DNA from: Candidatus Reidiella endopervernicosa
Lineage (GTDB): Bacteria > Pseudomonadota > Gammaproteobacteria > GCF-013343005
Direction of reading: 5' to 3'
DNA: 64,000 bases
NCBI RefSeq assembly: GCF_013343005.1
Contig: NZ_CP054491.1
Coordinates: forward strand, 2,400,501-2,464,500
The position numbers were made by a program, and so were the translations under genes. The notes under the pieces were generated by a model, which saw only the letters and a list, made by a program, of their open reading frames with translations, made no database searches and was not told where the DNA came from. Positions 1-64,000 of the stretch are shown in pieces; the first letter of the stretch is position 1; each line of letters starts with the position of its first letter.

Positions 1-372
1 GGCGCGAACACCAATCACAGCCGTAGGTTCGAGTTGCGGTTCGCTACTCGTAAACTGAAGCTCTCCTGTGTTATCACGCTGATAACGCCACAGCGGCTCC
101 TGCGGTGCGAAGAGCATCGGTTTGAGTGCCTGCGGGCCATTGGCCCAGGCGAAGTTGCGCCGATCGAATCGTTCTACCAGACGATAGTGGCCTGGTCCCT
201 GTTCATCACCAATCGCAGTGGGCAACGGTTGACCAGCAGCGAGTGGTTTATAAAGCATCGCCCCACTCTCTTCCTGGGCAGCGAGTAGTTGATACTCTGC
301 CTGGACTAGCAAGAGCAACAGCTCAGGCAACTGCTCTCTGGGGAGATATCCATGGTAGTCGATCCGATCCAT
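1..372 (-). CDS. 4Fe-4S hydrogenase/sulfhydrogenase beta-subunit-like protein (N-terminal part)
   Basis: The reading frame is open on the minus strand from an ATG at 372 to the left edge (124 codons), so only the N-terminus is present. The segment reads GPGHYRL and then NFAWANGPQALKPMLFAP. This resembles the N-terminal domain of 4Fe-4S dicluster proteins annotated as sulfhydrogenase or Ni,Fe-hydrogenase subunit beta, which carry electrons between an NAD(P)H or ferredoxin module and the NiFe subunits. The cysteine clusters would lie beyond the edge, so the family call rests on these motifs from memory. The gene is divergent from the sulfurtransferase at 519, with 146 bp between them for two promoters. 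Confidence 0.6.
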   Translation of the reverse strand, partial: MDRIDYHGYLPREQLPELLLLLVQAEYQLLAAQEESGAMLYKPLAAGQPLPTAIGDEQGPGHYRLVERFDRRNFAWANGPQALKPMLFAPQEPLWRYQRDNTGELQFTSSEPQLEPTAVIGVRA

Positions 373-518
373 GGTCCTAGTCTAGATTAATTTAAATTAA
401 TATTTCCATGGTTATTTAACCTCTCTATAGAGAGGCTATTTATCAGACACGACAGCGACATAGTGATTGGATAATAATGACACGGTAGTAGCCTAATAAA
501 ATAACAAACGGAGCTGAA

Positions 519-1337
519 ATGAGCGACCCAACCCTGCCCCTTATCGTTGAGCCCGATCTTCTTGAGCTGCATCTAAATCAGGACAATCTGCTCATTCTCG
601 ATCTCTGCAAGGAGAGCAGCTACCAGAGCGCCCATATTCCAGGCGCTATCTATCTCGATTACGGTCAAATTGTACTCAACCGCAAGCCGGTGTTTGGTCT
701 GCTTCCCGATGCTTCCAGCTTCTGTCAGCTACTTGCTTCGCTGGGAATCACACCAGATACCCATGTGGTTGCCTATGATGATGAGGGAGGTGGCAAGGCG
801 GCACGACTGCTCTATACGCTGGAGACGATTGGCCACCCACACTACTCGCTGCTCAACGGTGGACTGCACGCATGGAGTAATGAGGGACATGCCCTCGAGT
901 CCGAACAGATCAAACCCGTCGCAGCCGAATATCCAGACCGACCATTCACCCAGGCGATCGCCGATCAGCACTATATTGAGTCACAGCTCAATAGCGGTCA
1001 GCTGGCACTACTCGATGCACGTAGCGTCGATGAGTATCGGGGGGTGAAACGCTTTGCCGAGAAAGGTGGTCACATACCTGGCGCGGTCAACATGGAGTGG
1101 ACTCTGGCGATGGATCAGTCGCGCAATCTACGTCTGCTGCCGGCGAGTGAGTTACGAAAGATGCTGGAGGGATTAGGTATCACGCCGGAACACGAGGTGA
1201 TCGTCTACTGCCACAGCCACCACCGCTCAGCACACACCTATATCATGCTGAAGAGTCTCGGCTATCCCAATATCAAGGGCTACCCAGGCTCCTGGTCGGA
1301 GTGGGGGAATCTCCCCAACACACCCGTAGAGGTTTGA
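519..1337 (+). CDS. sseA: thiosulfate/3-mercaptopyruvate sulfurtransferase
   Basis: A 272-residue protein with two tandem rhodanese domains, transferring sulfane sulfur from thiosulfate or 3-mercaptopyruvate to a thiophilic acceptor in the cytoplasm. The C-terminal domain holds the active-site loop VIVYCHSHHRSA with the presumed catalytic Cys231. The N-terminal domain has YDDEGGGKAAR at the matching place and lacks the cysteine, as is usual for the structural half. The loop CHSHHR differs from the CG(S)GVTA loop of mercaptopyruvate-type enzymes, so substrate preference is open. Start ATG 519 follows a GGAG about 7 bases upstream. It ends 8 bp from the convergent orn stop. Confidence 0.85.
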   Translation: MSDPTLPLIVEPDLLELHLNQDNLLILDLCKESSYQSAHIPGAIYLDYGQIVLNRKPVFGLLPDASSFCQLLASLGITPDTHVVAYDDEGGGKAARLLYTLETIGHPHYSLLNGGLHAWSNEGHALESEQIKPVAAEYPDRPFTQAIADQHYIESQLNSGQLALLDARSVDEYRGVKRFAEKGGHIPGAVNMEWTLAMDQSRNLRLLPASELRKMLEGLGITPEHEVIVYCHSHHRSAHTYIMLKSLGYPNIKGYPGSWSEWGNLPNTPVEV

Positions 1338-1345
1338 TTATCTGG

Positions 1346-1891
1346 TTAGACCTTGATGAAGTGCTCACGGTAGTACTGCAACTCACGAATCGAGTCACGC
1401 GTATCGTCGAGCGCCAGATGGTTACCACTCTTCTTAAATCCCTTGGCCATAGCGGGTGCCCAGCGCGCTGCCAGCTCCTTGAGGGTGCTGACATCAAGAT
1501 TGCGATAATGAAAGAACTCTTCGAGCCTGGGCATACCACGAACCATAAAACGTCGGTCCTGGCAGATACTGTTGCCTGCCATCGGTGAGGCACCCTTTGG
1601 CACGTACTGCTCAAGGAAGGCAATCGTCTCCGCCTCTGCCTCTTCCTCACTGTAGTGGCTATCCTTGACCCGCTGGGTTAGCCCAGATGTACCGTGTTGA
1701 TTGGTATTCCACTCATCCATGCCCGCCATGATCTCATCACTCTGATGAATGGCGATGACCGGACCTTCGGCAAGGATATTAAGCTCAGCATCGGTAACGA
1801 TGGTAGCGATCTCGATAATCTTGTCATTATCGGGATCAAGACCGGTCATTTCGAGGTCGATCCATATCAGATTCTTAGAGTTCTGTTCCAT
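1346..1891 (-). CDS. orn: oligoribonuclease
   Basis: A 181-residue DEDDh 3'-5' exoribonuclease that degrades di- to short oligoribonucleotides, including pGpG made from cyclic di-GMP. Exo motif I is clear in [22 protein letters not shown] (split here: [10 protein letters not shown] and [10 protein letters not shown]). The C-terminal region carries [18 protein letters not shown] with the last DEDD aspartate and histidine. Length matches the family. It is convergent with the sulfurtransferase and divergent from the M48 protease. Cyclic di-GMP turnover enzymes elsewhere in the window (GGDEF-EAL at 52.7 kb) would generate its pGpG substrate. Confidence 0.95.
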
Positions 1892-1977
1892 GGGTACCCT
1901 TTATATTTCTGTTAGACTAATGACCATTCTAGCAAACGGGCACCGGTGCCGCCGCACTCATCCCTACGAGACCCTTG

Positions 1978-3225
1978 ATGTACGAATTCAGCCTGATTTT
2001 CATCTTCTTCCTTTTCCTCTCACTCTTTGTAGACATCGCACTACTGCTTCGCAATATCACCCATATCGTCAAACGACGCAGCCAGGTTCCCGATGCCTTT
2101 AAAGGTCAAATCGATCTCGATTCTCATCAGAAGGCTGCAGACTACACGGTGGCTCGCAATCGTATATCCAGCTATGAACTCTTCTTTGGCACCCTGCTAA
2201 TCCTGATCTGGACCTTTGGTGGTGGACTTGAACTGCTCGATACTCTCTGGCGCTCACTAGCGCTTAATGGACTCGTCACAGGTGTGGGTCTATTGATCAG
2301 CATGGCGTTGATCGCTTCACTGATTGAACTACCAATCAGTTACTACAAAACCTTCAAGCTCGAGCAACGCTTCGGCTTTAACAAAAGCACGCCGAAACTC
2401 TTCTTTACCGATCTGATCAAACAGAGCCTTTTGATGCTGGTAATTGGTGCACCACTCGCCTGGGTGGCACTCTGGCTGATGGATTCAGCCGGTCAGTATT
2501 GGTGGCTCTACCTGTGGGCAGTCTGGATGGGTTTTGGACTATTGATGATGTGGGCCTACCCGACCTTCATCGCACCACTATTCAACAAGTTTGAACCACT
2601 TGAAGAAGGCGAGCTTCGCGATCGCATCGAGGCGCTACTGGAACGCTGCGGCTTTGCCAGCAATGGCATCTTTATCATGGACGGTTCCAAACGCAGCAGC
2701 CACGGTAACGCCTACTTCACCGGCCTCGGAAAACAGAAACGCATCGTCTTTTTCGACACCCTGATCGAATCACTCACCCCTGAGGAGATCGAGGGCGTAC
2801 TCGCCCACGAGCTGGGGCACTTCCGCATGCACCACATCCCCAAACGTATTCTCTCCTCAGCGGTTATCAGCCTTGGCGCGCTGGCACTGCTCGGCTGGTT
2901 GGTGAGCGCCTCCTGGTTCTACAGTGATCTGGGCGTCTCTACTCCTTCGAACCATGTAGCGCTGGCGCTGTTCATGCTGGTTTCGCCTGCCTTCGGCTTC
3001 TTCCTCACCCCACTCTTCTCCTGGTTCTCCCGCAAGCATGAGTATGAGGCCGATGACTTCGCCGCTGCGCAGAGCACGCCTGAACATCTGATCTCCGCGC
3101 TGGTCAAACTCTACAAGGAGAATGCGAGTACGTTGACCCCCGATCCCCTCTACTCGGCATTCCACGACTCCCATCCACCAGCCCCGCTGCGGGTGGCCCA
3201 CTTATCGGCTAAAATCAGCTCATAG
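1978..3225 (+). CDS. M48 family membrane metalloprotease (Ste24/HtpX-like)
   Basis: An integral-membrane zinc protease of about 415 residues. The N-terminal half has several hydrophobic helices typical of the CAAX-protease N-terminal domain. The zinc site is HELGH at residues 277-281, and the third ligand Glu lies in KHEYEADDFAAA. The family processes membrane or prenylated substrates in eukaryotes; the bacterial members act in membrane protein quality control, so the substrate is not known. The frame is open from TTG 1975, but ATG 1978 is the more natural start. It is followed at 31 bp by the cytochrome gene and looks like the first gene of an operon running to 7.8 kb. Confidence 0.85.
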   Translation: MYEFSLIFIFFLFLSLFVDIALLLRNITHIVKRRSQVPDAFKGQIDLDSHQKAADYTVARNRISSYELFFGTLLILIWTFGGGLELLDTLWRSLALNGLVTGVGLLISMALIASLIELPISYYKTFKLEQRFGFNKSTPKLFFTDLIKQSLLMLVIGAPLAWVALWLMDSAGQYWWLYLWAVWMGFGLLMMWAYPTFIAPLFNKFEPLEEGELRDRIEALLERCGFASNGIFIMDGSKRSSHGNAYFTGLGKQKRIVFFDTLIESLTPEEIEGVLAHELGHFRMHHIPKRILSSAVISLGALALLGWLVSASWFYSDLGVSTPSNHVALALFMLVSPAFGFFLTPLFSWFSRKHEYEADDFAAAQSTPEHLISALVKLYKENASTLTPDPLYSAFHDSHPPAPLRVAHLSAKISS

Positions 3226-3255
3226 TTATCCGACAGAAACAGGAAGGTATTCCAG

Positions 3256-3531
3256 ATGCGCTACTTAATCGCTATTGCCGTTGCCGCTACCGCTCTTCAG
3301 ATTGGCACTGCCAATGCCGCCGATCTCAGTGAGGGCAAGGAGCTACACAACGAGAACTGTGTGCGCTGTCACGGTAGTGAGATCTATACCCGTACAGATC
3401 GCCGCGTAACCAATCGCCCCGGGCTTACCACTCAGGTACAGCGCTGTGAACTGGCCCTCGGCTTGAAGTGGTTTGAGGAAGATGTAGAGATGGTTTCTGA
3501 CTTTCTCAACCACAATTTCTACAAGTTCTAG
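3256..3531 (+). CDS. small periplasmic c-type cytochrome
   Basis: A 91-residue precursor with an N-terminal signal peptide ending near ANAADL and one haem-attachment site CVRCH (Cys35, Cys38, His39). A methionine in DVEMVSDFLNHNF near the C-terminus may be the sixth ligand. This is the size of a small monohaem class I cytochrome used as a periplasmic electron carrier. A ribosome binding site (AGGAAG) lies just before ATG 3256. It lies between the M48 protease and phhB, close enough (30 bp and 5 bp) to be co-transcribed. The physiological partner cannot be told from the sequence. Confidence 0.8.
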   Translation: MRYLIAIAVAATALQIGTANAADLSEGKELHNENCVRCHGSEIYTRTDRRVTNRPGLTTQVQRCELALGLKWFEEDVEMVSDFLNHNFYKF

Positions 3532-3536
3532 ACCCT

Positions 3537-3890
3537 ATGAGTACTCTCCTGCAGCGTCACTGCCAGTCTCTTAGCAGCGACACACCACCGCTCGACGAAG
3601 AGCTGATTAGTCGTCTGCAGCAGGAGATCGACACTGAGTGGCAACTGGATGAGAGCCTGAAGCAGATCAGTCGCACCTTACGTTTCAAGAATTACTACCA
3701 GACCATCGCCTTTGTAAACGGCGTCGCCTGGATCGCCCATCAACAAGACCACCACCCCGACCTTGAGGTGAGCTATAACCGCTGCCTGATCCACTTCTCA
3801 ACTCACAGCGTTGGTGGCCTCTCCGAGAATGACTTTATCTGTGCGGCGCAGATCGATGCGCTCTTTAACGGCGGGGATAACAACGTTTGA
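3537..3890 (+). CDS. phhB: pterin-4a-carbinolamine dehydratase
   Basis: A 117-residue protein matching 4a-hydroxytetrahydrobiopterin dehydratase. It dehydrates the carbinolamine formed by aromatic amino-acid hydroxylases; some members assist molybdopterin metabolism. The signature HQQDHHPDLEVSYNRC carries the catalytic His-His-Pro motif, followed by STHSVGGLSENDF as in the family. It starts 5 bp after the cytochrome stop, so translation is probably coupled. No phenylalanine hydroxylase is present nearby. Confidence 0.9.
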   Translation: MSTLLQRHCQSLSSDTPPLDEELISRLQQEIDTEWQLDESLKQISRTLRFKNYYQTIAFVNGVAWIAHQQDHHPDLEVSYNRCLIHFSTHSVGGLSENDFICAAQIDALFNGGDNNV

Positions 3891-3927
3891 TTAATCCCCG
3901 TAGTTTCCTCTCTACCGTTCTTCTCTG

Positions 3928-4938
3928 ATGGCAAAACGCAGACTCACCAAACAGCAACGCGAACGCATCCGTGCCATTCAGGCTCGGCGCAAGTCACGCG
4001 TTGAAGAACGCTGCGCTGAAGAGGCCGATAAACTGGCCGACACCATGCTGGGCGCAGAACAGCGCGGCACCATAATCGCTCACTACGGTAAGGCCATCGC
4101 GGTTGAAGATGACAAGAAGCAGCTTCACCGCTGCCAAATGCGGCAGAACATGGAATCCCTGGTCGTTGGCGACCGCATAGTATGGCAGGCCAGTGAACAG
4201 GGCGATGGGGTGGTCACCGCCCTACTACCGCGAGACTCACTACTATCACGCCCCGTCAGTAGTGGCGAGGTGAAACCGGTTGCTGCCAATATCGATCAAA
4301 TCGTGGTCGTCATCGCCACCGCACCTGAGCCCAGCGAAGGACTTCTTGATCGTTATCTGGTTGCGGCCGAACTGAGTGAGATCCACCCGATTATTCTGGT
4401 CAACAAGATCGATCTGCTGAACTCAAATGAGTTGGTTGCATTGAAAGAACGCCTCTCAATCTATAAAAACATCGGTTATGAGCTACGTTTTGCCAGCACC
4501 CACAGCGAGCATGGGCTCGATGAGTTAAATAGTCAGCTTGAAGGTAAAACAAGCGTACTGGTGGGTCAGTCGGGAGTCGGCAAGTCATCGTTAGTGAAAG
4601 CGATAATGCCTGACCTGGATATTCGCATCGGCGCCATCTCCGAACAGAGTGGTCTCGGCCGTCATACCACCACCACATCGATGTTCTACCATCTACCCCA
4701 AAGCGGCGCCCTGATCGACTCACCCGGTGTGCGGGACTTCAGCCTCTGGGAGAGCGATCCGACTCGGATCATCCACGGCTTTCCGGAGTTCTCCCCCTAT
4801 CTGGGTCACTGCCGTTTTAATAACTGCAGTCATATCGTCGAACCGGGCTGCGCCCTGAAAGAGGCGATCGAGGATAAGCGGATCAACGAAGCTCGCCTGA
4901 AGAGTTTTCACGCCATCTGTGCTGGTGGCGACAAGTAG
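3928..4938 (+). CDS. rsgA: ribosome small-subunit GTPase RsgA
   Basis: A 336-residue circularly permuted GTPase that acts in the late maturation of the 30S subunit. An OB-fold region (about residues 45-100) is followed by the permuted GTPase motifs: G4 LVNKID at 157-162, G1 GQSGVGKSS at 213-221, and G3 DSPGVRDF. The C-terminal zinc knuckle is CRFNNCSHIVEPGC. All hallmark residues are present. It is encoded 37 bp after phhB, and the next gene begins directly after its stop codon. The association of orn, an M48 protease and rsgA is familiar from other gammaproteobacteria (from memory). Confidence 0.95.
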   Translation: MAKRRLTKQQRERIRAIQARRKSRVEERCAEEADKLADTMLGAEQRGTIIAHYGKAIAVEDDKKQLHRCQMRQNMESLVVGDRIVWQASEQGDGVVTALLPRDSLLSRPVSSGEVKPVAANIDQIVVVIATAPEPSEGLLDRYLVAAELSEIHPIILVNKIDLLNSNELVALKERLSIYKNIGYELRFASTHSEHGLDELNSQLEGKTSVLVGQSGVGKSSLVKAIMPDLDIRIGAISEQSGLGRHTTTTSMFYHLPQSGALIDSPGVRDFSLWESDPTRIIHGFPEFSPYLGHCRFNNCSHIVEPGCALKEAIEDKRINEARLKSFHAICAGGDK

Positions 4939-6366
4939 ATGATGGATGAGCCGGAGCATCATCAACGGGTTAAGTCGACACTAGCGGGAAACATTTGGCC
5001 CGCAATCCCCTCCACCGAAGGCTCACAGATGCTCTCGCTGCTCTACCAGATGGAGCAGAGCCAGTGGTTCGATCCGGCGACGCTTGAAAAACAGCAACTA
5101 CAACAGGCGAAGATTCTCCTCCAGCACGCCTACAGTAGTTGTGACCACTACCGCACCATCTTAGATGAGCAGGCAATTAACCCGGACGACATCAACTCGA
5201 TGCAGGCCTGGCGTACACTGCCGATACTGAAACGGACAACCGTTCAAGAGAGTAAAGATCGCCTTCTCTCTAACAGCACTCCAAAGAGTCATGGGCGAAT
5301 CAGCAGCGGCAACACATCCGGCTCAACAGGTCAGCCTCTTACGTATCACAAAACGGAACTGAGTCAGCTGATCTGGAAGGCGCACACCGTGCGCGATCAT
5401 CTCTGGCATCGGCGTGATTTCAGTAAAAAGATCGCCTATATCCGTGACATGCAGAAGCAGCGCAGTCGTTTCAGCGAAGGTGTCCTTATCCCTGGCTGGG
5501 GTCCAGTGACCAATGCCATATACGAGACGGGGCCATCAGCGATCATGGACTCATCCACCCCCATTGAGCAGCAGTGCCGCTGGTTAATCGAGACCGATCC
5601 CACCTATCTACTCAGCTACGCCAGCAATCTCGAGGCGATAGCCAACTGGTTCAAACTCAACAACCACACCCTACCCTCACTGCAAGAGGCACTCTCCTTT
5701 GGCGAGCTGCTCAAACCCGATACCCGTTCACTCTATCGTGATCTTTTCGAGGCATCGGTCAGCTCAACCTACAGTAGTAATGAGATCGGCTATCTCGCCC
5801 TTCAGTGTCATGAGAAGGGAAGCTACCACGTGCAGACTGAAAGCGTTCTGTTAGAGATAGTCGATTCAGAAGGAGAGCCCTGCCTTCCTGGCGAGGTGGG
5901 GCGAGTCATCGTCACCCCTCTACACAATTTTGCCATGCCACTGATTCGATACGAGATTGGCGACTATGCTGAGCTTGCTACACCCTGCAGCTGTAAGCGA
6001 GGCTCTCCCACCATCAGCCAGGTGATGGGCAGGGAACGCAACATGCTTCGTCTACCCGACGGAAGCTCACAGTGGCCGAGTCTCAACAGTGAATTTAGAG
6101 GGGTACTCCTGTCGCTCATAACAACGCCTCGGTTCCAGGTGGTTCAAACGGAACTGCGTAAACTGGAACTTCGCATCGAAACCAGCCAGAGCTTGCCCCC
6201 CTCTGGTGAGGAACGAATCAGGGAGGCACTCAACAAAAGCATTGGAGAGCAGTACGCTTACAGCATTAAACTCCACTATCTAAACAGCGGAGAGCTTAGC
6301 AATAACCATAAGCTTGAAGACTTCAGATCTGAACTCATCCAATCAGATAGGGAGCAGACCGTTTGA
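4939..6366 (+). CDS. phenylacetate-CoA ligase-like (PaaK/CapK) adenylate-forming protein, copy 1
   Basis: A 475-residue protein of the PaaK/CapK branch of AMP-forming ligases. The nucleotide-binding loop reads SGNTSGSTGQPLTYHKT, and the conserved C-terminal part has GEVGRVIVTPLHN, FAMPLIRYEIGDYAEL and MGRERNMLRLPDG. CapK-type members in polysaccharide or lipid clusters activate unknown carboxylates, so the substrate is not predictable. It starts directly after the rsgA stop (ATGATG). A paralogue with the same architecture follows with a 4-bp overlap. A short tract NIWPAIPSTEG occurs near the N-terminus of this protein and, as SAWPAIPSQEG, in the second. Confidence 0.75.
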   Translation: MMDEPEHHQRVKSTLAGNIWPAIPSTEGSQMLSLLYQMEQSQWFDPATLEKQQLQQAKILLQHAYSSCDHYRTILDEQAINPDDINSMQAWRTLPILKRTTVQESKDRLLSNSTPKSHGRISSGNTSGSTGQPLTYHKTELSQLIWKAHTVRDHLWHRRDFSKKIAYIRDMQKQRSRFSEGVLIPGWGPVTNAIYETGPSAIMDSSTPIEQQCRWLIETDPTYLLSYASNLEAIANWFKLNNHTLPSLQEALSFGELLKPDTRSLYRDLFEASVSSTYSSNEIGYLALQCHEKGSYHVQTESVLLEIVDSEGEPCLPGEVGRVIVTPLHNFAMPLIRYEIGDYAELATPCSCKRGSPTISQVMGRERNMLRLPDGSSQWPSLNSEFRGVLLSLITTPRFQVVQTELRKLELRIETSQSLPPSGEERIREALNKSIGEQYAYSIKLHYLNSGELSNNHKLEDFRSELIQSDREQTV

Positions 6367-7766
6367 GGCCGAACAGACACAGCACCTTCGTCACTTCTAT
6401 TGCAGAATCTGCCTGGCCCGCCATCCCCTCTCAAGAGGGTGCGCGACTGCTCTCCGTGATCTACCAGATGGAACACGATCAGTGGCAATCACCGGAATAT
6501 ATCAACGAGCGTCAGTTTCAACAGGCTACCGTACTGCTTCAACACGCCTACCAGAGCTGCTCGTACTACCGACAGCGACTCGATAGCGACGATCTTCACC
6601 CCGACAAGATTTACTCACCAGAGCAATGGTCGCAGCTGCCGATACTGGAGAGAGGGACGATACAGCGTGAGCAGAAGAGCATAATTTCGACGGCTATTCC
6701 GAAGCAGCATGGGGCGTGTCACAAAGGGAGCACTTCCGGTTCAACCGGCCAGTCGATCGACTTTATCGGTACGCAATATAGTCACTTTATCTGGAAGACT
6801 CATACCCTGCGCGATCACCTCTGGCACCAGCGGGACTTCACAAAAAAGATCGCCTATATTCGTGACACCCCCGATAATGACCCGCGTTTCAAAGATGGCC
6901 TTGAGATAGCGGGTTGGGGACCGATAACAAACACCCTCTTTCACACCACCGCCTCCGTTGCTCTGGATGTTTCAAATCCCATTGAAAAACAGTGCCGATG
7001 GTTAATAGAACAGAATCCAACCTACCTGCACAGCTACGCCTCCAATCTCAATGCCATCGCTGCCTGGTTCGAACAACACAACAAGACCCTACCGGCACTC
7101 GAGGAGGCAATCGCCTTTGGTGAAGTTGTTCAGCCTGAGAGTGTTGTACTTTTTAACAAGGTATTTAACGCCAAACTCTACGGCATCTACACCAGCAAGG
7201 AGTGCGGCTACATGGCGCTTCAGTGCGGTGAGTCCGGTAACTATCACGTTCAGTCTGAAAGCGTCCTGCTGGAGGTGATTAGTGATACGGACGAGGCATG
7301 TAAACCCGGCGAGATCGGCAGAGTCATTGTGACAACGTTACACAACTTTGCCATGCCCCTGATTCGCTACGCGATTGGCGATTACGCGGAGGTTGGCGAA
7401 GCGTGCGGTTGCGGCCGAGGGCTTCCCACGATCAGACGGATCATGGGGCGCGAACGAAACATGCTGACACTCCATTCCGGTGATAAACAGTGGCCACGAC
7501 TGACACAGTTCAAAAAAACATTACTTAAGGCCCTACCCTCTCATCGCTTTCAGATTGTCCAGACCAGGAGAGAGGTGCTGGAGGTTAGAATCGAGAGCGA
7601 TCGTCACCTATCGAACAGGGAGGAACAAGATGTTGCTCGCAGCTTCTACCAATCGATCAACTACTTCAGTGATTTTGATATCCGCTTTCTCTATCTCGAT
7701 CACGGCACCCTGAGTAGTAACGAAAAGTTGGAAGACTTTCGCTCTGAATTAGTCAGAACAGCATAA
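6363..7766 (+). CDS. phenylacetate-CoA ligase-like (PaaK/CapK) adenylate-forming protein, copy 2
   Basis: A 467-residue paralogue of the preceding gene over its full length. It has the same loop (KGSTSGSTGQSIDF), GEIGRVIVTTLHN, FAMPLIRYAIGDYAEV and MGRERNMLTLHSG. The start is TTG 6363, overlapping the upstream TGA by four bases, with GGAG about nine bases before it; no better ATG lies nearby. The tandem pair arose by gene duplication followed by clear divergence. It is the last gene of the operon and is followed at once by a strong bidirectional terminator. Substrate unknown. Confidence 0.75.
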   Translation: MRPNRHSTFVTSIAESAWPAIPSQEGARLLSVIYQMEHDQWQSPEYINERQFQQATVLLQHAYQSCSYYRQRLDSDDLHPDKIYSPEQWSQLPILERGTIQREQKSIISTAIPKQHGACHKGSTSGSTGQSIDFIGTQYSHFIWKTHTLRDHLWHQRDFTKKIAYIRDTPDNDPRFKDGLEIAGWGPITNTLFHTTASVALDVSNPIEKQCRWLIEQNPTYLHSYASNLNAIAAWFEQHNKTLPALEEAIAFGEVVQPESVVLFNKVFNAKLYGIYTSKECGYMALQCGESGNYHVQSESVLLEVISDTDEACKPGEIGRVIVTTLHNFAMPLIRYAIGDYAEVGEACGCGRGLPTIRRIMGRERNMLTLHSGDKQWPRLTQFKKTLLKALPSHRFQIVQTRREVLEVRIESDRHLSNREEQDVARSFYQSINYFSDFDIRFLYLDHGTLSSNEKLEDFRSELVRTA

Positions 7767-7803
7767 AAAAATGGTCCGGATATTATCCGGACCATTTTTA
7801 TTT
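7765..7803. terminator. bidirectional intrinsic terminator
   Basis: A perfect inverted repeat with arms ATGGTCCGGATA and TATCCGGACCAT around a two-base loop, flanked by an A-run on the left and a T-run on the right. It ends the rsgA-ligase operon and can also serve the minus-strand adhesin gene coming from the right. Confidence 0.9.
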
Positions 7804-7849
7804 TCAACCAACATAAGCTTCACTCACCGAAAGTGAGCTCGGAGCTTAT

Positions 7850-10800
7850 CTAGATAGGATCACTACAGACTTCACCACTGATCTCACTGCCATCAACATC
7901 GATGCTGGTGTTATCGGGCGTGGAATCGACTTCACATACAATTGCACCATCGTCGACAGCATCTTCCTCAGTAATATTGGTATTACTCAGCTCCACATCC
8001 TGGAATGTATCACTGAAGCTGCCATCATTATTTACATAGACGGAAGGACCATAGACGCCAGACTCCAATGTATCGCCGCTGAAGCTTACATCCTGATCCA
8101 CCAGACCATAATCACCATCTGCATCGATTCTTACCGGGATGCCATAACCCTCTCCTGCGTACTCATCAAAGCCAATCATATTATCACTCAGTGTGACATC
8201 CTGGGTTACATTGCCGCCATAGGGGGCATCGCCACCATCCGCAACAATATTGAGTGAGTACGTGCCATAGACGGGATCATGAAGTCTGGAACCAGAGGTA
8301 ATTGTATTGCCTGACAGGGTGGCTGTTTGATTAGTGACACCATAATCGTCAGCAACAGCAATCAGTCCGTTACCATACGCACTATCGATAACATTATCGG
8401 TCAAAGTGACCGTCTGATGCGATGTAGAGCCATAGTCACTACTGACTACGAAGTAGGCGCCAACAGCATTAATATTATCGAGTCCCTCATACTTGGAACC
8501 GATAATACTGCTATCCATGGTGACGGTCTGTTCAGTAAATCCGGTCAGATCACCATACTCCACCTCACCAACAATCGAACCGAGAGAGTAAGGAGACTCT
8601 TCTAAATATTTACCTGCCGATGCCAGCAACCCGATACCGTAGCCGTCGATTCGAGTTCCATTCTCGATGGTCAGATTCTGCTCAGTGTAGCCACCTTCGC
8701 CTGCAGAGGCATTCGCCAGTACACCAACGCCATAACCAAATACAACAGAGTCATCCAGCGTGACATTCTGCGTTGATGAACTTCCATACTTGGAGAAGAC
8801 GGTGGTGGTCATACCAGAGAAGAAACCTGTGAACTGGTCATTCTCTGACATAATCGTCTGCGTGCTTACACCGTATCCGAAACTTTCGGTATGTGCATAG
8901 AGACCATGGGCGACTCCGTAGGCCATATTGTCAGACATCGTAATGGTCTGGGCCGATCCGTAACCCGAGCCCGCGTCGCCACCTACAGGTACCCCATCTT
9001 CCCATTCATCGAATGCGTCTCCAGCAAGGTTGACCGCCATCACAGGAACGCTGTAGGACAAGACAACATTACCATCAAGATTGACATTCTGTACGCCGTA
9101 GGACCCTTCATGCTGAGCATCGTTATAGGCCAACACTGCAGGATTATCAGTAACGATCCAGTTATCTTCAAGGCTGACCGTCTGAGTTGAGATAGCACCG
9201 TACTTGGCGCTATTACTCATAACAACGCCGTAACCCGGACCGTAGATGTAATTGTTGCTGAATGAGACCGTCTGTGACCGACGCACCTTCAGAACCCTCG
9301 GCGGTTAGAGCAATAGCAGTACCGTAGTCGTCTGTATAGAAGGTGTTATTGGCGATCGTGCCCATAGTCGACACATCAGGTCCGTCAGAGAAATTATGGA
9401 TCTCATTCCCGTAGTTCCTGCAGCACCACTGAAGATATTGTGGTGGATATTAAAATCTGTGTTGTTGTCAGCCAGAATTCCGGTTGCATTTCCGGCAAAC
9501 CTAAGGCCCATCACGGTATTGCTGTCATTCAGGCGACCACTAACACCGCCATCAAACTCGCCCCCTTCAAGGGTAGGCATGTTTGACGATCCCAGCTCCA
9601 GCGGATCGCCGTTACCATCGTCTAGAATGTCGAGTAACTGATAACCTTGGCCCCAGAGAGTCTGACCATATTCGAGGGAGAAGGATTCTGTGTCGTAGGG
9701 AGAACTACCTTCATGGACGAAAATCAGCGCCCCTTCACTACCCTCACAGCGACCGGCATTACAATCCCCTACCGTCTCGTAGGGATTCGTTGCGCTACCA
9801 TCACCACCACCTTCACCACCTTCATTGTCGATGTGAATTACATCATCACTGTAGAGGGTACCGAAGTTACGGTTTTCGCTATCGGTCGGACCGGTGGTGA
9901 CGATATCGGGATCGCGACGGACCGGATCCATCATGCGCTCATTGAGCGTACGAATAGCACTCTTGCTCTTGTGGCCGAAGCTGTAACGAATCTCAGCGTA
10001 GTACTGCACATCACGCTGATCATCCTGCTGCACCTGAAGACCGAAGATCAGATTCTGCTGCGGACGCACCTCAAGACGAGCCCCCATGCCGGTAACGGTG
10101 GTATCGAGGTCACCACTAAAACGATAACCGCTGAGGAAGGCGCGGGTTTCAACTTCGTTTGAAACAGGCAGCAGACGGCCAATCTCGATATCACCACCGG
10201 CCAGTGCTTCTTCGTAGACACCACTACGGATCAGCGATGTACCCGAGAACCAGCCCTTGTTACCGACACCGACATACTGTTTATCAGTGATTGGATAGTA
10301 GTAGTTGGCGCGGAAGTCCCAGGTGTCGCTCAGCGCCTCAAAACCAAAGGTCAACTGGTCATAGACCTCTTTACTGCGCGATTGACGCTTGTCGAATGAG
10401 CCGAAACCACCGATGAGCCAGTTGTTAGAATCGTTGAACCAGCGACGTCCCAGAGCGACGTTGGCTTCCATCGCTGACCGCCATGGAGAGCGAAGTGAGG
10501 GCGGTTAGTCCCCGATAGTCGACGCCGTCTGTATATTCGTAGTTGAGAGCGCGAGCGAACGACGGAGAAGATGCAGCAGCGGCTTTATGTCGGCGTAGAG
10601 TCACTGAGGGAGTTGTGTAGAGCCGCGAAGAGGTGATTACGCAACGAACGCAGGACGGTCGGGGCGCCGCAGGCATAAACGGTCGCGTTAAGTATTTGCC
10701 GCTTGCTTGGGCTTGATGCCCAAAACAAACTTTCGCAAAAATAGCGACTCCCCGGCGTTTCCTTGTTGGTCCCAGTGAACTTAATATCAGTAAACCAGAG

Positions 10801-11037
10801 CGAGTCTTCACGGCGAGCCATCGCGAAAACAGCTTCCACGCCAACCAGTGCACGTCGATTGCCAGGTTTGAAGTAGGTTTCAATATTGACCGCATTGCTG
10901 GCCAGAGCCTGTGCCTCTGGCAGCATAGCCATTGCGACAGCTGCTGCAATCATGGTGTGTTTGAAGTGGGGAGATCGTTTCTGTCTTTCGTTACGTGCGA
11001 CAACCTGTGCTTTTGTACGGCTACGACGATGGCTCAT
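7850..11037 (-). pseudogene. inverse autotransporter adhesin (intimin/invasin-type barrel plus beta-helix repeats), interrupted
   Basis: Read from ATG 11037 (after GAGAGG), the product begins with MSHRRSRTKAQ and a long signal region. An inverse-autotransporter beta-barrel follows, with motifs such as GFGSFDKR, ANYYYPITD, GVGNKGWFSG and YYAEIRYSFG. Next come about twelve imperfect 25-45 residue repeats built on Q(T/N/D)VTLSDN, as in a parallel beta-helix passenger. Three lesions break it. Repeat element copy 8 is inserted after codon ACG; removing 10472-10755 gives KET-MEANVALGRRWF in frame. Two compensating one-base indels near 9.42 and 9.29 kb shift about 125 bp. Without the element the gene is 968 codons. 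An outer-membrane adhesin role is inferred from the family. Confidence 0.75.
10472..10755 (-). mobile_element. repeat element E283, copy 8 (inside adhesin gene, sense)
   Basis: A 284-bp member of the 11-copy family. It has the 5' end CCGGGGAGTCGC and the 3' end GGCGGTCAGCG on the minus strand. The left-hairpin arms are mixed: a type A 5' arm (GTTTG) and a type B 3' arm (CAAGC), which pair through a G-U wobble. The right end is type A. Excision restores the adhesin reading frame. Confidence 0.9.
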
Positions 11038-11338
11038 TGAGAAACCTCTCCATGGAATTGTTGTTTTGTCACAAACGATCATTAAAGATGAACGTCGATC
11101 ATAAGAATTTGCATAATTCTAGTCACAATTCCTGAAAATAACAACTAAACCCACCATTTATCATTCAAACAACAAACTCAATAATTACCCATATTACAAT
11201 CAGTTAGATAACATCTACTTTTCCAATGATGACATCAAAAATAAATCAGACCTGTTTGAGGCTAATAAGCTACAAAATAATCCCATTCTCAAATAGAGGA
11301 AAAAACTACTTACAGCACACATTTAGCTCACCTAAGCG
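11038..11338. other. AT-rich intergenic region
   Basis: About 300 bp of AT-rich sequence between the adhesin start and the end of the sulfotransferase gene, both on the minus strand. It must hold the adhesin promoter and probably the terminator of the upstream gene. I see no clear -35/-10 pair, intrinsic terminator or RNA gene. Confidence 0.5.
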
Positions 11339-13501
11339 CTATTCGACTGTATATCCAAGCGCTGAAATAGCCGGTTCGAGGATTGGAATAATCGCCTCAA
11401 GTTGTGTTCGGTAGTTCTTATATCGGAATACCGATCGGGTATAGAGCTTCTCAGTCACCTGCGCATAGCTGGCCGTTCTGGCAAAACGTTTGTTTTTGTG
11501 AAAATCGAGGCAGCGATCATCCCACTCCTCACCCACGAATTCGAGTAGCTCGCGGATATGGGTTTCAGGATTATCGACGATGTCCTCGTACCGAACCGCG
11601 TGATAACGCATATCGAGATTGGCTTTGTAATGCTCCACCAGCTCAAATATCAGAGCGTTCGGGGAGTCGCTATTTTGCGGAAGCTTGTTTTGGGCATCCA
11701 AGCCCAGCAAGCGGCAAATACTTAACGCGACCGTTTATGCCTACGGCGCCCCGACCGTCCTGCGTACGTTGCGTAATCACCTCTTCGCGGCTCTACACAA
11801 CTCCCTCAGTGACTCTACGCCGACATAAAGCCGCTGCTGCATCTTCTCCGTCGTTCGCTCACGCTCTCAACTACGAATAGGCAGACGGCGTCGACTATCG
11901 GGACTAACCGCCTTCGCTTCGCTATCCATGGCGGTCAGCGAGTGTTGTGCGGCACTAACCAGACTGTAGGAGCAGTTATCACCGTGAGTAAGATCATTGA
12001 AGTAGCTTGAAAGCACAACATCGAGAGGGTGACGAATCATATGAATAATGGGAGCGTCATTGAAGATCAGATTAATCAGTCCTAAATGCATCTCATTGAG
12101 CGGCATCTTGTCGGTAAAAAGCTTGGTCTCAGATCCAACGACACGATCGGCTATCGCATTGCAGAGGTAGTACTCACGCAGACTCTTCAACCCCGCCTCG
12201 AGCGTTGACTGATCCAGCTTGCTGAGAAATTCGGGAAACTCCCCTCTTCTTCCCAGCAGTGTGGGAGCTAGTTGACTGATACGCCACAAATAGGTGAGTT
12301 CATCGCCTGCCGAAATATTCGGGTGGGAAGTTAAGATCTGCTCGACCATCGTTGTACCAGAACGTGGGAAGCCAACAATAAACAGGGGGGTGGCCTGCTC
12401 TGGAACATCGGGATCATTACCGCAACACGGTATCTCCTTGATTCGACGTGCTTGATAAAACTGCTCGTAACGCTCAACAGTAGTTCGATTGGATGCGCTA
12501 TCGTATATCGACTCTCTCGTTTTCCGAATCAGGCTATTCGATTGATCGATGGCGACAAACGCCTCGTCAAATCTTTTCAATTTATCGAGCACCTGTGCGC
12601 GCTCATTGAAGTAACTAATTAAGAAAACATCCTTCTCATCCTCAACATCGATGCCATTAAGCTTTTCCAGAGCCTCCTCGAGTCGCCCTTCACGCCGCAA
12701 GAGTGTCGACTCAAGCACCAGACACGCCTTGTCAGAGGAGACCTTCCTTGCACGCTCTACAAGATCCCAGGCGGTATCAAAATGCTTCAATGACTCTTCA
12801 AGCTTGGCCCAGGTCAGTAGATTGACGGCGTTATCCGGTTCGAGCGCGACCGCTTTTCGATAGAAAGCGGCTGACTCCTCAATTTTTCCTTGCTGTTTTA
12901 GTACAAAGGCGAGATTGGCACAGAGCTTTCCAACCGGAATGTGTTGACTCAAGGCCTGTTTATAATGGTATTCAGCACCATCAGGCTGATGCATCTCTGC
13001 CAACACCATTCCCAGAACATTATGTGCTTGCGGATTGGTCGGGCGGATTCCAACAGCACGCCGAGCACAGCGTTCAGCCTCAGCATATCGTTTTAAATTA
13101 AGCAGCGTTTGGGCTGCATCACAGAGAAAGGCATCGCTTTCTGGACTGAGCATGACCAGCCTTGCCTGAAGATCGACCAGCTCATCACTGCTCACTTTGC
13201 GGGCTTTCATCAACCCAACCAACATACGCAGAGGGTCGATAGCCTTTGGAATTTCACTAATTAATTGTTGCAAACGATGCTCGGCAGCCTCTTGATCACC
13301 ACCATCCGTCAATGCCTTGGCAGCACTCATACCCTCTTCGATATGCTTGATGATGTGAGGTGGCACACCGCTTTTCTGAGACTGCTGATGTCGTGATACC
13401 GAACTGTTCTCTATCTCTCCACAGCAGTCTTTAAATTTCTTACCGCTACCGCATGGGCACGGACCATTTCTTGTTGGTGTTGTTGCTTGCTGCTGATTCA
13501 T
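11339..13501 (-). CDS. SEC-C / TPR / sulfotransferase protein, split by a repeat element
   Basis: The N-terminus has a SEC-C zinc motif (NGPCPCGSGKKFKDCC, residues about 12-27). A TPR array follows to about residue 300, then a sulfotransferase domain. The PAPS 5'-phosphosulfate loop is FIVGFPRSGTTMVEQ, and the 3'-phosphate motif is IHMIRHPLDVVLSSYF. The gene is cut by repeat copy 7 (antisense). With 11659-11940 removed the frame runs SAAQH-YALIFELVEHY and the protein has 626 residues, matching the conserved AA..Y tract of the family. As it stands, translation from 13501 ends inside the element and the last ~110 residues are separated. TPR-sulfotransferases sulfate peptides or glycans in other systems; the target here is unknown. 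Confidence 0.8.
11659..11940 (+). mobile_element. repeat element E283, copy 7 (inside sulfotransferase gene, antisense)
   Basis: A 282-bp copy beginning TCGGGGAGTCGC and ending GGTCAGCG on the plus strand, while its host gene is on the minus strand. The stem arms are type B (GCTTG with CAAGC), and so is the right end. Its antisense position is strong evidence against a purely RNA-splicing life cycle. Confidence 0.9.
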
Positions 13502-13521
13502 TAAAGGTAATCTCTATCCTT

Positions 13522-13804
13522 CGCTGACCGCCATGGAGAGCGAAGTGAGGGCGGTTAGTCCCCGATAGTCGACGCCGTCTGCCTATTCGTAGTTGAGAGC
13601 GCGAGCGAACGACGGAGAAGATGCAGCAGCGGCTTTATGTCGGCGTAGAGTCACTGAGGGAGTTGTGTAGAGCCGCGAAGAGGTGATTACGCAACGTACG
13701 CAGGACGGTCGGGGCGCCGCAGGCATAAACGGTCGCGTGAAGTTTTTGCTGTTTGCTTGGGCTTGGATGCCCAAAACAAACTTTCGCAAAATAGCGACTC
13801 CCGG
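13522..13804 (-). mobile_element. repeat element E283, copy 9 (intergenic)
   Basis: A 283-bp type A copy (GTTTG with CAAAC; right end type A) between the sulfotransferase start (13501) and the HIT gene end (13845). It lies in the same orientation as both genes. It occupies the space where the sulfotransferase promoter should be, so it may separate the gene from its promoter or provide one. Confidence 0.9.
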
Positions 13805-13844
13805 AGGTATCTCAGATTTGAGCATCGTCGTGTGACGACCAGAA

Positions 13845-14198
13845 TTAACCCGGTGGCCAGCCCAGCCTGCGACCACCGAGCAGGTGGAGGTGGATATGAA
13901 ATACTGTCTGACCGGCGTCAGCATTACAGTTCATCACCGTCCGATAACCACTATCAGCAAGCCCCTCTGTAGCAGCGATTTTCTGGGCTGCTATATAGAG
14001 TCGACCAACAAGCTGCTCATGTTCGTGATCAAGATCGTTGATCGTCGATAGGTGCTGCTTGGGAATAATTAAAACGTGGGTTGGTGCCTGGGGATTGATA
14101 TCCCGGAAGGCGAGCACCTGCTCATCCTCGTAGACGCACTGTGGCTCTATCTCACCAGCCACCATTTTACAAAACAGACACTCTTCCATAGTTATCAT
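13845..14198 (-). CDS. HIT family nucleotide-binding protein
   Basis: A 117-residue histidine-triad protein. It has the N-terminal CLFCKMVAGEIE with a zinc-type CxxC, the core APTHVLIIPKQH, and the active-site triad HIHLHLL followed by GGRRLGWPPG. HinT/Ycf-type members hydrolyse purine nucleoside phosphoramidates. Either ATG 14198 or ATG 14189 (MEECLFCK) can be the start; the second gives the usual family N-terminus. It lies just downstream of recR on the same strand. Confidence 0.9.
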   Translation of the reverse strand: MITMEECLFCKMVAGEIEPQCVYEDEQVLAFRDINPQAPTHVLIIPKQHLSTINDLDHEHEQLVGRLYIAAQKIAATEGLADSGYRTVMNCNADAGQTVFHIHLHLLGGRRLGWPPG

Positions 14199-14256
14199 TA
14201 ATAACAGTTGGTTACGTTAATCTTAGTAAAGACATTTTCAGGAAATAGTTAGACCA

Positions 14257-14847
14257 CTAAACCGATTGGCGCCCCGCCAGTGCATGGGCAAGCGTGCCAC
14301 CATCGATATACTCCAGCTCACCGCCAATCGGAACGCCGTGGGCAATACGGCTGGCACGGATCTCGCGTTTGTGTGCCATCTCGCCCACATAGTGAGCGGT
14401 CGCTTCACCCTCAACCGTCGAGTTGGTTGCAAGAATCAACTCATCAATTCCACCTCTATCGAGGTGATCTGCCAGCTTTTGCAACCCAAGCTCCTCTGGC
14501 CCGATTCCATCAAGTGGTGAGAGGTGCCCCATCAAGACGTAGTAACGACCACGATACCCGGTTGCCTCGATCGCCAGCACATCAGCTGGGGTCTCAACAA
14601 TACAGAGCAACGAGCCGTCACGTCCCTGATTTGAACAGATCTCACACTCATCGTGCTCGGTGAGGGTATTGCAGATACGGCAGTGGCCGACATGTTCCAT
14701 CGCCTCAACCAAGGCATGAGCAAGTTTGTTGCCACCCTCTCGGTTGCGTTCAAGCAGATGGTAGGCCATGCGCTGCGCCGATTTCGGCCCAACACCGGGC
14801 AGACAGCGAAGCGTATCGATCAGCTGGGAGATCAGGTCCTTTGACAC
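14257..14847 (-). CDS. recR: recombination mediator RecR
   Basis: A 196-residue RecR. It has the helix-hairpin-helix region [17 protein letters not shown], the four-cysteine zinc finger (Cys56, 59, 68, 71), and a Toprim domain with [15 protein letters not shown] and [12 protein letters not shown]. It acts with RecF/RecO in loading RecA at gaps. It is 9 bp downstream of ybaB in the conserved dnaX-ybaB-recR operon. Confidence 0.96.
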
Positions 14848-14856
14848 GACCGTAAT

Positions 14857-15180
14857 CTAAAAGGGGAGTTTAAAACCAGGTGGAAGCTGCATCCCACCCA
14901 TTGAGCCACTCATCTGCTCCTGGGTAGCCGCCTCAACCTTATGGGCCGCATCATTGACCGCAGCAGCGATCAGATCCTCCAGCATCTCCTTATCGTCACC
15001 GACAAGGGAATCATCAATCGAGACTCGACGCAGCTCATGTTTACCGGTCATCACAACCTTCACCATGCCGCCGCCCGATTCACCGGTAATCTCCATATTG
15101 GCCAGCTCAGCCTGCGCCTTTTCCATATTGGCCTGCATCTGCTGAGCCTGCTTCATCAGGTTACCTAGTCCACCTTTCAT
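14857..15180 (-). CDS. ybaB: YbaB/EbfC nucleoid-associated protein
   Basis: A 107-residue protein starting [21 protein letters not shown] (first 20 residues are diagnostic) with the conserved [17 protein letters not shown] and a Met/Gly-rich C-terminus. It forms dimers that bind DNA without strong sequence preference. It is conserved between dnaX and recR, as here. Confidence 0.95.
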
Positions 15181-15254
15181 TGCCTGTTCCTCTATCTATT
15201 CCGGTCCACAATATAGTGGACAGTGATTACTGAATTTATCTGATATCGATAGTA

Positions 15255-17051
15255 CTAATAGTCGATCGGACGCACCGAATCCTGATGCAAAGTTGCATCA
15301 AAAACATCCACTATCTCTTTGACATTTATATCTTTTTGCATCGACTCCACTGCAGCCTGATGACGCTCTTCACGATTTCGAACCTGCGCCTGTGCCGGTG
15401 TCTCTGCCACCGGCTTTTCAACCTTAATGACTAGACGGGTGCTCTTTCCCAGATAGTTTTCCAATCCCTTATGTAGACGCTGCTCAACGCTCTGACTACG
15501 CAGATGCTCAGCTGCCGGATCGAGCTGTAGAGTAACGCTACTTTGATCCGCCTCAACAAAGAGGCAATTGTTAGCGAGATGGACGGATGCACCACTCAAA
15601 CCTAAGGCTGTAACCACATCAGGCCAGCTGCACTCAGGTGGTAATGGCGCCTTAGCGGCGGTTGCAGCGGGGGGCGTTTCTGGTTCGGCCACCGGAGCTT
15701 GATAAACGGGGGCTTCACTCGGCCTCTTCTCAGCAGCGGGCTGAGCCGCCTTTTGTGCAGTTGCTGCAGAGAGCGCTGAGCGAGCGCGTGAAATGGGGCT
15801 CGATCCCTCAGTCGGTTCAGACACAGCTTCACGATTAACACCCGGCTGAGATGCCGCTGGGGCTGCTGAGGGTGCAGCCTCTGTGCGAGCAGGCCGTGGC
15901 GTACTACGCGGCGCAGCCTCACGACGAGCAACCGGACGATCGCCTCCCCCACTAGTCGTCCCACTCTCTTCAGGTGAGAATGCCAACATCCGCAGCAATA
16001 CCATCTCAAAACCGCTACGCGCCACTGGAGCCAGCGGTAGGTCTCGTCGACCGATCAGGGCGATCTGGTAGTAGAGCTGCAACTCTTCGGCATCAAAGCG
16101 GTTCGCCAGTTCGATAACGGCGTCTCGATCACCATAGGTGTCGTCAATGGCCTCGGGAATCGTCTGTGCAAGGGCGATGCGGTGCAACAGGGTGATAACC
16201 TCATTCAGCAGTCCGGCATAATCGGGGGAGAATTCTGATAGCTGCTCAACCTTGGCAAAGATCGGCTGAGGATCCTGATCGGCCAATGCGCTGACCAATT
16301 CAATCACATGCTCCTGCTCGATCGTACCGAGCATTGCACGCGTCTCCGCCTCCGAGACGATACCGCCGCCAAAGGCGATCGCCTGATCGAGCAGACTGAG
16401 CGCATCACGCATTGAGCCATCGGCAGCCCTGGCGAGTAGTCCCAGCGCGGGTTGATCGAAGTTGATCGCCTCCTTCCCCAGGAGAAGCTCCAGATATCCG
16501 CCAATGCGACTCACGGGCAGACGCTTGAGATTGAACTGCAGACAGCGTGAAAGAATCGTCACGGGAAGTTTCTGCGGATCGGTGGTCGCCAACAGAAATT
16601 TCACATGTGGCGGTGGCTCTTCAAGGGTCTTCAGCAGTGCATTGAAGCTGTGGTTGGAGAGCATGTGCACCTCATCCACCAGATAGACCTTGTAGCGTCC
16701 GCGTGTCGGTGCGTACTGCACGTTCTCGAGTAGCTCACGTGTATCTTCGACCTTGGTCCTGGATGCCGCATCGACCTCGATCAGGTCGATAAACCGTCCC
16801 TCATCGATCTCAGTACAGGCCGCGCACTCACCGCAGGGTGTTGAAGTAACTCCCTGTTCACAATTAAGCGACTTGGCGAGAATACGTGCGATAGTCGTCT
16901 TGCCAACACCTCGTGTACCGGTGAAGAGAAAGGCGTGGTGAACGCGGTCGTTATCGAGTGCATTGATCAGCGCACGAAGTACGTGCTCCTGCCCAACCAT
17001 CTCGCTGAAATTGCGTGGTCGCCACTTACGGGCGAGAACCTGATAGCTCAT
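15255..17051 (-). CDS. dnaX: DNA polymerase III subunit gamma/tau
   Basis: A 598-residue clamp-loader ATPase. It has Walker A GTRGVGKTTIA, the zinc site within CEQGVTSTPCGECAAC, Walker B VYLVDEVHML, and sensor 1/arginine-finger motif TILSRCLQFNLKRL. A Pro/Ala-rich linker (about residues 375-465) leads to the tau C-terminal region. I did not see a clear slippery heptamer with a stem-loop for making gamma. The gene sits downstream of the SRP RNA gene and upstream of ybaB and recR. Confidence 0.95.
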   Translation of the reverse strand: MSYQVLARKWRPRNFSEMVGQEHVLRALINALDNDRVHHAFLFTGTRGVGKTTIARILAKSLNCEQGVTSTPCGECAACTEIDEGRFIDLIEVDAASRTKVEDTRELLENVQYAPTRGRYKVYLVDEVHMLSNHSFNALLKTLEEPPPHVKFLLATTDPQKLPVTILSRCLQFNLKRLPVSRIGGYLELLLGKEAINFDQPALGLLARAADGSMRDALSLLDQAIAFGGGIVSEAETRAMLGTIEQEHVIELVSALADQDPQPIFAKVEQLSEFSPDYAGLLNEVITLLHRIALAQTIPEAIDDTYGDRDAVIELANRFDAEELQLYYQIALIGRRDLPLAPVARSGFEMVLLRMLAFSPEESGTTSGGGDRPVARREAAPRSTPRPARTEAAPSAAPAASQPGVNREAVSEPTEGSSPISRARSALSAATAQKAAQPAAEKRPSEAPVYQAPVAEPETPPAATAAKAPLPPECSWPDVVTALGLSGASVHLANNCLFVEADQSSVTLQLDPAAEHLRSQSVEQRLHKGLENYLGKSTRLVIKVEKPVAETPAQAQVRNREERHQAAVESMQKDINVKEIVDVFDATLHQDSVRPIDY

Positions 17052-17196
17052 CTGGAATCAGCTGAAATCCGAGTCGAATAGAAGGAGCAAATATACAGGA
17101 TTAGGGGATGTAGGCGCCAGCGCAGAACATGGCATTGCGAATCGACACACAATGCACATAACGCAACAAAACAGGCTTTGATATCAGTAAAAATGG

Positions 17197-17309
17197 AGGC
17201 AACCGATGCCAGCCACACCTCGGCGCCCGAATCCACTGCTGCGGCTGCTCCCTTCCAGGCCTGACCGGATTCACAGTTTCTCGTCGCGAGGGGACCAACA
17301 CCGGTCACC
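17197..17309 (-). ncRNA. ffs: signal recognition particle 4.5S RNA
   Basis: The minus strand carries the SRP core GGTCAGGCCTGGAAGG followed by GAGCAGCCGCAGCAG, the Ffh-binding apical loop and symmetric internal loop. Outer ends GGTGACCGGT and ATCGGTTGCC pair over ten base pairs, which sets the limits. Its place just upstream of dnaX is the usual one in gammaproteobacteria. Mature ends are estimated from the pairing. Confidence 0.9.
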
Positions 17310-17473
17310 AAAACTCGGTTCTGCTCTCCAGATGGAGTATTCAACCACGTTGGTGCTCACGTATCGGTAAATCTACGTTGCACTCAATTTGGGGTGATTG
17401 GCAGAGGAGCGAGAGAATATCAGATCCCCCATATAAGGCCAAGTTACCAGCCACAATCGATCTGCTGAACGAG

Positions 17474-19843
17474 CTATTGAAGAGCCTCTACTTCACGAGA
17501 CAGTGTCGTTTTTGTTTCCATAATCAGTGCCTGGAGCCTGGCAATAGCATCATTAACCATACCTTCAGAACCTGATTCTCCTCTCAGCAGTTCCAGCAAC
17601 TGAATCGCCTCTGCATGAAGCGCCAAGACACCAACACTACTGGCTGAACCGGCCAGCTTGTGTATTGCTTGATAGAGCTGCTCATCGGCACTACACTCTT
17701 GTGCTGAGACCATAGCCGCCTCACTGATGGCCAGGTTTTCCATGAACTGTTTAAGTAGCTGTGTGGCTACCGATTCGTTGCCACCCACGGCAGCGAGGGC
17801 CGCTTCACGATCATAGAGTGGTAGATCATCACTAGCGGATATTTGTGTTAACGCTTCTGCGTCAGTTTGCGATTCATTTTCAACACACCACCTCTTGATG
17901 ACGTCATAGAGCTGCTCTGCGGTATAGGGTTTAGCCAGCAGATCGTTCATCCCAACATCCAGCGCTTCCTGCCGCTTTTCGGGAAAGGCGTGCGCGGTGA
18001 GTGCGACAATGGGCGTCGCACGACCACCACTCTGAACCTCTTTAAGTTGCTGCGCGGCCTCAATACCACTCATCACAGGCATCTCAAGATCCATAAGGAT
18101 CAGGTCAAAACGCTGTTTATTAACAAGCTCAAGCGCCTCTTCCGCGCTCTTGGCAGCCACAGCAGTTGCCCCTTCGGTATCCAGCAGGGTCGTCGCCAAC
18201 GTCAAGTTGATCGCATTGTCATCGACGACCAGAATGCTCAGACCTGTCAGCATATCCCCCCTTGCCGTCTCAATAGCAGCCACTGAGATCGATTTCTCAT
18301 CAGGAGGTTCTGCTTCCGCACCTTCAGTTTCAGTCAGACCCAACGCTATGGGTGATTGTGCTGGCGACATCAGTAGTGAGACCGTGAATGTAGAGCCCTC
18401 GTCTGGTGCGCTAGTGAGGTGAATCTCACCCCCCATCAATGCAACCAATCGTTGGCAGATCGCCAATCCCAGCCCCGTTCCCCCATAACGCCGGGTTATC
18501 GAGCCATCACACTGTTGAAACGGTTGAAACAGACCCTGCTGCTGATCAGAGGTAATACCGATACCGGTATCACTAACAGTGAATTTCAGGGCAATCCCAT
18601 CGTCTCTTCCACTCTCAATTTCCACATGCAACGAGACCTGACCCTGCTCGGTAAACTTGATTGCATTTCCAAGCAGATTGATCAGTATCTGGCGAAGCCG
18701 CCCAGGATCTCCTTGTAGCGCCACAGGCACATCACTCTCCACCTCGGCCACCAACTTCAAACCTCGCTCACTCGCCTTCGGCGCAAAGAGTGAACGAACC
18801 TCATCGACCAGCGCATCAAGTCTAAAGTCTTTTGTCACGAGCTCGAGCTTGCCCGCCTCCATCTTTGAGAAGTCGAGAATGTCGTTAATAATGGTAAGCA
18901 GGCTCTCAGCCGAGGTGGATATCGTCTCCACGTAGTCGAGCTGCAACTCATCCAACGAGGTTTTCTTCAACAGACTGGTAAAGCCGATCACACCACTCAT
19001 CGGGGTGCGAATCTCGTGACTCATGGTGGCAAGAAAATCACTCTTTGCCTGACTCGCCGCCTCCGCACCCTCCTTGGCCAGTTCCAGCTCATAGGTACGC
19101 GCGGCAACCAGTCGCTCAAGATCTACACGATAGGTGGTCAACTCACTGTCATAGTCCTGTAGTTGATCCAGCATGACGTTAAAACCATCAACCAGCGTAC
19201 CCAGTTCATCGTTACTCAGTCGTTCGGCACGTTGCGAAAAGTCTCGCTTCTCAGCGACCTGCTGCATGCTCTCCAGAAGACGTCTAACCGGCACCGAAAC
19301 AACACGCTGGAACCAACTTGATAGGATCAGGGCCAGTAACAAGGAGATGACAAACACACCCAATACCACCTGGACCTCCTGGATAAAGGAGCTGTAGGCA
19401 TGGCTCATATCTCCAGTAATGCGCATCCGCCCAATGACATCACCATCGAGCATGATCGACTCTTCGACCACGACCTCTCCCCACGTATCGATCTCTCCAG
19501 CATGAGATTCACTTCCTTCCATTGATTCAAGTTGAGGAGAACGATAGTGCGCAAACAACTGGTTATCATTGAGTAGTAGCTCTGCCTTCAGCACATCACT
19601 CTGAGATGAAAGAGTATATAAAACCTCGGTAGCTGTTCGCTGATCGCGAAATGCGATAGCAGCACTACTGTTAGCCCCAATTACCGTTGCCAGGGTACGC
19701 ATTCGAGTGGTTGTATCATCGCGCGCTGCAGAGAGCTCGACATACATGAACATAAGCAGGTTCAACGACAAAATAGTCGCCGCCGTTGCCAGGATAATGA
19801 CTATCAGTTTCTTCTTGATGGAGGCATCACGCAGCAACTTCAT
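17474..19843 (-). CDS. hybrid sensor histidine kinase (CHASE8-like, HAMP, HisKA, HATPase, REC, HPt)
   Basis: A 789-residue BarA-like hybrid kinase. An N-terminal membrane helix leads to a periplasmic domain of about 130 residues with ANSSAAIAFRD, as in CHASE8. A second membrane helix and a HAMP domain follow. The HisKA box is MSHEIRTPMSGVIGF, and the ATPase boxes include GTGLGLAICQRLV. The receiver has LVVDDNAIN and LILMDLEMPVMSG (phospho-Asp). The C-terminal HPt histidine is in AIHKLAGSASSVG. It overlaps the YfiR-like gene by four bases (ATGA), so the two are translationally coupled and likely form one signalling unit. The output regulator is not encoded here. Confidence 0.92.
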   Translation of the reverse strand: MKLLRDASIKKKLIVIILATAATILSLNLLMFMYVELSAARDDTTTRMRTLATVIGANSSAAIAFRDQRTATEVLYTLSSQSDVLKAELLLNDNQLFAHYRSPQLESMEGSESHAGEIDTWGEVVVEESIMLDGDVIGRMRITGDMSHAYSSFIQEVQVVLGVFVISLLLALILSSWFQRVVSVPVRRLLESMQQVAEKRDFSQRAERLSNDELGTLVDGFNVMLDQLQDYDSELTTYRVDLERLVAARTYELELAKEGAEAASQAKSDFLATMSHEIRTPMSGVIGFTSLLKKTSLDELQLDYVETISTSAESLLTIINDILDFSKMEAGKLELVTKDFRLDALVDEVRSLFAPKASERGLKLVAEVESDVPVALQGDPGRLRQILINLLGNAIKFTEQGQVSLHVEIESGRDDGIALKFTVSDTGIGITSDQQQGLFQPFQQCDGSITRRYGGTGLGLAICQRLVALMGGEIHLTSAPDEGSTFTVSLLMSPAQSPIALGLTETEGAEAEPPDEKSISVAAIETARGDMLTGLSILVVDDNAINLTLATTLLDTEGATAVAAKSAEEALELVNKQRFDLILMDLEMPVMSGIEAAQQLKEVQSGGRATPIVALTAHAFPEKRQEALDVGMNDLLAKPYTAEQLYDVIKRWCVENESQTDAEALTQISASDDLPLYDREAALAAVGGNESVATQLLKQFMENLAISEAAMVSAQECSADEQLYQAIHKLAGSASSVGVLALHAEAIQLLELLRGESGSEGMVNDAIARLQALIMETKTTLSREVEALQ

Positions 19844-20400
19844 TGCCCCCCCTCACCATTAACGATTTCGGCAAGATTGAGTAGACGTGAGCTGATCTCC
19901 AGCCCCCTCTCTCGGGCAACACGCAGATTAACAAGAAAGCGAATTCGCCCCTGCTCACGATAGAGTTCAATCACCCCACCGCCTCGAGCAAAGCCTGGCA
20001 GTTCGCTAATAGTCAGCACTGGATCTCCATTTACTTGCGCAATAGTCTCGGGAAAACTGTTTCGTTCAGAGGTTGCGATATAGAGAAGATGACATGGCGG
20101 CGAGTTCTCGCCATGGTCGATGGGCTGCAATACAACCTGTCTCCCTTGAACCTGTCTACCAGCAAGCCTGGCCAGGGCATCGAGCATCTCATCACTTCCT
20201 GCCGTACAGATCGTCAGGGGATAATCACGATCGGAGAGGACGTGATCCGGCCAGCGTGTGAATTTGGCAAAGTTATAGATAAACACAGCCTTGAGCAGAC
20301 GTGCCTCCTCCTCAGGCTCCTGAGCGCTGGCAACCGTCTGCAGAGTGACAGATAGGCCAAGACAAACAGCTAGCAACAGTCCGTGTAGCACTCTATTCAA
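19840..20400 (-). CDS. YfiR family periplasmic protein
   Basis: A secreted protein with the YfiR-family motifs LLKAVFIYNFAKFTRWP, CHLLYIA, VLTISELPGFARGGG and RIRFLVNL. YfiR proteins are periplasmic repressors of membrane diguanylate cyclases or partners of sensor kinases. The frame opens at ATG 20433, but TTG 20400, preceded by AGGG and giving a classical signal peptide, is the likelier start. It overlaps the hybrid kinase. The 276 bp upstream (to 20709) hold no gene I can support. A TonB-dependent receptor lies next upstream, a common trio with YfiR and a kinase. Confidence 0.85.
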   Translation of the reverse strand: MNRVLHGLLLAVCLGLSVTLQTVASAQEPEEEARLLKAVFIYNFAKFTRWPDHVLSDRDYPLTICTAGSDEMLDALARLAGRQVQGRQVVLQPIDHGENSPPCHLLYIATSERNSFPETIAQVNGDPVLTISELPGFARGGGVIELYREQGRIRFLVNLRVARERGLEISSRLLNLAEIVNGEGGQ

Positions 20401-20709
20401 ATGAGTGCCCTGCCGGCATTTACTGCAGCACATTTGCCATTAAGCTGACGGGGTAACTGGCTCTGACACCCACTTATCAACGTGGTCGTTATCGAAGCCC
20501 ATCCTTCGCAGCACTGAGCCGACCCATCACCACGAAGTCGCAACTCATGCAGCCTGGGCTGTTGCATGGCAATCATCACATTCAAAACTATTGGTAATCC
20601 TTAACCGTTGTAATAACCGAATCGCTATCGGTTTCAAACACTCTAACTTTGGAACAGCCACACGAAATTGCATGGGCACCTACAGAATCTATAACTTCCA
20701 TTGCCACGC

Positions 20710-22775
20710 CTAGAACTTGTAACGCAACTCAGCAAAAATGCTTCGTTCGGCAAGAGGCAGATCGCCAGGAATGGAGCGGCCCGTATACTCTCTTGCATCC
20801 TCATCAAACAGATTGCGTATCGATGTTGCTAGCTCCAGATGCTTGTGCCCTGTGTATCGCAATGTAGTATCGGCAATCAGATAGTCATCAACCGGTTCTC
20901 GGCTATCGCCCGACGCTCGAGCACGCTCACCAATCCAGTTAGCCTGCAGATTCCAGTTCCACCCCGGCAACAGCCCCCAATCTGCACGTAAATAGGCATC
21001 CTGCTCAGACTCCTGGATGGCCCGATACTCATTGTCATCTGGATTGCGAACGGTGTAGTTACCCGAGAGGCGCAGGTTTTAGTCGCCTGCAGCCTCGCCT
21101 CAACCTCAACGCCGCGAATGGTATGTTCACCAGAGTTCATATATTGGCGCTTGGAAAGCCCCATCACCGTCTGCGCACGGATAAAATCGGACTGCTGGAA
21201 ATGATAGATATTGAGTCCTAGATTGAGGTTCTTCGTTGCCGCATAGCTAAATGCTAGCTCAAGTGTTTCTGAACGCTCAGGATCGAGATCAGGATTGGGC
21301 AGAGTGAAAGAGGTCTCAGCAAAGAGCTGCTGGAATGAGGGTGCTTTGAAGGCCTCTCCATACATCAGCTTGGTGGTGAATTTATCGGTACTCTGCCAGA
21401 CCAGTGCCAGACGAGGGTTCAACGTGTTGCCAAAATCGGAGTATTGGTCATAACGGACACCTGCCGTTAGCTCCCAATCCTCCCCATGCTCCATACATCT
21501 TGAAGAAACAGATGACTAATGTTGCGTGCTTTCTCCGGCGCGAAGGCGTATGGCGAATCTGAGAGATCGACCAGTGGACCACCTGGTGGCAGCGGATTAC
21601 CATCAGGACCCGTACCCATATTGATAAACTGTTCGACCAGGAAGAGATCTTGCCAGGTATGTCCCATACCTAAACGAAGTGCATGATCATCAATGCCCTT
21701 ATAGAGGCCACTCATCTCAAATGAGACACGCTGTTCAGCTGACCGCATCTGGTTTATGACGCCGTCTGGATAGTCGCCATCAAAGGCGCCGGGGACGTTC
21801 CTGAAAGCCGTCGCCCGACGTGTAGTCGAGATGCTGATAGCGAAGCTCCGCATCAAGTCCCCAGTTTTCACTGAACAGTTCATTGGTATAGAGCAGGCTG
21901 GTATTAAAGCGACTATCGCTCGCCTCAGTAACTGGGTCTAGCACTCCGGCTCCCGTCAAACCGATCTCGAGATCGCTATGCTTCATATAGTCAACATTGA
22001 CACGCCAGTTCGCTCTCGCAAGTGAGAAACGGAGATCCATGTTATTCCAGCCAATCTGGGCAGCGCCCGGCGCCAGGGAGACATTGGTTGCGAGTGATTG
22101 ATCCTGAAGGGTCTGCCCATCGGCTTCGATATAAGGATCATGCCCATTGGTCGTGTAGAAATCGGCCGTAAAGGCCACATCGAATCCGCCCCACTGATCG
22201 CCATACTGCGCCCAGGCGTTATGCGTGTTAAAGGAGCCGGTACGCACCCCGATCTCCGAACGATCGATCTTGCCAGCGGTTTTGGTGATGATATTCACCA
22301 CACCCGCAGAGGCATCAGCACCAAACAGGGCCGAACCGGGACCGCGAATAATCTCAACCCGTTCGATCATGCTGGTCGGCAATCCCTTCCAGAAGATGCC
22401 AAAGCCCCACATCAGGTCACTCATCGGCGCACCGTTCACCATCAGCAGCGTCTGACTGGCATTGGCACCACGGAACTGCACAAATGGCCTAAAGGCGAAC
22501 TGATTAGTACGGATATGGATGCCCGGCACGCCCTCAAGCGCATCGACAATATTGGTCGCGCCCGTCGCTTTGATATCTTCTGCGGTAATGACTGTAACGA
22601 CTGCAGGAGCCTTGGTAATGGACTGCTTGGATGCTGTGGAGATCGTGACCTCAAGGGCCATTAGCTCCTCAAGGCTTAAGGAGAGAAAATGGTCAAACCG
22701 CTCTTCGCTACTGGCATGAACAGCAAGTGTCTGCAGCAGGCAAAGTATTATTATTATCGGTCGATAGATGCTCAT
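20710..22775 (-). pseudogene. TonB-dependent outer-membrane receptor, frameshifted
   Basis: The N-terminus is a signal peptide followed by a plug domain: VVTVITAEDIKATGATNIVDAL, PGIHIRTNQF, LLMVNGAPM and RVEIIRGPGSALFGADASAGVVNIIT (given here as diagnostic pieces). The barrel continues in other frames and ends in SIFAELRYKF with the C-terminal Phe of outer-membrane proteins. Three single-base shifts, near 21.80, 21.48 and 21.07 kb, separate four open segments that together give about 680 residues. No nonsense changes lie between. A ligand cannot be inferred. The companion YfiR and kinase genes downstream are intact. Confidence 0.8.
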
Positions 22776-23103
22776 ACTTACTCTAGAAATACGGATATAT
22801 ATAAATGGCGAATTGCACTCAAATTACCGCGCTTTCGCTATCAGATTAACGTCGATCACAACCTATTGTAGCCTACAAAAGACGCTATATCGGGGTTAAA
22901 CTCCAACTTGCGCTCTCATTATAAAGCCGAGTTATACAGCCATTTGCCGAGTCACTGCAGAGCTGAAGTGAATGACCTCACCATCCTGCTCTATCACCCA
23001 GATATAGACAATACCTAGATACCCCATCCTAGAGCATATCTATACTTATAAACCCATATTCTACTCGCGGTTATTGAAGCGCCAAACCATCCATGAAACA
23101 CTC

Positions 23104-23310
23104 TTAACAACAATCGCCAACAGAAACACCGAGGAAAACGGTAGTAGATATCGCCTTGGCCCCAAATAGAGCAGGCACATTGGAATTGTAGCGATTAGTG
23201 GCCAGCGCCAAACGTACAGACTCAGCCCTGATAAGCATCCAGATAAAACACACTACCAGCACGAGAACACAGCCAAGTAGGCGCACCAATATTAATGCCT
23301 GTAATTCCAT
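23104..23310 (-). CDS. possible small single-helix membrane protein
   Basis: A 68-residue frame with an N-terminal hydrophobic helix (LILVRLLGCVLVLVVCFIW) and a hydrophilic remainder. It begins 58 bp after the end of the WD40-caspase gene on the same strand, with only a weak GAG upstream. I do not recognise the family. The surrounding genes are frameshifted, so the true C-terminus may differ. The flanking 22776-23103 contains nothing else I can support apart from the receptor's promoter region. Confidence 0.35.
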   Translation of the reverse strand: MELQALILVRLLGCVLVLVVCFIWMLIRAESVRLALATNRYNSNVPALFGAKAISTTVFLGVSVGDCC

Positions 23311-23367
23311 CAGCTGCTCTCACAACAGATGACAGACGTTGTACCTCGTGATCTCATTGCACGTGCA

Positions 23368-26300
23368 CTAATGGCAACTCTGAATCTCTACTGGATTGAA
23401 CTGGATAACGCTCAATGAGTTGATCACCCTCGACTTTACGAAATCGAACAGGCCAGGGCGCTGTACGTTGAGCCGTCTGGCCGCCTGCTCAGTTTGAGAG
23501 GGTTTGTGGACTCGAACTACACCCCGCGTTCCACTGATCCTGCCACGCTTCACCTCATGATATAGGTCCGGAACACGCGCCACGCCATAGATTAACCACT
23601 CACCGACCTTAATCTCTCCATCCAAAGGAGCAGCATCGGCGCGAGTCTGCTCCAGCCCCTCTCGTAACAAGGCATAGGTCATGATGCCGTGGCCAATCAG
23701 ATCACTCTCCAGCGCCACATTCTCAGCCTGGGTTGCCGTTAGTATCCGCATACCCTTGTTAAAGGCCAGCTGTCCGAAACCACGGCTACCCATCGGACCT
23801 GGCTTGAACCCATCACTCGACGCTGGCTGCAGAGTTACAGGCGTCGATAATCATCACCATCTCACCCGCATCAACATCTCTCAACCAGCGGCTCAGTTCA
23901 TTGCCAGATATCGTTCGTTTCAACATCGCATCGGTCACTTCGCGTCTAGTACCGACACCGATATCCTCCGGAAAAGATGGAATACGCCATTCTCATCTGC
24001 ATAGCCATGTCCCGAAAAGGAGAGAATAAGCGTGTCCTCAGGATTGGCACTACGAAGCGTTGCCAACTGGGGATATTGATCAAGCAACCGTTGATCGAGC
24101 CGATCACCAGCGAGCGCAGCAAGCACTGCCGACACCACCTCCTTTCTTGCTGATGACTCGCCCGTTCTCGATCCGAAATCAACGCAATTGGAACGACCGT
24201 TTCATACCGCCCGATACGGCGTAGTCGATCAATAAGCACACTCTGCATCGCCCTCGCATCTGCGGCAGAGTAACTGAGATCCCAGGCTGATTTTGGTGGC
24301 TATTCACACCGATACTAACCACATAGGCACGCGGTGCGCGTTTCTCAGAAGAGAGTTGTGGCTTGAAGGGGTAGTGCGAACTCACACCCTTAACGCCATC
24401 GTGATTAAAGGCATAGGCGCTGAATTTAATATCACTATTTCTGTCTGTTGGTATACGAACATCTTTGAATCTGAGCTCTGCTACACCCTCCTGCTTTAAC
24501 TGCTCGTCATCCGACTCTAGTCCGTAGGCGATCAGTTGACCGTCTCGAAAAATCCGCAGGTCTCTGGCCCCTGAATAACGCTTCTCACCCGAACTAACAC
24601 TCTTCACCTCAACACTTATATCGACAGAAGCAGGATCAGCACTTGAAGCTGTTATTGATGTAATTCGTGTAAGCGGCTGAAGACGATTCACCTCTGACAC
24701 CAGCTGCACCGGTGTCATCGCTTCACCACCAAACAGCCTGACAAGTAGTCGGGGTTCAAAATACTCACGCAAGAAGATCTCTATTGGCAGCGGCTTCAGT
24801 GGCTCATCAGGCATTACCCAGGAGAGTGCAGGCAGATCACCGGGGCATTCGAAACGTAGCGACCGTCTGCTGCAACCACAGCCCAGTCACCATTTGAGAA
24901 GCTAAGCAGACTGGCAAGCAGGCGATTTTTGATAGATCCCAAATGCCGACACTACCGTCTGAGCTGGCCGACAGCATCCGCTCTCCATCTGTAGAAAACT
25001 GATCTCATTAACGCTACCACTATGATGATCGAGTCGAGTAATAAGTTGTCCGTCCGAGACATCCCAAAGCGATACGGACCGATCTTCTCCAGAAGTCGCC
25101 AATAGATTACCGTCGGGAGAGAGGCGGCTGTCGTGATATATCCTGGAGAATCTGCCCATCTCAACTGTTCTTTACTGGAGACCGGATCAATCAGTCGGTA
25201 GCTGCCATCGTATGTTGCATTGAGTAGTACTACTCCACCATCTGGAGCAGCCAACAACCAGTAGGAGTCTGATCGATAGCGTTTATCACTCTCAGGGTAT
25301 CGTCTGGCGATCTGCCCCTGCTCCATATCCAGTACTATCGCCTCGTCGTGACTACTATTCCTAATCACCACATAACGGCCGTTAGCAGTGAACGCCATTT
25401 TGTCGAAATTGATGAATGCACCCGGTTGGGAAATACGTGAACGTGGCTTACCACTCTCCACATCCCAGAGAATCCCTTCGTCATGTGTCAGTGTGAAAAC
25501 AGCCTTACCATCTGGTGAAAAGAGTGGTTCGGCACCCGCAAAACCAAGCGTAACGTCAGGAAAATGGTGGATAACACGCCCAGAATCGGCATCACGCAAA
25601 AGAGACCATCAAGCTCATTAGTAAGCAGATGTTGGCCATCAGGCGAGCTAACCACGTCATGTACCATTCTAAAATCAAAGCTACCTTCGCTAGGGATCAG
25701 TCTGCCCTGCTGCCCGCTATGAAGAGATCGAACGACAACGTTATTCCCGTCAGGAGAAACCACACGACTCTCACCCGAAACAAACTTGACCCGTTTTCGA
25801 AGCGGGTGTGCCAGACGTCCGACGACCCTCCGTTCGTAGGTCCCAGAACACTGCCTCTGTCAGACCATTCACCAGCACGAAGTCTCCGTTAGGCGAGAAG
25901 CTAGCGGAAACCACAGCACCAGACTGACCTGAGTACTCCTGCAACATCGATTCATCGCCGAGTTGCCAGAGCTGGGCTACCCCTGCGCCTCGCTAGTACC
26001 ACCCGTACCGACAACAAGGTGGGGACTGTTCGGAGCGAATGGAGAGTATGTACACCCAGCCCCCACCCTGCGCACCCTTTATCTTTGGAAGCGTACGGAT
26101 CTCGTTTCCACTTTCGAGATTTAGAATATGTGTCTCACCACTATTGTCCCCAAATGCCACTGTGTGGCCATCAGGTGATACTGCACTTGACCATATTTGC
26201 TTATCCTCAAAGTTCCACTGGTGTAGCTGTGTACCACTTTCCAGATCCCATACACTTGCTTCTCGATTCAGAGTTGTCGTGACGATCCTTTTCCATCAGG

Positions 26301-27945
26301 CGTTACCGCGATACGGTAAATAATATTATTCTGTGCAATCTCAAGGGTCCGCTGTACGACACCACTCTTAAAGTCATAGATACGCACTTTTCCGTCCCTA
26401 TGAGCAGAGGAAAAACGTCTATTGTCAGGGAGAAGAGCGATGCCAAATACACCTTGATCTCTATCTAGTATTTCACCGACTCTTCGAATCTTTTCGCCCG
26501 TCAGCCCACTCAGGCAGTAATAAAACCACCATCTTCTGAGGCAGTCACAATCAGCTTTCCATCATCGACAACGGCGAGCGCATCAACCTGCGTATCTACA
26601 TTAATCTGCAGGCGCTTTCTTCCCGTTTCGATCTCCCATAGACCGACTGTCCGTCATCACTGCCGGTTATGACGACAGAGTCATCAAATGCGAGTTGAAG
26701 GACGTTAATCTTGCCGAGGTTACCTGGGTGCGCTGAGATCCTACGAATGACACGCCCGCTGGAGGCCTCATTAATACTCACTACACCGTCAGCGCCGCCT
26801 GTCACAACCAGATTGCCATCAGCGCTGATGGCACTCGCGGTAACCCACCTGAATGGCCCAACTGCGCAACTAGTGACGGTTTTATCACCTGTTTTCTCTT
26901 TCCAGCGGCACTGGGGCATCAGCACCCGTATCGCCATCGATACTCCAGAAGCGCCCCGTGCTGTCTCCCCCACCTCAGCAGGTGTTTGCCATCTGGCGAA
27001 TAGTCGAGTCCGTAGACACCTCCCTGATGACCGCTAAGGGTGGTAACCGGTTTACCACTTTCAACCTCTGAAATGAGGATCTCACCCTCATAACCGGCAG
27101 ACGCAATAGTTGATCCATCAGGAGAGAAAGCAACATCTGTTACAAGGTTCTTGTGACCATCCAGACAACGCAACTGCTCTCCAGTATTGCGACCCCAGAG
27201 ACAGACCTCATTATCTGACATCGCCGTGGCCAGCCGTTTTCCATCGGGTGAGAAACTCGCACCAATAAAGATGCCATCGCGCCGAATACGCAACAGGGGT
27301 TTTCCACTTGTTCTGCTGTAGAGGCCACCCTCGTTCGAACCGCCGAGAAAGATTGTTGTGGCATCGGGTGAGATCGCAATGCTTTCAAGCGAGGTGGCCG
27401 TATATGCAGGTTCACTTCCGGTCGGAACAGCCAGTAGGTCGAGCATAGAGACGACGGCACCACTACGTGCATCCAGTACCGTCGCCGACTTTGAGTAATC
27501 AGCGGCGACAACGAGAAACCGTCCATCCTCAGACCAGACAAGTTTTTGGCATTGATGTTCGTCTCAGTTACCCAGATCATCTGGCTACGCTGAAGATCGA
27601 ACAGTGAAACCTTACCGTTGCTTGAGACTGCAACCTGCGCGAGTGAAGGCGATGGCGCCACACCATGAATTGAGGGCCACTTTTCACTAAACAGTGAACT
27701 GACATTAACCCGTCGTACCACTTTTCCTGTTGCACTTTCCCACAACAGAATCGTGAAGCCATCAAAGGTAAATGCCAGCTTACCGTCAGGGCTAATTCGC
27801 CCCTCCGTAACCATATCGCTATCGTGCCAGATGCTCTGCACTTCACCAGCATGCAGTGGTTGAAGCCAAACACCTATAGCCGTAACAAGCAGGGTAATAG
27901 CAGTAGGTATCGATTGAAGAGAGCCTTCAACAGTTGCATTCGCAT
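23368..27945 (-). pseudogene. secreted WD40-repeat protein with C-terminal caspase (peptidase C14) domain, multiply frameshifted
   Basis: From ATG 27945 a signal peptide (MRMQLLKALFNRYLLL) leads into many WD40-like blades, e.g. VAFSPDGSTIASAGYEG, LDYSPDGKHLL and LSPDGNLLATSGEDRSVSLWD. A linker follows (PDEPLKPLPIEIFL), then a caspase fold: AYVVSIGVNSHQN, the His site LILSFSGHGYADENG and the Cys site VMIIDACNSAAS, both catalytic residues present. The C-terminal part includes GSRGFGQLAFNKG. At least ten one-base shifts divide about 1,500 codons into open segments. The intact form would be a periplasmic or surface protein with a propeller sensor and a protease effector; that role is inference. 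It is the last large gene of a minus-strand series starting at 34.7 kb. Confidence 0.75.
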
Positions 27946-28061
27946 ATATATTTTGACCTTGCACGAAGCACCATTTAGTTGAACGCTGCTCTCTTCCAAC
28001 TAAACAAACTCTACTTCTAGATTATTATTAGATATTTACTCAGATCGTGTAAGGCGTCCAT

Positions 28062-30267
28062 TCAAGGATCACGTCTAGTTTTCCAATCAACAGTAAGGAT
28101 CGATAGCTTGTCGGCAGTTGCACGTGATTTCCGCCCTGCACCCCGAGAAGTCCCCACACCAAATCCGGCGCTTTTCAAAGATCATGGACCGAACGATCTC
28201 CACCACGCTCGGCACTCGTATCACGATCGCGGAACACCTGCCTGAGCCAGAAAACCGAAATTTTCCAAAGGAGAGTCCGCTCGTGCCTGAGTCGCGATTA
28301 CAATCAGCTGCTCACGCCCCACTGTCTCCGAGGCGTCAATCTCAATACCATCGATTACCAGCTCACTGCCAGCCTCTACGCGATTGATCTCACCATCGTA
28401 GGGAAGAGTGTCTGGATCGAATAGTCAGCACCGATAAATAGCACCGTGACGTCCTGCGCTGAACGTCGTGTGTTGCGTATCGTCAGTTCAAGTGAGTCAC
28501 CATTGTAGAAGTTTGGCACGGTACCGAGCGCTATATCTTCTCGTTCACCACTATCGGCACGCTCTACGCTCATCCCAAGTTCAGTGTTAGCCGCATCACC
28601 ACCGCGATTGGCAAGGCGCATCAGATTGCGCACCTTGGCGATTCTGGAGAGACTATCCATCAGCAGGCTGACGACCTTCGCATTATCACGTCCATCAGTC
28701 TGATTTTTGAGTAGGTACTACGCCACTCCGGCTCAAGTTCTGCAGTTGGCGGCAGAAGCCAGAGGCTTCCCTTCTCATCCGATTCGACGGCAAGGCGTAG
28801 GTCCGCCTGTTGTCCAGCAGCCACCCACTCAACTAACGCGCTACCCGTTATCAACTTGTTATCCCCAAAGAGGATTTCACTAATCCGTTTTCCAACAACC
28901 GACTTAAGTTGATCGTCTGCGGGATATGCAACACGGAGTGTGAAGTCCGTTTTGACTCAACCAGTCTTGCATAACCTCGCTTTGGCATCGATTTGATCGC
29001 AATCGCAGCGTTATCTGCATGCGCTGTAACTTCAATTTCGCTCGTAAGCATTCCGGAACGGGTAACCGTTACATAACCAATCACTTCATCATCTGCTAGC
29101 GCTTGTTGCGACAGCTAACACCGATCCTTTCGTGACCTCATGCAGCGTTCCGGCATACAGGGTTAAACGTTTTCCCTTGCGTTCGAACCGCCACTGTTGA
29201 GTCACTCCTGTTTCGATTCAGCACCAAATACTGGAGCATCCAGAGCCGTTCCCTCATAGAGCGGTGTTGTGGCACGCCACTGCATCGCACTGTAATCCTG
29301 CAAGACCTGCTGAATAACCTGACGATAGGTAGCACCGAGGAAAACGACTCAGGGTTTTAATCAAGGTATGGGTAAACAAGCCGTGCGGTTCACTCTCTGG
29401 ATGATATCTAGGCAACATCATCTCCGGTGTCGTTTCAGTCGTTCGCGCAGCATAAAGGCCACAAAACCACCCGCCCCTTCATCGTCAGCCACCGGAATAC
29501 CGTCGCTGGAAAGGTCATTTCCAGCAGTGCCGCCAGCACCTCGTGAACGCACTGATTGATAGGCACGCTGCATTGCAGCTGCCGGAATTTGAAGCGTATT
29601 GGGTTTAACATCTCTCATCCGCACGCTATCACCGCCCGTAGCGGCGCTGCGCGACATGGTGCCTGAATGACGCTATCAAAACCAACCAGACAAATGCACC
29701 GCGTGCACGTATAGAAGCCAGTGCATCACGCACATCGTCATCAACAAGTGCGTTCTCTACCGAGCCAATCTCATCGCTCCACGCCTTCACGTCTCGAGGC
29801 AGGAATATCTCATCGAGTCCATCCGTCTCATTATGTGACTGATCAACTGAGTAATGGGTTGCTGTGATCCATGACCCGCAAAATGCACGTAAACAAAATC
29901 ACCTTTCTGTGAATCATTGGCAAGAGAGGCAAGCGCCTGTTTGATTGCGGCGGAGGTAGGCAGACCATCTGCACCCTCTACACCATCAGCAAGTACACGC
30001 ATCTGTTTTCGATCGAAACCAGACTCGATAAGGAAGTCGCGTGCCAGGCGCACGTCGTACTTGGGACCTTCGAGCTGAAATTTTTCATCAAGATTTGGGT
30101 ATTCTGAAACACCCACCAACAATGCATGCCGAGTCGATGCGTGGAGGTTTGTTGAGTATCGCGGCTGCAAACATAACAAACACAACAGTCAAACAGTGGC
30201 GAGTAGACTCTGCACCGCTCCTGACCTGCACGCGGACTGCAGCCTCAACCATATCCCTGCGATTCAT
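28062..30267 (-). pseudogene. caspase-family (peptidase C14) protein with DUF4384-like C-terminus, frameshifted
   Basis: The caspase domain reads RHALLVGVSEYPN, DVRLARDFLIESGF and FVYVHFAGHGSQQP (catalytic His). The Cys site is destroyed: near 29.68 kb the bases give GATAGC then GTCATTCAGGC, where one T would restore DSCHSGTMSRS. The C-terminal half resembles DUF4384 regions (FYNGDSLELTIRN, LPYDGEINRVEAGSELVIDG, EQLIVIATQA), a domain often fused to such peptidases. At least six indels occur. Start ATG 30267 is tentative because a shift lies in the signal region. It is separated from the WD40-caspase by about 120 bp and was probably co-expressed with it. Confidence 0.7.
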
Positions 30268-30324
30268 TTCTGGATCCCTCGAATTATTATAAATAGGTGA
30301 CTAATAGACAAACTGAAATCAGAT

Positions 30325-30606
30325 TCAGATCGAAGTCAGCAATAGTTTCAATTCATCATTATTATCTTGTTCGATACCAAAACGTTCAAATATCACTTTT
30401 ACACTGCTATCAATGTGCTGTTCAATAGGTATATTGATCAACCAGGAGTTCTCGTAGCGGGAGATGATCACCTCAATGCCATGGTCGTCGAGCTTAACTT
30501 CAAGCTGCTCGAGCCATACTTCAGGCACACCCATCCGTATCATCTGGCGTTTCTCGTCCCTCGCATTTGAGGTATATCCGCCATTGCAATCTCTACTCCT
30601 GATCAT
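30325..30606 (-). CDS. hypothetical protein
   Basis: A 93-residue frame, soluble and acidic toward the C-terminus (FERFGIEQDNNDELKLLL), with no family I recognise. Its N-terminal twenty residues look unlike the rest. An alternative start at an ATG preceded by GGAG opens another frame, so a shift near 30.55 kb is likely. It lies directly after a 43-codon membrane protein gene and upstream of the caspase-DUF4384 gene on the same strand. Confidence 0.4.
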   Translation of the reverse strand: MIRSRDCNGGYTSNARDEKRQMIRMGVPEVWLEQLEVKLDDHGIEVIISRYENSWLINIPIEQHIDSSVKVIFERFGIEQDNNDELKLLLTSI

Positions 30607-30724
30607 CTTGCTCAGTTGAGTGAAATGCCGTTAATGAAACGCCAACACTGAACATGAGTAGCAGTGAGACCAAAAGTTCCGCAAACCATATCCGTAAGTT
30701 TCCAGTTAAATACTCAGTCATCAT
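30593..30724 (-). CDS. small membrane protein (43 aa)
   Basis: A 43-residue frame starting MMTEYLTGNLRIWFAEL, with one hydrophobic helix (LLVSLLLMFSVGVSLTAF) and an acidic tail EQDDQE. A good ribosome binding site (GGAGAG) lies a few bases before ATG 30724. It overlaps the next frame by a few bases. Small one-helix proteins of this kind are easily missed by gene callers. Function unknown; its place between the PPC-like gene and the caspase genes suggests it belongs to the same operon. Confidence 0.5.
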   Translation of the reverse strand: MMTEYLTGNLRIWFAELLVSLLLMFSVGVSLTAFHSTEQDDQE

Positions 30725-30820
30725 CGACTCTCCTTGACTGGTCAAAATCGCAGCCAATTCACCCAGGCACTATCAAACACCGGCAATCGTCAGGCGTAGT
30801 TTTCACCCAAGCTACAAAAA

Positions 30821-31103
30821 CCGGGGAGTCGCTATTTTTGCGAAAGTTTGTTTTGGGCATCCAAGCCCAAGCAAACAGCAAAACTTAACGCGACCGTTTA
30901 TGCCTGCGGCGCCCGACCGTCCTGCGTACGTTGCGTAATCACCTCTTCGAGGCTCTACACAACTCCCTCAGTGACTCTACGCCGACATAAAGCCGCTGCT
31001 GCATCTTCTTCGTCGTCCGCTCGCGCTCTCAACTACGAATATGCAGACGGCGTCGACTATCGGGGACTAACCGCCCTCACTTCGCTCTCCATGGCGGTCA
31101 GCG
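30821..31103 (+). mobile_element. repeat element E283, copy 1 (intergenic)
   Basis: A 283-bp type A copy (arms GTTTG with CAAAC; right end type A) between the PPC-like gene and the 43-aa membrane protein gene. It is antisense to both, and splits what looks like a minus-strand operon. Confidence 0.9.
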
Positions 31104-31163
31104 GGGGTTAATGCAAATCACATTAACCCCTCCGAACATCTGTTTTGACCGCAGTCTCAAATA

Positions 31164-31860
31164 TTAGTTAGTGAAGAGTTCATAGGCATTCCAGACACGA
31201 CCCAGGTTATGTATTTCAACCCTGAACGTACCAGTCCAGGCGGGGTCAGGAGCAGTACATGGTATCTGTACGATCACTGTCGGTGCATATCTCATTGTCA
31301 TTATTGTCGTAGACATAGAGATCGAGATCGGTATCACCATCACCCTTGATGAGAATCTCTGCCTTCTCTTCTCCCTCAAACTTAATACGGAAGATATCTA
31401 CATCTCGTGCCTTGATACGATCTTCGTGGCCACGCACACGCCCCTTTACTCGACCACGCGACTTCATACCTTCAACATCTCGAACCATGGCCAGTACTGT
31501 TGGGTTATCGCCAGCCATCTCTTTGGCGCGTGCCAGCATTGCATCGGCCGTACCGCTATTCGCGCTTGCCTTCTTGTCACTATCATCGCCACCTTTGCTG
31601 CTCTTGGCGGCCTCCATCTTATCTGCGCCACCCACACTCTTCTTCATCTTCGCAGCCAGTACAAGAGCTACCGCATCGTTATTTGCATCGCCGTAGGCAG
31701 CAAGCTGATCTGCAAGTGCGAGCTGTGTTACGGATTGTGAAGACTCGCTAGAGGAAGCCTTACCCGAATTACTACCCTTTTTATCCATACCAGCCAAGCT
31801 CATACCCGAACTCATACCCAGTACAATAGAGACCGCTACTACAACTATGCTTTTCTTCAT
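31164..31860 (-). pseudogene. secreted protein with C-terminal PPC-like beta-sandwich, one frameshift
   Basis: A signal peptide (MKKSIVVVAVSIVLGMSSGMSLA) is followed by a low-complexity Ser/Lys/Gly region and an alpha-helical part (ADAMLARAKEMAGDNP). The C-terminal domain reads FRIKFEGEEKAEILIKGDGDTDLDLYVYDNN, NEICTDSDRTD and then, after a one-base shift near 31.25 kb, APDPAWTGTFRVEIHNLGR. That pattern fits bacterial pre-peptidase (PPC) domains, which often accompany secreted or surface peptidases. With the base restored the protein has about 230 residues. It precedes the caspase genes and could be a periplasmic partner of them; this is inference from order only. Confidence 0.6.
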
Positions 31861-32058
31861 TTTTCATTCTGTCTTCCTTTCTTTATATGTGGATTATTTC
31901 CGTGCTTACTGTCTATAACGGACAACGTGGCGGCAGTGAACATAACTTTTTCTCTACAATTAAACCCTACCAATCACTTGGTTTTACACCTATTTTTACT
32001 TGATCATACTTATAAAAGGCAGACCAAAAGTGACTGTAAATGGTCTGTATTTATAATT

Positions 32059-32919
32059 TTATCGTAGCCAATTTGACTCAAGCATTCCGACATATTGATT
32101 GTTAATAGCGATAACCTTGCTTGTTTCTCGATCATAAAACAGATGGTAATAGGTCGTTATTGCTAGTATTTTTGCATCACGCGAAATCACTTTCGCAGTA
32201 TCACCATCACTTCGATACACCGTGTAGGTGTACTTGGCATCGCGCTTCAACATTCCAGACTCAGCCAGAGCAAGATCCGGACGTGCATTAACATGACGCT
32301 AAACAGGTATACGATACCTGCCAGAAGAAAGCACTAAACCTGTCCATCGCCATGGTGTACGTTCACCTTGCTCAAAGATCAAATGCTGTCCAAGCCATGC
32401 TGCAAGGAATACGACGACACCATAGGCGAATACCATCACCGCGCTGAGCACGACATTCTCACCAATCGTCAACCCATTAAAGGCGCGTACGACGAGAAAA
32501 GAGACGGCAACAATCAGGACAACAACCAACGCAACCATAGCAATAACACGAAACCGCCTACGCTCAAGGCCAAACAGAACTCTTTCGCCAGATCGCAGTT
32601 CATTCTTCTCTGCCCAGACAGACTCACAACGGTCGACAACCACCACAGCCACCACAGCCACCATGTATCCGGCAATCATAGAGACAATCATCAGTATCGC
32701 CTTGAGGAAGGTACTTACGACTGCCCATTGCCGCCACCACTGATACATAAAGTCATAGAAAGACGAAAAGCGGAATATATTGATGTCGAATTGATTAAAG
32801 AACGCCCTCTCATAGACATACCCGACCGACGAGGTCAGTAGCAAAACGATTGCACCTAGCAACGCTGGGTGACCAGACAACCAGCCCACAAACTGATGAA
32901 TAGGTCTCTTCTCATTCAT
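32059..32919 (-). pseudogene. multi-pass membrane protein, one frameshift
   Basis: Starting at MNEKRPIHQFVGWLSGHP (ATG 32919), the protein has about four hydrophobic helices (PALLGAIVLLLTSSVG, FLKAILMIVSMIAGYMVAV, VIAMVALVVVLIVAVSF, NVVLSAVMVFAYGVVVFLA). A soluble tail follows after a shift near 32.27 kb: YTYTVYRSDGDTAKVISRD and YHLFYDRETSKVIAI. I do not recognise the family. It lies immediately downstream of the putative anti-sigma gene. Confidence 0.5.
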
Positions 32920-32944
32920 AGTTAGATACACCCTACCTCTCTGT

Positions 32945-33905
32945 TCATTGCTGCTGTCCAGCACCGAGTATCAAGAAACGCTTTGCGTAGTCGCAGAACA
33001 GATCTTCATCCTCTGCATCAATCTCTGACCACTCACTCACTAGTTCGGCCTTCTGCACGCTTCAGGTCTTGCTGAATAAAAAGGAAGTAACCGTTCAAAC
33101 ATCTGGCGATGACGTACGTTTGCACTTCCGGCACGGCCCTCCCAACGCACTCAAAGAAACCAGCAACGTCCAGCGTCCCGCCTCATACTCTGTGCGCCAA
33201 ATTCATCACAGTCAGAGCCCTCACAGGCGTGTCGTTTAGTAGGAAGCGTTTTGATGACCTAAGCCACTCTCCTGATGGGCCGTCAACTCTGAGCAGGCCA
33301 CTGTGAATTCAGCCATGAACCCTCCGCTGGTTAAACTTGTTCATTATTAGCCTCGATACTACGGTTTAGTGCCACCACTATCGGCCACCCTGCACAGAGG
33401 GGGTATCTCGGCAGGCCAATCCCGATATGCACTATTGATCTCCTCTACCCAGCCGGCAGGTGCCAGGCTCTGGTTGAAATGGGATACAAGCACCAGAGCA
33501 GGTAGTAGCGTGATAGCCATTGCAGCAGCTGGACGAAGTACTTCGATTGACGGTGAAGTAAGTTAGCAATCTCAATATGTGTTATCACCCCTACTGAACA
33601 GCTTGAACGATGCGACGGCGAAGCTTCTCTCCGCCGCTCGCAGCTCAGCCAGAGCCGATAACACGCGACATCTCGTGCGACCCAGGACTTTACTTCAGAG
33701 GCACGTGGTTCCGCTAGCAATCCCATATGCCAATCGGAGATTTCATTGAGATCAGGCTCGAGGATGACGCTACGGCATCATCCAGTGCAAGCGCCAGACG
33801 AGCCAGATGTTACGCTACGATTGACTCTCTTCCGCGGGTTCATCACCAGCCATCCTCAAGCGGTGCCTTGCGACAATCTATACTGAGAATGTGAACGTCA
33901 TTCAT
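32945..33905 (-). pseudogene. putative anti-sigma factor, heavily degraded
   Basis: The region directly downstream of the sigma-like gene can be read, with many frame changes and some stops, as MNDVHILSIDCRK, then DLNEISDWHMGLLAEPRAS, then EVKSWVARDVACYRLWL. A hydrophobic helix (AAAMAITLLPALVLV) follows, and the end is SEWSEIDAEDEDLFCDYAKRF. A short N-terminal helical domain, one membrane span and an external tail, next to a sigma gene, fit an anti-sigma factor. The call rests on context and layout, not on a family motif. Confidence 0.35.
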
Positions 33906-33907
33906 AA

Positions 33908-34736
33908 TCATTCCATTAGCGCCTCAAAGAGAGCTCCTTCACTTTCAAATGCCCCTGATGCGAGCACAAATACGGCCAATTCGACGTCGTACGTTGTGTG
34001 GTGCATCACAAATACATCCTTGCGCGCTCATGGTCATATTCTCCAGGTATATGAGTTTCAAAAGAATCCGCTCATCATCATCGAGCTCAAGTATTTGTCT
34101 GAGATGAGACCACTTGGCTTGAACCTGATTACTCAGCTCCTCCTGTGATTGCTCAGTATCTCTTCATGATCAAATATCACTCGCATCAGCGCTCCGATCT
34201 CTGATTCTGAAAGCACACTCTCTGGTGAGACATCATCTGCAATCTCTAACGGCTCACTCTCCTCACCTGACAAACCTGCATCAATCGAGATCGGCTGAAC
34301 CCTGGGTTTAGGACAGGCATTCTCAGCACGGATGCGACTGGTCGCCCGCTGCACGATCTCATCTGGAATGTCTTGGCTGTCGTGGAGATGGCCCTCGTTC
34401 TCAAGACGATGAGCAATTTCACCGGCAGGTATTTTGTCAAAGCAGAATAATTCGTAAATCCTCTGCCATATCGGGCCGAGACGCTCTACCCAGCGGGGAC
34501 GCGCGGTCTCCCGAAATGGTGTCGATAGAGATCGCGTAATAGATTTTTATAGGCTGTTTTGACGTAGGCATCGGTAAGAAGCGCTGCTTCTCTGGAAGAG
34601 ATACGGGTATGGAGCTTAAGCATCGCATCCTGCGAGGCATCCTCATGATCGATATGCGTATTTGCAAAAAGTAGCGTGCTTGGCGAAGATAGTAATCGAC
34701 CCAGGCAGGGCTAAAGAAATTGAACGGCTCTCCCAT
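33908..34736 (-). pseudogene. sigma-70 family (ECF-like) RNA polymerase sigma factor, degraded
   Basis: With indels bridged, the minus strand reads MGEPFNFFSPAWVDYYLRQA, HEDASQDAMLKLHTR, ALLTDAYVKTAYKNLLRDLY, IWQRIYELFCFDKIPAGEIAHRL (in pieces). Near the end it reads LRQILELDDDERILLKLIYL and APHNVRRRIGRICARIRG. The first part resembles region 2, and the last is a region 4-like helix-turn-helix with the L..L..DDERILLKL pattern. At least four single-base shifts are needed. The gene heads the minus-strand series of anti-sigma, membrane, PPC-like and caspase genes, so it may have been their regulator. Confidence 0.55.
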
Positions 34737-34745
34737 TAGATACAC

Positions 34746-36120
34746 ACAGGCCTTACGCCTTGCTCCTATTATTTTATTTATTATGCACGCGCAACATACC
34801 CGATTTGACTCAAAAACAAAAACAGAGTAAATATTCGCATCAACGCGGTGCCAACACAGGCTCTATAACATAGATATCACTAGTTTTTCCCAGCTAAGCC
34901 ATATCGGTAATCACCAAATCACCCGTAACCCACATCCTGCTTCTAGTTCGGGGCGACAATGTTCCGATAGACCTGAAGTGATTCACCACCATCAACCCTG
35001 ATACCGTTTACCTAGGCGACCGGCACGCCACTCAGTCCAAGTCCTCACCCTCAGCCATATCGATTTGAGCCTGCCCTTCGTCTCGCTATTTTCATGCCGG
35101 TGGAAAAGCGGCAATCTTCCCTGTTCACCCGCCACACTCACCTCCTCACTATCGTCCACAATCTAAGGCTGCGAGACCAACACCCGCGATATCATCACTG
35201 TCCTTACAGCCCTCTCATACTCCAGAGTGATCATGTTTTAATATCTCTATCAGACGGACACGCGAGAGGTTGTATACACCGGAGTAAAGGGGACAAATAC
35301 CTGTATCAGGTTCGATAGTATTGAATATCCCTTATGGAAGAATGCTATTTTGGACTGATGATATCGACCTTAAAACAGGTTAGCAAAGTGAAAAAGCCTA
35401 TCAAATATTAACGGCATCATTACACTGATGATGTCGATAGCCTTGAAACAACACGTCTAACGCTGGAATCAATGAAAAGTACAAACCCTTATAAAACCGC
35501 ATAGTTTCAACAGCGTGATATGTCGCCCCAATGGACCACCACATCCTGATTGACAAAAACCACCGGTCGTCAGACCTGGGTATTCAGCAAAGAAGTACTA
35601 TAACCTCTTCGCTGACTACGGAACACTGATAACCTTCATCGAACATAGCGTGAATTATAGTGGCAGTTTGAATCAGGCATCCACCCACATATGATTTGAC
35701 AAAACCCACCAGCACCGCTAATGTCGTACGAGGTCAGACCTGTTTTGAGTAGAGAGGCACGTAGACCCTAGGGATCCCTCTTACAAGCTACTACCGCTAC
35801 CGAAACGGCCACATCGAAAAAGCTGGATATCCCTTTCGGTAGAGTAGTCAGTTAAAGTCAGACCATACTCTCTCAAGATTAATTATAAAACCACGCCAGC
35901 CCGTATGTATGACATGAAGAGACAGGAATGACCTGTTTGAGATGAAGATACCAGCGCAAGAACTCTAACAAAACATCTATAACCACACGTCGACTGAACT
36001 CGAATTTGAAGAGTGAGAACTCTCCGCAGATGGTCAGTTAACACGGCATCGTGGCAGATATTCCTCTACCTGAATTTAAATCACGCCATGTCGTTCATTG
36101 ATGGAAGTGTAGTGAATTTG
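34746..36120. other. degenerate non-coding stretch
   Basis: About 1.4 kb with no frame above 75 codons that I can support on either strand. It lies between the sigma-like gene (minus) and a plus-strand remnant, so it must include the divergent promoters. Short stretches near 35.94 kb match the beginning of the downstream remnant (see the repeat entry), which suggests eroded paralogous gene copies. I see no RNA gene, transposase or intact regulatory site. Confidence 0.5.
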
Positions 36121-36230
36121 GTAGTCACTAGAAATAACAGCGCAAGAACTACTAACAAAACATCTATCGCCACCTGATCGACTCGATTATCTCGAATTTG
36201 AATTTGACGGGGTGACAGTTCGATGTTTCG
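35940..36230 (+). repeat. diverged direct duplication (two partial copies)
   Basis: Two stretches about 190 bp apart share CAGCGCAAGAACT, then ACAAAACATCTAT and TCGAATTTGAA in the same order: about 35950-36020 and 36138-36215. Both read as AQELLTKHLS in a plus frame. The first copy is more eroded. They look like the starts of two tandem paralogues, only the second of which continues as recognisable coding sequence. Confidence 0.5.
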
Positions 36231-37075
36231 GTGTTCTTCACGGCATCACTGGCGGGCTGAACCGGTGCTACCGGAGATTCGTAAAAGCAATCGATTCGTT
36301 CAATTGAGGGCACAGTGCTCGCTGAAAAGGGGATGAAGTCGATCTATCGTAACTGCGGTATTGATGCTGAGCTGGAGGATTGGCTGGTGTTAAGGCCCAT
36401 CGATGCACTACTCATGGGTGTACAGCTAATCGCTGATCCACGTTGTCTATGGATGATCACCATAGACGCCCTTCGAGACTGCTACGACGTAGCGATCCGT
36501 TCACAAACGATAGAAACAGCACCATTGAATCACTCGGTGAGTCTCCTACTTCCATCATATCGATCCTATAGAGCGCCGCAAACTCGCAGGTTTCGAAACT
36601 TCAGAGCGGGCAATCAGACGTGATCTGTACCGATTAGAAAAATGGTATCAGTAGTAACATCAGGAAAAGGAGGCAGTGGAATAAACAATCCCAGATGGCG
36701 ACGTATATTACTGCTGGAGCGATTTATGCACATTCCAGCACGTTCACTGCACATGCTCTACTACGCAACCGCATACGCAAAACCCATAACCTTCAGCTGA
36801 TCAATCTGGTCGTTGGAGAACACACAACAGCGACATGGCCTATATCGCAAACAACAGCATCGAAACAACAGAGGCCCATAACAGGGATCCCTTTCTGTAG
36901 TGAAGCGTATAGTTTCTCGTGCCAGACGTTTTGGTGGCTACAGAAGCACCCTGTCCACCATCGAATTAACAACAAGAAAGTCTCTTTATATGGCTGCACT
37001 GCTATTGGGTGCCAGCATTCCAGTTATCAGTACGATCGTCATCATATTGGCTATACCAGCGTGATAATCACCATG
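36130..37075 (+). pseudogene. unknown protein with C-terminal membrane helix, degraded
   Basis: The plus strand reads EITAQELLTKHLSPPDRLDYL, EFEFDGVTVRCFGVLHG, ITGGLNRCYR, then after a shift TVLAEKGMKSIYRNCGIDAEL, EDWLVLRPIDALLMGVQLI and ADPRCLW. The end is a basic stretch RIVSRARRFGGYRSTLS and a hydrophobic helix AALLLGASIPVISTIVIILAI. I do not recognise the family. At least three indels. Possibly a tail-anchored protein; function not assignable. Confidence 0.4.
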
Positions 37076-37155
37076 AATCACACCTCGAACTAAAGCATAC
37101 TTGTCATGTAAAACAGTAAGAAAGCCTGCCATCAGGTAGCTCAATTATAGAATTC

Positions 37156-38020
37156 GTGGTCTGTGAAAGCCTCACTGACTACGACAGTACAACGGTCCTG
37201 GCCTATCGTGCACAGCTTTATAATGGATCGGGACACGACACCGTTATCCTCGAGTATTATCCCGACAAACTGTGTCATCGTGAGATAGAACATCCGACCT
37301 CAATGCCAACCAGCCCCACAGACTCAGAATCAGTTTCTATCTGTAATAACGATCCCTTCGATCTTCCTGCTGATCTTTTCTCCACCGCTGAAATGTCTCA
37401 AGAGATCAAAATAAATGGCACTGAGTTTGCGCAGCTTCGTTTTCGAGAGGGACTAAAGCAGTGTAAGAGCCGATACGAGAAGATGTGCTCTGGTAACACT
37501 CCTCTGCCCTTCGGAAACCGCGTCTACTACAGAGAATTAAACAACACGGCTTACTGCATCTTCACCAATGGCGACGATGCATTGCCCGCCTACCCCCACG
37601 CTTACTTGATACCGAGAGCATCGAACCAGATAGAGCAATCACACAATATATCGACAACGACATCGAGGCTCTTCGTGGCATCTACAGTCGCACAGAAACC
37701 GACCCATCAAAGGTGGAGCAGAAACTACGAGCCTTCAGAAGCGAGGGTTTCTGGTCTCTACTGGAGGAGATAGAGCAGACCAGAGATGAACTCAGCATCT
37801 TTAGCAGTAACAACGAAGATAACCGAATAGGCGACAGAACACGTCAGTTAACCATTGATGAAATGGATAGTGAACTGGGTATTAACGATCGAGAGTGGCG
37901 AGTAATAAGGCTACTTCTCTCCCCTTTGATGATTTGTGGGAGTGGCTCATACCTGGCAACGCGGGTGGTGTCTCTATTTGCCGTCACGGACGCACGTTCA
38001 GGCACTGGCAGACGATGATT
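37156..38020 (+). pseudogene. hypothetical protein, frameshifted
   Basis: A long open segment from GTG 37156 (VCESLTDYDSTTVLAYRA, then VILEYYPDKLCHREIEHP) continues after a one-base shift near 37.61 kb. There it reads DRAITQYIDNDIEALRGIYS, VEQKLRAFRSEGFWSLLEEI and, after another, FDDLWEWLIPGNAGGV. The composition is that of a soluble protein with a helical C-terminal half. The opening reads somewhat like the start of a protein-kinase-type fold, but I see no catalytic motif and make no assignment. Confidence 0.45.
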
Positions 38021-38072
38021 GTATAAATGGATAACAACAGTAACAACTCAACACGCGACGATATTTCAGCGA

Positions 38073-38497
38073 TTAATGGTCATAGATTTCGTTCTCGAGT
38101 CGATCGAGATAGTCGATGCGCTTTCTGTTCATTCTCAAGCGGCAGGCATTGTACTCGGAAGAAAATAGCCTGCTATCAGCAGGATAGACGTGCAGATAAC
38201 CATTCACCTCACATTGCGCATCGCGAAATAGATGCCACGCCTGATACAGCTCAGCAAGTGCAACACGTGTCTCACTATTGTGCTCATCATCACTAAGCAA
38301 CCCGGAGTCAGCAACGAGCTCGAGCAGCACTCGTTCTTTCTTCTTCAGCGCCTCATCACTCACCGCCACCTCCATTGCCAGTACCTGACGAGCATAGTCA
38401 TGGCCGGCGGTGCTGTTGATTGAACATCATCAGCGTATAGCAGGCCATTGAGTCCAAGACAAAGAGACAGGAAGACAAATATGATGAACTTCAACAT
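38073..38497 (-). pseudogene. secreted LprI-like (DUF1311-type) protein, one frameshift
   Basis: From ATG 38497 (after GGAG) there is a signal peptide, MLKFIIFVFLSLCLGLNGLL, ending near YADD. After a shift near 38.40 kb the mature part reads LAMEVAVSDEALKKKERVLL, WHLFRDAQCEVNGYL and SSEYNACRLRMNRKRIDYLD. The spacing of two cysteines and the closing C.....M...R...L pattern is that of lysozyme-inhibitor LprI N-terminal domains. With the base restored it has about 140 residues. It is divergent from the small membrane protein at 38568. Confidence 0.5.
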
Positions 38498-38567
38498 GAG
38501 ACTCCATTCGTGAAGTGTAGAGACTGTGGTCAGCACATCAGCCTGACGATGAGTCAAGGATGGTCAG

Positions 38568-38813
38568 ATGTGCCGGGTTATTTTTATCGCCAACGTCATA
38601 TTAATACTGACCGCAAGCATCCTGTTTCTAATTTCTCAGCATCACTGGGCGATTGTCGTAGGAATATGCCTTACCGTAGGGGTGATTGCCAATCTTGTCA
38701 GTTATCAGGACGTGACTAGCTGGAAGTCATTCATCAGCGAAACCTGCCAAGGAAAGCGTGTTGCATGTAACCACTGCGGTCATTGCAACACTATCTTTCC
38801 ATGGTCACTCTAA
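38568..38813 (+). CDS. small membrane protein with C-terminal zinc-ribbon-like motif
   Basis: An 81-residue protein. Two hydrophobic helices (VIFIANVILILTASILFLI and WAIVVGICLTVGVIANLV) are followed by a short loop and KRVACNHCGHCNTIFPWSL. The CxxCGxC arrangement resembles half of a zinc ribbon or a redox pair. An AAGGA sequence lies a few bases before ATG 38568. I know no family with this layout. It is intact although its neighbours are not, and ends 24 bp before the YdjM-like gene. Confidence 0.5.
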   Translation: MCRVIFIANVILILTASILFLISQHHWAIVVGICLTVGVIANLVSYQDVTSWKSFISETCQGKRVACNHCGHCNTIFPWSL

Positions 38814-38837
38814 ACGCCGAAGGATAATGCGTTATCA

Positions 38838-39743
38838 ATGGATATTATTCACCACACCTTCGCTGACCGCCATGGATAGCGAAGCGAAGGCGGTTAGTCC
38901 CCGATAGTCGACGCCGTCTGCCTATTCGTAGTTGAGGCGCGAGCGAACGACGAAGAAGATGCAGCAGCGGCTTTATGTCGGCGTAGAGTCACTGAGGAGT
39001 TGTGTAGAGCCGCGAAGAGGTGATTACGCAACGTACGCAGGACGTCGGGGCGCCGTAGGCATAAACGGTCGCGTTAAGTATTTGCCGCTTGCTTGGGCTT
39101 GGAGGCCCAAAACAAGCTTCCGCAAAATAGCGACTCCCGGAATTGGGACTGCTGGACTGCACAGCGCAATCGAGATGGATCATCTTTACAGCGGGCACTG
39201 CATTCCTTCTAGGCAGCCTCTTTCCAGATCTTGATGTGCTATTTATTGTTTTGGAAGACGCTTCTACCTCAAAACCACCAGTCCCTGACTCACTCAGTTC
39301 CACTTGCCCCATTCTACGCACTGCTTATCTGCACACCTCTAATTATCATTGAGGGTTATTCATGGTCAACTCTGCTTGCAGCTCTAGCTGGTATTGCTCT
39401 GCATATAGCGCTCGACTGGTGTAACACCTTCCGAATCGCCCTCTTTGCACCGTTTAGTTTTCGACGTTACAGCCTCGATGCTCTCTTCTTTATCGACGCA
39501 ACGACACTCTTTCTTACCGTGCTCTACTTTTCGACATCTTATCTCACAGCCCCCTACCTGTGGTTGTCAGCACTCTATGGCGTATTATTCACTCTCTACC
39601 TTGCCTTCAAGATCCTGCTACATAACAAGGTCATCAAAGTGAACAGGTCGATATCGCGATTCCATCAAGCCTCAACCCCTTCTCATTTTATCTATTTAAA
39701 GAAGATCGAAACCATCACCACAGTTACCACTACAACAGCCTGA
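38838..39743 (+). pseudogene. YdjM-like membrane-bound metal-dependent hydrolase, interrupted
   Basis: ATG 38838 gives MDIIHHT, which is cut by antisense repeat copy 10. Removing 38861-39140 yields MDIIHHTLIGTAGL, the family's N-terminal motif with its His ligands. After a +1 shift near 39.17 kb it reads TAGTAFLLGSLFPDLDVLF, a family core motif. After another near 39.25 kb it reads THSVPLAPFYALLI, LALAGIALHIALDWCNTFRI and SLDALFFIDATTLF. Several helices follow to the stop at 39743. Members are predicted membrane hydrolases (YdjM is LexA-regulated in E. coli). Without element and indels the protein has about 208 residues. Confidence 0.7.
38861..39140 (-). mobile_element. repeat element E283, copy 10 (inside YdjM-like gene, antisense)
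   Basis: A 280-bp type B copy (GCTTG with CAAGC; right end type B), on the opposite strand to its host gene. It sits eight codons into the gene. Excision of the pyrimidine plus element gives a perfect N-terminal motif, which fixes both element ends to the base. Confidence 0.92.
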
Positions 39744-39977
39744 CTCGAAGAAGATCTGATATTAAGACAATAAAAAGAGAGCGAGAAGGTTTACTTACTA
39801 GCAGAAAAGAGTCCGCTATATAGAGACATGAAATGATCTGCAGAGCGCTCTGCATCACGAGTATCGAAAGGGACAAATACGGTATAACACTCCAAGCGTA
39901 TGACATGGCAGTGAGAAATTACGGAGGGCGGTTTGGAAAAACAACACTACGGTTCAATACTCGAGAGGAGCTTATTA

Positions 39978-40332
39978 GTGAAAATTCTGACATTTGAGAT
40001 CGAACAGAAACCAGGCCTTCGGTTAAACCTGACTGATATCATCTTCATCCTGTTGATACTGCTGCTCTGCAGCGAGATGTATCACGCACACTTCGCACTC
40101 AACCTCTTACTGATCCGGTCTCCTGGGAGTCTCCTTTTTCCTCTTCTGTAATGTTTTCCGCATTGGCAATCACCTTGAGCGCTTCTGGTACATACCATTT
40201 ACAGTCATCTCAGGCTGGGGTATAGCATCTCAGCAGATCGACACAATGTGGTTGATCATAGCCGTACTACTGGAGCCGCTGAAGTGGTTGTTGATAACCA
40301 TCAAGATCAGAGGGGCCATTACAATGGCTTAG
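39978..40332 (+). pseudogene. small multi-pass membrane protein, one frameshift
   Basis: From GTG 39978 (after GAGAGGAGC) it reads VKILTFEIEQKPGLRLN, LTDIIFILLILLLCSEMYH and FALNLLLI. A shift near 40.12 kb leads to LGVSFFLFCNVFRIGNHLER, FWYIPFTVISGWGIASQ and WLIIAVLLEPLKWLLI. About 118 residues with three hydrophobic helices. I do not recognise the family; its intact part is good coding sequence. Confidence 0.45.
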
Positions 40333-40421
40333 GCCACTCACTAATCGATAACTGATATGTCGAGACAGAACACACACTACCATTCATGAGGACTCTCGCC
40401 TCCACTGACTCTCTCACCTCA

Positions 40422-41246
40422 TTAATCGTAGTACCGATTCTCAGCCAGATGGATATCGAAATAGTCACCACCAATATCCTGTAGGCCAACAAGCGCTGCC
40501 CCATTCCTGCCAGAAACCACCACCAAAATCACGATAGTTGAGCTGATTGATAGTGATGTTGGTAGGGTTTTGACTAGTAATGATACGGATACCACGCGCT
40601 ACATCATGATCGAAGCGAATCGTTACCACATGGAAACCTCGTTGCTGACGGTGTCTGACCGATTTAACCTTGAACCGATACCCCTCTCGGAAGATTCCCC
40701 GCTTCCCGCCTCCTCCTTGTCGAGAAGTAGCATCGCAATGGTGTGTTCAGGTCTGATGCAGTTATTATCTCCTATATAACTTCCATAGGTTGGCGAGGAG
40801 TCATCACCGTTATTAATGATCACACCGGTATTACCACTCCCTGATTGATGATAGTACTGTTACCGATGCTGAACCACCGTAACTGTAGTAGGTACGATGA
40901 CGTTCCAGGCACTCTCGATAGCTCTGAACTGCCGTCTCCTGCCACTGTGAAGGTAATCGTTATAGTGAAAATACCCATAACGTGAAGAGTGACCCCCATT
41001 CATCTGGTTATAGCTCTGGTTCAACTCATTGAAGGTCTCACTCAGCTGATCTCGACCTAGCAACATAAAATTTCGGTTGGCAGGCACTTCTAATTCAGCC
41101 CTGAGCTCAAACTCCGAACCCGATGGTAGCTCCAGAATTGAATCAGCCATGGACGCTGCGTTTACCTGACCTATAACAGAGACAACTATCGAGACCATTA
41201 TCAGTAAACGTACTCTTCCACAGCCCTTTTGATTTTCATAGCTCAT
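40422..41246 (-). pseudogene. secreted hypothetical protein, frameshifted
   Basis: ATG 41246, nine bases after GGAG, opens a signal peptide (VRLLIMVSIVVSVIGQVNA). The mature start is ASMADSILELPSGSEFELRA, LEVPANRNFMLLGRDQLSET. Later segments in other frames read ECLERHRTYYSYGG, VIINNGDDSSPTYGSYIG, CIRPEHTIAMLLLDKEEAG and a coherent end NGAALVGLQDIGGDYFDIHL. About 275 residues and at least three indels. Two or more cysteines and many Ser/Tyr suggest an exported beta-rich protein. No family recognised. Confidence 0.45.
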
Positions 41247-41464
41247 TATCAATTGCTCCATACCTATCTGTTAATGGTTCCATCCCTTAAACGGACTCGG
41301 ACAGAAGGTTTGACGAAAACCCATGAGATGAGTGGGTATCAATAACCGCAACACCATTATCGAGCCATATCAACACCCTCTTTTTACGATCAATTTCGAG
41401 TGTTGTTCTGTCACAGCTCCATTCAGTGTCCGTTTAACACCAGTGACAGAGTGAGGAAACCATA

Positions 41465-41905
41465 ATGAGTGCGCAGATAATTGAACAATGCAAGATTGAT
41501 TTTGACATAGAGACCAGTGACGAAAGAGCCTTTGAAGACGTCGAGTCGTATAACAGTGTGCTGCTAGCATTACATGGCCGCAACGACTCTGATGAACTTA
41601 ACCCACATCATTTTCAGCGTCTCTTTAACGCTCAGCGCTCCGCGTTCTGCTCACCATTCACTCTCGGTACACTTGAGTACATTGAAATGGCCAGGGAGAG
41701 TAATATTTTAGATTTTCTGCTCGATATCTATCTTGTGATGGCTGAACATTCAGGACCAGACCGAGATCTCGCTGGTGTCATTATTGATAACAGTGCTCTA
41801 TCACTAAGCAGAGACGATGCCATGGAGCTACTTGGGTACATGCTTGAGTGCGAGTTATTAACGCAGACCTATCTTCGTTGTAACCTCCAATCGGCAAACA
41901 GCTAA
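41465..41905 (+). CDS. hypothetical protein
   Basis: An intact 146-residue acidic soluble protein (MSAQIIEQCKIDFDIETSDE at the start; RNDSDELNPHHFQRLFNAQR; MELLGYMLECELLTQTYLRC at the end). GAGG lies a few bases before ATG 41465. It looks mostly alpha-helical. No family recognised. It is one of few undamaged genes in the 20.7-50 kb island and precedes the RHS-like gene by about 170 bp; it could be an immunity or chaperone-type partner, but nothing in the sequence proves that. Confidence 0.6.
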   Translation: MSAQIIEQCKIDFDIETSDERAFEDVESYNSVLLALHGRNDSDELNPHHFQRLFNAQRSAFCSPFTLGTLEYIEMARESNILDFLLDIYLVMAEHSGPDRDLAGVIIDNSALSLSRDDAMELLGYMLECELLTQTYLRCNLQSANS

Positions 41906-42802
41906 TTGATACTTCACACATGATAAATCGTCGGCAGATCAACATCATAGAAAAAGATTACAAAACCACCTCAGATCAGAGGGGCTTCAAAGAGTGTATA
42001 CATTAAATCAACATGCGCTTAGCATTACGCAACAAAACAACTATGTATAAAAACCAGCATAGCGATGGAGAACAATAGGATGTTAAGTCACCTGATCACC
42101 GGGTACAGTTTGAATACTCAAGACCCTATTTCAACAATAATAAACTGGTTCACGGAGGTCCATTACCTACCCATTCTACTGTTTGGCCTCACTCTGATCG
42201 TGACAGCCATCCCCTCCCAAACTGAGGCAGGGGTTAATCTCAAGAACGGTAACTATTACATCACCTACACAGATATCGTTATTGCAGGACGTCACGATCT
42301 TGAGATCGAACGCACTTATAACAGTCGATCAGGTGGAAAGGGTATTTTCGGCATTGGCTGGGGTTCCGATTACGAGACCAGTCTCGCAGTACAGGGCGAT
42401 GGCACGGTTGTTATACGAGAAAATGGTTCTGGTGCCCGTACCGTATTCAGGCCACCTTCGCTAAGTAAAGAGGAGATTGAGAGTGCTGTTGATGCCATTA
42501 TTCAGGCCGCCAATCAAGACAACCGTTTCAGCAATGACCGTGAGCGCCGTGATGAACGCAACAAGCTCTTACGAGATGCAGAATTCCGTTCCAACGCATG
42601 GACTCGATATGTAGAAAAGGGCTGCTCAAACCACGCCACATTCCTATCGGGACTGTCTATCGAACCTCCACTCGTGGTCAACAGCGTCTACTACGCACAC
42701 ACGGGGTTTCAGCGCTCGAACAGTAGTCAGATCGATGAATTCGACACCTCAGGGGCGCTCACTCGGGTCAATCTCAGCAATGGCGAGAGCCAACACCTGT
42801 TT

Positions 42803-43087
42803 CCGGGGAGTCGCTATTTTTGCGAAAGTTTGTTTTGGGCATCCAAGCCCAAGCAAACAGCAAAAACTTAACGCGACCGTTTATGCCTTCGGCGCCCCGA
42901 CCGTCCTGCGTACGTTGCGTAATCACCTCTTCGCGGCTCTACACAACTCCCTCAGTGACTCTACGCCGACATAAAGCCGCTGCTGCATCTTCTTCGTCGT
43001 CCGCTCGCGCTCTCAACTACGAATATGCAGACGGCGTCGACTATCGCGGACTAACCGCCTTCGCTTCGCTATCCATGGCGGTCAGCG
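42803..43087 (+). mobile_element. repeat element E283, copy 2 (in RHS-like gene, sense)
   Basis: A 285-bp mosaic copy: the left hairpin is type A (GTTTG with CAAAC) while the right end is type B (TTCGCTTCGCTATCC). Excision joins CTGTTT to CGTGATGC and keeps the frame. Confidence 0.92.
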
Positions 43088-43844
43088 CGTGATGCAGAGG
43101 GCCAGCTCTCTCGCATAGTTGACAGTGAAGACCGAGAACTCCGTTTCTCCTTTAATAACAACGGTACAGTTTCCAGGATTGATGCAAGCGGAGGAAAAAG
43201 CGTTGTCTACCGGTATGACAACGATCGTCTTGTTCACACTCAGGATGCCGCTGGTAACTACTTCACCTATCGTTATGACGCTAACACCAACCTGATCACG
43301 ATTGGCTACGACGACGGTAGCAGCAGAATGATCACCTACACAGGAACCGAATTTGGTGGCAATCAGTTCGTACGCTCTGTAACAGAACGGGACAACATGA
43401 CCACCTGGTATAACTACGGCACCAACTACAGAAGAGACGATGGTGAGTCTTACTATACTGAGGTCATTAAAACCCGACCGGGAGCAAGAGTCGCACCAAC
43501 CGTTACGAATACACCATCGCCTATCGCGACGATGGCTCTACCTACACACAGCGCATACGTAACGATGTTAACGGCATCATTACTGACACCACCTACGACG
43601 AAAATGGCACACCTATCAACATTGAACGGGGTAACCGTGACACCCAATTCGAATATGATGATCGTGGTCGACTCACTCTAAAAATGATGGTGAGAGATAA
43701 CTCGACTTTTTATAACGACACCGTAAACAAGATATCGAAGGTCATTCAGTATCCCTCTGAATATCCTGAAAATGCGAAGATCTCTGTTTTTGAATACGAC
43801 GCAAATGGCAACCTCACCACAGCTTCAAACAGTGACGGTAAACG

Positions 43845-44126
43845 CCGGGGAGTCGCTATTTTTGCGAAAGTTTGTTTTGGGCATCCAAGCCCAAGCAAAC
43901 AGCAAAACTTCACGCGACCGTTTATGCCTGCGGCGCCCGACGTCCTGCGTTCGTTGCGTAATCACCTCTTCGCGGCTCTACACAACTCCCTCAGTGACTC
44001 TACGCCGACATAAAGCCGCTGCTGCATCTTCTCCGTCGTTCGCTCGCGCTCTCAACTACGAATAGGCAGACGGCGTCGACTATCGGGGACTAACCGCCCT
44101 CACTTCGCTCTCCATGGCGGTCAGCG
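43845..44126 (+). mobile_element. repeat element E283, copy 3 (in RHS-like gene, sense)
   Basis: A 282-bp type A copy at both ends, 757 bp after copy 2. Excision joins AAACG to CGTGCACC, giving DGKRVHLIYDDAG. Confidence 0.92.
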
Positions 44127-44316
44127 CGTGCACCTCATCTACGATGATGCGGGTCAGATCATAAGATCAGAATTTGAAGACACCGCATTGATCTTCACCT
44201 ATAACGCCATGAGCAAACCCATCACCATCGCTATCGAAGATGTCGGCTCGCTTTCTATCGCCTATGACGATGATGGTGAGATCACAAAAGTTGAAAGTTC
44301 CGATGGCAGTCAAGAG

Positions 44317-44599
44317 TCGGGGAGTCGCTATTTTGCGGAAGCTTGTTTTGGGCATCCAAGCCCAAGCAAGCGGCAAATACTAACGCGACCGTTTATGCCT
44401 ACGGCGCCCCGACCGTCCTGCGTACGTTGCGTAATCACCTCTTCGCGGCTCTACACAACTCCCTCACTGACTCTACGCCGACATAAAGCCGCTGCTGCAT
44501 CTTCTTCGTCGTTCGCTCGCGCTCTCAACTACGAATAGGCAGACGGCGTCGACTATCGCGGACTAACCGCCTTCGCTTCGCTATCCATGGCGGTCAGCG
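44317..44599 (+). mobile_element. repeat element E283, copy 4 (in RHS-like gene, sense)
   Basis: A 283-bp type B copy at both ends, 190 bp after copy 3. Stem arms are GTCGC (44324-44328) with GCGAC (44385-44389), GCTTG (44341-44345) with CAAGC (44367-44371) and TTGGGC with GCCCAA around a six-base loop. Excision joins CAAGAG to TTGGCA and leads to the natural stop at 44675. Confidence 0.92.
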
Positions 44600-44687
44600 T
44601 TGGCACTACTCATTACCCAATCATTCCAGGCACTCTTATCACTGGTGAAACCAGCTGGCGTTAACCTAAACCTGTAAGGACACCACT

Positions 44688-47600
44688 GTGACAACAAGAA
44701 TAACAACCACAATTACAAATAACAGACTGTTATCTGCAGCTATCGGACTAGGTTCACTACCGCTATGTAACCAGATCAGTGCCAACATTGATAACACCGA
44801 AACCCGCATGCAGTCTGATGTGGCGATATTGATTCAGGCTGGTCATGCGACTGCTCCTAATAAAGTTATCGCCTACCATAATAGTGACACCAGTCTTCTT
44901 GAAACCTGGGACGGTATTGATGTACGTCTATGGCGTCGTGCCATTACCGCTGAACCATGGCAAATACTACGTCACTGGAAAAGCCTGCCCGGGGAGTCGC
45001 TATTTTTGCGAGAGTTTGTTTTGGGCATCCAAGCCCAAGCAAACAGCAAAAACTTCACGCGACCGTTTATGCCTGCGGCGCCCGACGTCCTGCGTACGTT
45101 GCGTAATCACCTCTTCGCGGCTCTACACAACTCCCTCAGTGACTCTACGCCGACATAAAGCCGCTGCTGCATCTTCTCCGTCGTTCGCTCGCGCTTCCCA
45201 ACTACGAATAGGCAGACGGCGTCGACTATCGGGGACTAACCGCCCTCACTTCGCTCTCCATGGCGGTCAGCGAAGGCGCCTGGAGTCACTCCCACAAAGA
45301 TGTCACGCACTATTTCTCCAGCAACGTTGATGGTCACTTTGAACTGTTCGATGCAGAGAATTTTTCACGCCTCTATCGTGTAACAGCCAGAATGACACCT
45401 GACCATTCGCCTGACACTCACATCATTAAAGGTGATGGTGGTTCTTCCACCATTATCGCGATACCTGAACTCGATAACGAGGATAGTCCCTATCTCTCAC
45501 TCCATCTTGGAACAAAAGATGGCGGCTTCTCCATCTGGCAACCCTTTGCTGGTGAAAGAGAGGTCACTGATTTATTTGAGCTCGCTAATGGCCTATTCGC
45601 CGTTCGTCTCGACAAGAGTGATTGGCAGCTCATACGGGTTAAACCCAATGGAAGCAGCCAGAGAGTCACCCTACCCAGTCTACCCTCAGAAGTCCCAAAG
45701 ATACGCAAGCTAACAGATGGCCTATTTGGGGTCGCGATCTACGATGATGCACTACGTAGAGATAAAGACGACGGTGCACTCTGGCATCTATTCAGAATCA
45801 ACTCCGGCGATGAGATCGAGCCTCTACAGCTCTCGGGGTTTGAACCGGGTGCCGTGAAGAGTATTCACCGCATATCAGACCATCTCCTACGATTAACAAG
45901 TCGCACATCAGAAGATGTTGATCACTCATTGCAGACTCACTTCTACCGGATTAACGAATCGAAACAGGCTATTGAAGTTCATAAAGACATTACTGGTATC
46001 CCTGATTTGACTCGCAACTTCCGACTGCTGGCCAATGGTGAACTCGTCGGAGCGGCTGAAGTAGATGATGCAGATGGAGACGGTACACCGGGTGATTGGG
46101 TATGGCGCATGCGCGACTCACAGGGAGAGTGGCGCACACCTCAAGAGATACTCCCAGAACTCTCTGGAAAAATATGGACCATGAGCGACTGGCATGATGG
46201 TCAAGGGATCGGGGTTCAAACCATGACTGGCGAATCAGGCGCTGAATACACCTCCCAGTGGTATCTCCGAGACAACAAGACCAAGCAGTGGCACTCCGCC
46301 GAAAAAACGCTTCCCCTTCATGATGATCTGGCGATAGACACCATTCACGAGCGTCGAGATGGACTATTTGAAATTACCAGCATGCTTGATGCCGCCATTA
46401 AACCTGATTTCGACTCACCCGTACCCGTCGTTATTCAGAGCACCCACTGGGTGATGCGTGCAGAGGATGGAGAGTGGAACGACGTTAGGAGCATAGTTGC
46501 CAAGCACCGTCCTGGACTGGAAAAGAAAATCATCGCTGTCGATGCCCGAAGCAACGGCTTGATGGTCGATATCCAGCGTAACCATGATGAGACACCGATC
46601 AGACTGCTTTTTACAAGAACCGTGATCATCAGTGGGTCATGTTAGATAACACCATGCTCACAACAGCCTCAAGCTCAGCAGCATCTAATAAACGCCCCTT
46701 CAGCAAGGTCAAACATAGTGAGGTACTGGCCAGTGGGCGTCTAATCCTGTTGCATGAACAGGACGATGCCAACTTGGGATGGTGAGTGGAGATATCCAGT
46801 TACTGCAATCAGGTAGTGAGGGATGGCGGCTACTTCAAGCACAGAATGCACTCGGTGGTAAGGCGGCCCAGCTTCGCTATGACGCTGATCTTGGTCTGTT
46901 AGTACGCAGTAGCCATACAGGTGGCAGCAAGCATACTTCCGCCTCGATCACGATGGGTCATGGACTGACGTACGCACCCTAATTCCAAATGCCCCAGCAG
47001 GCTAGCATCAGCGTTCACCTTCGCCAACAGCCGCGGCGTGGCGATTAAAAGACACGATGCCAATGGTAATGGTCGTTTTGGCGAGTGGTATTTTACTATC
47101 CTGACAGTCAGGGCTGGCACGATATCTCCACCCTCCTCCCAAATGCATTTCCTGCTATTCAGACCATTATCGACGCCGGTGGACGTTCTACCATCAGCGT
47201 TCAGGAGGCGGGGATGCCAACCGTAACGAGATCGCCAACGAGTGGCACCACTACTACCGTAATGGAGATCAATGGATAGATCTTCAACAGCAGTGGCCGA
47301 ATTACCGGAAGAACTCTCCGAGCTACGTGTCTCAGCCGACGGTCGTGTCTTAACCGCTCGCGAAGAGTGGGACTCAAATGGCAACGGCGAGTCATTTGAG
47401 TTGATCGCAGCTATCTGGTCGGATAAACAACATCGATTTATTCCTGTCTCAACTCTAATAGAACAACCGCTACAACAGATCAGCGACATCCGCAGTCTGT
47501 GGAGTGGTCGTGGTATCGTATACAGGTAAGCAATGCAGAACAAACTAGTTCCATCACCTCAAGTACAACGGTTGCTGGTGGTCATAGATGGCTGCTCTAC

Positions 47601-49802
47601 CAGCATCAAACGGATGAGAACTGGAAGCCAGTCGTTGTTGGTGATTCAGCACCATTAAAATACGTGCTGACAGTACAGGCCGGCTACTAGCACTGCGTAC
47701 AGAGAGTGAAAGTGATTGGCAGCTTTGGAGCCGCAGCTCTCCTGAGGCATCTCTGAGCAGAGTGAGTGAATATACAAACAGACAACTAAAAGATGTGCAG
47801 TTAGAGATCGCAACGGACTTTTGCCATCCAGTTGAGTGATCTTTGGCGTGATGGTAGTGAACAGTGGGAGCTATGGAAACTCAATGATGGTGGCCATGAA
47901 AGAGTCGGTCACTCTAGCTCCTCTAGCTGGTTTGGCCTGAATCACACCAGCGACAGCCAGGACCGTATCCACTTTGATAATGCCCAGCACTATCAAGACG
48001 GTCGTCAGGTGGAGAATGTAGCCACGCCAAAAATTTGGTTCCATGCAGACGCCAACATCCCAAACCAGAAAAACACAGTCTATGCGCCAGCAGTAATTAG
48101 TCAGGCACTCACATCACCGGATGGCATCACACCACCAGTACGAATTGATGCGATAGGATATGGTCCATCCGGTTCTGTTATCGTCTATATGAATGGCACA
48201 CAGCGCATGGTCGTAAGCTCTTCTAACGGTCCATCATGGATGGAGAGTCGTACAGAACTGGATGACAAAGCAGCCTCAAAGAAGGAGATAATTCTGCTGG
48301 TCAATCGTTTCCCAGATGGAACTGAACGACTTTCAAGACTGGATGCACCCGATCTATGGATCTGGTCATACAATCACCAGAACGGCAGGATTTACTATGA
48401 CAATAACGGCTACTTTTTCAATGAAACCGATGCAGTCAGTGAGGTGCTGACCTTTCGGGTTGGAGAGCAGATACACGCCTTTGAACAGCTGGGTAGCTAC
48501 CTGTTCCGCCCCGACATCCTTGAGAAACGTCTTGGCCTGGCCGAACGCACGCTATTTGGACTTACACAACGTGATGCAGAACGTATCAAACTCGCCAAAA
48601 GTTAGCACCAGAGGGTATCGATATTGCGAGTCTACAACCACCACATATTACTGTGGTGGCATCAACCGATAGTGTCGATCACCCTACGTGGATCTCGACC
48701 TGACTGCTGAAGGTTTTGGTATTGATGAGAGCAGCATCTCAATACACATACTCGGCGCAGGACAGGCGCGTTCTGTTACACCGCAACCATCGGGTGATCA
48801 AAGGCAAAAACTCGCACTCACAAAGCGCGTCCCTCTCGTCCCTGGGTGAATCGGCTCAAGGTCTCGATCTATGATGCAAACGGTCTGAGTCATTCGCAGC
48901 GTCTACAGATTACCTACACGCCAATAAAGGGTGAAAAACCGACGCTCTACGCCGCAATTGTGCCACATCGCAGTACAAGGGTGTTAACAATCTTGATGCG
49001 CTTCCACTAACGCAGAATGATGCTCGCACCATCACCGAGACACTCAAGTCACAGCACGGCAAACGATTCGGTAAGGTCGTCACCCAAACATGGTGTCAGG
49101 AAGATGGCTGTAACTCTCAGCCAACCCGCAAACAACTCATCGAGCAACTACCACAGTTTCTCTCCAGCGCTAAGAATGGCGACTTTGTCGTCATCTATAT
49201 CAGCGGCATGGGCTAAAAATCGGTTCCGAGTATTTCATGGTGCCAGAAGATGGCGACCCCGCTCTGCCCTCCACGCTCGTTGCCTGGTCGCAGATCCAAG
49301 GCTGGTTACGTGGAACAGGACTGGGCAAAAGGTCGTTTTTCTGGACACCGCCAGTCTGGTGCAGTTTTTAAACAAAATCGTGATCAACGCCGCATGGTGC
49401 AACAAGCCGCCGAGCACGATGGTATCTATGTACTATCCGCCGCTGCAGCTGATGCCTCAGCCTATGAACTGAGCAGCATCGGCAACGGTCTCTTACCCAT
49501 GTCGTCAAGAGGGACTGATAGGACAGGCCGATGCGGGTGCCGATGGCTCTATCTCCTTCGAAGAGCTCTCATTCCACATCGCTCGTAGAGTGCGCGAACT
49601 ATCATCAGCACAGAAAGTAAGAATGGAGCCCTACGTCCCAATCCTGGACCAACATATGGACTTCGAATTTGCGAATGTAAATAGAAAAATAGCGCTCTAT
49701 CTGCGCACCTCAGACATCTCCACCTTCGACAACACTGCATTGCCAACACGAAACAGGTGGTGGGGCGAACAGATTAACAACCTCAAGGAAACATCTCACT
49801 AG
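44688..49802 (+). pseudogene. large secreted pseudo-caspase with beta-propeller-like N-terminal region, interrupted and frameshifted
   Basis: GTG 44688 follows TAAGGA that overlaps the RHS-like stop, so the two genes form an operon. The protein opens with a signal-like segment (LSAAIGLGSLPLCNQISA). Repeat copy 5 cuts it at WKSL; excision gives WKSLQGAWSHSHKD. The next 1.4 kb is open, then one-base shifts recur every 100-400 bp. Blade-like repeats (WRMRDSQGEWRTPQEIL, WHSAEKTLPLHDD) run to RPDILEKRLGLAERTLFGL. A caspase fold then reads TLYAAIVG, NLDALPLTQNDARTITETL, VVIYISGMGLKIGSEYFMVP and VVFLDTASLVQ. The usual GHG is GMG and the usual D(T/A)CHS is DTAS, so both catalytic residues are absent. 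A non-catalytic partner role is inference. Confidence 0.65.
44989..45272 (+). mobile_element. repeat element E283, copy 5 (in pseudo-caspase gene, sense)
   Basis: A 284-bp type A copy, 389 bp after copy 4. Excision joins AGCCTGC to AAGGCGCC and links the N-terminal segment to the 460-codon open segment in frame. Confidence 0.92.
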
Positions 49803-49809
49803 CCAATAG

Positions 49810-50037
49810 AGAGAAGCCACCCACACTCTGGCAATAGTAGAGGACAACGGCACTCCCATGCGCAGTCAGTTGAGCAGCAACAGCGGTAACGTACTGGGCC
49901 AATGGCGTTTTAGTGATACAGGTGTCGAGGTGATGCTCCAGGAGGTGTCAAAGACCATCTCAGAGAGCCAGAAAGTGGCGGTAGCGTGCAGTGCTAGTGC
50001 CGCTAAGGGTGCAAAACGAAAAGTTAAATGCGATTAG
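49810..50037 (+). pseudogene. open fragment after the pseudo-caspase
   Basis: An open frame (HTLAIVEDNGTPMRSQLSSN, VLGQWRFSDTGVEVMLQEVS, ending AKGAKRKVKCD) begins 7 bp after the pseudo-caspase stop and has no good start until ATG 49858. It may be the true C-terminus of that protein in a shifted frame, or a small separate gene of 59 codons. Not recognised. Confidence 0.3.
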
Positions 50038-50230
50038 TCATTGAACTAACAAACCCAAAAACAGGGTCCACAAACTAAGGCGGAGAGGAGAGGAAAGAAC
50101 GGACTCGATACTTTTCGCCTCCCCTGCGGATTGATGTGTCGCCTTGCAGCTGACATCTCATACCACCACTGCACGCTGGCTTATCGAATCCGACTGTTTG
50201 AAACTGAGACCTCAAGCCCCTTTCTAAGCA

Positions 50231-50255
50231 CAAAAACCCGCCGTATGGCGGGTTT
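50231..50255 (-). terminator. intrinsic terminator of the tRNA-Ser gene
   Basis: On the minus strand AAACCCGCC-ATAC-GGCGGGTTTTT forms a GC-rich hairpin with a T-run, starting 7 bp after the tRNA CCA end. Confidence 0.85.
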
Positions 50256-50261
50256 GTTGTT

Positions 50262-50349
50262 TGGCGGAGAGGGAGGGATTCGAACCCTCGATACGTTGCC
50301 GTATACACACTTTCCAGGCGTGCTCCTTCGGCCACTCGGACACCTCTCC
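50262..50349 (-). tRNA. tRNA-Ser (anticodon GGA)
   Basis: Acceptor stem GGAGAGG pairs with CCTCTCC, followed by discriminator G and an encoded CCA. The anticodon stem-loop carries CTGGAAA with anticodon GGA (reads UCC/UCU). A long variable arm (class II) and the T-loop GGTTCGAATCC are present. Length is 88 nt including CCA. Confidence 0.95.
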
Positions 50350-50491
50350 AGAATCAAGCCAATGCTACGAAAACAGCTACTGACAAGAAGCGCGCAAGGT
50401 TAAACCAGATTCGGTCTCTACGCAATGAAACAGGGCTGTTTTTAACCCTATTAGGGTTAATCAGACGATTTAAACTGGCTGCGGAACAGCC

Positions 50492-50528
50492 TCTACTCGC
50501 GGCCCAAGGGATCGGTGGGCCGCGAGTG
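50492..50528. terminator. GC-rich hairpin downstream of mscS
   Basis: Arms ACTCGCGGCCCA and TGGGCCGCGAGT enclose a nine-base loop, 7 bp after the mscS stop. No T-run follows on the mscS strand, so it may be an mRNA-stabilising hairpin or a weak terminator. Confidence 0.6.
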
Positions 50529-50534
50529 ATGGCA

Positions 50535-51365
50535 TTAGGCGGCTGACTGCTCTACAACATGAATATCAGTCTGTGGATAGGGAATCGAGATGCCATTTTC
50601 ATCAAAGGCGATCTTGATCTGTTCCAGCAGGTCAGAGCGCACCGCCCAGTAGTCGCCACTCTTTACCCAGGGACGGACATTGAAATTGACGCTGCTGTCG
50701 GCCAGCTCAGCGACGCTGACCGCTGCTGCAGGCTCGGCAAGAATGCGCTCATCAGCAGCCATGATCTTCTCCATGATATCGCGTGCCTTGCGCATATCGT
50801 CGTCATATCCAATGCCGAACACCATATCGATGCGGCGAGTTGGGCGAGCAGAGACGTTCACGATGGTACCGCCGTAGATATTGGAGTTGGGCACGATAAT
50901 CTCTCGGTTATCGCCGGTCTTGAGCTGGGTGCTAAAGATACGCACCTCCTCAACCACGCCGGAGACCCCTGCCACCTCGACAAAGTCGCCCATCTTGAAG
51001 GGGCGGAAGATGATGATCATCACGCCCGCTGCAAAGTTAGAGAGTGAGTCTTTGAGCGCCAGACCCACGGCCAAACCGGCGGCACCCATGATGGCCAGAA
51101 GTGATGTGGTATTCACACCAAGCTGATCGAGGGCTGCGATTACCACCGCCACCATCAACACGGCGTAGGTGATCGAGCCGAGGAAGTTGATCAGGATATC
51201 GTCCATCTTCGAACGTCCCATCAACCTGCGCATCATCGAGACGACACTCTTGGCAATCCATCGACCAATGATAAAGATCACCAGTGCCGTCACCAGCTTA
51301 ATACCCCAGGGGATCGCGTACAGATCTACAAATTGTCCCATCGACTCCTGATTCATCTCAATCAT
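50535..51365 (-). CDS. mscS: small-conductance mechanosensitive channel (MscS family)
   Basis: A 276-residue channel of minimal MscS size with three transmembrane helices (KLVTALVIFIIGRWIA; FLGSITYAVLMVAVVIAAL; the pore helix MGAAGLAVGLALKDSLSNFAAG). A beta domain follows with FKMGDFVEV, GVVEEVRIFSTQL and VPNSNIYGGTIVN. It opens on membrane tension to release solutes on osmotic downshock. GAGG lies before ATG 51365. Gly and Ala packing in the pore helix matches the family. Confidence 0.93.
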   Translation of the reverse strand: MIEMNQESMGQFVDLYAIPWGIKLVTALVIFIIGRWIAKSVVSMMRRLMGRSKMDDILINFLGSITYAVLMVAVVIAALDQLGVNTTSLLAIMGAAGLAVGLALKDSLSNFAAGVMIIIFRPFKMGDFVEVAGVSGVVEEVRIFSTQLKTGDNREIIVPNSNIYGGTIVNVSARPTRRIDMVFGIGYDDDMRKARDIMEKIMAADERILAEPAAAVSVAELADSSVNFNVRPWVKSGDYWAVRSDLLEQIKIAFDENGISIPYPQTDIHVVEQSAA

Positions 51366-51629
51366 GCCTATCCCTCATATTATTTGTTGACCAGTAATTC
51401 AGAACGATTATAACCATCAAACTCCCGACAAATACCACACAATATGGTAAGAAAAGTTAATATAAGGCATTGATATTGGACAGATATCGAATGAAATCGA
51501 TCCTCCCGGCTTACAGACTGTTCCAGGTGTAAATAGCCCTACAGAATTTGCAGTGATATATATTCTGAACTATGTAACATTAACGAGAATAACAACCAAT
51601 AACCAGCTGGAAAGGTGATTCGAATCGGT

Positions 51630-52751
51630 ATGCCGATCATGCGTAGATCACTCTGGAGCATCAGTTTTTTCATCCTGCTCCTATTCACTCTCTCTGCACA
51701 CAGCGTTGTAGCTGAAGACGCGCTCGGCAAAAAGCCCACACTACTGCGCATCGCAGGTTGGGACGTTTATGCCGACCCAATCAACAGGGGGAAGACTATT
51801 GGCTACAAATCAGCTGAACGGCAACTAGGCATCACGATTGAGTTCACTCCACTTAGCCATCTCGATGAGATCATCGATGCGGCAGAATCGAACAACGATT
51901 ACGACATTCTGATCATCTCGAATGAGGGGATCAAAATCCTCGGTGGCATGGGGCTGATATCACCACTCAGTCTTAGTCAAATTCCCAATTATCAGGATCT
52001 CCACCACAGTCTGCGCTATACCGAGTGGGGTCAGATAGAAAGCAAGACCTACGCCGTCCCGTGGGCCTGGGGCCCAACCGGGCTTCTCTATGACACAACG
52101 CAGACGGAAGAGCCTGAGAGCTGGAATATTCTCTGGGATGAGCGTTTCAGTGGCCAAATCTCGCTCTGGAACGATGTCTCCCTGATCTGGATAACCGCCC
52201 TTTCGCTTGGGTATGACAATGTCTACAACCTGACTCGTTTTCAGCTCGATAATGTGCGCAACAAATTGCTCAATCTAAATCAGAGAATATTCAGATATTA
52301 CGACGGTGAAGTCGATGCCATCGACTCCATCATCAATGGTGAAGCAGTTCTTTTGAATAGCTGGTTCGATCCATCCGCGCGCCTTCTTAAACATAAGCGA
52401 AACTTTAGAATGGCAATTCCAAAAGAGGGTGCCGTGGGTATGTTCGATAGCTATCTGATCAGTCGAAACAGCCGACAAAACGAGATCGCTCACCGTTTTA
52501 TCAACCATCAGCTATCACCGATCATTCAGCGAGAGATGGTACAAATTACCGGATTAGCCCCAGCCAACAATGAAACCATGGCTCTACTATCGGCTGATGA
52601 GATCCATGCTCTACACCTTGGGGAGACTGACTATTTCAATCGAATGATCCTCTGGGATGTAATGCCGAGAAAACAGCTCTACGAGGAGCTTCTAAGCGAA
52701 ATTCGAAGCGATTTTCAGGCACGCAAAAGTTCACTGAGTATCAAAAAGTGA
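51630..52751 (+). CDS. periplasmic ABC-type substrate-binding protein (PotD/polyamine-like)
   Basis: A signal peptide (WSISFFILLLFTLSAHSVVA) is followed by LLRIAGWDVYADP, DYDILIISNEGIKIL, YAVPWAWGPTGLLYDT, FSGQISLWNDVSLIWITAL and EAVLLNSWFDPS, the layout of spermidine/putrescine-type binding proteins. No permease or ATPase genes are adjacent. Its stop overlaps the GTG of the GGDEF-EAL gene by four bases, so it probably delivers a ligand signal to that enzyme's periplasmic domain. The frame is open from GTG 51615; ATG 51630 or 51639 are the likely starts. Confidence 0.85.
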   Translation: MPIMRRSLWSISFFILLLFTLSAHSVVAEDALGKKPTLLRIAGWDVYADPINRGKTIGYKSAERQLGITIEFTPLSHLDEIIDAAESNNDYDILIISNEGIKILGGMGLISPLSLSQIPNYQDLHHSLRYTEWGQIESKTYAVPWAWGPTGLLYDTTQTEEPESWNILWDERFSGQISLWNDVSLIWITALSLGYDNVYNLTRFQLDNVRNKLLNLNQRIFRYYDGEVDAIDSIINGEAVLLNSWFDPSARLLKHKRNFRMAIPKEGAVGMFDSYLISRNSRQNEIAHRFINHQLSPIIQREMVQITGLAPANNETMALLSADEIHALHLGETDYFNRMILWDVMPRKQLYEELLSEIRSDFQARKSSLSIKK

Positions 52752-55243
52752 AAAACCATACACATACGATCACTCTTATCGCCCTTATCGGCATCGTTGT
52801 GATCGTCGTGAGCAGTGTCACCATATTCAGATACATGGAAGAGTCACTGATCGAGCAACACCGTGAACAGTTCATTATTGACTCTACGGCTAAGCTGGAT
52901 GGTTTGGTCAACACTCTTGAAGAGCGTCGTTTTCACCTCAATGCCTTTACCCAGCTACCAACATTTAAATCATTACGCTTTCATCAACTCAGCCTCAATT
53001 ACGCGGCGATACGAGATGACCTACGACATCTGGAACTCTATTTTCTTGAGCTTCAACACCGTCAGCCCGATTTTCTCTCCGTCCACTACTTCAATAACGA
53101 GGGCACAGAACGATTTAGTGTCAAAAACGGCATTATTCAAAACCAGCTGGGGCGTATCGAACGCTTCGCCCCCTCCGGTTTTGCGGCCAAACTTCAGCAT
53201 GGTGAGCTACGTGTCACTCAGAGTAGCAATGAGGAGATCACCAGTTTGACCTGGTGGCTGCCGGTCTATAGCTCTATCAATCATCGTCTCGGCACCCTCT
53301 CCTTCACCTATAGTTTTAAACCCATCGCCAATGCATTGATAAATCTGGCACAGGAGGGCCGAAGCTGTTCAATATTGAGTGAAAAACAAGGCCGTCTATT
53401 ACTCTCATCGGAAGAAGTCGGAGATGATATAAAGCTGCGCTCCGGCAGTTGGTTTGTTAGCCGAGACCTGCCACTACCAGGAATTGACTGGCAGGCGACG
53501 CTCTATGCGCACAAAGATGAAATCCTGAAAAATGTCACCACATTTCGGCAAGTCGCGCTGTATGGACTAGCACCCCTGATCTCTCTGCTGCTGGTCTTTC
53601 TTATCATTATCTCAATTAAACGGCTGGAGGCGGAGCGTAAAATTCGCCATATGGCCTACTATGACGAATTGACCGGACTGGTTAATCGCAACCACTTTGA
53701 AGAACGTCTCATTCAGACCATCACCCATACGCAACAGACCGGCATCCACCATGCACTGCTCTACCTCGATCTGGATCAGTTCAAGGTAGTCAATGACACC
53801 TGCGGCCACCTGGCGGGAGATCATCTCCTCATCCAGCTCGGTGAACTACTGCAAAAGAAGACCCGTGAACACGATACTCTGGCTAGACTCGGCGGTGATG
53901 AGTTTGCAGTTCTGCTGGAGGACTGTCCCGAATCCAACGCCGTGCATATCGCAGATGAGATCCTCAAATCTGTCACCGAATTTAGATTTATCTGGGATGG
54001 AAAACCCTTCACCGTTGGCGTGAGTATCGGCATCGCATCTATTCATGACCGAGATCAGAGGCCACAGGATGTGATGAGTGCCGCCGATATGGCCTGTTAT
54101 ATGGCCAAAGAGCTGGGACGTAACCGCATTCATCTCTATACGGCAGATGATCTCGACCTCGCCCGTCGTCACGGCGAGATGCAGTGGGTCTCACGAATCA
54201 AACGCGCGCTTGAAGAGGAGAGTTTTTTTCTCGAGTGCCAACCGATCATCCCACTCGGCGATGAGGAGAGACCATCACTACGTTGGGAGATGTTAATCCG
54301 GCTACGCGAAGAGGAGAAGGTGATACTCCCTGGTGCCTTCATCGGCTCAGCCGAGCGGTATGGATTGATGCCAGATATCGATCGCTGGGTGATCGATACG
54401 GCTATCGAACTGCTCTCGACCTTCTATCACATCGGGGAGTCGCTATTTTGCGGAAGCTTGTTTTGGGCATCAAGCCCAAGCAAGCGGCAAATACTAACGC
54501 GACCGTTTATGCCTACGGCGCCCTCGACTGTCCTGCGTTCGTTGCGAATCACCTCTTCGCGGCTCTACACAACTCCTCACTGACTCTACGCCGACATAAA
54601 GCCGTTGCTGCATCTTCTTCGTCGTTCGCTCGCGCTCAACTACGAATAGGCAGACGGCGTCGACTATCGGGGACTAACCGCCTTCGCTTCGCTATCCATG
54701 GCGGTCAGCGCGGGTCAACTGGAACCGGGTAAACTGGTCTTCTTCATTAACATATCGGGCTGTACAATTAGCGAGAAATCACTCTTTAAACACATCAAAA
54801 AACAGCTCGCCCATCATCATGTTCCACCTCAGGCGGTCTGTTTTGAGATCACCGAAACGGCCGCAATTTCCAATCTGACCGATGCGGTAGAATTCATGGG
54901 ACAGCTACGCGAATTGGGCTGTGCGGTGGCACTCGACGATTTTGGCGCGGGTCTCTGCTCATTTACCTACCTTAAATCGATACCTGCCGACTACCTGAAG
55001 ATCGATGGCAGCTTCATTCAGCACATGCTCGAGCAACCGATGGATGCCGCCATCGTTGAGGTCATCAAATACATTGGCGATGCGGCATCACTCAAAACCA
55101 TCGCCGAGTTTGTCACCAGTGACAAGATCCGAATAGAACTTGAAGCGATCGGTATCAACTATGCACAGGGATTTGGTATCGAGCGTCCCGGTCCATTACA
55201 CAAGATGATCTCCAAGGTGCATGCAGACAAATTAAGTGACTGA
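52748..55243 (+). CDS. membrane GGDEF-EAL cyclic di-GMP enzyme, split by a repeat element
   Basis: Two membrane helices (LIALIGIVVIVVSSVTIF near the start; ALYGLAPLISLLLVFLIIIS near residue 285) flank a periplasmic sensor domain. The GGDEF domain has RLGGDEFAVLL (GGDEF at about residue 382) and intact nucleotide motifs, so cyclase activity is plausible. The EAL domain begins WEMLIRL (EML in place of EAL). After repeat copy 6 it continues FFINISG, FEITETAAISN, VALDDFGAGLCSFTYLKS and LKIDGSFI, which keep most metal-binding residues. Removing 54432-54710 gives FYHTGQLEPG and an intact 738-residue protein; as it stands, translation stops inside the element, leaving the GGDEF half and a separate EAL half. 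Confidence 0.88.
54432..54710 (+). mobile_element. repeat element E283, copy 6 (in GGDEF-EAL gene, sense)
   Basis: A 279-bp type B copy, the shortest, with several single-base gaps relative to the others. It begins TCGGGGAGTCGC and ends GGTCAGCG. Excision joins TATCACA to CGGGTCAA and restores the frame between the GGDEF and EAL halves. Confidence 0.92.
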
Positions 55244-55259
55244 CTCTCCACCGTATTAA

Positions 55260-55850
55260 TCAGAACCACTCAGCCACTTCCCGCGTTCCACTCACCAGAT
55301 AACGCAGCGACCCACTGCTGTCGAGGCTATTAAAGGGATAACAGGTCACCAGCGCCAGATAGTGTCCCTCTTCACGATTGGCAATCTGTGTCTGTCGCGC
55401 ATCGACCACCGCTCCCTCTTCCAGCCGGTAGCGGAAACGACCCTCTCGACTCTCAAGTTCAATGGCATCCCCCGCCTGAAGAAGCTGCATAAAACGAAAG
55501 TGAGTATCACGATGACCACTCACTACAACCGTACCGTTGTTACCCGGTTGGGCACTATCACGATTGTGTCCAGGGCCAAAAGCGAGCGCCTCACCGCTCT
55601 GCCCCCGCATGACAATCAGATCAACACCCAGACGCTCAACACGCAGACGTGCCACCGGCCAGATATCGGCCCACGGCCACGGCTTAACGTTCCCACCCTG
55701 CTCCAGACTCTGTTGCCACGCCCGCTCCATCAACACCTGCGCCAGACCCGCCTTGGCATAGATCCAGACTCCCTGTCCAAACTGCCAACCACCCGCCACT
55801 GACACAATCAGTAGCAGGAGTGCGAGCAGGCGTCGTCGAATCAGCTCCAT
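55260..55850 (-). CDS. class GN sortase
   Basis: A 196-residue sortase with an N-terminal membrane anchor (LLALLLLIVSVAGGWQFG). Catalytic residues are His113 (VVSGHRDTHF), Cys170 (LALVTCYPF) and Arg183 (SLRYLVSG). This subfamily occurs in Gram-negative bacteria, each genome having one sortase and one dedicated target. Here the target gene overlaps its start by 10 bp upstream on the same strand, and the dedicated two-component system lies beyond. It would cleave the C-terminal sorting region of that target in the periplasm. Confidence 0.93.
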   Translation of the reverse strand: MELIRRRLLALLLLIVSVAGGWQFGQGVWIYAKAGLAQVLMERAWQQSLEQGGNVKPWPWADIWPVARLRVERLGVDLIVMRGQSGEALAFGPGHNRDSAQPGNNGTVVVSGHRDTHFRFMQLLQAGDAIELESREGRFRYRLEEGAVVDARQTQIANREEGHYLALVTCYPFNSLDSSGSLRYLVSGTREVAEWF

Positions 55851-57904
55851 CTTTTATTAAATCGAACGATCAGGAGTGCACCGAGCATTAGTAGAAGACC
55901 GATCAGTATCTGCAACTGTGCAGGGGTCGCCGTCTTTGCCATGCCAAACACCTTGTCGTACTTCCAGCCAGCAGGTAGTTCACTCTTCAGCGCATGTTGC
56001 TTAAGTGTACTCTCCACCGGGCGTGCCGGAGTCACATCAACCGCCACAAGACTGGTAAATTTACTCACCAAATGGTGATCAAGTGCCGTCTGCACCACAG
56101 CGCTCCTCAGTGCCGACTTCTGCTCGATTTCGTTCACTGAGCGGTATCGATCCATCAGATGCCCAATACGTTGTCGTGCCCACGCCACCGATACACCCGA
56201 ACGTTGCGACTGATTGCCGAGTCCGATGCGACTCTGCCATTGCTGATTGGCAAATTTACCCTTCACCACCACCGAGTCGGGCAGTGGTTGCTCACTGCGC
56301 AGCACCACCTGCAGCGGTTCATTCAGATAGAGATCGGGTATCGGATTAGGGTATGACTCGATAGACACACCTTCAGGTAGCTGCAGTTCGATATCGGTCA
56401 ACGCCGGATAGTCGAGCTTGCTCAACAACGTATCGATCTGCTGCTGAACCTCGTTCGTAGAGCCGATATAGAGAAAACTGCCACGTCCATACTGCGCCGC
56501 CTTGCTCATAAAGTGGCTATTGGGGGCAGAGCCGATGCCCACGGTAAAGAGGCGACTCTGATCGAGTCGTGCCTTGATCAGGGCAAACAACGCGTCCTCG
56601 TTGCCCACTGCGCCATCGGTAATGAAGACCACCTGATGAAAGCGGCTACGATCACGATCACTCCCAAGCGCGGCATTGAGTGCTGGGCGCATCTCCGTCC
56701 CCCCATTAGCCTGCAACGACGCCACGTATCGGCGAGCGGTGGCAAGATTATGGGTACTCGCCTCAACCAACATCGGGAAGAGTGCGCTAGTAGTGGAGTT
56801 GAACTGAATCACATTAAACCGATCACCACTGCGTAAGCGATCGAGTGCCACCAGCAGCGCCTGTCGTGCCTGACGTATCGACTCTCCACCCATTGAACCG
56901 GAGGTATCGATCACAAAGGTAATATCGCGCTGTGTCGCGATGCGGTCGAGCACCTCACGTCCCGGCGGCATCAACATCAGCAGCGCATAGTTTCTCCCCT
57001 CGTGCTGTTGCGTAAATAGCGCCGCCTTCGGTTCACTGCCGGACGCCGGCACCCAGTGCAGCTCAAAATCACGATCGGCCTTTACGGGGCCTTCCGCAAA
57101 GGCGACCTGATACTCACCTACACCCTGCTGTTCTATCTTGACTGGGTGGTAGGCACTCTCAACCTTGGCCAGTGGAAAACCGGGCATCAGGTTCACCGCC
57201 ATCGTTACACGGTTAGTACCGGACTCTCCGGGTTTGCGCACCGGTGGAGTAATCCTGGAGGCGTCATGTACCAACGCACTATCGAAGGCCCAGCCACTAC
57301 CACTCTGAATCTTGACCTCCTCTTCAATTTTCAGAGGGGCACCAGGGATATAACGCGGTGCCACCACCATCGGGAAACGCAACGAGAAACGTCCATCACG
57401 AAAGGCGAGCTGCTGATACTCGATCTTCACCAGGATCTCTTCACCGGGAGCGATGTTAGCCAGAGAGGTAGTAAAGATATTCGGCCGCTCCTGCTCGACC
57501 AGCGAGGTGCGTTTTCCCTGCTGCTTCGCCTGTTTATAGATTCGTTTCGCCTCATCGCGCTCCTTGATCTTCCCCTCTATTGTTCGCTCCCCAATCTGCA
57601 TCCGCATCCGGTCGACCGCTGCATCCTCAGGCAGTGGAAAGACATAGATCCCCTCCGCCCACTGTGGTGAGGGATTTTGGAAGCGCTGGGTCACTGTGAC
57701 CCGGGCAAACATCGCCGTCACATCGATCGATACATCGGTATCGAGTGTCGGTGCCGCTATCAGACCCTCACCTTCAACACCACGTAGTAGCAGCGAGCCA
57801 CTGCCAACTGAATCGGTTTGTAGTGGTTGTGGCGAAGCGCTGGCGACACCACAAATGATGAACACGTAGAGGGCCAATCCTCTCAGCACCATCTTATTCA
57901 TCAT
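55841..57904 (-). CDS. marine proteobacterial sortase target protein (VIT + VWA domains)
   Basis: About 687 residues. After a signal peptide (LRGLALYVFIICGVASA) comes a VIT domain (FARVTVTQRFQNPS, EGIYVFPLPEDAAVDRMRM). A VWA domain with the MIDAS motif FVIDTSGSMGGES follows, then a beta-rich part. The C-terminal helix LLMLGALLIVRF and basic RFNKRWS act as the sorting/anchor region. Start ATG 57904 is chosen because AGGAG lies seven bases upstream; a longer frame from GTG 57925 has none. The gene overlaps both the preceding 50-codon gene and the sortase gene. VIT/VWA proteins are surface-exposed adhesion or scaffold proteins in other organisms. Confidence 0.92.
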   Translation of the reverse strand: MMNKMVLRGLALYVFIICGVASASPQPLQTDSVGSGSLLLRGVEGEGLIAAPTLDTDVSIDVTAMFARVTVTQRFQNPSPQWAEGIYVFPLPEDAAVDRMRMQIGERTIEGKIKERDEAKRIYKQAKQQGKRTSLVEQERPNIFTTSLANIAPGEEILVKIEYQQLAFRDGRFSLRFPMVVAPRYIPGAPLKIEEEVKIQSGSGWAFDSALVHDASRITPPVRKPGESGTNRVTMAVNLMPGFPLAKVESAYHPVKIEQQGVGEYQVAFAEGPVKADRDFELHWVPASGSEPKAALFTQQHEGRNYALLMLMPPGREVLDRIATQRDITFVIDTSGSMGGESIRQARQALLVALDRLRSGDRFNVIQFNSTTSALFPMLVEASTHNLATARRYVASLQANGGTEMRPALNAALGSDRDRSRFHQVVFITDGAVGNEDALFALIKARLDQSRLFTVGIGSAPNSHFMSKAAQYGRGSFLYIGSTNEVQQQIDTLLSKLDYPALTDIELQLPEGVSIESYPNPIPDLYLNEPLQVVLRSEQPLPDSVVVKGKFANQQWQSRIGLGNQSQRSGVSVAWARQRIGHLMDRYRSVNEIEQKSALRSAVVQTALDHHLVSKFTSLVAVDVTPARPVESTLKQHALKSELPAGWKYDKVFGMAKTATPAQLQILIGLLLMLGALLIVRFNKRWS

Positions 57905-58046
57905 GGGTCGGCTCCTGCTCTTCACCGTTAGAGGCCTCGAGCCAGTGGTGGCAGGGGTAGTCGAGACTGAAAGGAACCAACCTGTCGGCTACATCCTCGG
58001 GATGGTCAAATACAATCTCATCGGTAACGGGCACAAACTGTTGCAT
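57894..58046 (-). CDS. 50-residue acidic protein in the sortase operon
   Basis: ATG 58046, preceded by GAGGAG at good spacing, opens a 50-residue frame (MQQFVPVTDEIVFDHPEDVA, then LVPFSLDYPCHHWLEASNGE, ending PTHDE). It overlaps the start of the sortase target by 11 bp. It is acidic and has no signal peptide or helix, with a central PCHHW. I do not recognise it. The ribosome binding site, the tight overlap and codon usage like its neighbours support a real gene. Confidence 0.6.
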   Translation of the reverse strand: MQQFVPVTDEIVFDHPEDVADRLVPFSLDYPCHHWLEASNGEEQEPTHDE

Positions 58047-58078
58047 AGCGGCTCTCCTCACTTATTTCTCTACTTGAT

Positions 58079-58414
58079 CTAGGGCATGGCCCGCGCAACG
58101 GTGCGGCCATCCATGGTTTTGAGTGTTGGGGTGGTGGGTACAGATGCGATATGGCAAATCAGCTGTGGACGACTTCGACTGCGATTGAGTCGAATCACGG
58201 CCAATGCCTCACGTGCCTGATGTAGTTCAACCTCTAGCTGAGGATTGTGGTGAGCCTTTCGTCCCACCCACATGCCTATCGAAATTCCCATCACTCCGCC
58301 CACTGATATCCCCAGAAGCAGGCCGATACTCAGGTCGAACAGCGGTGCCAAACTCACACCAGCAGCCAATATCGATACCACCCCGATCACTACACCGATC
58401 TCTCTCTTATCCAT
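58079..58414 (-). CDS. small membrane protein of the sortase cluster
   Basis: ATG 58414 follows GAGGAG at six bases, giving 111 residues: two Gly-rich hydrophobic helices (IGVVIGVVSILAAGVSLAPL and LLLGISVGGVMGISIGMWVG), then a helical, partly basic tail ending RTVARAMP. The frame extends to 58447 without another start signal. Function unknown. As the first gene of the minus-strand sortase operon, divergent from the response regulator, it may help assemble or localise the sortase system. Confidence 0.65.
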   Translation of the reverse strand: MDKREIGVVIGVVSILAAGVSLAPLFDLSIGLLLGISVGGVMGISIGMWVGRKAHHNPQLEVELHQAREALAVIRLNRSRSRPQLICHIASVPTTPTLKTMDGRTVARAMP

Positions 58415-58668
58415 TGTCTGCTCCTCTATTGATTGATCCAGCGCCACCCTCCGTGGCGGTGATCGCTTTAAGCTGCGATCGATCCCTTACTGCGCCGGTT
58501 TGCTCTACGGTCTCTATTCAACACCTGGCGAGGCGTTCATTCTTTGGCGAGCGTTGAAGAGAATCTGGAGAAATAGTGGAGAATGGTTGAACGGTGCTCT
58601 ACAGCAGAGGGAGATTGGGGTAGATTGAGCCCTCACTGGCCATGAGCCGAAAGCAAGGGAGGCAGAGA

Positions 58669-59364
58669 GTGCAACGAACCATCGCCATCGTCGAAGATGA
58701 CAACGACCAGCGACAGAACTACAGCGATGCGCTGGAGCGCCGCGGCTATCGTGTCGAGACCTATGCCGACCGCCCCTCAGCACTCGAACAGCTGAGCAAT
58801 AGACCACCCGATCTGGCTATCCTCGACATCATGCTCGGCAGCGATGTCGATGGTGGCTTCGATCTCTGTCGCAGTCTGCTCGCCGAACACCCCGAACTGC
58901 CGGTGATCTTCCTTACCAGTCGCGTTGATGACATCGACCGTATCTCCGGGCTACGCCTCGGCGCGTGGGACTATCAGAGCAAACCGGTCTCACTCGCCTA
59001 CCTGGCTGAAAGGGTCGGTTCGCTTTTTCGCATTCTCGACCTAAAAGAGGGGCGCGGGGTTGAGCAGTCACAGCAGATCGGTGATCTCACCCTGGATGAG
59101 GCGCGTTTCGAGGCGAGTTGGCAGGGTGAGAAGATCGCACTGACCTTCACTGAATTCAATGTACTCAAAGAGATTGTCGACCAACGTGACGGCCGTGGCG
59201 CCAGCTACGAAGATCTCGCTAACGCCACCCGGCAGGGGGTGGTGGAGAACAACACCATCAACACCCATATCCTCCACATACGCGCCAAGTTCCGACAGCT
59301 CGACAAGGAGTTCGACTCTATCCGTAGCGTCTACGGTTACGGCTACCGCTGGAGCGCTCGTTGA
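58669..59364 (+). CDS. pdsR: sortase-system response regulator (PdsR type)
   Basis: An OmpR-type regulator of 231 residues from GTG 58669, which has GGGAGG just upstream and gives the family start (M)QRTIAIVEDD; ATG 58642 is in frame but less likely. The receiver has acidic EDD, phospho-Asp in LAILDIMLG, Thr in VIFLTSR and Lys in YQSKPVS. A winged-helix DNA-binding domain follows (FTEFNVLKEIVDQRDG, SIRSVYGYGYRW). This dedicated pair is found only with class GN sortase clusters and presumably controls them from the divergent promoter region at 58415-58668. Confidence 0.9.
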   Translation: MQRTIAIVEDDNDQRQNYSDALERRGYRVETYADRPSALEQLSNRPPDLAILDIMLGSDVDGGFDLCRSLLAEHPELPVIFLTSRVDDIDRISGLRLGAWDYQSKPVSLAYLAERVGSLFRILDLKEGRGVEQSQQIGDLTLDEARFEASWQGEKIALTFTEFNVLKEIVDQRDGRGASYEDLANATRQGVVENNTINTHILHIRAKFRQLDKEFDSIRSVYGYGYRWSAR

Positions 59365-61418
59365 GCAGACACACCGGCATCGGACTCGGTACCAAACTGG
59401 TCCTCTCCAGTTTGGTGTTGTTGGCGATCCCCTGGTTCGGCTACAGCTACCTGCAGGAGATGAAACAGTTCCTGCTGCAGGGACAGGAGAAGGCGCAGCT
59501 GATGGCCGCACGTGCGGCCGCCACCGCACTGCACAACCGCAACGATCTGTTCGATCCCAGCAGTGGTCTACCGGGTCCGCTGCATCAGAAGAGCGCCTTC
59601 TACGCCTACCCACTCAAACCCGATATTCAGATCGATGGCTACACCTCCGACTGGTTAGATCTGCTCGAGCACGCCTCCAAGCATGGTGAGGAGAGCACCA
59701 TTCATATCGATGAGCGTCGACGTGAGGTTCCTCCCTCCTTCAAGCTGATCCTCGGCGTCAATGGTGAACACCTCTATGGCGTCATCGAAGTCAAAGACCC
59801 CAAGCTGGTCTATCGACACCCCGGTTACCGTCGTCTCGATAACAGTGACCACCTGCGTCTGGCGCTGGTTGATAATCAAGGCAAGCTGCGTCGCTATCTG
59901 ATGACCACCGAGGGACCAGGTATCGTCACCACCTATGAGGTCGATGAACGCTGGCGCTATCCGCTCGATGGCAAACCGAGTTACGGCATCTGGGGCCATT
60001 GGCGCGAACAGAGCGGTGGTTACACCGTGGAGTGGCGCATGCCTCTAACGATGCTCAACACCGAACAGCGACTGCGTATCGATGTCGCCGATGTGCTTGA
60101 TGACAACGACCGCCGTGTCTCAGCCCTGATCGGCACCCTACCTGCTGAGTGGTCTGATGAACTCAACCATCTGATCGTCCGCTCCACTGAGCTTGAACAG
60201 ATCCTCTCTGGACTCGGACGAAGCAGCGCCCACATCTGGGTAATCGATCGCTATCGAAGGGTGCGCGCCAGTATCGGCGCTGCTGGCGGCAGCACTACTG
60301 CGAGTCTTGATGAGTCTCTGGTACAGGAGGCACTCAGCGGTGAGAGCAGCATCGGTTATCGACACAACAGTAACAACAGTGAGGTAGAGACAATCATCAC
60401 CTCCCATCCGATCTATTCCAGGGAGCAGGTCGTCGGAGCGGTAGTACTGGAGCAGGATGTCGATGAGATCCTGTTACTACAGCGTCAGACCTTTGAGAAG
60501 ATAGCACTCACCACCCTGTTGATCTTGCTACTGAGTATCATCACGCTGCTGCTCTTCTCCTACCGTCTCACCTGGCGCATAAAGCGACTCAGCCGTGAAG
60601 TGGGTGAGGTGATTGATGATAAGGGGCGTGTACTCTGCGCCGGCGTTAAGTCGGGGCATCGATCGGGAGATGAGCTAGGTGAACTCTCACGCAGCATCTC
60701 CTCCATTCTGGAGCGACTCCACCACTACCACCGTTTTCTCGAAAACATTCCACGCACCCTACGCCATGAGATCAACAACCCGCTCAATGCCATCAGCACC
60801 TCACTGCAAAACCTCTGCGATGCTCAGCCTGATCTGACCGATAACCGCTATCTACAGGGTGCCGAGCGTGGCATTACACGCCTGGGACGGATTATGGATA
60901 GCCTCACCGAGGCTGCCAGCCTTGAAGAAGCGCTGCGCAACGACAAGCTTGAACCACTTGATATCAGTTCACTCTGCAGCAGCTATGTTGAGAACTGTCG
61001 TCTCGCAAATAAACAGCAAAAGTTCACCCTCAAGGGTGGCGAGCAGCCCTGTTTTATTGAGGGATGCGATTTCAGACTCGAGCAGATACTCGACAAGTTG
61101 ATCGATAATGCCGCTGACTTCACCCCTGAGGGGGGTGAGATTGCAATCACACTCAGCTGCGATCTCGAACAGATGACAATGGAAATCAGTAATGAAGGAC
61201 CACTGCTTGATACCAAGTTACAGGGCCAACTCTTCGACTCAATGATCTCCTACAGATCTGCAGCACAGCAGGATGGACCACACCTTGGTATTGGGCTCTT
61301 TGTTGCGCGCACCATCGTCGAATACCATCGCGGCAGTATCAGAATCGCTAATCGTGCCGATGAGAAAGGAGTAGCCGTTACGATTAAATTCCCGCAGATC
61401 AAAAAACAAACAAATTAA
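59361..61418 (+). CDS. pdsS: sortase-system sensor histidine kinase (PdsS type)
   Basis: A 685-residue kinase starting at TTG 59361, overlapping the regulator's stop. An N-terminal helix (LVLSSLVLLAIPWFGYSYL) leads to a periplasmic domain of about 370 residues with a carbohydrate-binding-like beta-rich part (IQIDGYTSDWLDLL). A second helix (ALTTLLILLLSIITLLLF) and a HAMP-like linker follow. The H-box is LRHEINNPLNAIS, and the ATPase boxes are DNAADFTPEGGE and GIGLFVARTIVEYHRG. The sensed signal is unknown but is probably an envelope or glycan cue. Confidence 0.9.
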   Translation: MSRHTGIGLGTKLVLSSLVLLAIPWFGYSYLQEMKQFLLQGQEKAQLMAARAAATALHNRNDLFDPSSGLPGPLHQKSAFYAYPLKPDIQIDGYTSDWLDLLEHASKHGEESTIHIDERRREVPPSFKLILGVNGEHLYGVIEVKDPKLVYRHPGYRRLDNSDHLRLALVDNQGKLRRYLMTTEGPGIVTTYEVDERWRYPLDGKPSYGIWGHWREQSGGYTVEWRMPLTMLNTEQRLRIDVADVLDDNDRRVSALIGTLPAEWSDELNHLIVRSTELEQILSGLGRSSAHIWVIDRYRRVRASIGAAGGSTTASLDESLVQEALSGESSIGYRHNSNNSEVETIITSHPIYSREQVVGAVVLEQDVDEILLLQRQTFEKIALTTLLILLLSIITLLLFSYRLTWRIKRLSREVGEVIDDKGRVLCAGVKSGHRSGDELGELSRSISSILERLHHYHRFLENIPRTLRHEINNPLNAISTSLQNLCDAQPDLTDNRYLQGAERGITRLGRIMDSLTEAASLEEALRNDKLEPLDISSLCSSYVENCRLANKQQKFTLKGGEQPCFIEGCDFRLEQILDKLIDNAADFTPEGGEIAITLSCDLEQMTMEISNEGPLLDTKLQGQLFDSMISYRSAAQQDGPHLGIGLFVARTIVEYHRGSIRIANRADEKGVAVTIKFPQIKKQTN

Positions 61419-61591
61419 ATAGACTCACTATTGACTCGCAACAACCTATCAACACAGTCCGATTCAAGTCCGAATAGTTGAGTCAAAACAATATATCGAT
61501 ATATGCCGTTTTTCCGATATATTCAGTTTCAGTGCTGTTATCAAAATTGTTGTTAACGATGTTCTGGAGTGCATGCTAAATTGTCTCGCAG

Positions 61592-63028
61592 ATGAGACAC
61601 CTTTCAATAAACAGACTCCTGCCAACCACCTCACTGATACTGACGCTTCTTGCAGCAGCGACGCTGTTGGTCTCATGCAGCAAACCGCTCTCACAGCTGG
61701 AGCGGATCAAAAAGCGCGGTGAACTGATCGTGCTAACGCGTAACAGTCCCACGACCTACTACGAAGGCCCCAACGGACCGGCCGGTCTTGAATACGATCT
61801 GGCGGTACGCTTTGCTGAGCAGCTTGGAGTCAAGCTTCGAATTGAGGTGCCTGAGAACCTGAACCAGATCCTACAGATGGTTGATCGCGGTGAGGGAGAT
61901 CTCGCTGCAGCGGGCCTGACCATCACCAACAAACGCAAGAAGAAGGTGCGTTTTGGCCTTCCCTATCAGACTATCGTGCAGCAGTTGGTCTATAGAAACG
62001 ACGGCATCAAACCGAAAAACATTGACGATCTCGCTGAGGGTGTTCTAGAGGTGGTTGCTAGTAGCAGCCACGTCGAACGGTTGCAAGCGCTGCGCAGAGA
62101 GCATCCAGGGCTGATGTGGAATGAGAACAGCGAACAGGAGAGTGATGAACTGCTCTATCTGATCTGGCAGCGACTGATCGATTTCACCATCGCCGACTCC
62201 AACGAATTTGCCCAGAACCAGCGTTTCTACCCGGAGCTGCGCGCCGCCTTCGATATCAGTGAACCCGAGAAGCTCGGCTGGGCGCTACGCCTCTCTACCG
62301 ATGATTCACTCTATGACGAGGTCATCCGGTTTTTTACCACCTTGAAAAAAAGCGGCGAGCTGGAACATCTGCTCGATCGCTATTACGGCCACACCAAACG
62401 TTTTGACTATGTCGATACCCGCACCTTCCTCGACCAGAGCGAGGTTCTACTACCCAAATATCAACCGCTGTTTGAAGCGGCCGCCAAGAGATACAACTTC
62501 GATTGGCGTCTGCTTGCTGCCACCAGTTATCAGGAATCACACTGGGACCCTAAGGCCAGATCACCGACCGGGGTGCGCGGCTTGATGATGCTGACCCTGG
62601 CCACTGCCAAACAGATCGGGGTGAAGAGCCGGCTCGACCCAGAACAGAGTGTGATGGGTGGAGCAAAGTATCTGCGCCAGCTGATCGACCGTCTACCAGA
62701 CGGGATCAAAGAGCCCGACCGCACCTGGATGGCACTGGCCGCCTATAACATCGGTTACGGCCACCTTGAGGATGCCGGCACCCTGGCCGAGCGTCGTAAT
62801 GACAATCCAACCCTGTGGGTCGATATCAAAAAGAGTCTGCCACTGCTCAACAAACGTAAGTGGTATAGCACCGTCAAATACGGCTATGCGCGAGGTCGTG
62901 CCCCACTCCACTATGTAAGGAATATTCGCCGCTACTACGACCTGCTGGTAAAGGCGACCACCGAGGTGAAAGAGCCCGTTCCAGAGGCTGAGCACGACGC
63001 ACTGACCATCACCACACCCACGCTATAG
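61592..63028 (+). CDS. mltF: membrane-bound lytic murein transglycosylase F
   Basis: A 478-residue lipoprotein with lipobox LLVSC (Cys29). An N-terminal bacterial extracellular solute-binding (SBP_bac_3-like) module follows (ELIVLTRNSPTTYYEGPNG, GDLAAAGLTITNKRKK). A C-terminal SLT lysozyme-like domain has catalytic Glu315 in SYQESHWDP, then GVRGLMMLTLATA and ALAAYNIGYGHL. It cleaves the glycan strands of peptidoglycan to 1,6-anhydro ends at the outer membrane. Length and both domains match the family. The 174 bp upstream includes an imperfect inverted repeat (GACTCACTATT with AATAGTTGAGTC) of unknown use. Confidence 0.95.
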   Translation: MRHLSINRLLPTTSLILTLLAAATLLVSCSKPLSQLERIKKRGELIVLTRNSPTTYYEGPNGPAGLEYDLAVRFAEQLGVKLRIEVPENLNQILQMVDRGEGDLAAAGLTITNKRKKKVRFGLPYQTIVQQLVYRNDGIKPKNIDDLAEGVLEVVASSSHVERLQALRREHPGLMWNENSEQESDELLYLIWQRLIDFTIADSNEFAQNQRFYPELRAAFDISEPEKLGWALRLSTDDSLYDEVIRFFTTLKKSGELEHLLDRYYGHTKRFDYVDTRTFLDQSEVLLPKYQPLFEAAAKRYNFDWRLLAATSYQESHWDPKARSPTGVRGLMMLTLATAKQIGVKSRLDPEQSVMGGAKYLRQLIDRLPDGIKEPDRTWMALAAYNIGYGHLEDAGTLAERRNDNPTLWVDIKKSLPLLNKRKWYSTVKYGYARGRAPLHYVRNIRRYYDLLVKATTEVKEPVPEAEHDALTITTPTL

Positions 63029-63032
63029 AAAA

Positions 63033-63497
63033 CTACGCTCGACGTGCGCGGAAGAAGGCGCGCAGCATCTCACTGCTCTGCTCAGCCATTACACCACCGA
63101 CCACCTCACAACGGTGGTTGAGATTCTCATCCTGAAGAAGATTACAGATCGAACCGGCTGCCCCGGTACGCGGATCAGTAGCGGCAAAGACGACCCTTGC
63201 CACACGTGCATGCACCATTGCACCAGCACACATCGGACACGGCTCAAGCGTCACGTAGAGGGTCGTGCCAGGCAGCCGGTAGTTCTGCTGCTGCTGCGCA
63301 GCAGCGCGTAGTGCCTGAATCTCGGCATGGGCCGTTGGATCGTGACCAGCGATAGTCAGGTTCCACCCCTCTCCGATCACCTCGTCATTCTGGACCACTA
63401 CCGCTCCCACCGGAACCTCACCTTCAGCCTCTGCTCGTCGAGCCAGCGCCAGCGCTCGACTCATCCACTCAATATCTCGCTCTTCATCAGCCATCAA
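63033..63497 (-). CDS. tadA: tRNA-specific adenosine deaminase
   Basis: A 154-residue deaminase forming inosine at tRNA-Arg position 34. The zinc and catalytic residues are His57 and Glu59 in TAHAEIQAL and Cys87/Cys90 in EPCPMCAGAM. The family tract VFAATDPRTGAAGS is present. It is convergent with mltF, with 4 bp between stops. Repeat copy 11 lies 95 bp upstream, on the same strand. Confidence 0.95.
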   Translation of the reverse strand: MMADEERDIEWMSRALALARRAEAEGEVPVGAVVVQNDEVIGEGWNLTIAGHDPTAHAEIQALRAAAQQQQNYRLPGTTLYVTLEPCPMCAGAMVHARVARVVFAATDPRTGAAGSICNLLQDENLNHRCEVVGGVMAEQSSEMLRAFFRARRA

Positions 63498-63592
63498 TCA
63501 ACATCCAGTCCAAAATTAGATCGTTTGCCATTCTAACAGCCTGTTTAGTGGCAATTTAGAGTGAGTAACGACATGTCGCTTAAAGCCAACCC

Positions 63593-63875
63593 CGCTGACC
63601 GCCATGGAGAGCGAAGTGAGGGCGGTTAGTCCCCGATAGTCGACGCCGTCTGCCTATTCGTAGTTGAGAGCGCGAGCGAACGACGAAGAAGATGCAGCAG
63701 CGGCTTTATGTCGGCGTAGAGTCACTGAGGGAGTTGTGTAGAGCCGCGAAGAGGTGATTACGCAACGTACGCAGGACGGTCGGGGCGCCGCAGGCATAAA
63801 CGGTCGCGTGAAGTATTTGCCGCTTGCTTGGGCTTGGATGCCCAAAACAAACTTTCGCAAAATAGCGACTCCCGG
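63593..63875 (-). mobile_element. repeat element E283, copy 11 (intergenic)
   Basis: A 283-bp copy with mixed stem arms (type A GTTTG, type B CAAGC) and a type A right end, between tadA and the gene starting at 63933. It lies in the divergent promoter region of the two genes. Confidence 0.9.
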
Positions 63876-63932
63876 ATTTTCATTCATAATGTCTAGGTTT
63901 TGTTATCACCTATTTGTAAGGGACTCCTCCAG

Positions 63933-64000
63933 ATGAACATTGGCATCCAGACGCTGAACAAACGCATCATCGTCATCGCTCTATTGATCGCGGTGCTTGC
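63933..64000 (+). CDS. membrane protein, N-terminal fragment
   Basis: ATG 63933 opens MNIGIQTLNKRIIVIALLIAVL to the right edge: a short polar start and the beginning of a transmembrane helix, as in sensor kinases or chemoreceptors. Too short to assign. Confidence 0.4.
   Translation, partial: MNIGIQTLNKRIIVIALLIAVL

Follow-up and report, generated by a model that had tools for sequence, protein, structure and literature searches.

A sequence of about 280 bp, here called E283, recurs eleven times within the 64,000-nucleotide stretch of DNA that was analysed (the window, positions 2,400,501-2,464,500 of the source genome). The locus raises two questions: what kind of element this repeat is, and how it has moved.

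Copies of E283 in the window and the genome

All eleven copies listed in the earlier note were found in the window (11/11). They are 279-285 bp long, share 93-97% identity with the copy at 10472 and lie on both strands (7 on the plus and 4 on the minus strand). Their common ends are as described there, the left one being a pyrimidine plus CGGG(G)AGTCGC and the right one GGCGGTCAGCG.

10472..10755, minus strand: E283 copy 1, in an ORF of 497 aa once the element is removed
11659..11940, plus strand: E283 copy 2, the reference copy, in a TPR/sulfotransferase-like ORF of 581 aa once the element is removed
13522..13805, minus strand: E283 copy 3 (left end +/-1 nt)
30821..31103, plus strand: E283 copy 4
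38861..39141, minus strand: E283 copy 5 (left end +/-1 nt)
42803..43087, plus strand: E283 copy 6, within an RHS-like ORF
43845..44126, plus strand: E283 copy 7
44317..44599, plus strand: E283 copy 8
44989..45272, plus strand: E283 copy 9
54432..54710, plus strand: E283 copy 10, interrupting a GGDEF/EAL-type gene
63593..63876, minus strand: E283 copy 11 (left end +/-1 nt)

The source genome is a single closed contig of 3,446,950 bases (3.45 Mb). A 31-mer core pattern, with up to 3 mismatches allowed, matched it at 157 forward and 166 reverse positions (323 together), far more often than chance would give, compared with 0 matches for the reversed control, and a right-end pattern gave 345-346 matches. 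One element is thus present more than 320 times in a closed bacterial genome, and its 323 to 346 copies make up about 2.8% of the DNA. The hundreds of copies extrapolated in the earlier note are borne out; the density of one per 6 kb from which they were extrapolated is that of a window denser than average, since the genome mean is one per ~10 kb. Sampled genome stretches covering 1.26 Mb contained 160 complete copies, of which 156 could be trimmed; these are mostly 280-285 bp long, with a mean identity of 96% to their own consensus. As had been suspected, E283 is non-coding: a conserved frame is absent and base pairing is conserved instead. An assembly artefact is excluded by the unrelated flanks of the copies, the single closed contig and the presence of relatives in independently sequenced organisms. 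E283 is real, mobile and highly amplified.

Insertion sites and replication strand

Two exact empty sites demonstrate mobility, the first in a plasmid of Legionella antarctica and the second in the source genome, in agreement with the earlier description of E283 as a mobile element. In the Legionella plasmid pTUM19329-1, a 261-bp relative of E283 splits a Tn3-family transposase gene, and an intact copy of the same gene on this plasmid provides the empty site. This site reads TTAT/CAAG (junction ...CACCTTAT/CAAGAATC...), with 0 bp gained or lost; since the element and the target both begin with C, the position of the boundary is uncertain by one base. For the source-genome copy L054:1774 there are two empty loci that are paralogous to it; L014, one of them, reads TATG/AAGG and is clean, again with 0 bp gained or lost. 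Compared with L014, the inserted unit is Y-CGGGG...CAGCG, and the first pyrimidine is therefore part of the element, which refines the left end as first described. Since both empty sites lack a CG at the junction, a serine recombinase acting at a CG core is excluded. Among the flanks of 90 E283 copies, no target duplication was found above shuffled flank pairs.

A single base is fixed at the insertion site.

11941..11944, plus strand: flank NNNG after the right end, with G at +4 as the sole fixed insertion-site base

This G is found in 150/156 E283 copies and in 139/140 relatives from public genomes, and the rule holds for 10/11 window copies and for 3/4 members in a Methylomonas plasmid. G at +5 is almost absent (3/156 copies), and the other flank positions are near random. 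No TAM-like motif, or anything else beyond the G at +4, was found beside the insertions of the 156 copies. Read on the minus strand, the +4 G becomes CNNN^, in which only the first of four bases is fixed.

The insertions are also biased with respect to replication. GC skew places the origin near 0.57 Mb and the terminus near 2.26 Mb, where its sign switches, and in 129/160 copies (81%, p=2e-15) the minus strand of E283 belongs to the lagging-strand template. Copies inside host frames on either strand show the same bias (24:6 for lagging-strand frames, 20:8 for leading-strand frames), so transcription direction does not explain it. Orientation relative to host genes is random (32 same, 26 opposite), and a spliced intron was therefore rejected.

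Exact removal of the element restores an open frame (250 aa or longer) in 43 of 131 copies with enough context, compared with only 17 to 30 such frames when the join is 1-2 nt off and 47% at random positions. Up to a third of the copies thus appear to lie in reading frames, which is an upper estimate, since part of the frame count is background from overlapping frames. Clear host-frame cases encode GGDEF/EAL-type, histidine-kinase-like and TPR/sulfotransferase-like proteins, named by reading their sequences.

The folded minus strand and the E283 family

The structure was derived from an alignment of the minus strands of 21 diverse family members (mean column identity 58%). Beginning with the flanking CNNN, the minus strand runs through P1, P2 around P3 and P4, and P5/P6, followed by about 7 nt to its end.

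11903..11939, minus strand: P1, a hairpin of 10 bp that adjoins the flank where the structured minus strand has its 5' end (100% of cells paired and 3 pairs with compensatory changes across the 21 members)
11749..11902, minus strand: P2-P4, a multibranch core with a CCCCGAU/GUCGGGG closing helix and the arms P3 and P4
11666..11731, minus strand: P5/P6, the left-end hairpin complex, GUCGC..GCGAC with an inner hairpin

RNAalifold returned 38 pairs for the 21 members, 19 of them with compensatory changes. Once the left-end helix is included, 95.3% of cells are paired, compared with 82% in shuffled and 31-48% in slid controls; 20 pairs have changed on both sides, with 115 compensatory cells as against 35 in the shuffled set, and the covariation score is 0.363 (control, 0.128). 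On the minus strand G.T cells number 107 and A.C cells 6, which identifies it as the folding strand. Single-sequence folding agrees weakly (z-score -1.9 for minus, +0.2 for plus). The ~150-nt covarying core between the end hairpins exceeds what end recognition should need, and it may also have a role as RNA. Within the source genome, compensatory changes in the inner hairpin of the left-end complex set two E283 subfamilies apart.

The first divergent members were found in a search of 56 relatives. A right-end pattern identified the family in 17/369 genomes of the class, and a stricter pattern, applied to a phylum-level sample of 399 genomes, matched the source genome only. Scanning named genomes yielded at least 120 stretches with family matches; among those listed are the endosymbionts of Lamellibrachia anaximandri and Escarpia laminata, Thiocapsa roseopersicina, Thiorhodococcus minor, T. 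mannitoliphagus, Chromatiales and many Gammaproteobacteria MAGs. Members are also found on plasmids of Legionella antarctica, Methylomonas and Methylobacter. Restriction to one clade, which the earlier note had offered as support for a new family, does not hold: the family spans several orders of Gammaproteobacteria. E283 is one lineage-specific burst within this diverse gammaproteobacterial family, whose members have in common both ends, the covarying multi-helix structure of the minus strand and the +4 G insertion rule. Its structure is kept by compensatory change, and its carriers include Legionella, methanotrophs, purple sulfur bacteria and tubeworm symbionts. Family matches in the Lamellibrachia symbiont are mostly found where contigs stop, and many of its contigs end in the repeat, which is the pattern that an assembly-breaking repeat should give; the family also seeds recombination. 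Carriage by phage was rejected, as no phage record matched the family; the only matches were two IMG/VR contigs.

The proposal that E283 belongs to no named family agrees with Rfam, in which E283 had no match at E<=10 and its relatives none at gathering thresholds. The sRNA SrbA was rejected as a candidate: its two matches, both to the same relative, are collinear and weak (E 0.48 and 3), and bona fide SrbA has no similarity to the E283 family profile. The terminal sequences of E283 were not found in a relevant context in the literature searched. Judged by Rfam and this literature, the large E283 family is apparently undescribed.

Candidate modes of movement

E283 inserts cleanly and without target duplication beside a fixed flanking base, its minus strand is folded, and its insertions follow the replication strand. 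IS200/IS605 elements insert into the lagging-strand template and have subterminal hairpins; their left end is flanked by a target tetranucleotide, and their right end has a terminal tetranucleotide (PMC6006769). E283 resembles these elements and their non-autonomous derivatives (e.g. palindrome-associated transposable elements): each end has a hairpin with compensatory changes, insertion duplicates no target sequence, one base is fixed in the tetranucleotide 5' to the cut, and the active strand is on the lagging-strand template. Together, these features point to IS200/IS605-like transposition, and on balance we consider E283 probably a non-autonomous single-strand (HUH-type) transposon, from which we infer the enzyme class, a single-strand intermediate and mobilisation in trans. 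As in IS200/IS605, a Y1 (HUH) transposase would act on E283 in trans. The minus strand would be exposed on the lagging-strand template and the enzyme would bind both end hairpins. On this strand its 5' cut would follow CNNN, and its 3' cut the last bases of the element itself. The single-stranded copy would then be inserted 3' to a CNNN in a different lagging-strand template. The features of E283 also agree with the minimal sites, CT or CA, at which RAYT (TnpA-REP) cleaves (PMC8266576).

E283 also differs from these systems. The target tetranucleotide of IS200/IS605 is conserved, whereas one of four bases is fixed in E283; no tnpA has E283 ends, the covarying core lies between the end hairpins, and guide sequences were not recognised, the single fixed base giving no pairing signal. 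REP/BIME/REPIN repeats mobilised by RAYT are similar in their hundreds of copies, their hairpins with conserved non-Watson-Crick pairs and their lack of an internal transposase. In contrast, E283 is 283 bp long rather than roughly 20-100 bp, has two different ends and has many copies in reading frames, and no RAYT is flanked by it. In the aligned members, the 5' foot of P1 reads CNNN/CG(CTG...), and the GTAG/GGAG tag of REP is absent from it. Therefore, with no cognate transposase found, no REP tag and one of four target bases fixed, E283 cannot be assigned to IS200/IS605 or REP. CGTC-tagged palindromic repeats are likewise abundant and have no known dedicated transposase (PMC3733652), but those are short single palindromes, mostly alphaproteobacterial, with no multi-helix core. 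This makes two questions tractable: the identity of the enzyme that moves hundreds of such elements at the replication fork with a single target base fixed, and the role of the conserved core.

No transposase gene with E283 ends was found. Of 23 Y1/RAYT loci scanned, none is flanked by E283 ends; the only hit is a locus interrupted by an E283 copy. The source genome has three Y1 genes, one truncated by an E283 copy, one frameshifted and one (L056) that looks intact and adjoins its own GTAG-type repeats; several Y1 genes in carriers have GGGGTCAG-type flanks. Across the 369 genomes, Y1_Tnp genes are present in 13/17 carriers and 228/352 others, so Y1 is not associated with carriage. RAYT was rejected as the partner, given that the Y1 genes are not flanked by E283 ends and are not enriched in carriers.

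There is perhaps one chance in several that the E283 family represents a class not recognised before. Its movement would require the ~280-nt structured RNA (or the folded single strand) itself, covarying core included, and the protein that recognises this in trans would need one fixed target base. Such a class would be the bacterial counterpart of a SINE, acting at the replication fork.

A SINE-like route in the stricter sense, with minus-strand RNA reverse transcribed in trans by a group II intron type RT and integrated, fork-primed, without duplication, is unlikely. The lagging strand can be preferred in group II retrotransposition, and the RNA-like covariation with conserved G.U pairs and the lack of target duplication would suit such a route. 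Group II introns and HEARO/omega RNA resemble E283 in being mobile elements with a structured RNA. However, no RVT_1 domain was found in the closed source genome by a search that found RTs in control genomes, the flanks have no base-pairing signature beyond one G, and there is no group II or other Rfam match. Nor is E283 spliced as an intron or in sense orientation in genes, its orientation to host genes being random.

Slightly less likely still is a rolling-circle HUH element (IS91/ISCR or Helitron-like, with a Y2 transposase) that lacks its gene. Rolling-circle elements could also account for an absent target duplication, a hairpin near one end and a single-strand bias, and in Legionella an IS91-family gene has a family copy at its end. 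This gene was rejected as a partner, as it appears simply interrupted near its 3' end, where the element ends its reading frame. The source genome gave no Y2_Tnp match, in a search whose controls were also silent. An apparent composite transposon, E283-408 bp-E283 (L020/L027), was rejected too. Although the match breaks off precisely at the outer ends, the stretch of identity begins within one copy and finishes within the other, and the outer parts differ; homologous recombination explains this pattern better.

We regard an RNA-guided or bridge-RNA system (IS110 bridge RNA, IscB/HEARO omega RNA or TnpB reRNA), in which the structured RNA is the guide for a nuclease or recombinase supplied in trans, as improbable. 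A conserved RNA-like structure in a non-autonomous element without target duplication is compatible with it, and a TnpB gene adjoins one Methylobacter copy. That TnpB is ordinary, however, with many relatives and up to 66% identity to plasmid TnpBs, and was absent from all the other family loci retrieved; it was rejected as a partner. Insertion sites are random apart from one G and without a TAM-like motif, in contrast to the specific target expected of IS110, no IS110 (DEDD) transposase was detected in the source genome, and Rfam gave no HEARO match (E283 at E<=10, relatives at gathering thresholds). L142 was rejected as an autonomous copy, as its 1.4-kb insert is an IS110-type IS that itself sits in the element's left hairpin.

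Finally, a classical MITE of a DDE insertion sequence would match the small size, high copy number and non-coding nature of this mobile repeat, but it is very improbable, as E283 has no terminal inverted repeats (6/20 terminal bases match) and its empty sites contradict the target-site duplication of such elements.

Clustered, partial and probably recombined E283 copies

A 408-bp segment with E283 copies on both flanks is present at two loci of the source genome (L020 and L027), and the way the differences are distributed suggests that E283 copies recombined homologously.

Within the window, four E283 copies are found in 2.5 kb around RHS-like sequence (42803-45272). At L018 (1803-2191), the right 108 bp of one copy, the left part of which is missing, is abutted by a complete copy. 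A palindromic derivative of ∼167 bp, in which two right ends are inverted relative to each other, occurs on contig 13 of G352 (L077/L082).

Transposase genes and insertion sequences

In the Escarpia laminata symbiont, the left-end hairpin of an E283-family member holds an IS110-type insertion sequence with a 376-aa transposase (L142, 2677-4365). REP hairpins are targets of IS110-group elements, and this insertion resembles such targeting.

In the source genome, one Y1/RAYT transposase gene is truncated at its 3′ end by an E283 copy (L055, 1016-1866). Another RAYT gene there is apparently intact (L056, 1047-1930) and has GTAGGATGGGCA-type REP repeats on its flanks; these repeats form a family separate from E283. 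On a Methylobacter plasmid, an ordinary TnpB gene lies ∼90 bp from an E283-family member (L287, 3001-4457).

RNA genes in the window

17204-17300, minus strand: bacterial small SRP RNA
50265-50349, minus strand: tRNA

Follow-up and report, generated by a model that had tools for sequence, protein, structure and literature searches.

A GGDEF-EAL gene cut within its EAL domain by a high-copy element resembling non-autonomous IS200/IS605 transposons

Our results indicate that a GGDEF-EAL gene (52748-55243) was recently cut in its EAL domain, where a 279-nt element is inserted (54432-54710). About 350 copies of this element are present in the genome, and it would be of a non-autonomous, IS200/IS605-like kind. 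The phosphodiesterase would have been lost by the cut, while the cyclase was possibly kept. We assign this reading as a whole a probability of roughly 0.65. Positions refer to the window, the whole 64-kb stretch of DNA that was analysed, which belongs to a gammaproteobacterial genome of 3.45 Mb in a single contig. Eleven element copies lie within the window (Table 1), and a search of the genome with the element core, allowing up to 2 mismatches, gave 354 matches (170 forward, 184 reverse), compared to 0 for the reversed-pattern control.

Table 1. Coordinates of the interrupted gene, the element copies and the target in the window
Feature	Position	Strand	Basis
Solute-binding protein gene, upstream of the GGDEF-EAL gene	51615..52751	+	Pfam SBP_bac_6/8
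First ORF (611 aa): sensor part, full GGDEF, EAL stump; ends within the element	52748..54583	+	ORF, Pfam
GGDEF domain	53654..54127	+	Pfam residues 303-460, hand-converted
EAL domain, profile positions 3-78	54194..54424	+	Pfam residues 483-559, hand-converted
Element (YC-G run-AGTCGC ... TCAGCG), 279 nt	54432..54710	+	Ends from 68 copies
5' arm of covarying terminal stem (ACCGCC)	54677..54682	+	Covariation
3' arm of covarying terminal stem (GGCGGT)	54700..54705	+	Covariation
Second ORF (181 aa), opened by an ATG in the element end	54698..55243	+	ORF
Target NNNG, here CGGG	54711..54714	+	68 own and 28 foreign copies
EAL domain, profile positions 82-236	54725..55189	+	Pfam residues 10-164, hand-converted
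Element copy, sense inside an ORF	10472..10755	-
Element copy, antisense inside an ORF	11659..11940	+
Element copy	13522..13804	-
Element copy	30821..31103	+
Element copy	38861..39140	-
Element copy, sense in an RHS-like ORF	42803..43087	+
Element copy, same RHS-like region as 42803..43087	43845..44126	+
Element copy, same RHS-like region as 42803..43087	44317..44599	+
Element copy, sense in an ORF	44989..45272	+
Element copy	63593..63875	-

The interrupted GGDEF-EAL gene

The sequence-only reading had placed the element between the GGDEF and EAL halves of the protein. We rejected this location, as Pfam puts the insertion point within EAL itself (after profile position 78 and before 82), and the element splits the domain into parts scoring 36.9 and 132.6 bits. 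That translation ends inside the element was correctly read: the first ORF stops at the TGA at 54581-54583. The product, which had been described as GGDEF-only, indeed contains a complete GGDEF (profile 1-161), but it also retains one third of EAL as a stump. Exact deletion of the element in silico gave one ORF of 777 residues with GGDEF 1-161 and EAL 3-236 (177.9 bits, Pfam), in which the catalytic motifs were read by eye.

Relatives of the gene were taken from one scan of public genomes (572 found, 80 loci kept), and the comparison at the junction counted only those whose alignment spans it (98 loci). The scan gave one full-length relative, L073 (MAG RS_8_68), which aligns at 42% to residues 1-776 of the joined frame, with no gap at the insertion point. 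Its frame is open throughout, GGDEF and EAL are both complete, and the same solute-binding protein gene (59% identical) lies adjacent upstream. Since L073 is syntenic, uninterrupted and complete in both domains, the gene most likely encoded a normal bifunctional enzyme until the insertion, as had been proposed for the form without the element; the orthologue alignment that had been suggested as a check agrees. Domain order and gene pair are those of a bifunctional GGDEF-EAL enzyme with a partner solute-binding protein, as in L073, whereas in the present gene EAL is interrupted.

Because the element landed inside EAL, the phosphodiesterase half was very probably lost, a deduction from what is known of EAL domains. 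Thus, the description of the enzyme as switched off or split fits this half, and not the GGDEF half, which stays complete. We propose that a mobile element of non-autonomous type landed inside EAL recently on an evolutionary scale, and that a membrane-type protein with a complete GGDEF could still be made, perhaps as a diguanylate cyclase only; the predicted cyclase activity is thus possibly kept in the inserted form. Taken by itself, the c-di-GMP gene is a case of ordinary gene disruption with one activity lost.

Insertion without target duplication, directly 5' of NNNG

An anchor pattern found 69 copies with enough flanking sequence, of which one, without a 5' end, was dropped; a copy in locus L044, missed by this pattern, stands outside the resulting 68. 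Note that this is not a random set: it comprises the 11 copies of the window and, for the rest, mostly the best matches to the 54432 copy, plus some from the start of the plus-strand matches. Median identity among the 68 copies was 95%. The element begins with YC, followed by 2-5 G and AGTCGC, and ends with TCAGCG.

The element inserts without target duplication. When the flanks were joined exactly and an ORF of at least 200 nt was required on both sides, removal of the element restored the ORF in 33 of the 68 copies, compared to 6 and 4 when the right flank was shifted by 1 or 2 nt. For the ABC-transporter, RHS and EAL sites we considered by hand a 4-bp duplication and a 2-bp shared core, and rejected both; removal without duplication gave conserved protein lengths at these three sites.

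The target is simple. The element lies directly 5' of NNNG, the fourth base of the right flank being G in 65 of the 68 copies and in each of the 28 foreign elements whose 3' end could be placed. The foreign count leaves out L171 (no CAGCG end), L010 (same site as L009), the G248 copy in L195 (this genome being represented by L168), and L174, L176 and L177 (no 3' end). No clear motif was present in the left flank. In L054, an element itself harbours a second copy, whose insertion follows the same target rule, as read by eye.

There was no clear avoidance of ORFs by the copies, since the proportion passing the frame test is comparable to that of random points in the window (442 of 1000). The 33 copies in ORFs comprised 20 in sense and 13 in antisense orientation. 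At least two other GGDEF-type genes in this set carry antisense copies, one inside EAL at IDR^WVI (L072, G000:C1:721000-724500) and one inside GGDEF (L039, G000:C1:3179300-3181800). Further ORFs carrying the element, named by eye from their translations, were of chemotaxis, adenylate cyclase, ABC-transporter and RHS-like types; in the same inspection we noticed no interrupted gene that we would judge essential. The RHS-like region (42065-46645) was hit four times over about 2.5 kb, always in the same orientation, and a GAF/secretion-ATPase-like frame (named by eye; L053, G000:C1:2240800-2243300) holds three copies, remaining open as these are removed one by one.

The burst of the element is recent and the copies are young, because private changes per copy are few (mean 1.01, median 0; 3 in the 54432 copy). 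The shared variants, in turn, are heavily reshuffled among copies: 197 of 300 column pairs show all four combinations, suggesting that gene conversion has acted between copies. A 406-nt segment between two direct element copies occurs twice in the genome (L060, G000:C1:1663931-1664336; L061, G000:C1:1513600-1514006). The inner part is identical at 406 of 407 positions and the elements on either side match less closely (280/285 and 271/284), suggesting either exchange between elements or movement of the segment between two elements.

These observations bear on whether the insertion acts as a reversible switch, where precise excision in part of the population would toggle between the bifunctional enzyme and a cyclase-only protein. 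In favour of a switch, the insertion duplicated no target bases, so that the original gene would be regained on precise excision. The element resembles a class whose members excise precisely (IS608-type), and excision of the single-strand IS200/IS605 type is precise where studied. The flanking frames are also intact in nearly half of the copies. However, in copies so young intact frames are expected without excision and need no rescue; given the few private changes per copy, we rejected intact frames as proof of continued function. Moreover, the share of copies in ORFs fits unselected insertion, only the inserted state was seen in the host genome, and we found no enzyme able to move the element. 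We therefore consider the switch unlikely. In the portions of the literature that our search returned, there was no precedent for a c-di-GMP insertion switch of this kind.

Orientation, terminal hairpin and mode of movement

In the host genome, the orientation of the element follows the direction of replication. GC skew of the examined stretches changed sign near 0.56 Mb, going from minus to plus, and changed back near 2.3 Mb. Among the matches listed at places below 1.75 Mb (52 plus, 92 minus), 36 plus and 10 minus were on one side and 16 plus and 82 minus on the other (p = 7e-13 for the best of 60 scanned cuts, 9e-13 at 600 kb). In the 68 extracted copies, orientation agreed with fork direction in 57. 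The bias was similar in copies sense to an ORF (18/20), antisense (11/13) and outside ORFs (28/35), so gene direction is not the explanation. On the strand that serves as lagging-strand template, the target would read C-N-N-N followed by the element, with the C at -4. In a second host (G248; 30 copies listed, skew from 20 stretches), a weak trend in the same direction was counted by hand, with 13 plus and 3 minus on one arm and 9 plus and 5 minus on the other. In the available text of PMC5371812 the orientation of IS200/IS605 elements is reported to follow replication, and PMC6006769 is likewise cited for this.

Just before its 3' end the element carries a covarying terminal stem. In this stem 95.5% of 132 cells were paired, with 26 double changes and 0 single-sided ones, and the slid controls were all far lower. 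G-U steps are absent from it, which suggests that the covarying stem is a DNA hairpin. By DNA folding, the 3' end alone was no better than shuffles; the other end of the element gave z values of -2.4 and -1.9.

The element matched 25 of 369 sampled gammaproteobacterial genomes, that of the host included, and further copies were found in two methanotroph plasmids and two viral contigs; a phage collection that we searched gave no match. The 3' end is common to the family members. At G352:C13:12837-12999, two such ends are inverted relative to each other, with about 60 nt between them. On a Methylobacter plasmid (L183), a full element at 2500-2781 ends 69 nt before a TnpB gene (2851-3957). We considered TnpB as a partner and treated this adjacency as chance, because the gene is absent from the other element loci examined and from the host genome. 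No publication describing the element was found in the portions of the literature returned by our search.

As for the mobilising enzyme, there is no transposase inside the element, and a search of the host genome found no TnpB. The same genome contains three Y1 matches, two of them named as REP-associated, and one of these two intact (L154). An IS91-type Y2 search gave no match in the host genome, and none in the control genomes either.

Three known systems were compared with the element. With IS200/IS605 (IS608, ISDra2) and their non-autonomous derivatives it shares the absence of target duplication, a hairpin near one end (the covarying 3' stem), a fixed flanking target and an orientation that follows replication. 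Their target, however, is a fixed stretch of 4-5 nt 5' of the active strand, whereas in the element one of four positions is fixed, a single G at +4 that follows three free ones, which is looser than the known IS200/IS605 targets. Most element copies, moreover, have neither TnpA nor TnpB inside or close to them. IS200/IS605 elements have hairpins near both ends; in the element, covariation was shown at one end, the other giving the folding z values stated above.

With REP/RAYT (TnpAREP) the element has in common a high copy number and palindromic structure, and the intact RAYT (L154) is encoded in the host genome; for REP recognition we refer to the available text of PMC8266576. A REP, however, is a short palindrome, whereas the element is 280-300 nt long and lies in ORFs about as often as expected by chance. 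In a 22-sequence alignment, the GTAG found next to the REP palindrome is absent before the element stem, which is flanked by GGGGACTA and CAGCG. Like MITEs, the element is short, non-coding and present in many copies; unlike those derived from DDE transposons, it lacks both target duplication and terminal inverted repeats.

Taken together, the missing duplication, the hairpin at one end, the fixed base in the flank and the replication-set orientation argue for single-strand transposition, and the analogy points to an element behaving like a non-autonomous, IS200/IS605-like transposon. Since no partner enzyme was found, we do not claim membership of IS200/IS605. We propose that the element would move by single-stranded-DNA 'peel and paste' transposition of the IS200/IS605 type, with the enzyme acting in trans. 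It would insert directly 5' of NNNG without duplicating the target, with a DNA hairpin at one end, and fork direction would set its orientation.

Insertion through an RNA intermediate, by a retroelement or by reverse splicing, likewise leaves the target unduplicated and can follow replication. The variable 5' G run, together with the absence of duplication and the orientation bias, would fit this route. However, the covariation of the stem is DNA-like, and the reverse transcriptase search gave no match in the host genome, although the control genomes did match. We consider this route improbable, and prefer single-strand DNA transposition.

The second reading frame and the significance of the family

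The EAL half had also been proposed to begin at an internal start. An ATG within the final 13 nt of the element does open the second ORF, and it shares the frame of the remaining gene. The resulting piece, however, lacks the first third of EAL, and with it the ExL glutamate, a metal ligand of EAL, so it cannot be an independent phosphodiesterase. The inserted form thus has this glutamate and the remaining EAL catalytic residues on separate polypeptides, and a working EAL would require that the product of the second ORF pairs with that of the first. The in-frame ATG is what speaks for such a split enzyme. But the conserved end of the element supplies this ATG, whose in-frame position here is thus a one-in-three chance; there is no promoter-like site in 54300-54800, no Shine-Dalgarno-like sequence for the second ORF was seen by eye, and the cut falls inside the domain. 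We regard the split enzyme as highly improbable.

Removal of the element from the RNA, so that the full enzyme is made, is the least credible reading: exact removal restores the ORF and folding indicates that the element can form much RNA structure, but copies in ORFs are antisense as well as sense, the conserved stem has no G-U steps, and Rfam gave no match even at a permissive threshold. Group I and group II introns were rejected on the same grounds, no intron model matching and copies also being antisense in genes.

We favour the recent landing of a non-autonomous, IS200/IS605-like element in EAL. A more far-reaching and doubtful possibility is that the family represents an unnamed, widespread class of non-autonomous, single-stranded elements that follow a target rule of their own and both insert and excise precisely at replication forks. 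The approximately 350 insertions, of which about half lie in ORFs and several in c-di-GMP genes, would then in many cases be reversible across the population. The element family is of wider interest in that it combines one simple target rule with the absence of duplication and a record of replication direction. If the mobilising enzyme is found, the reversible interruption of many genes would become directly testable.
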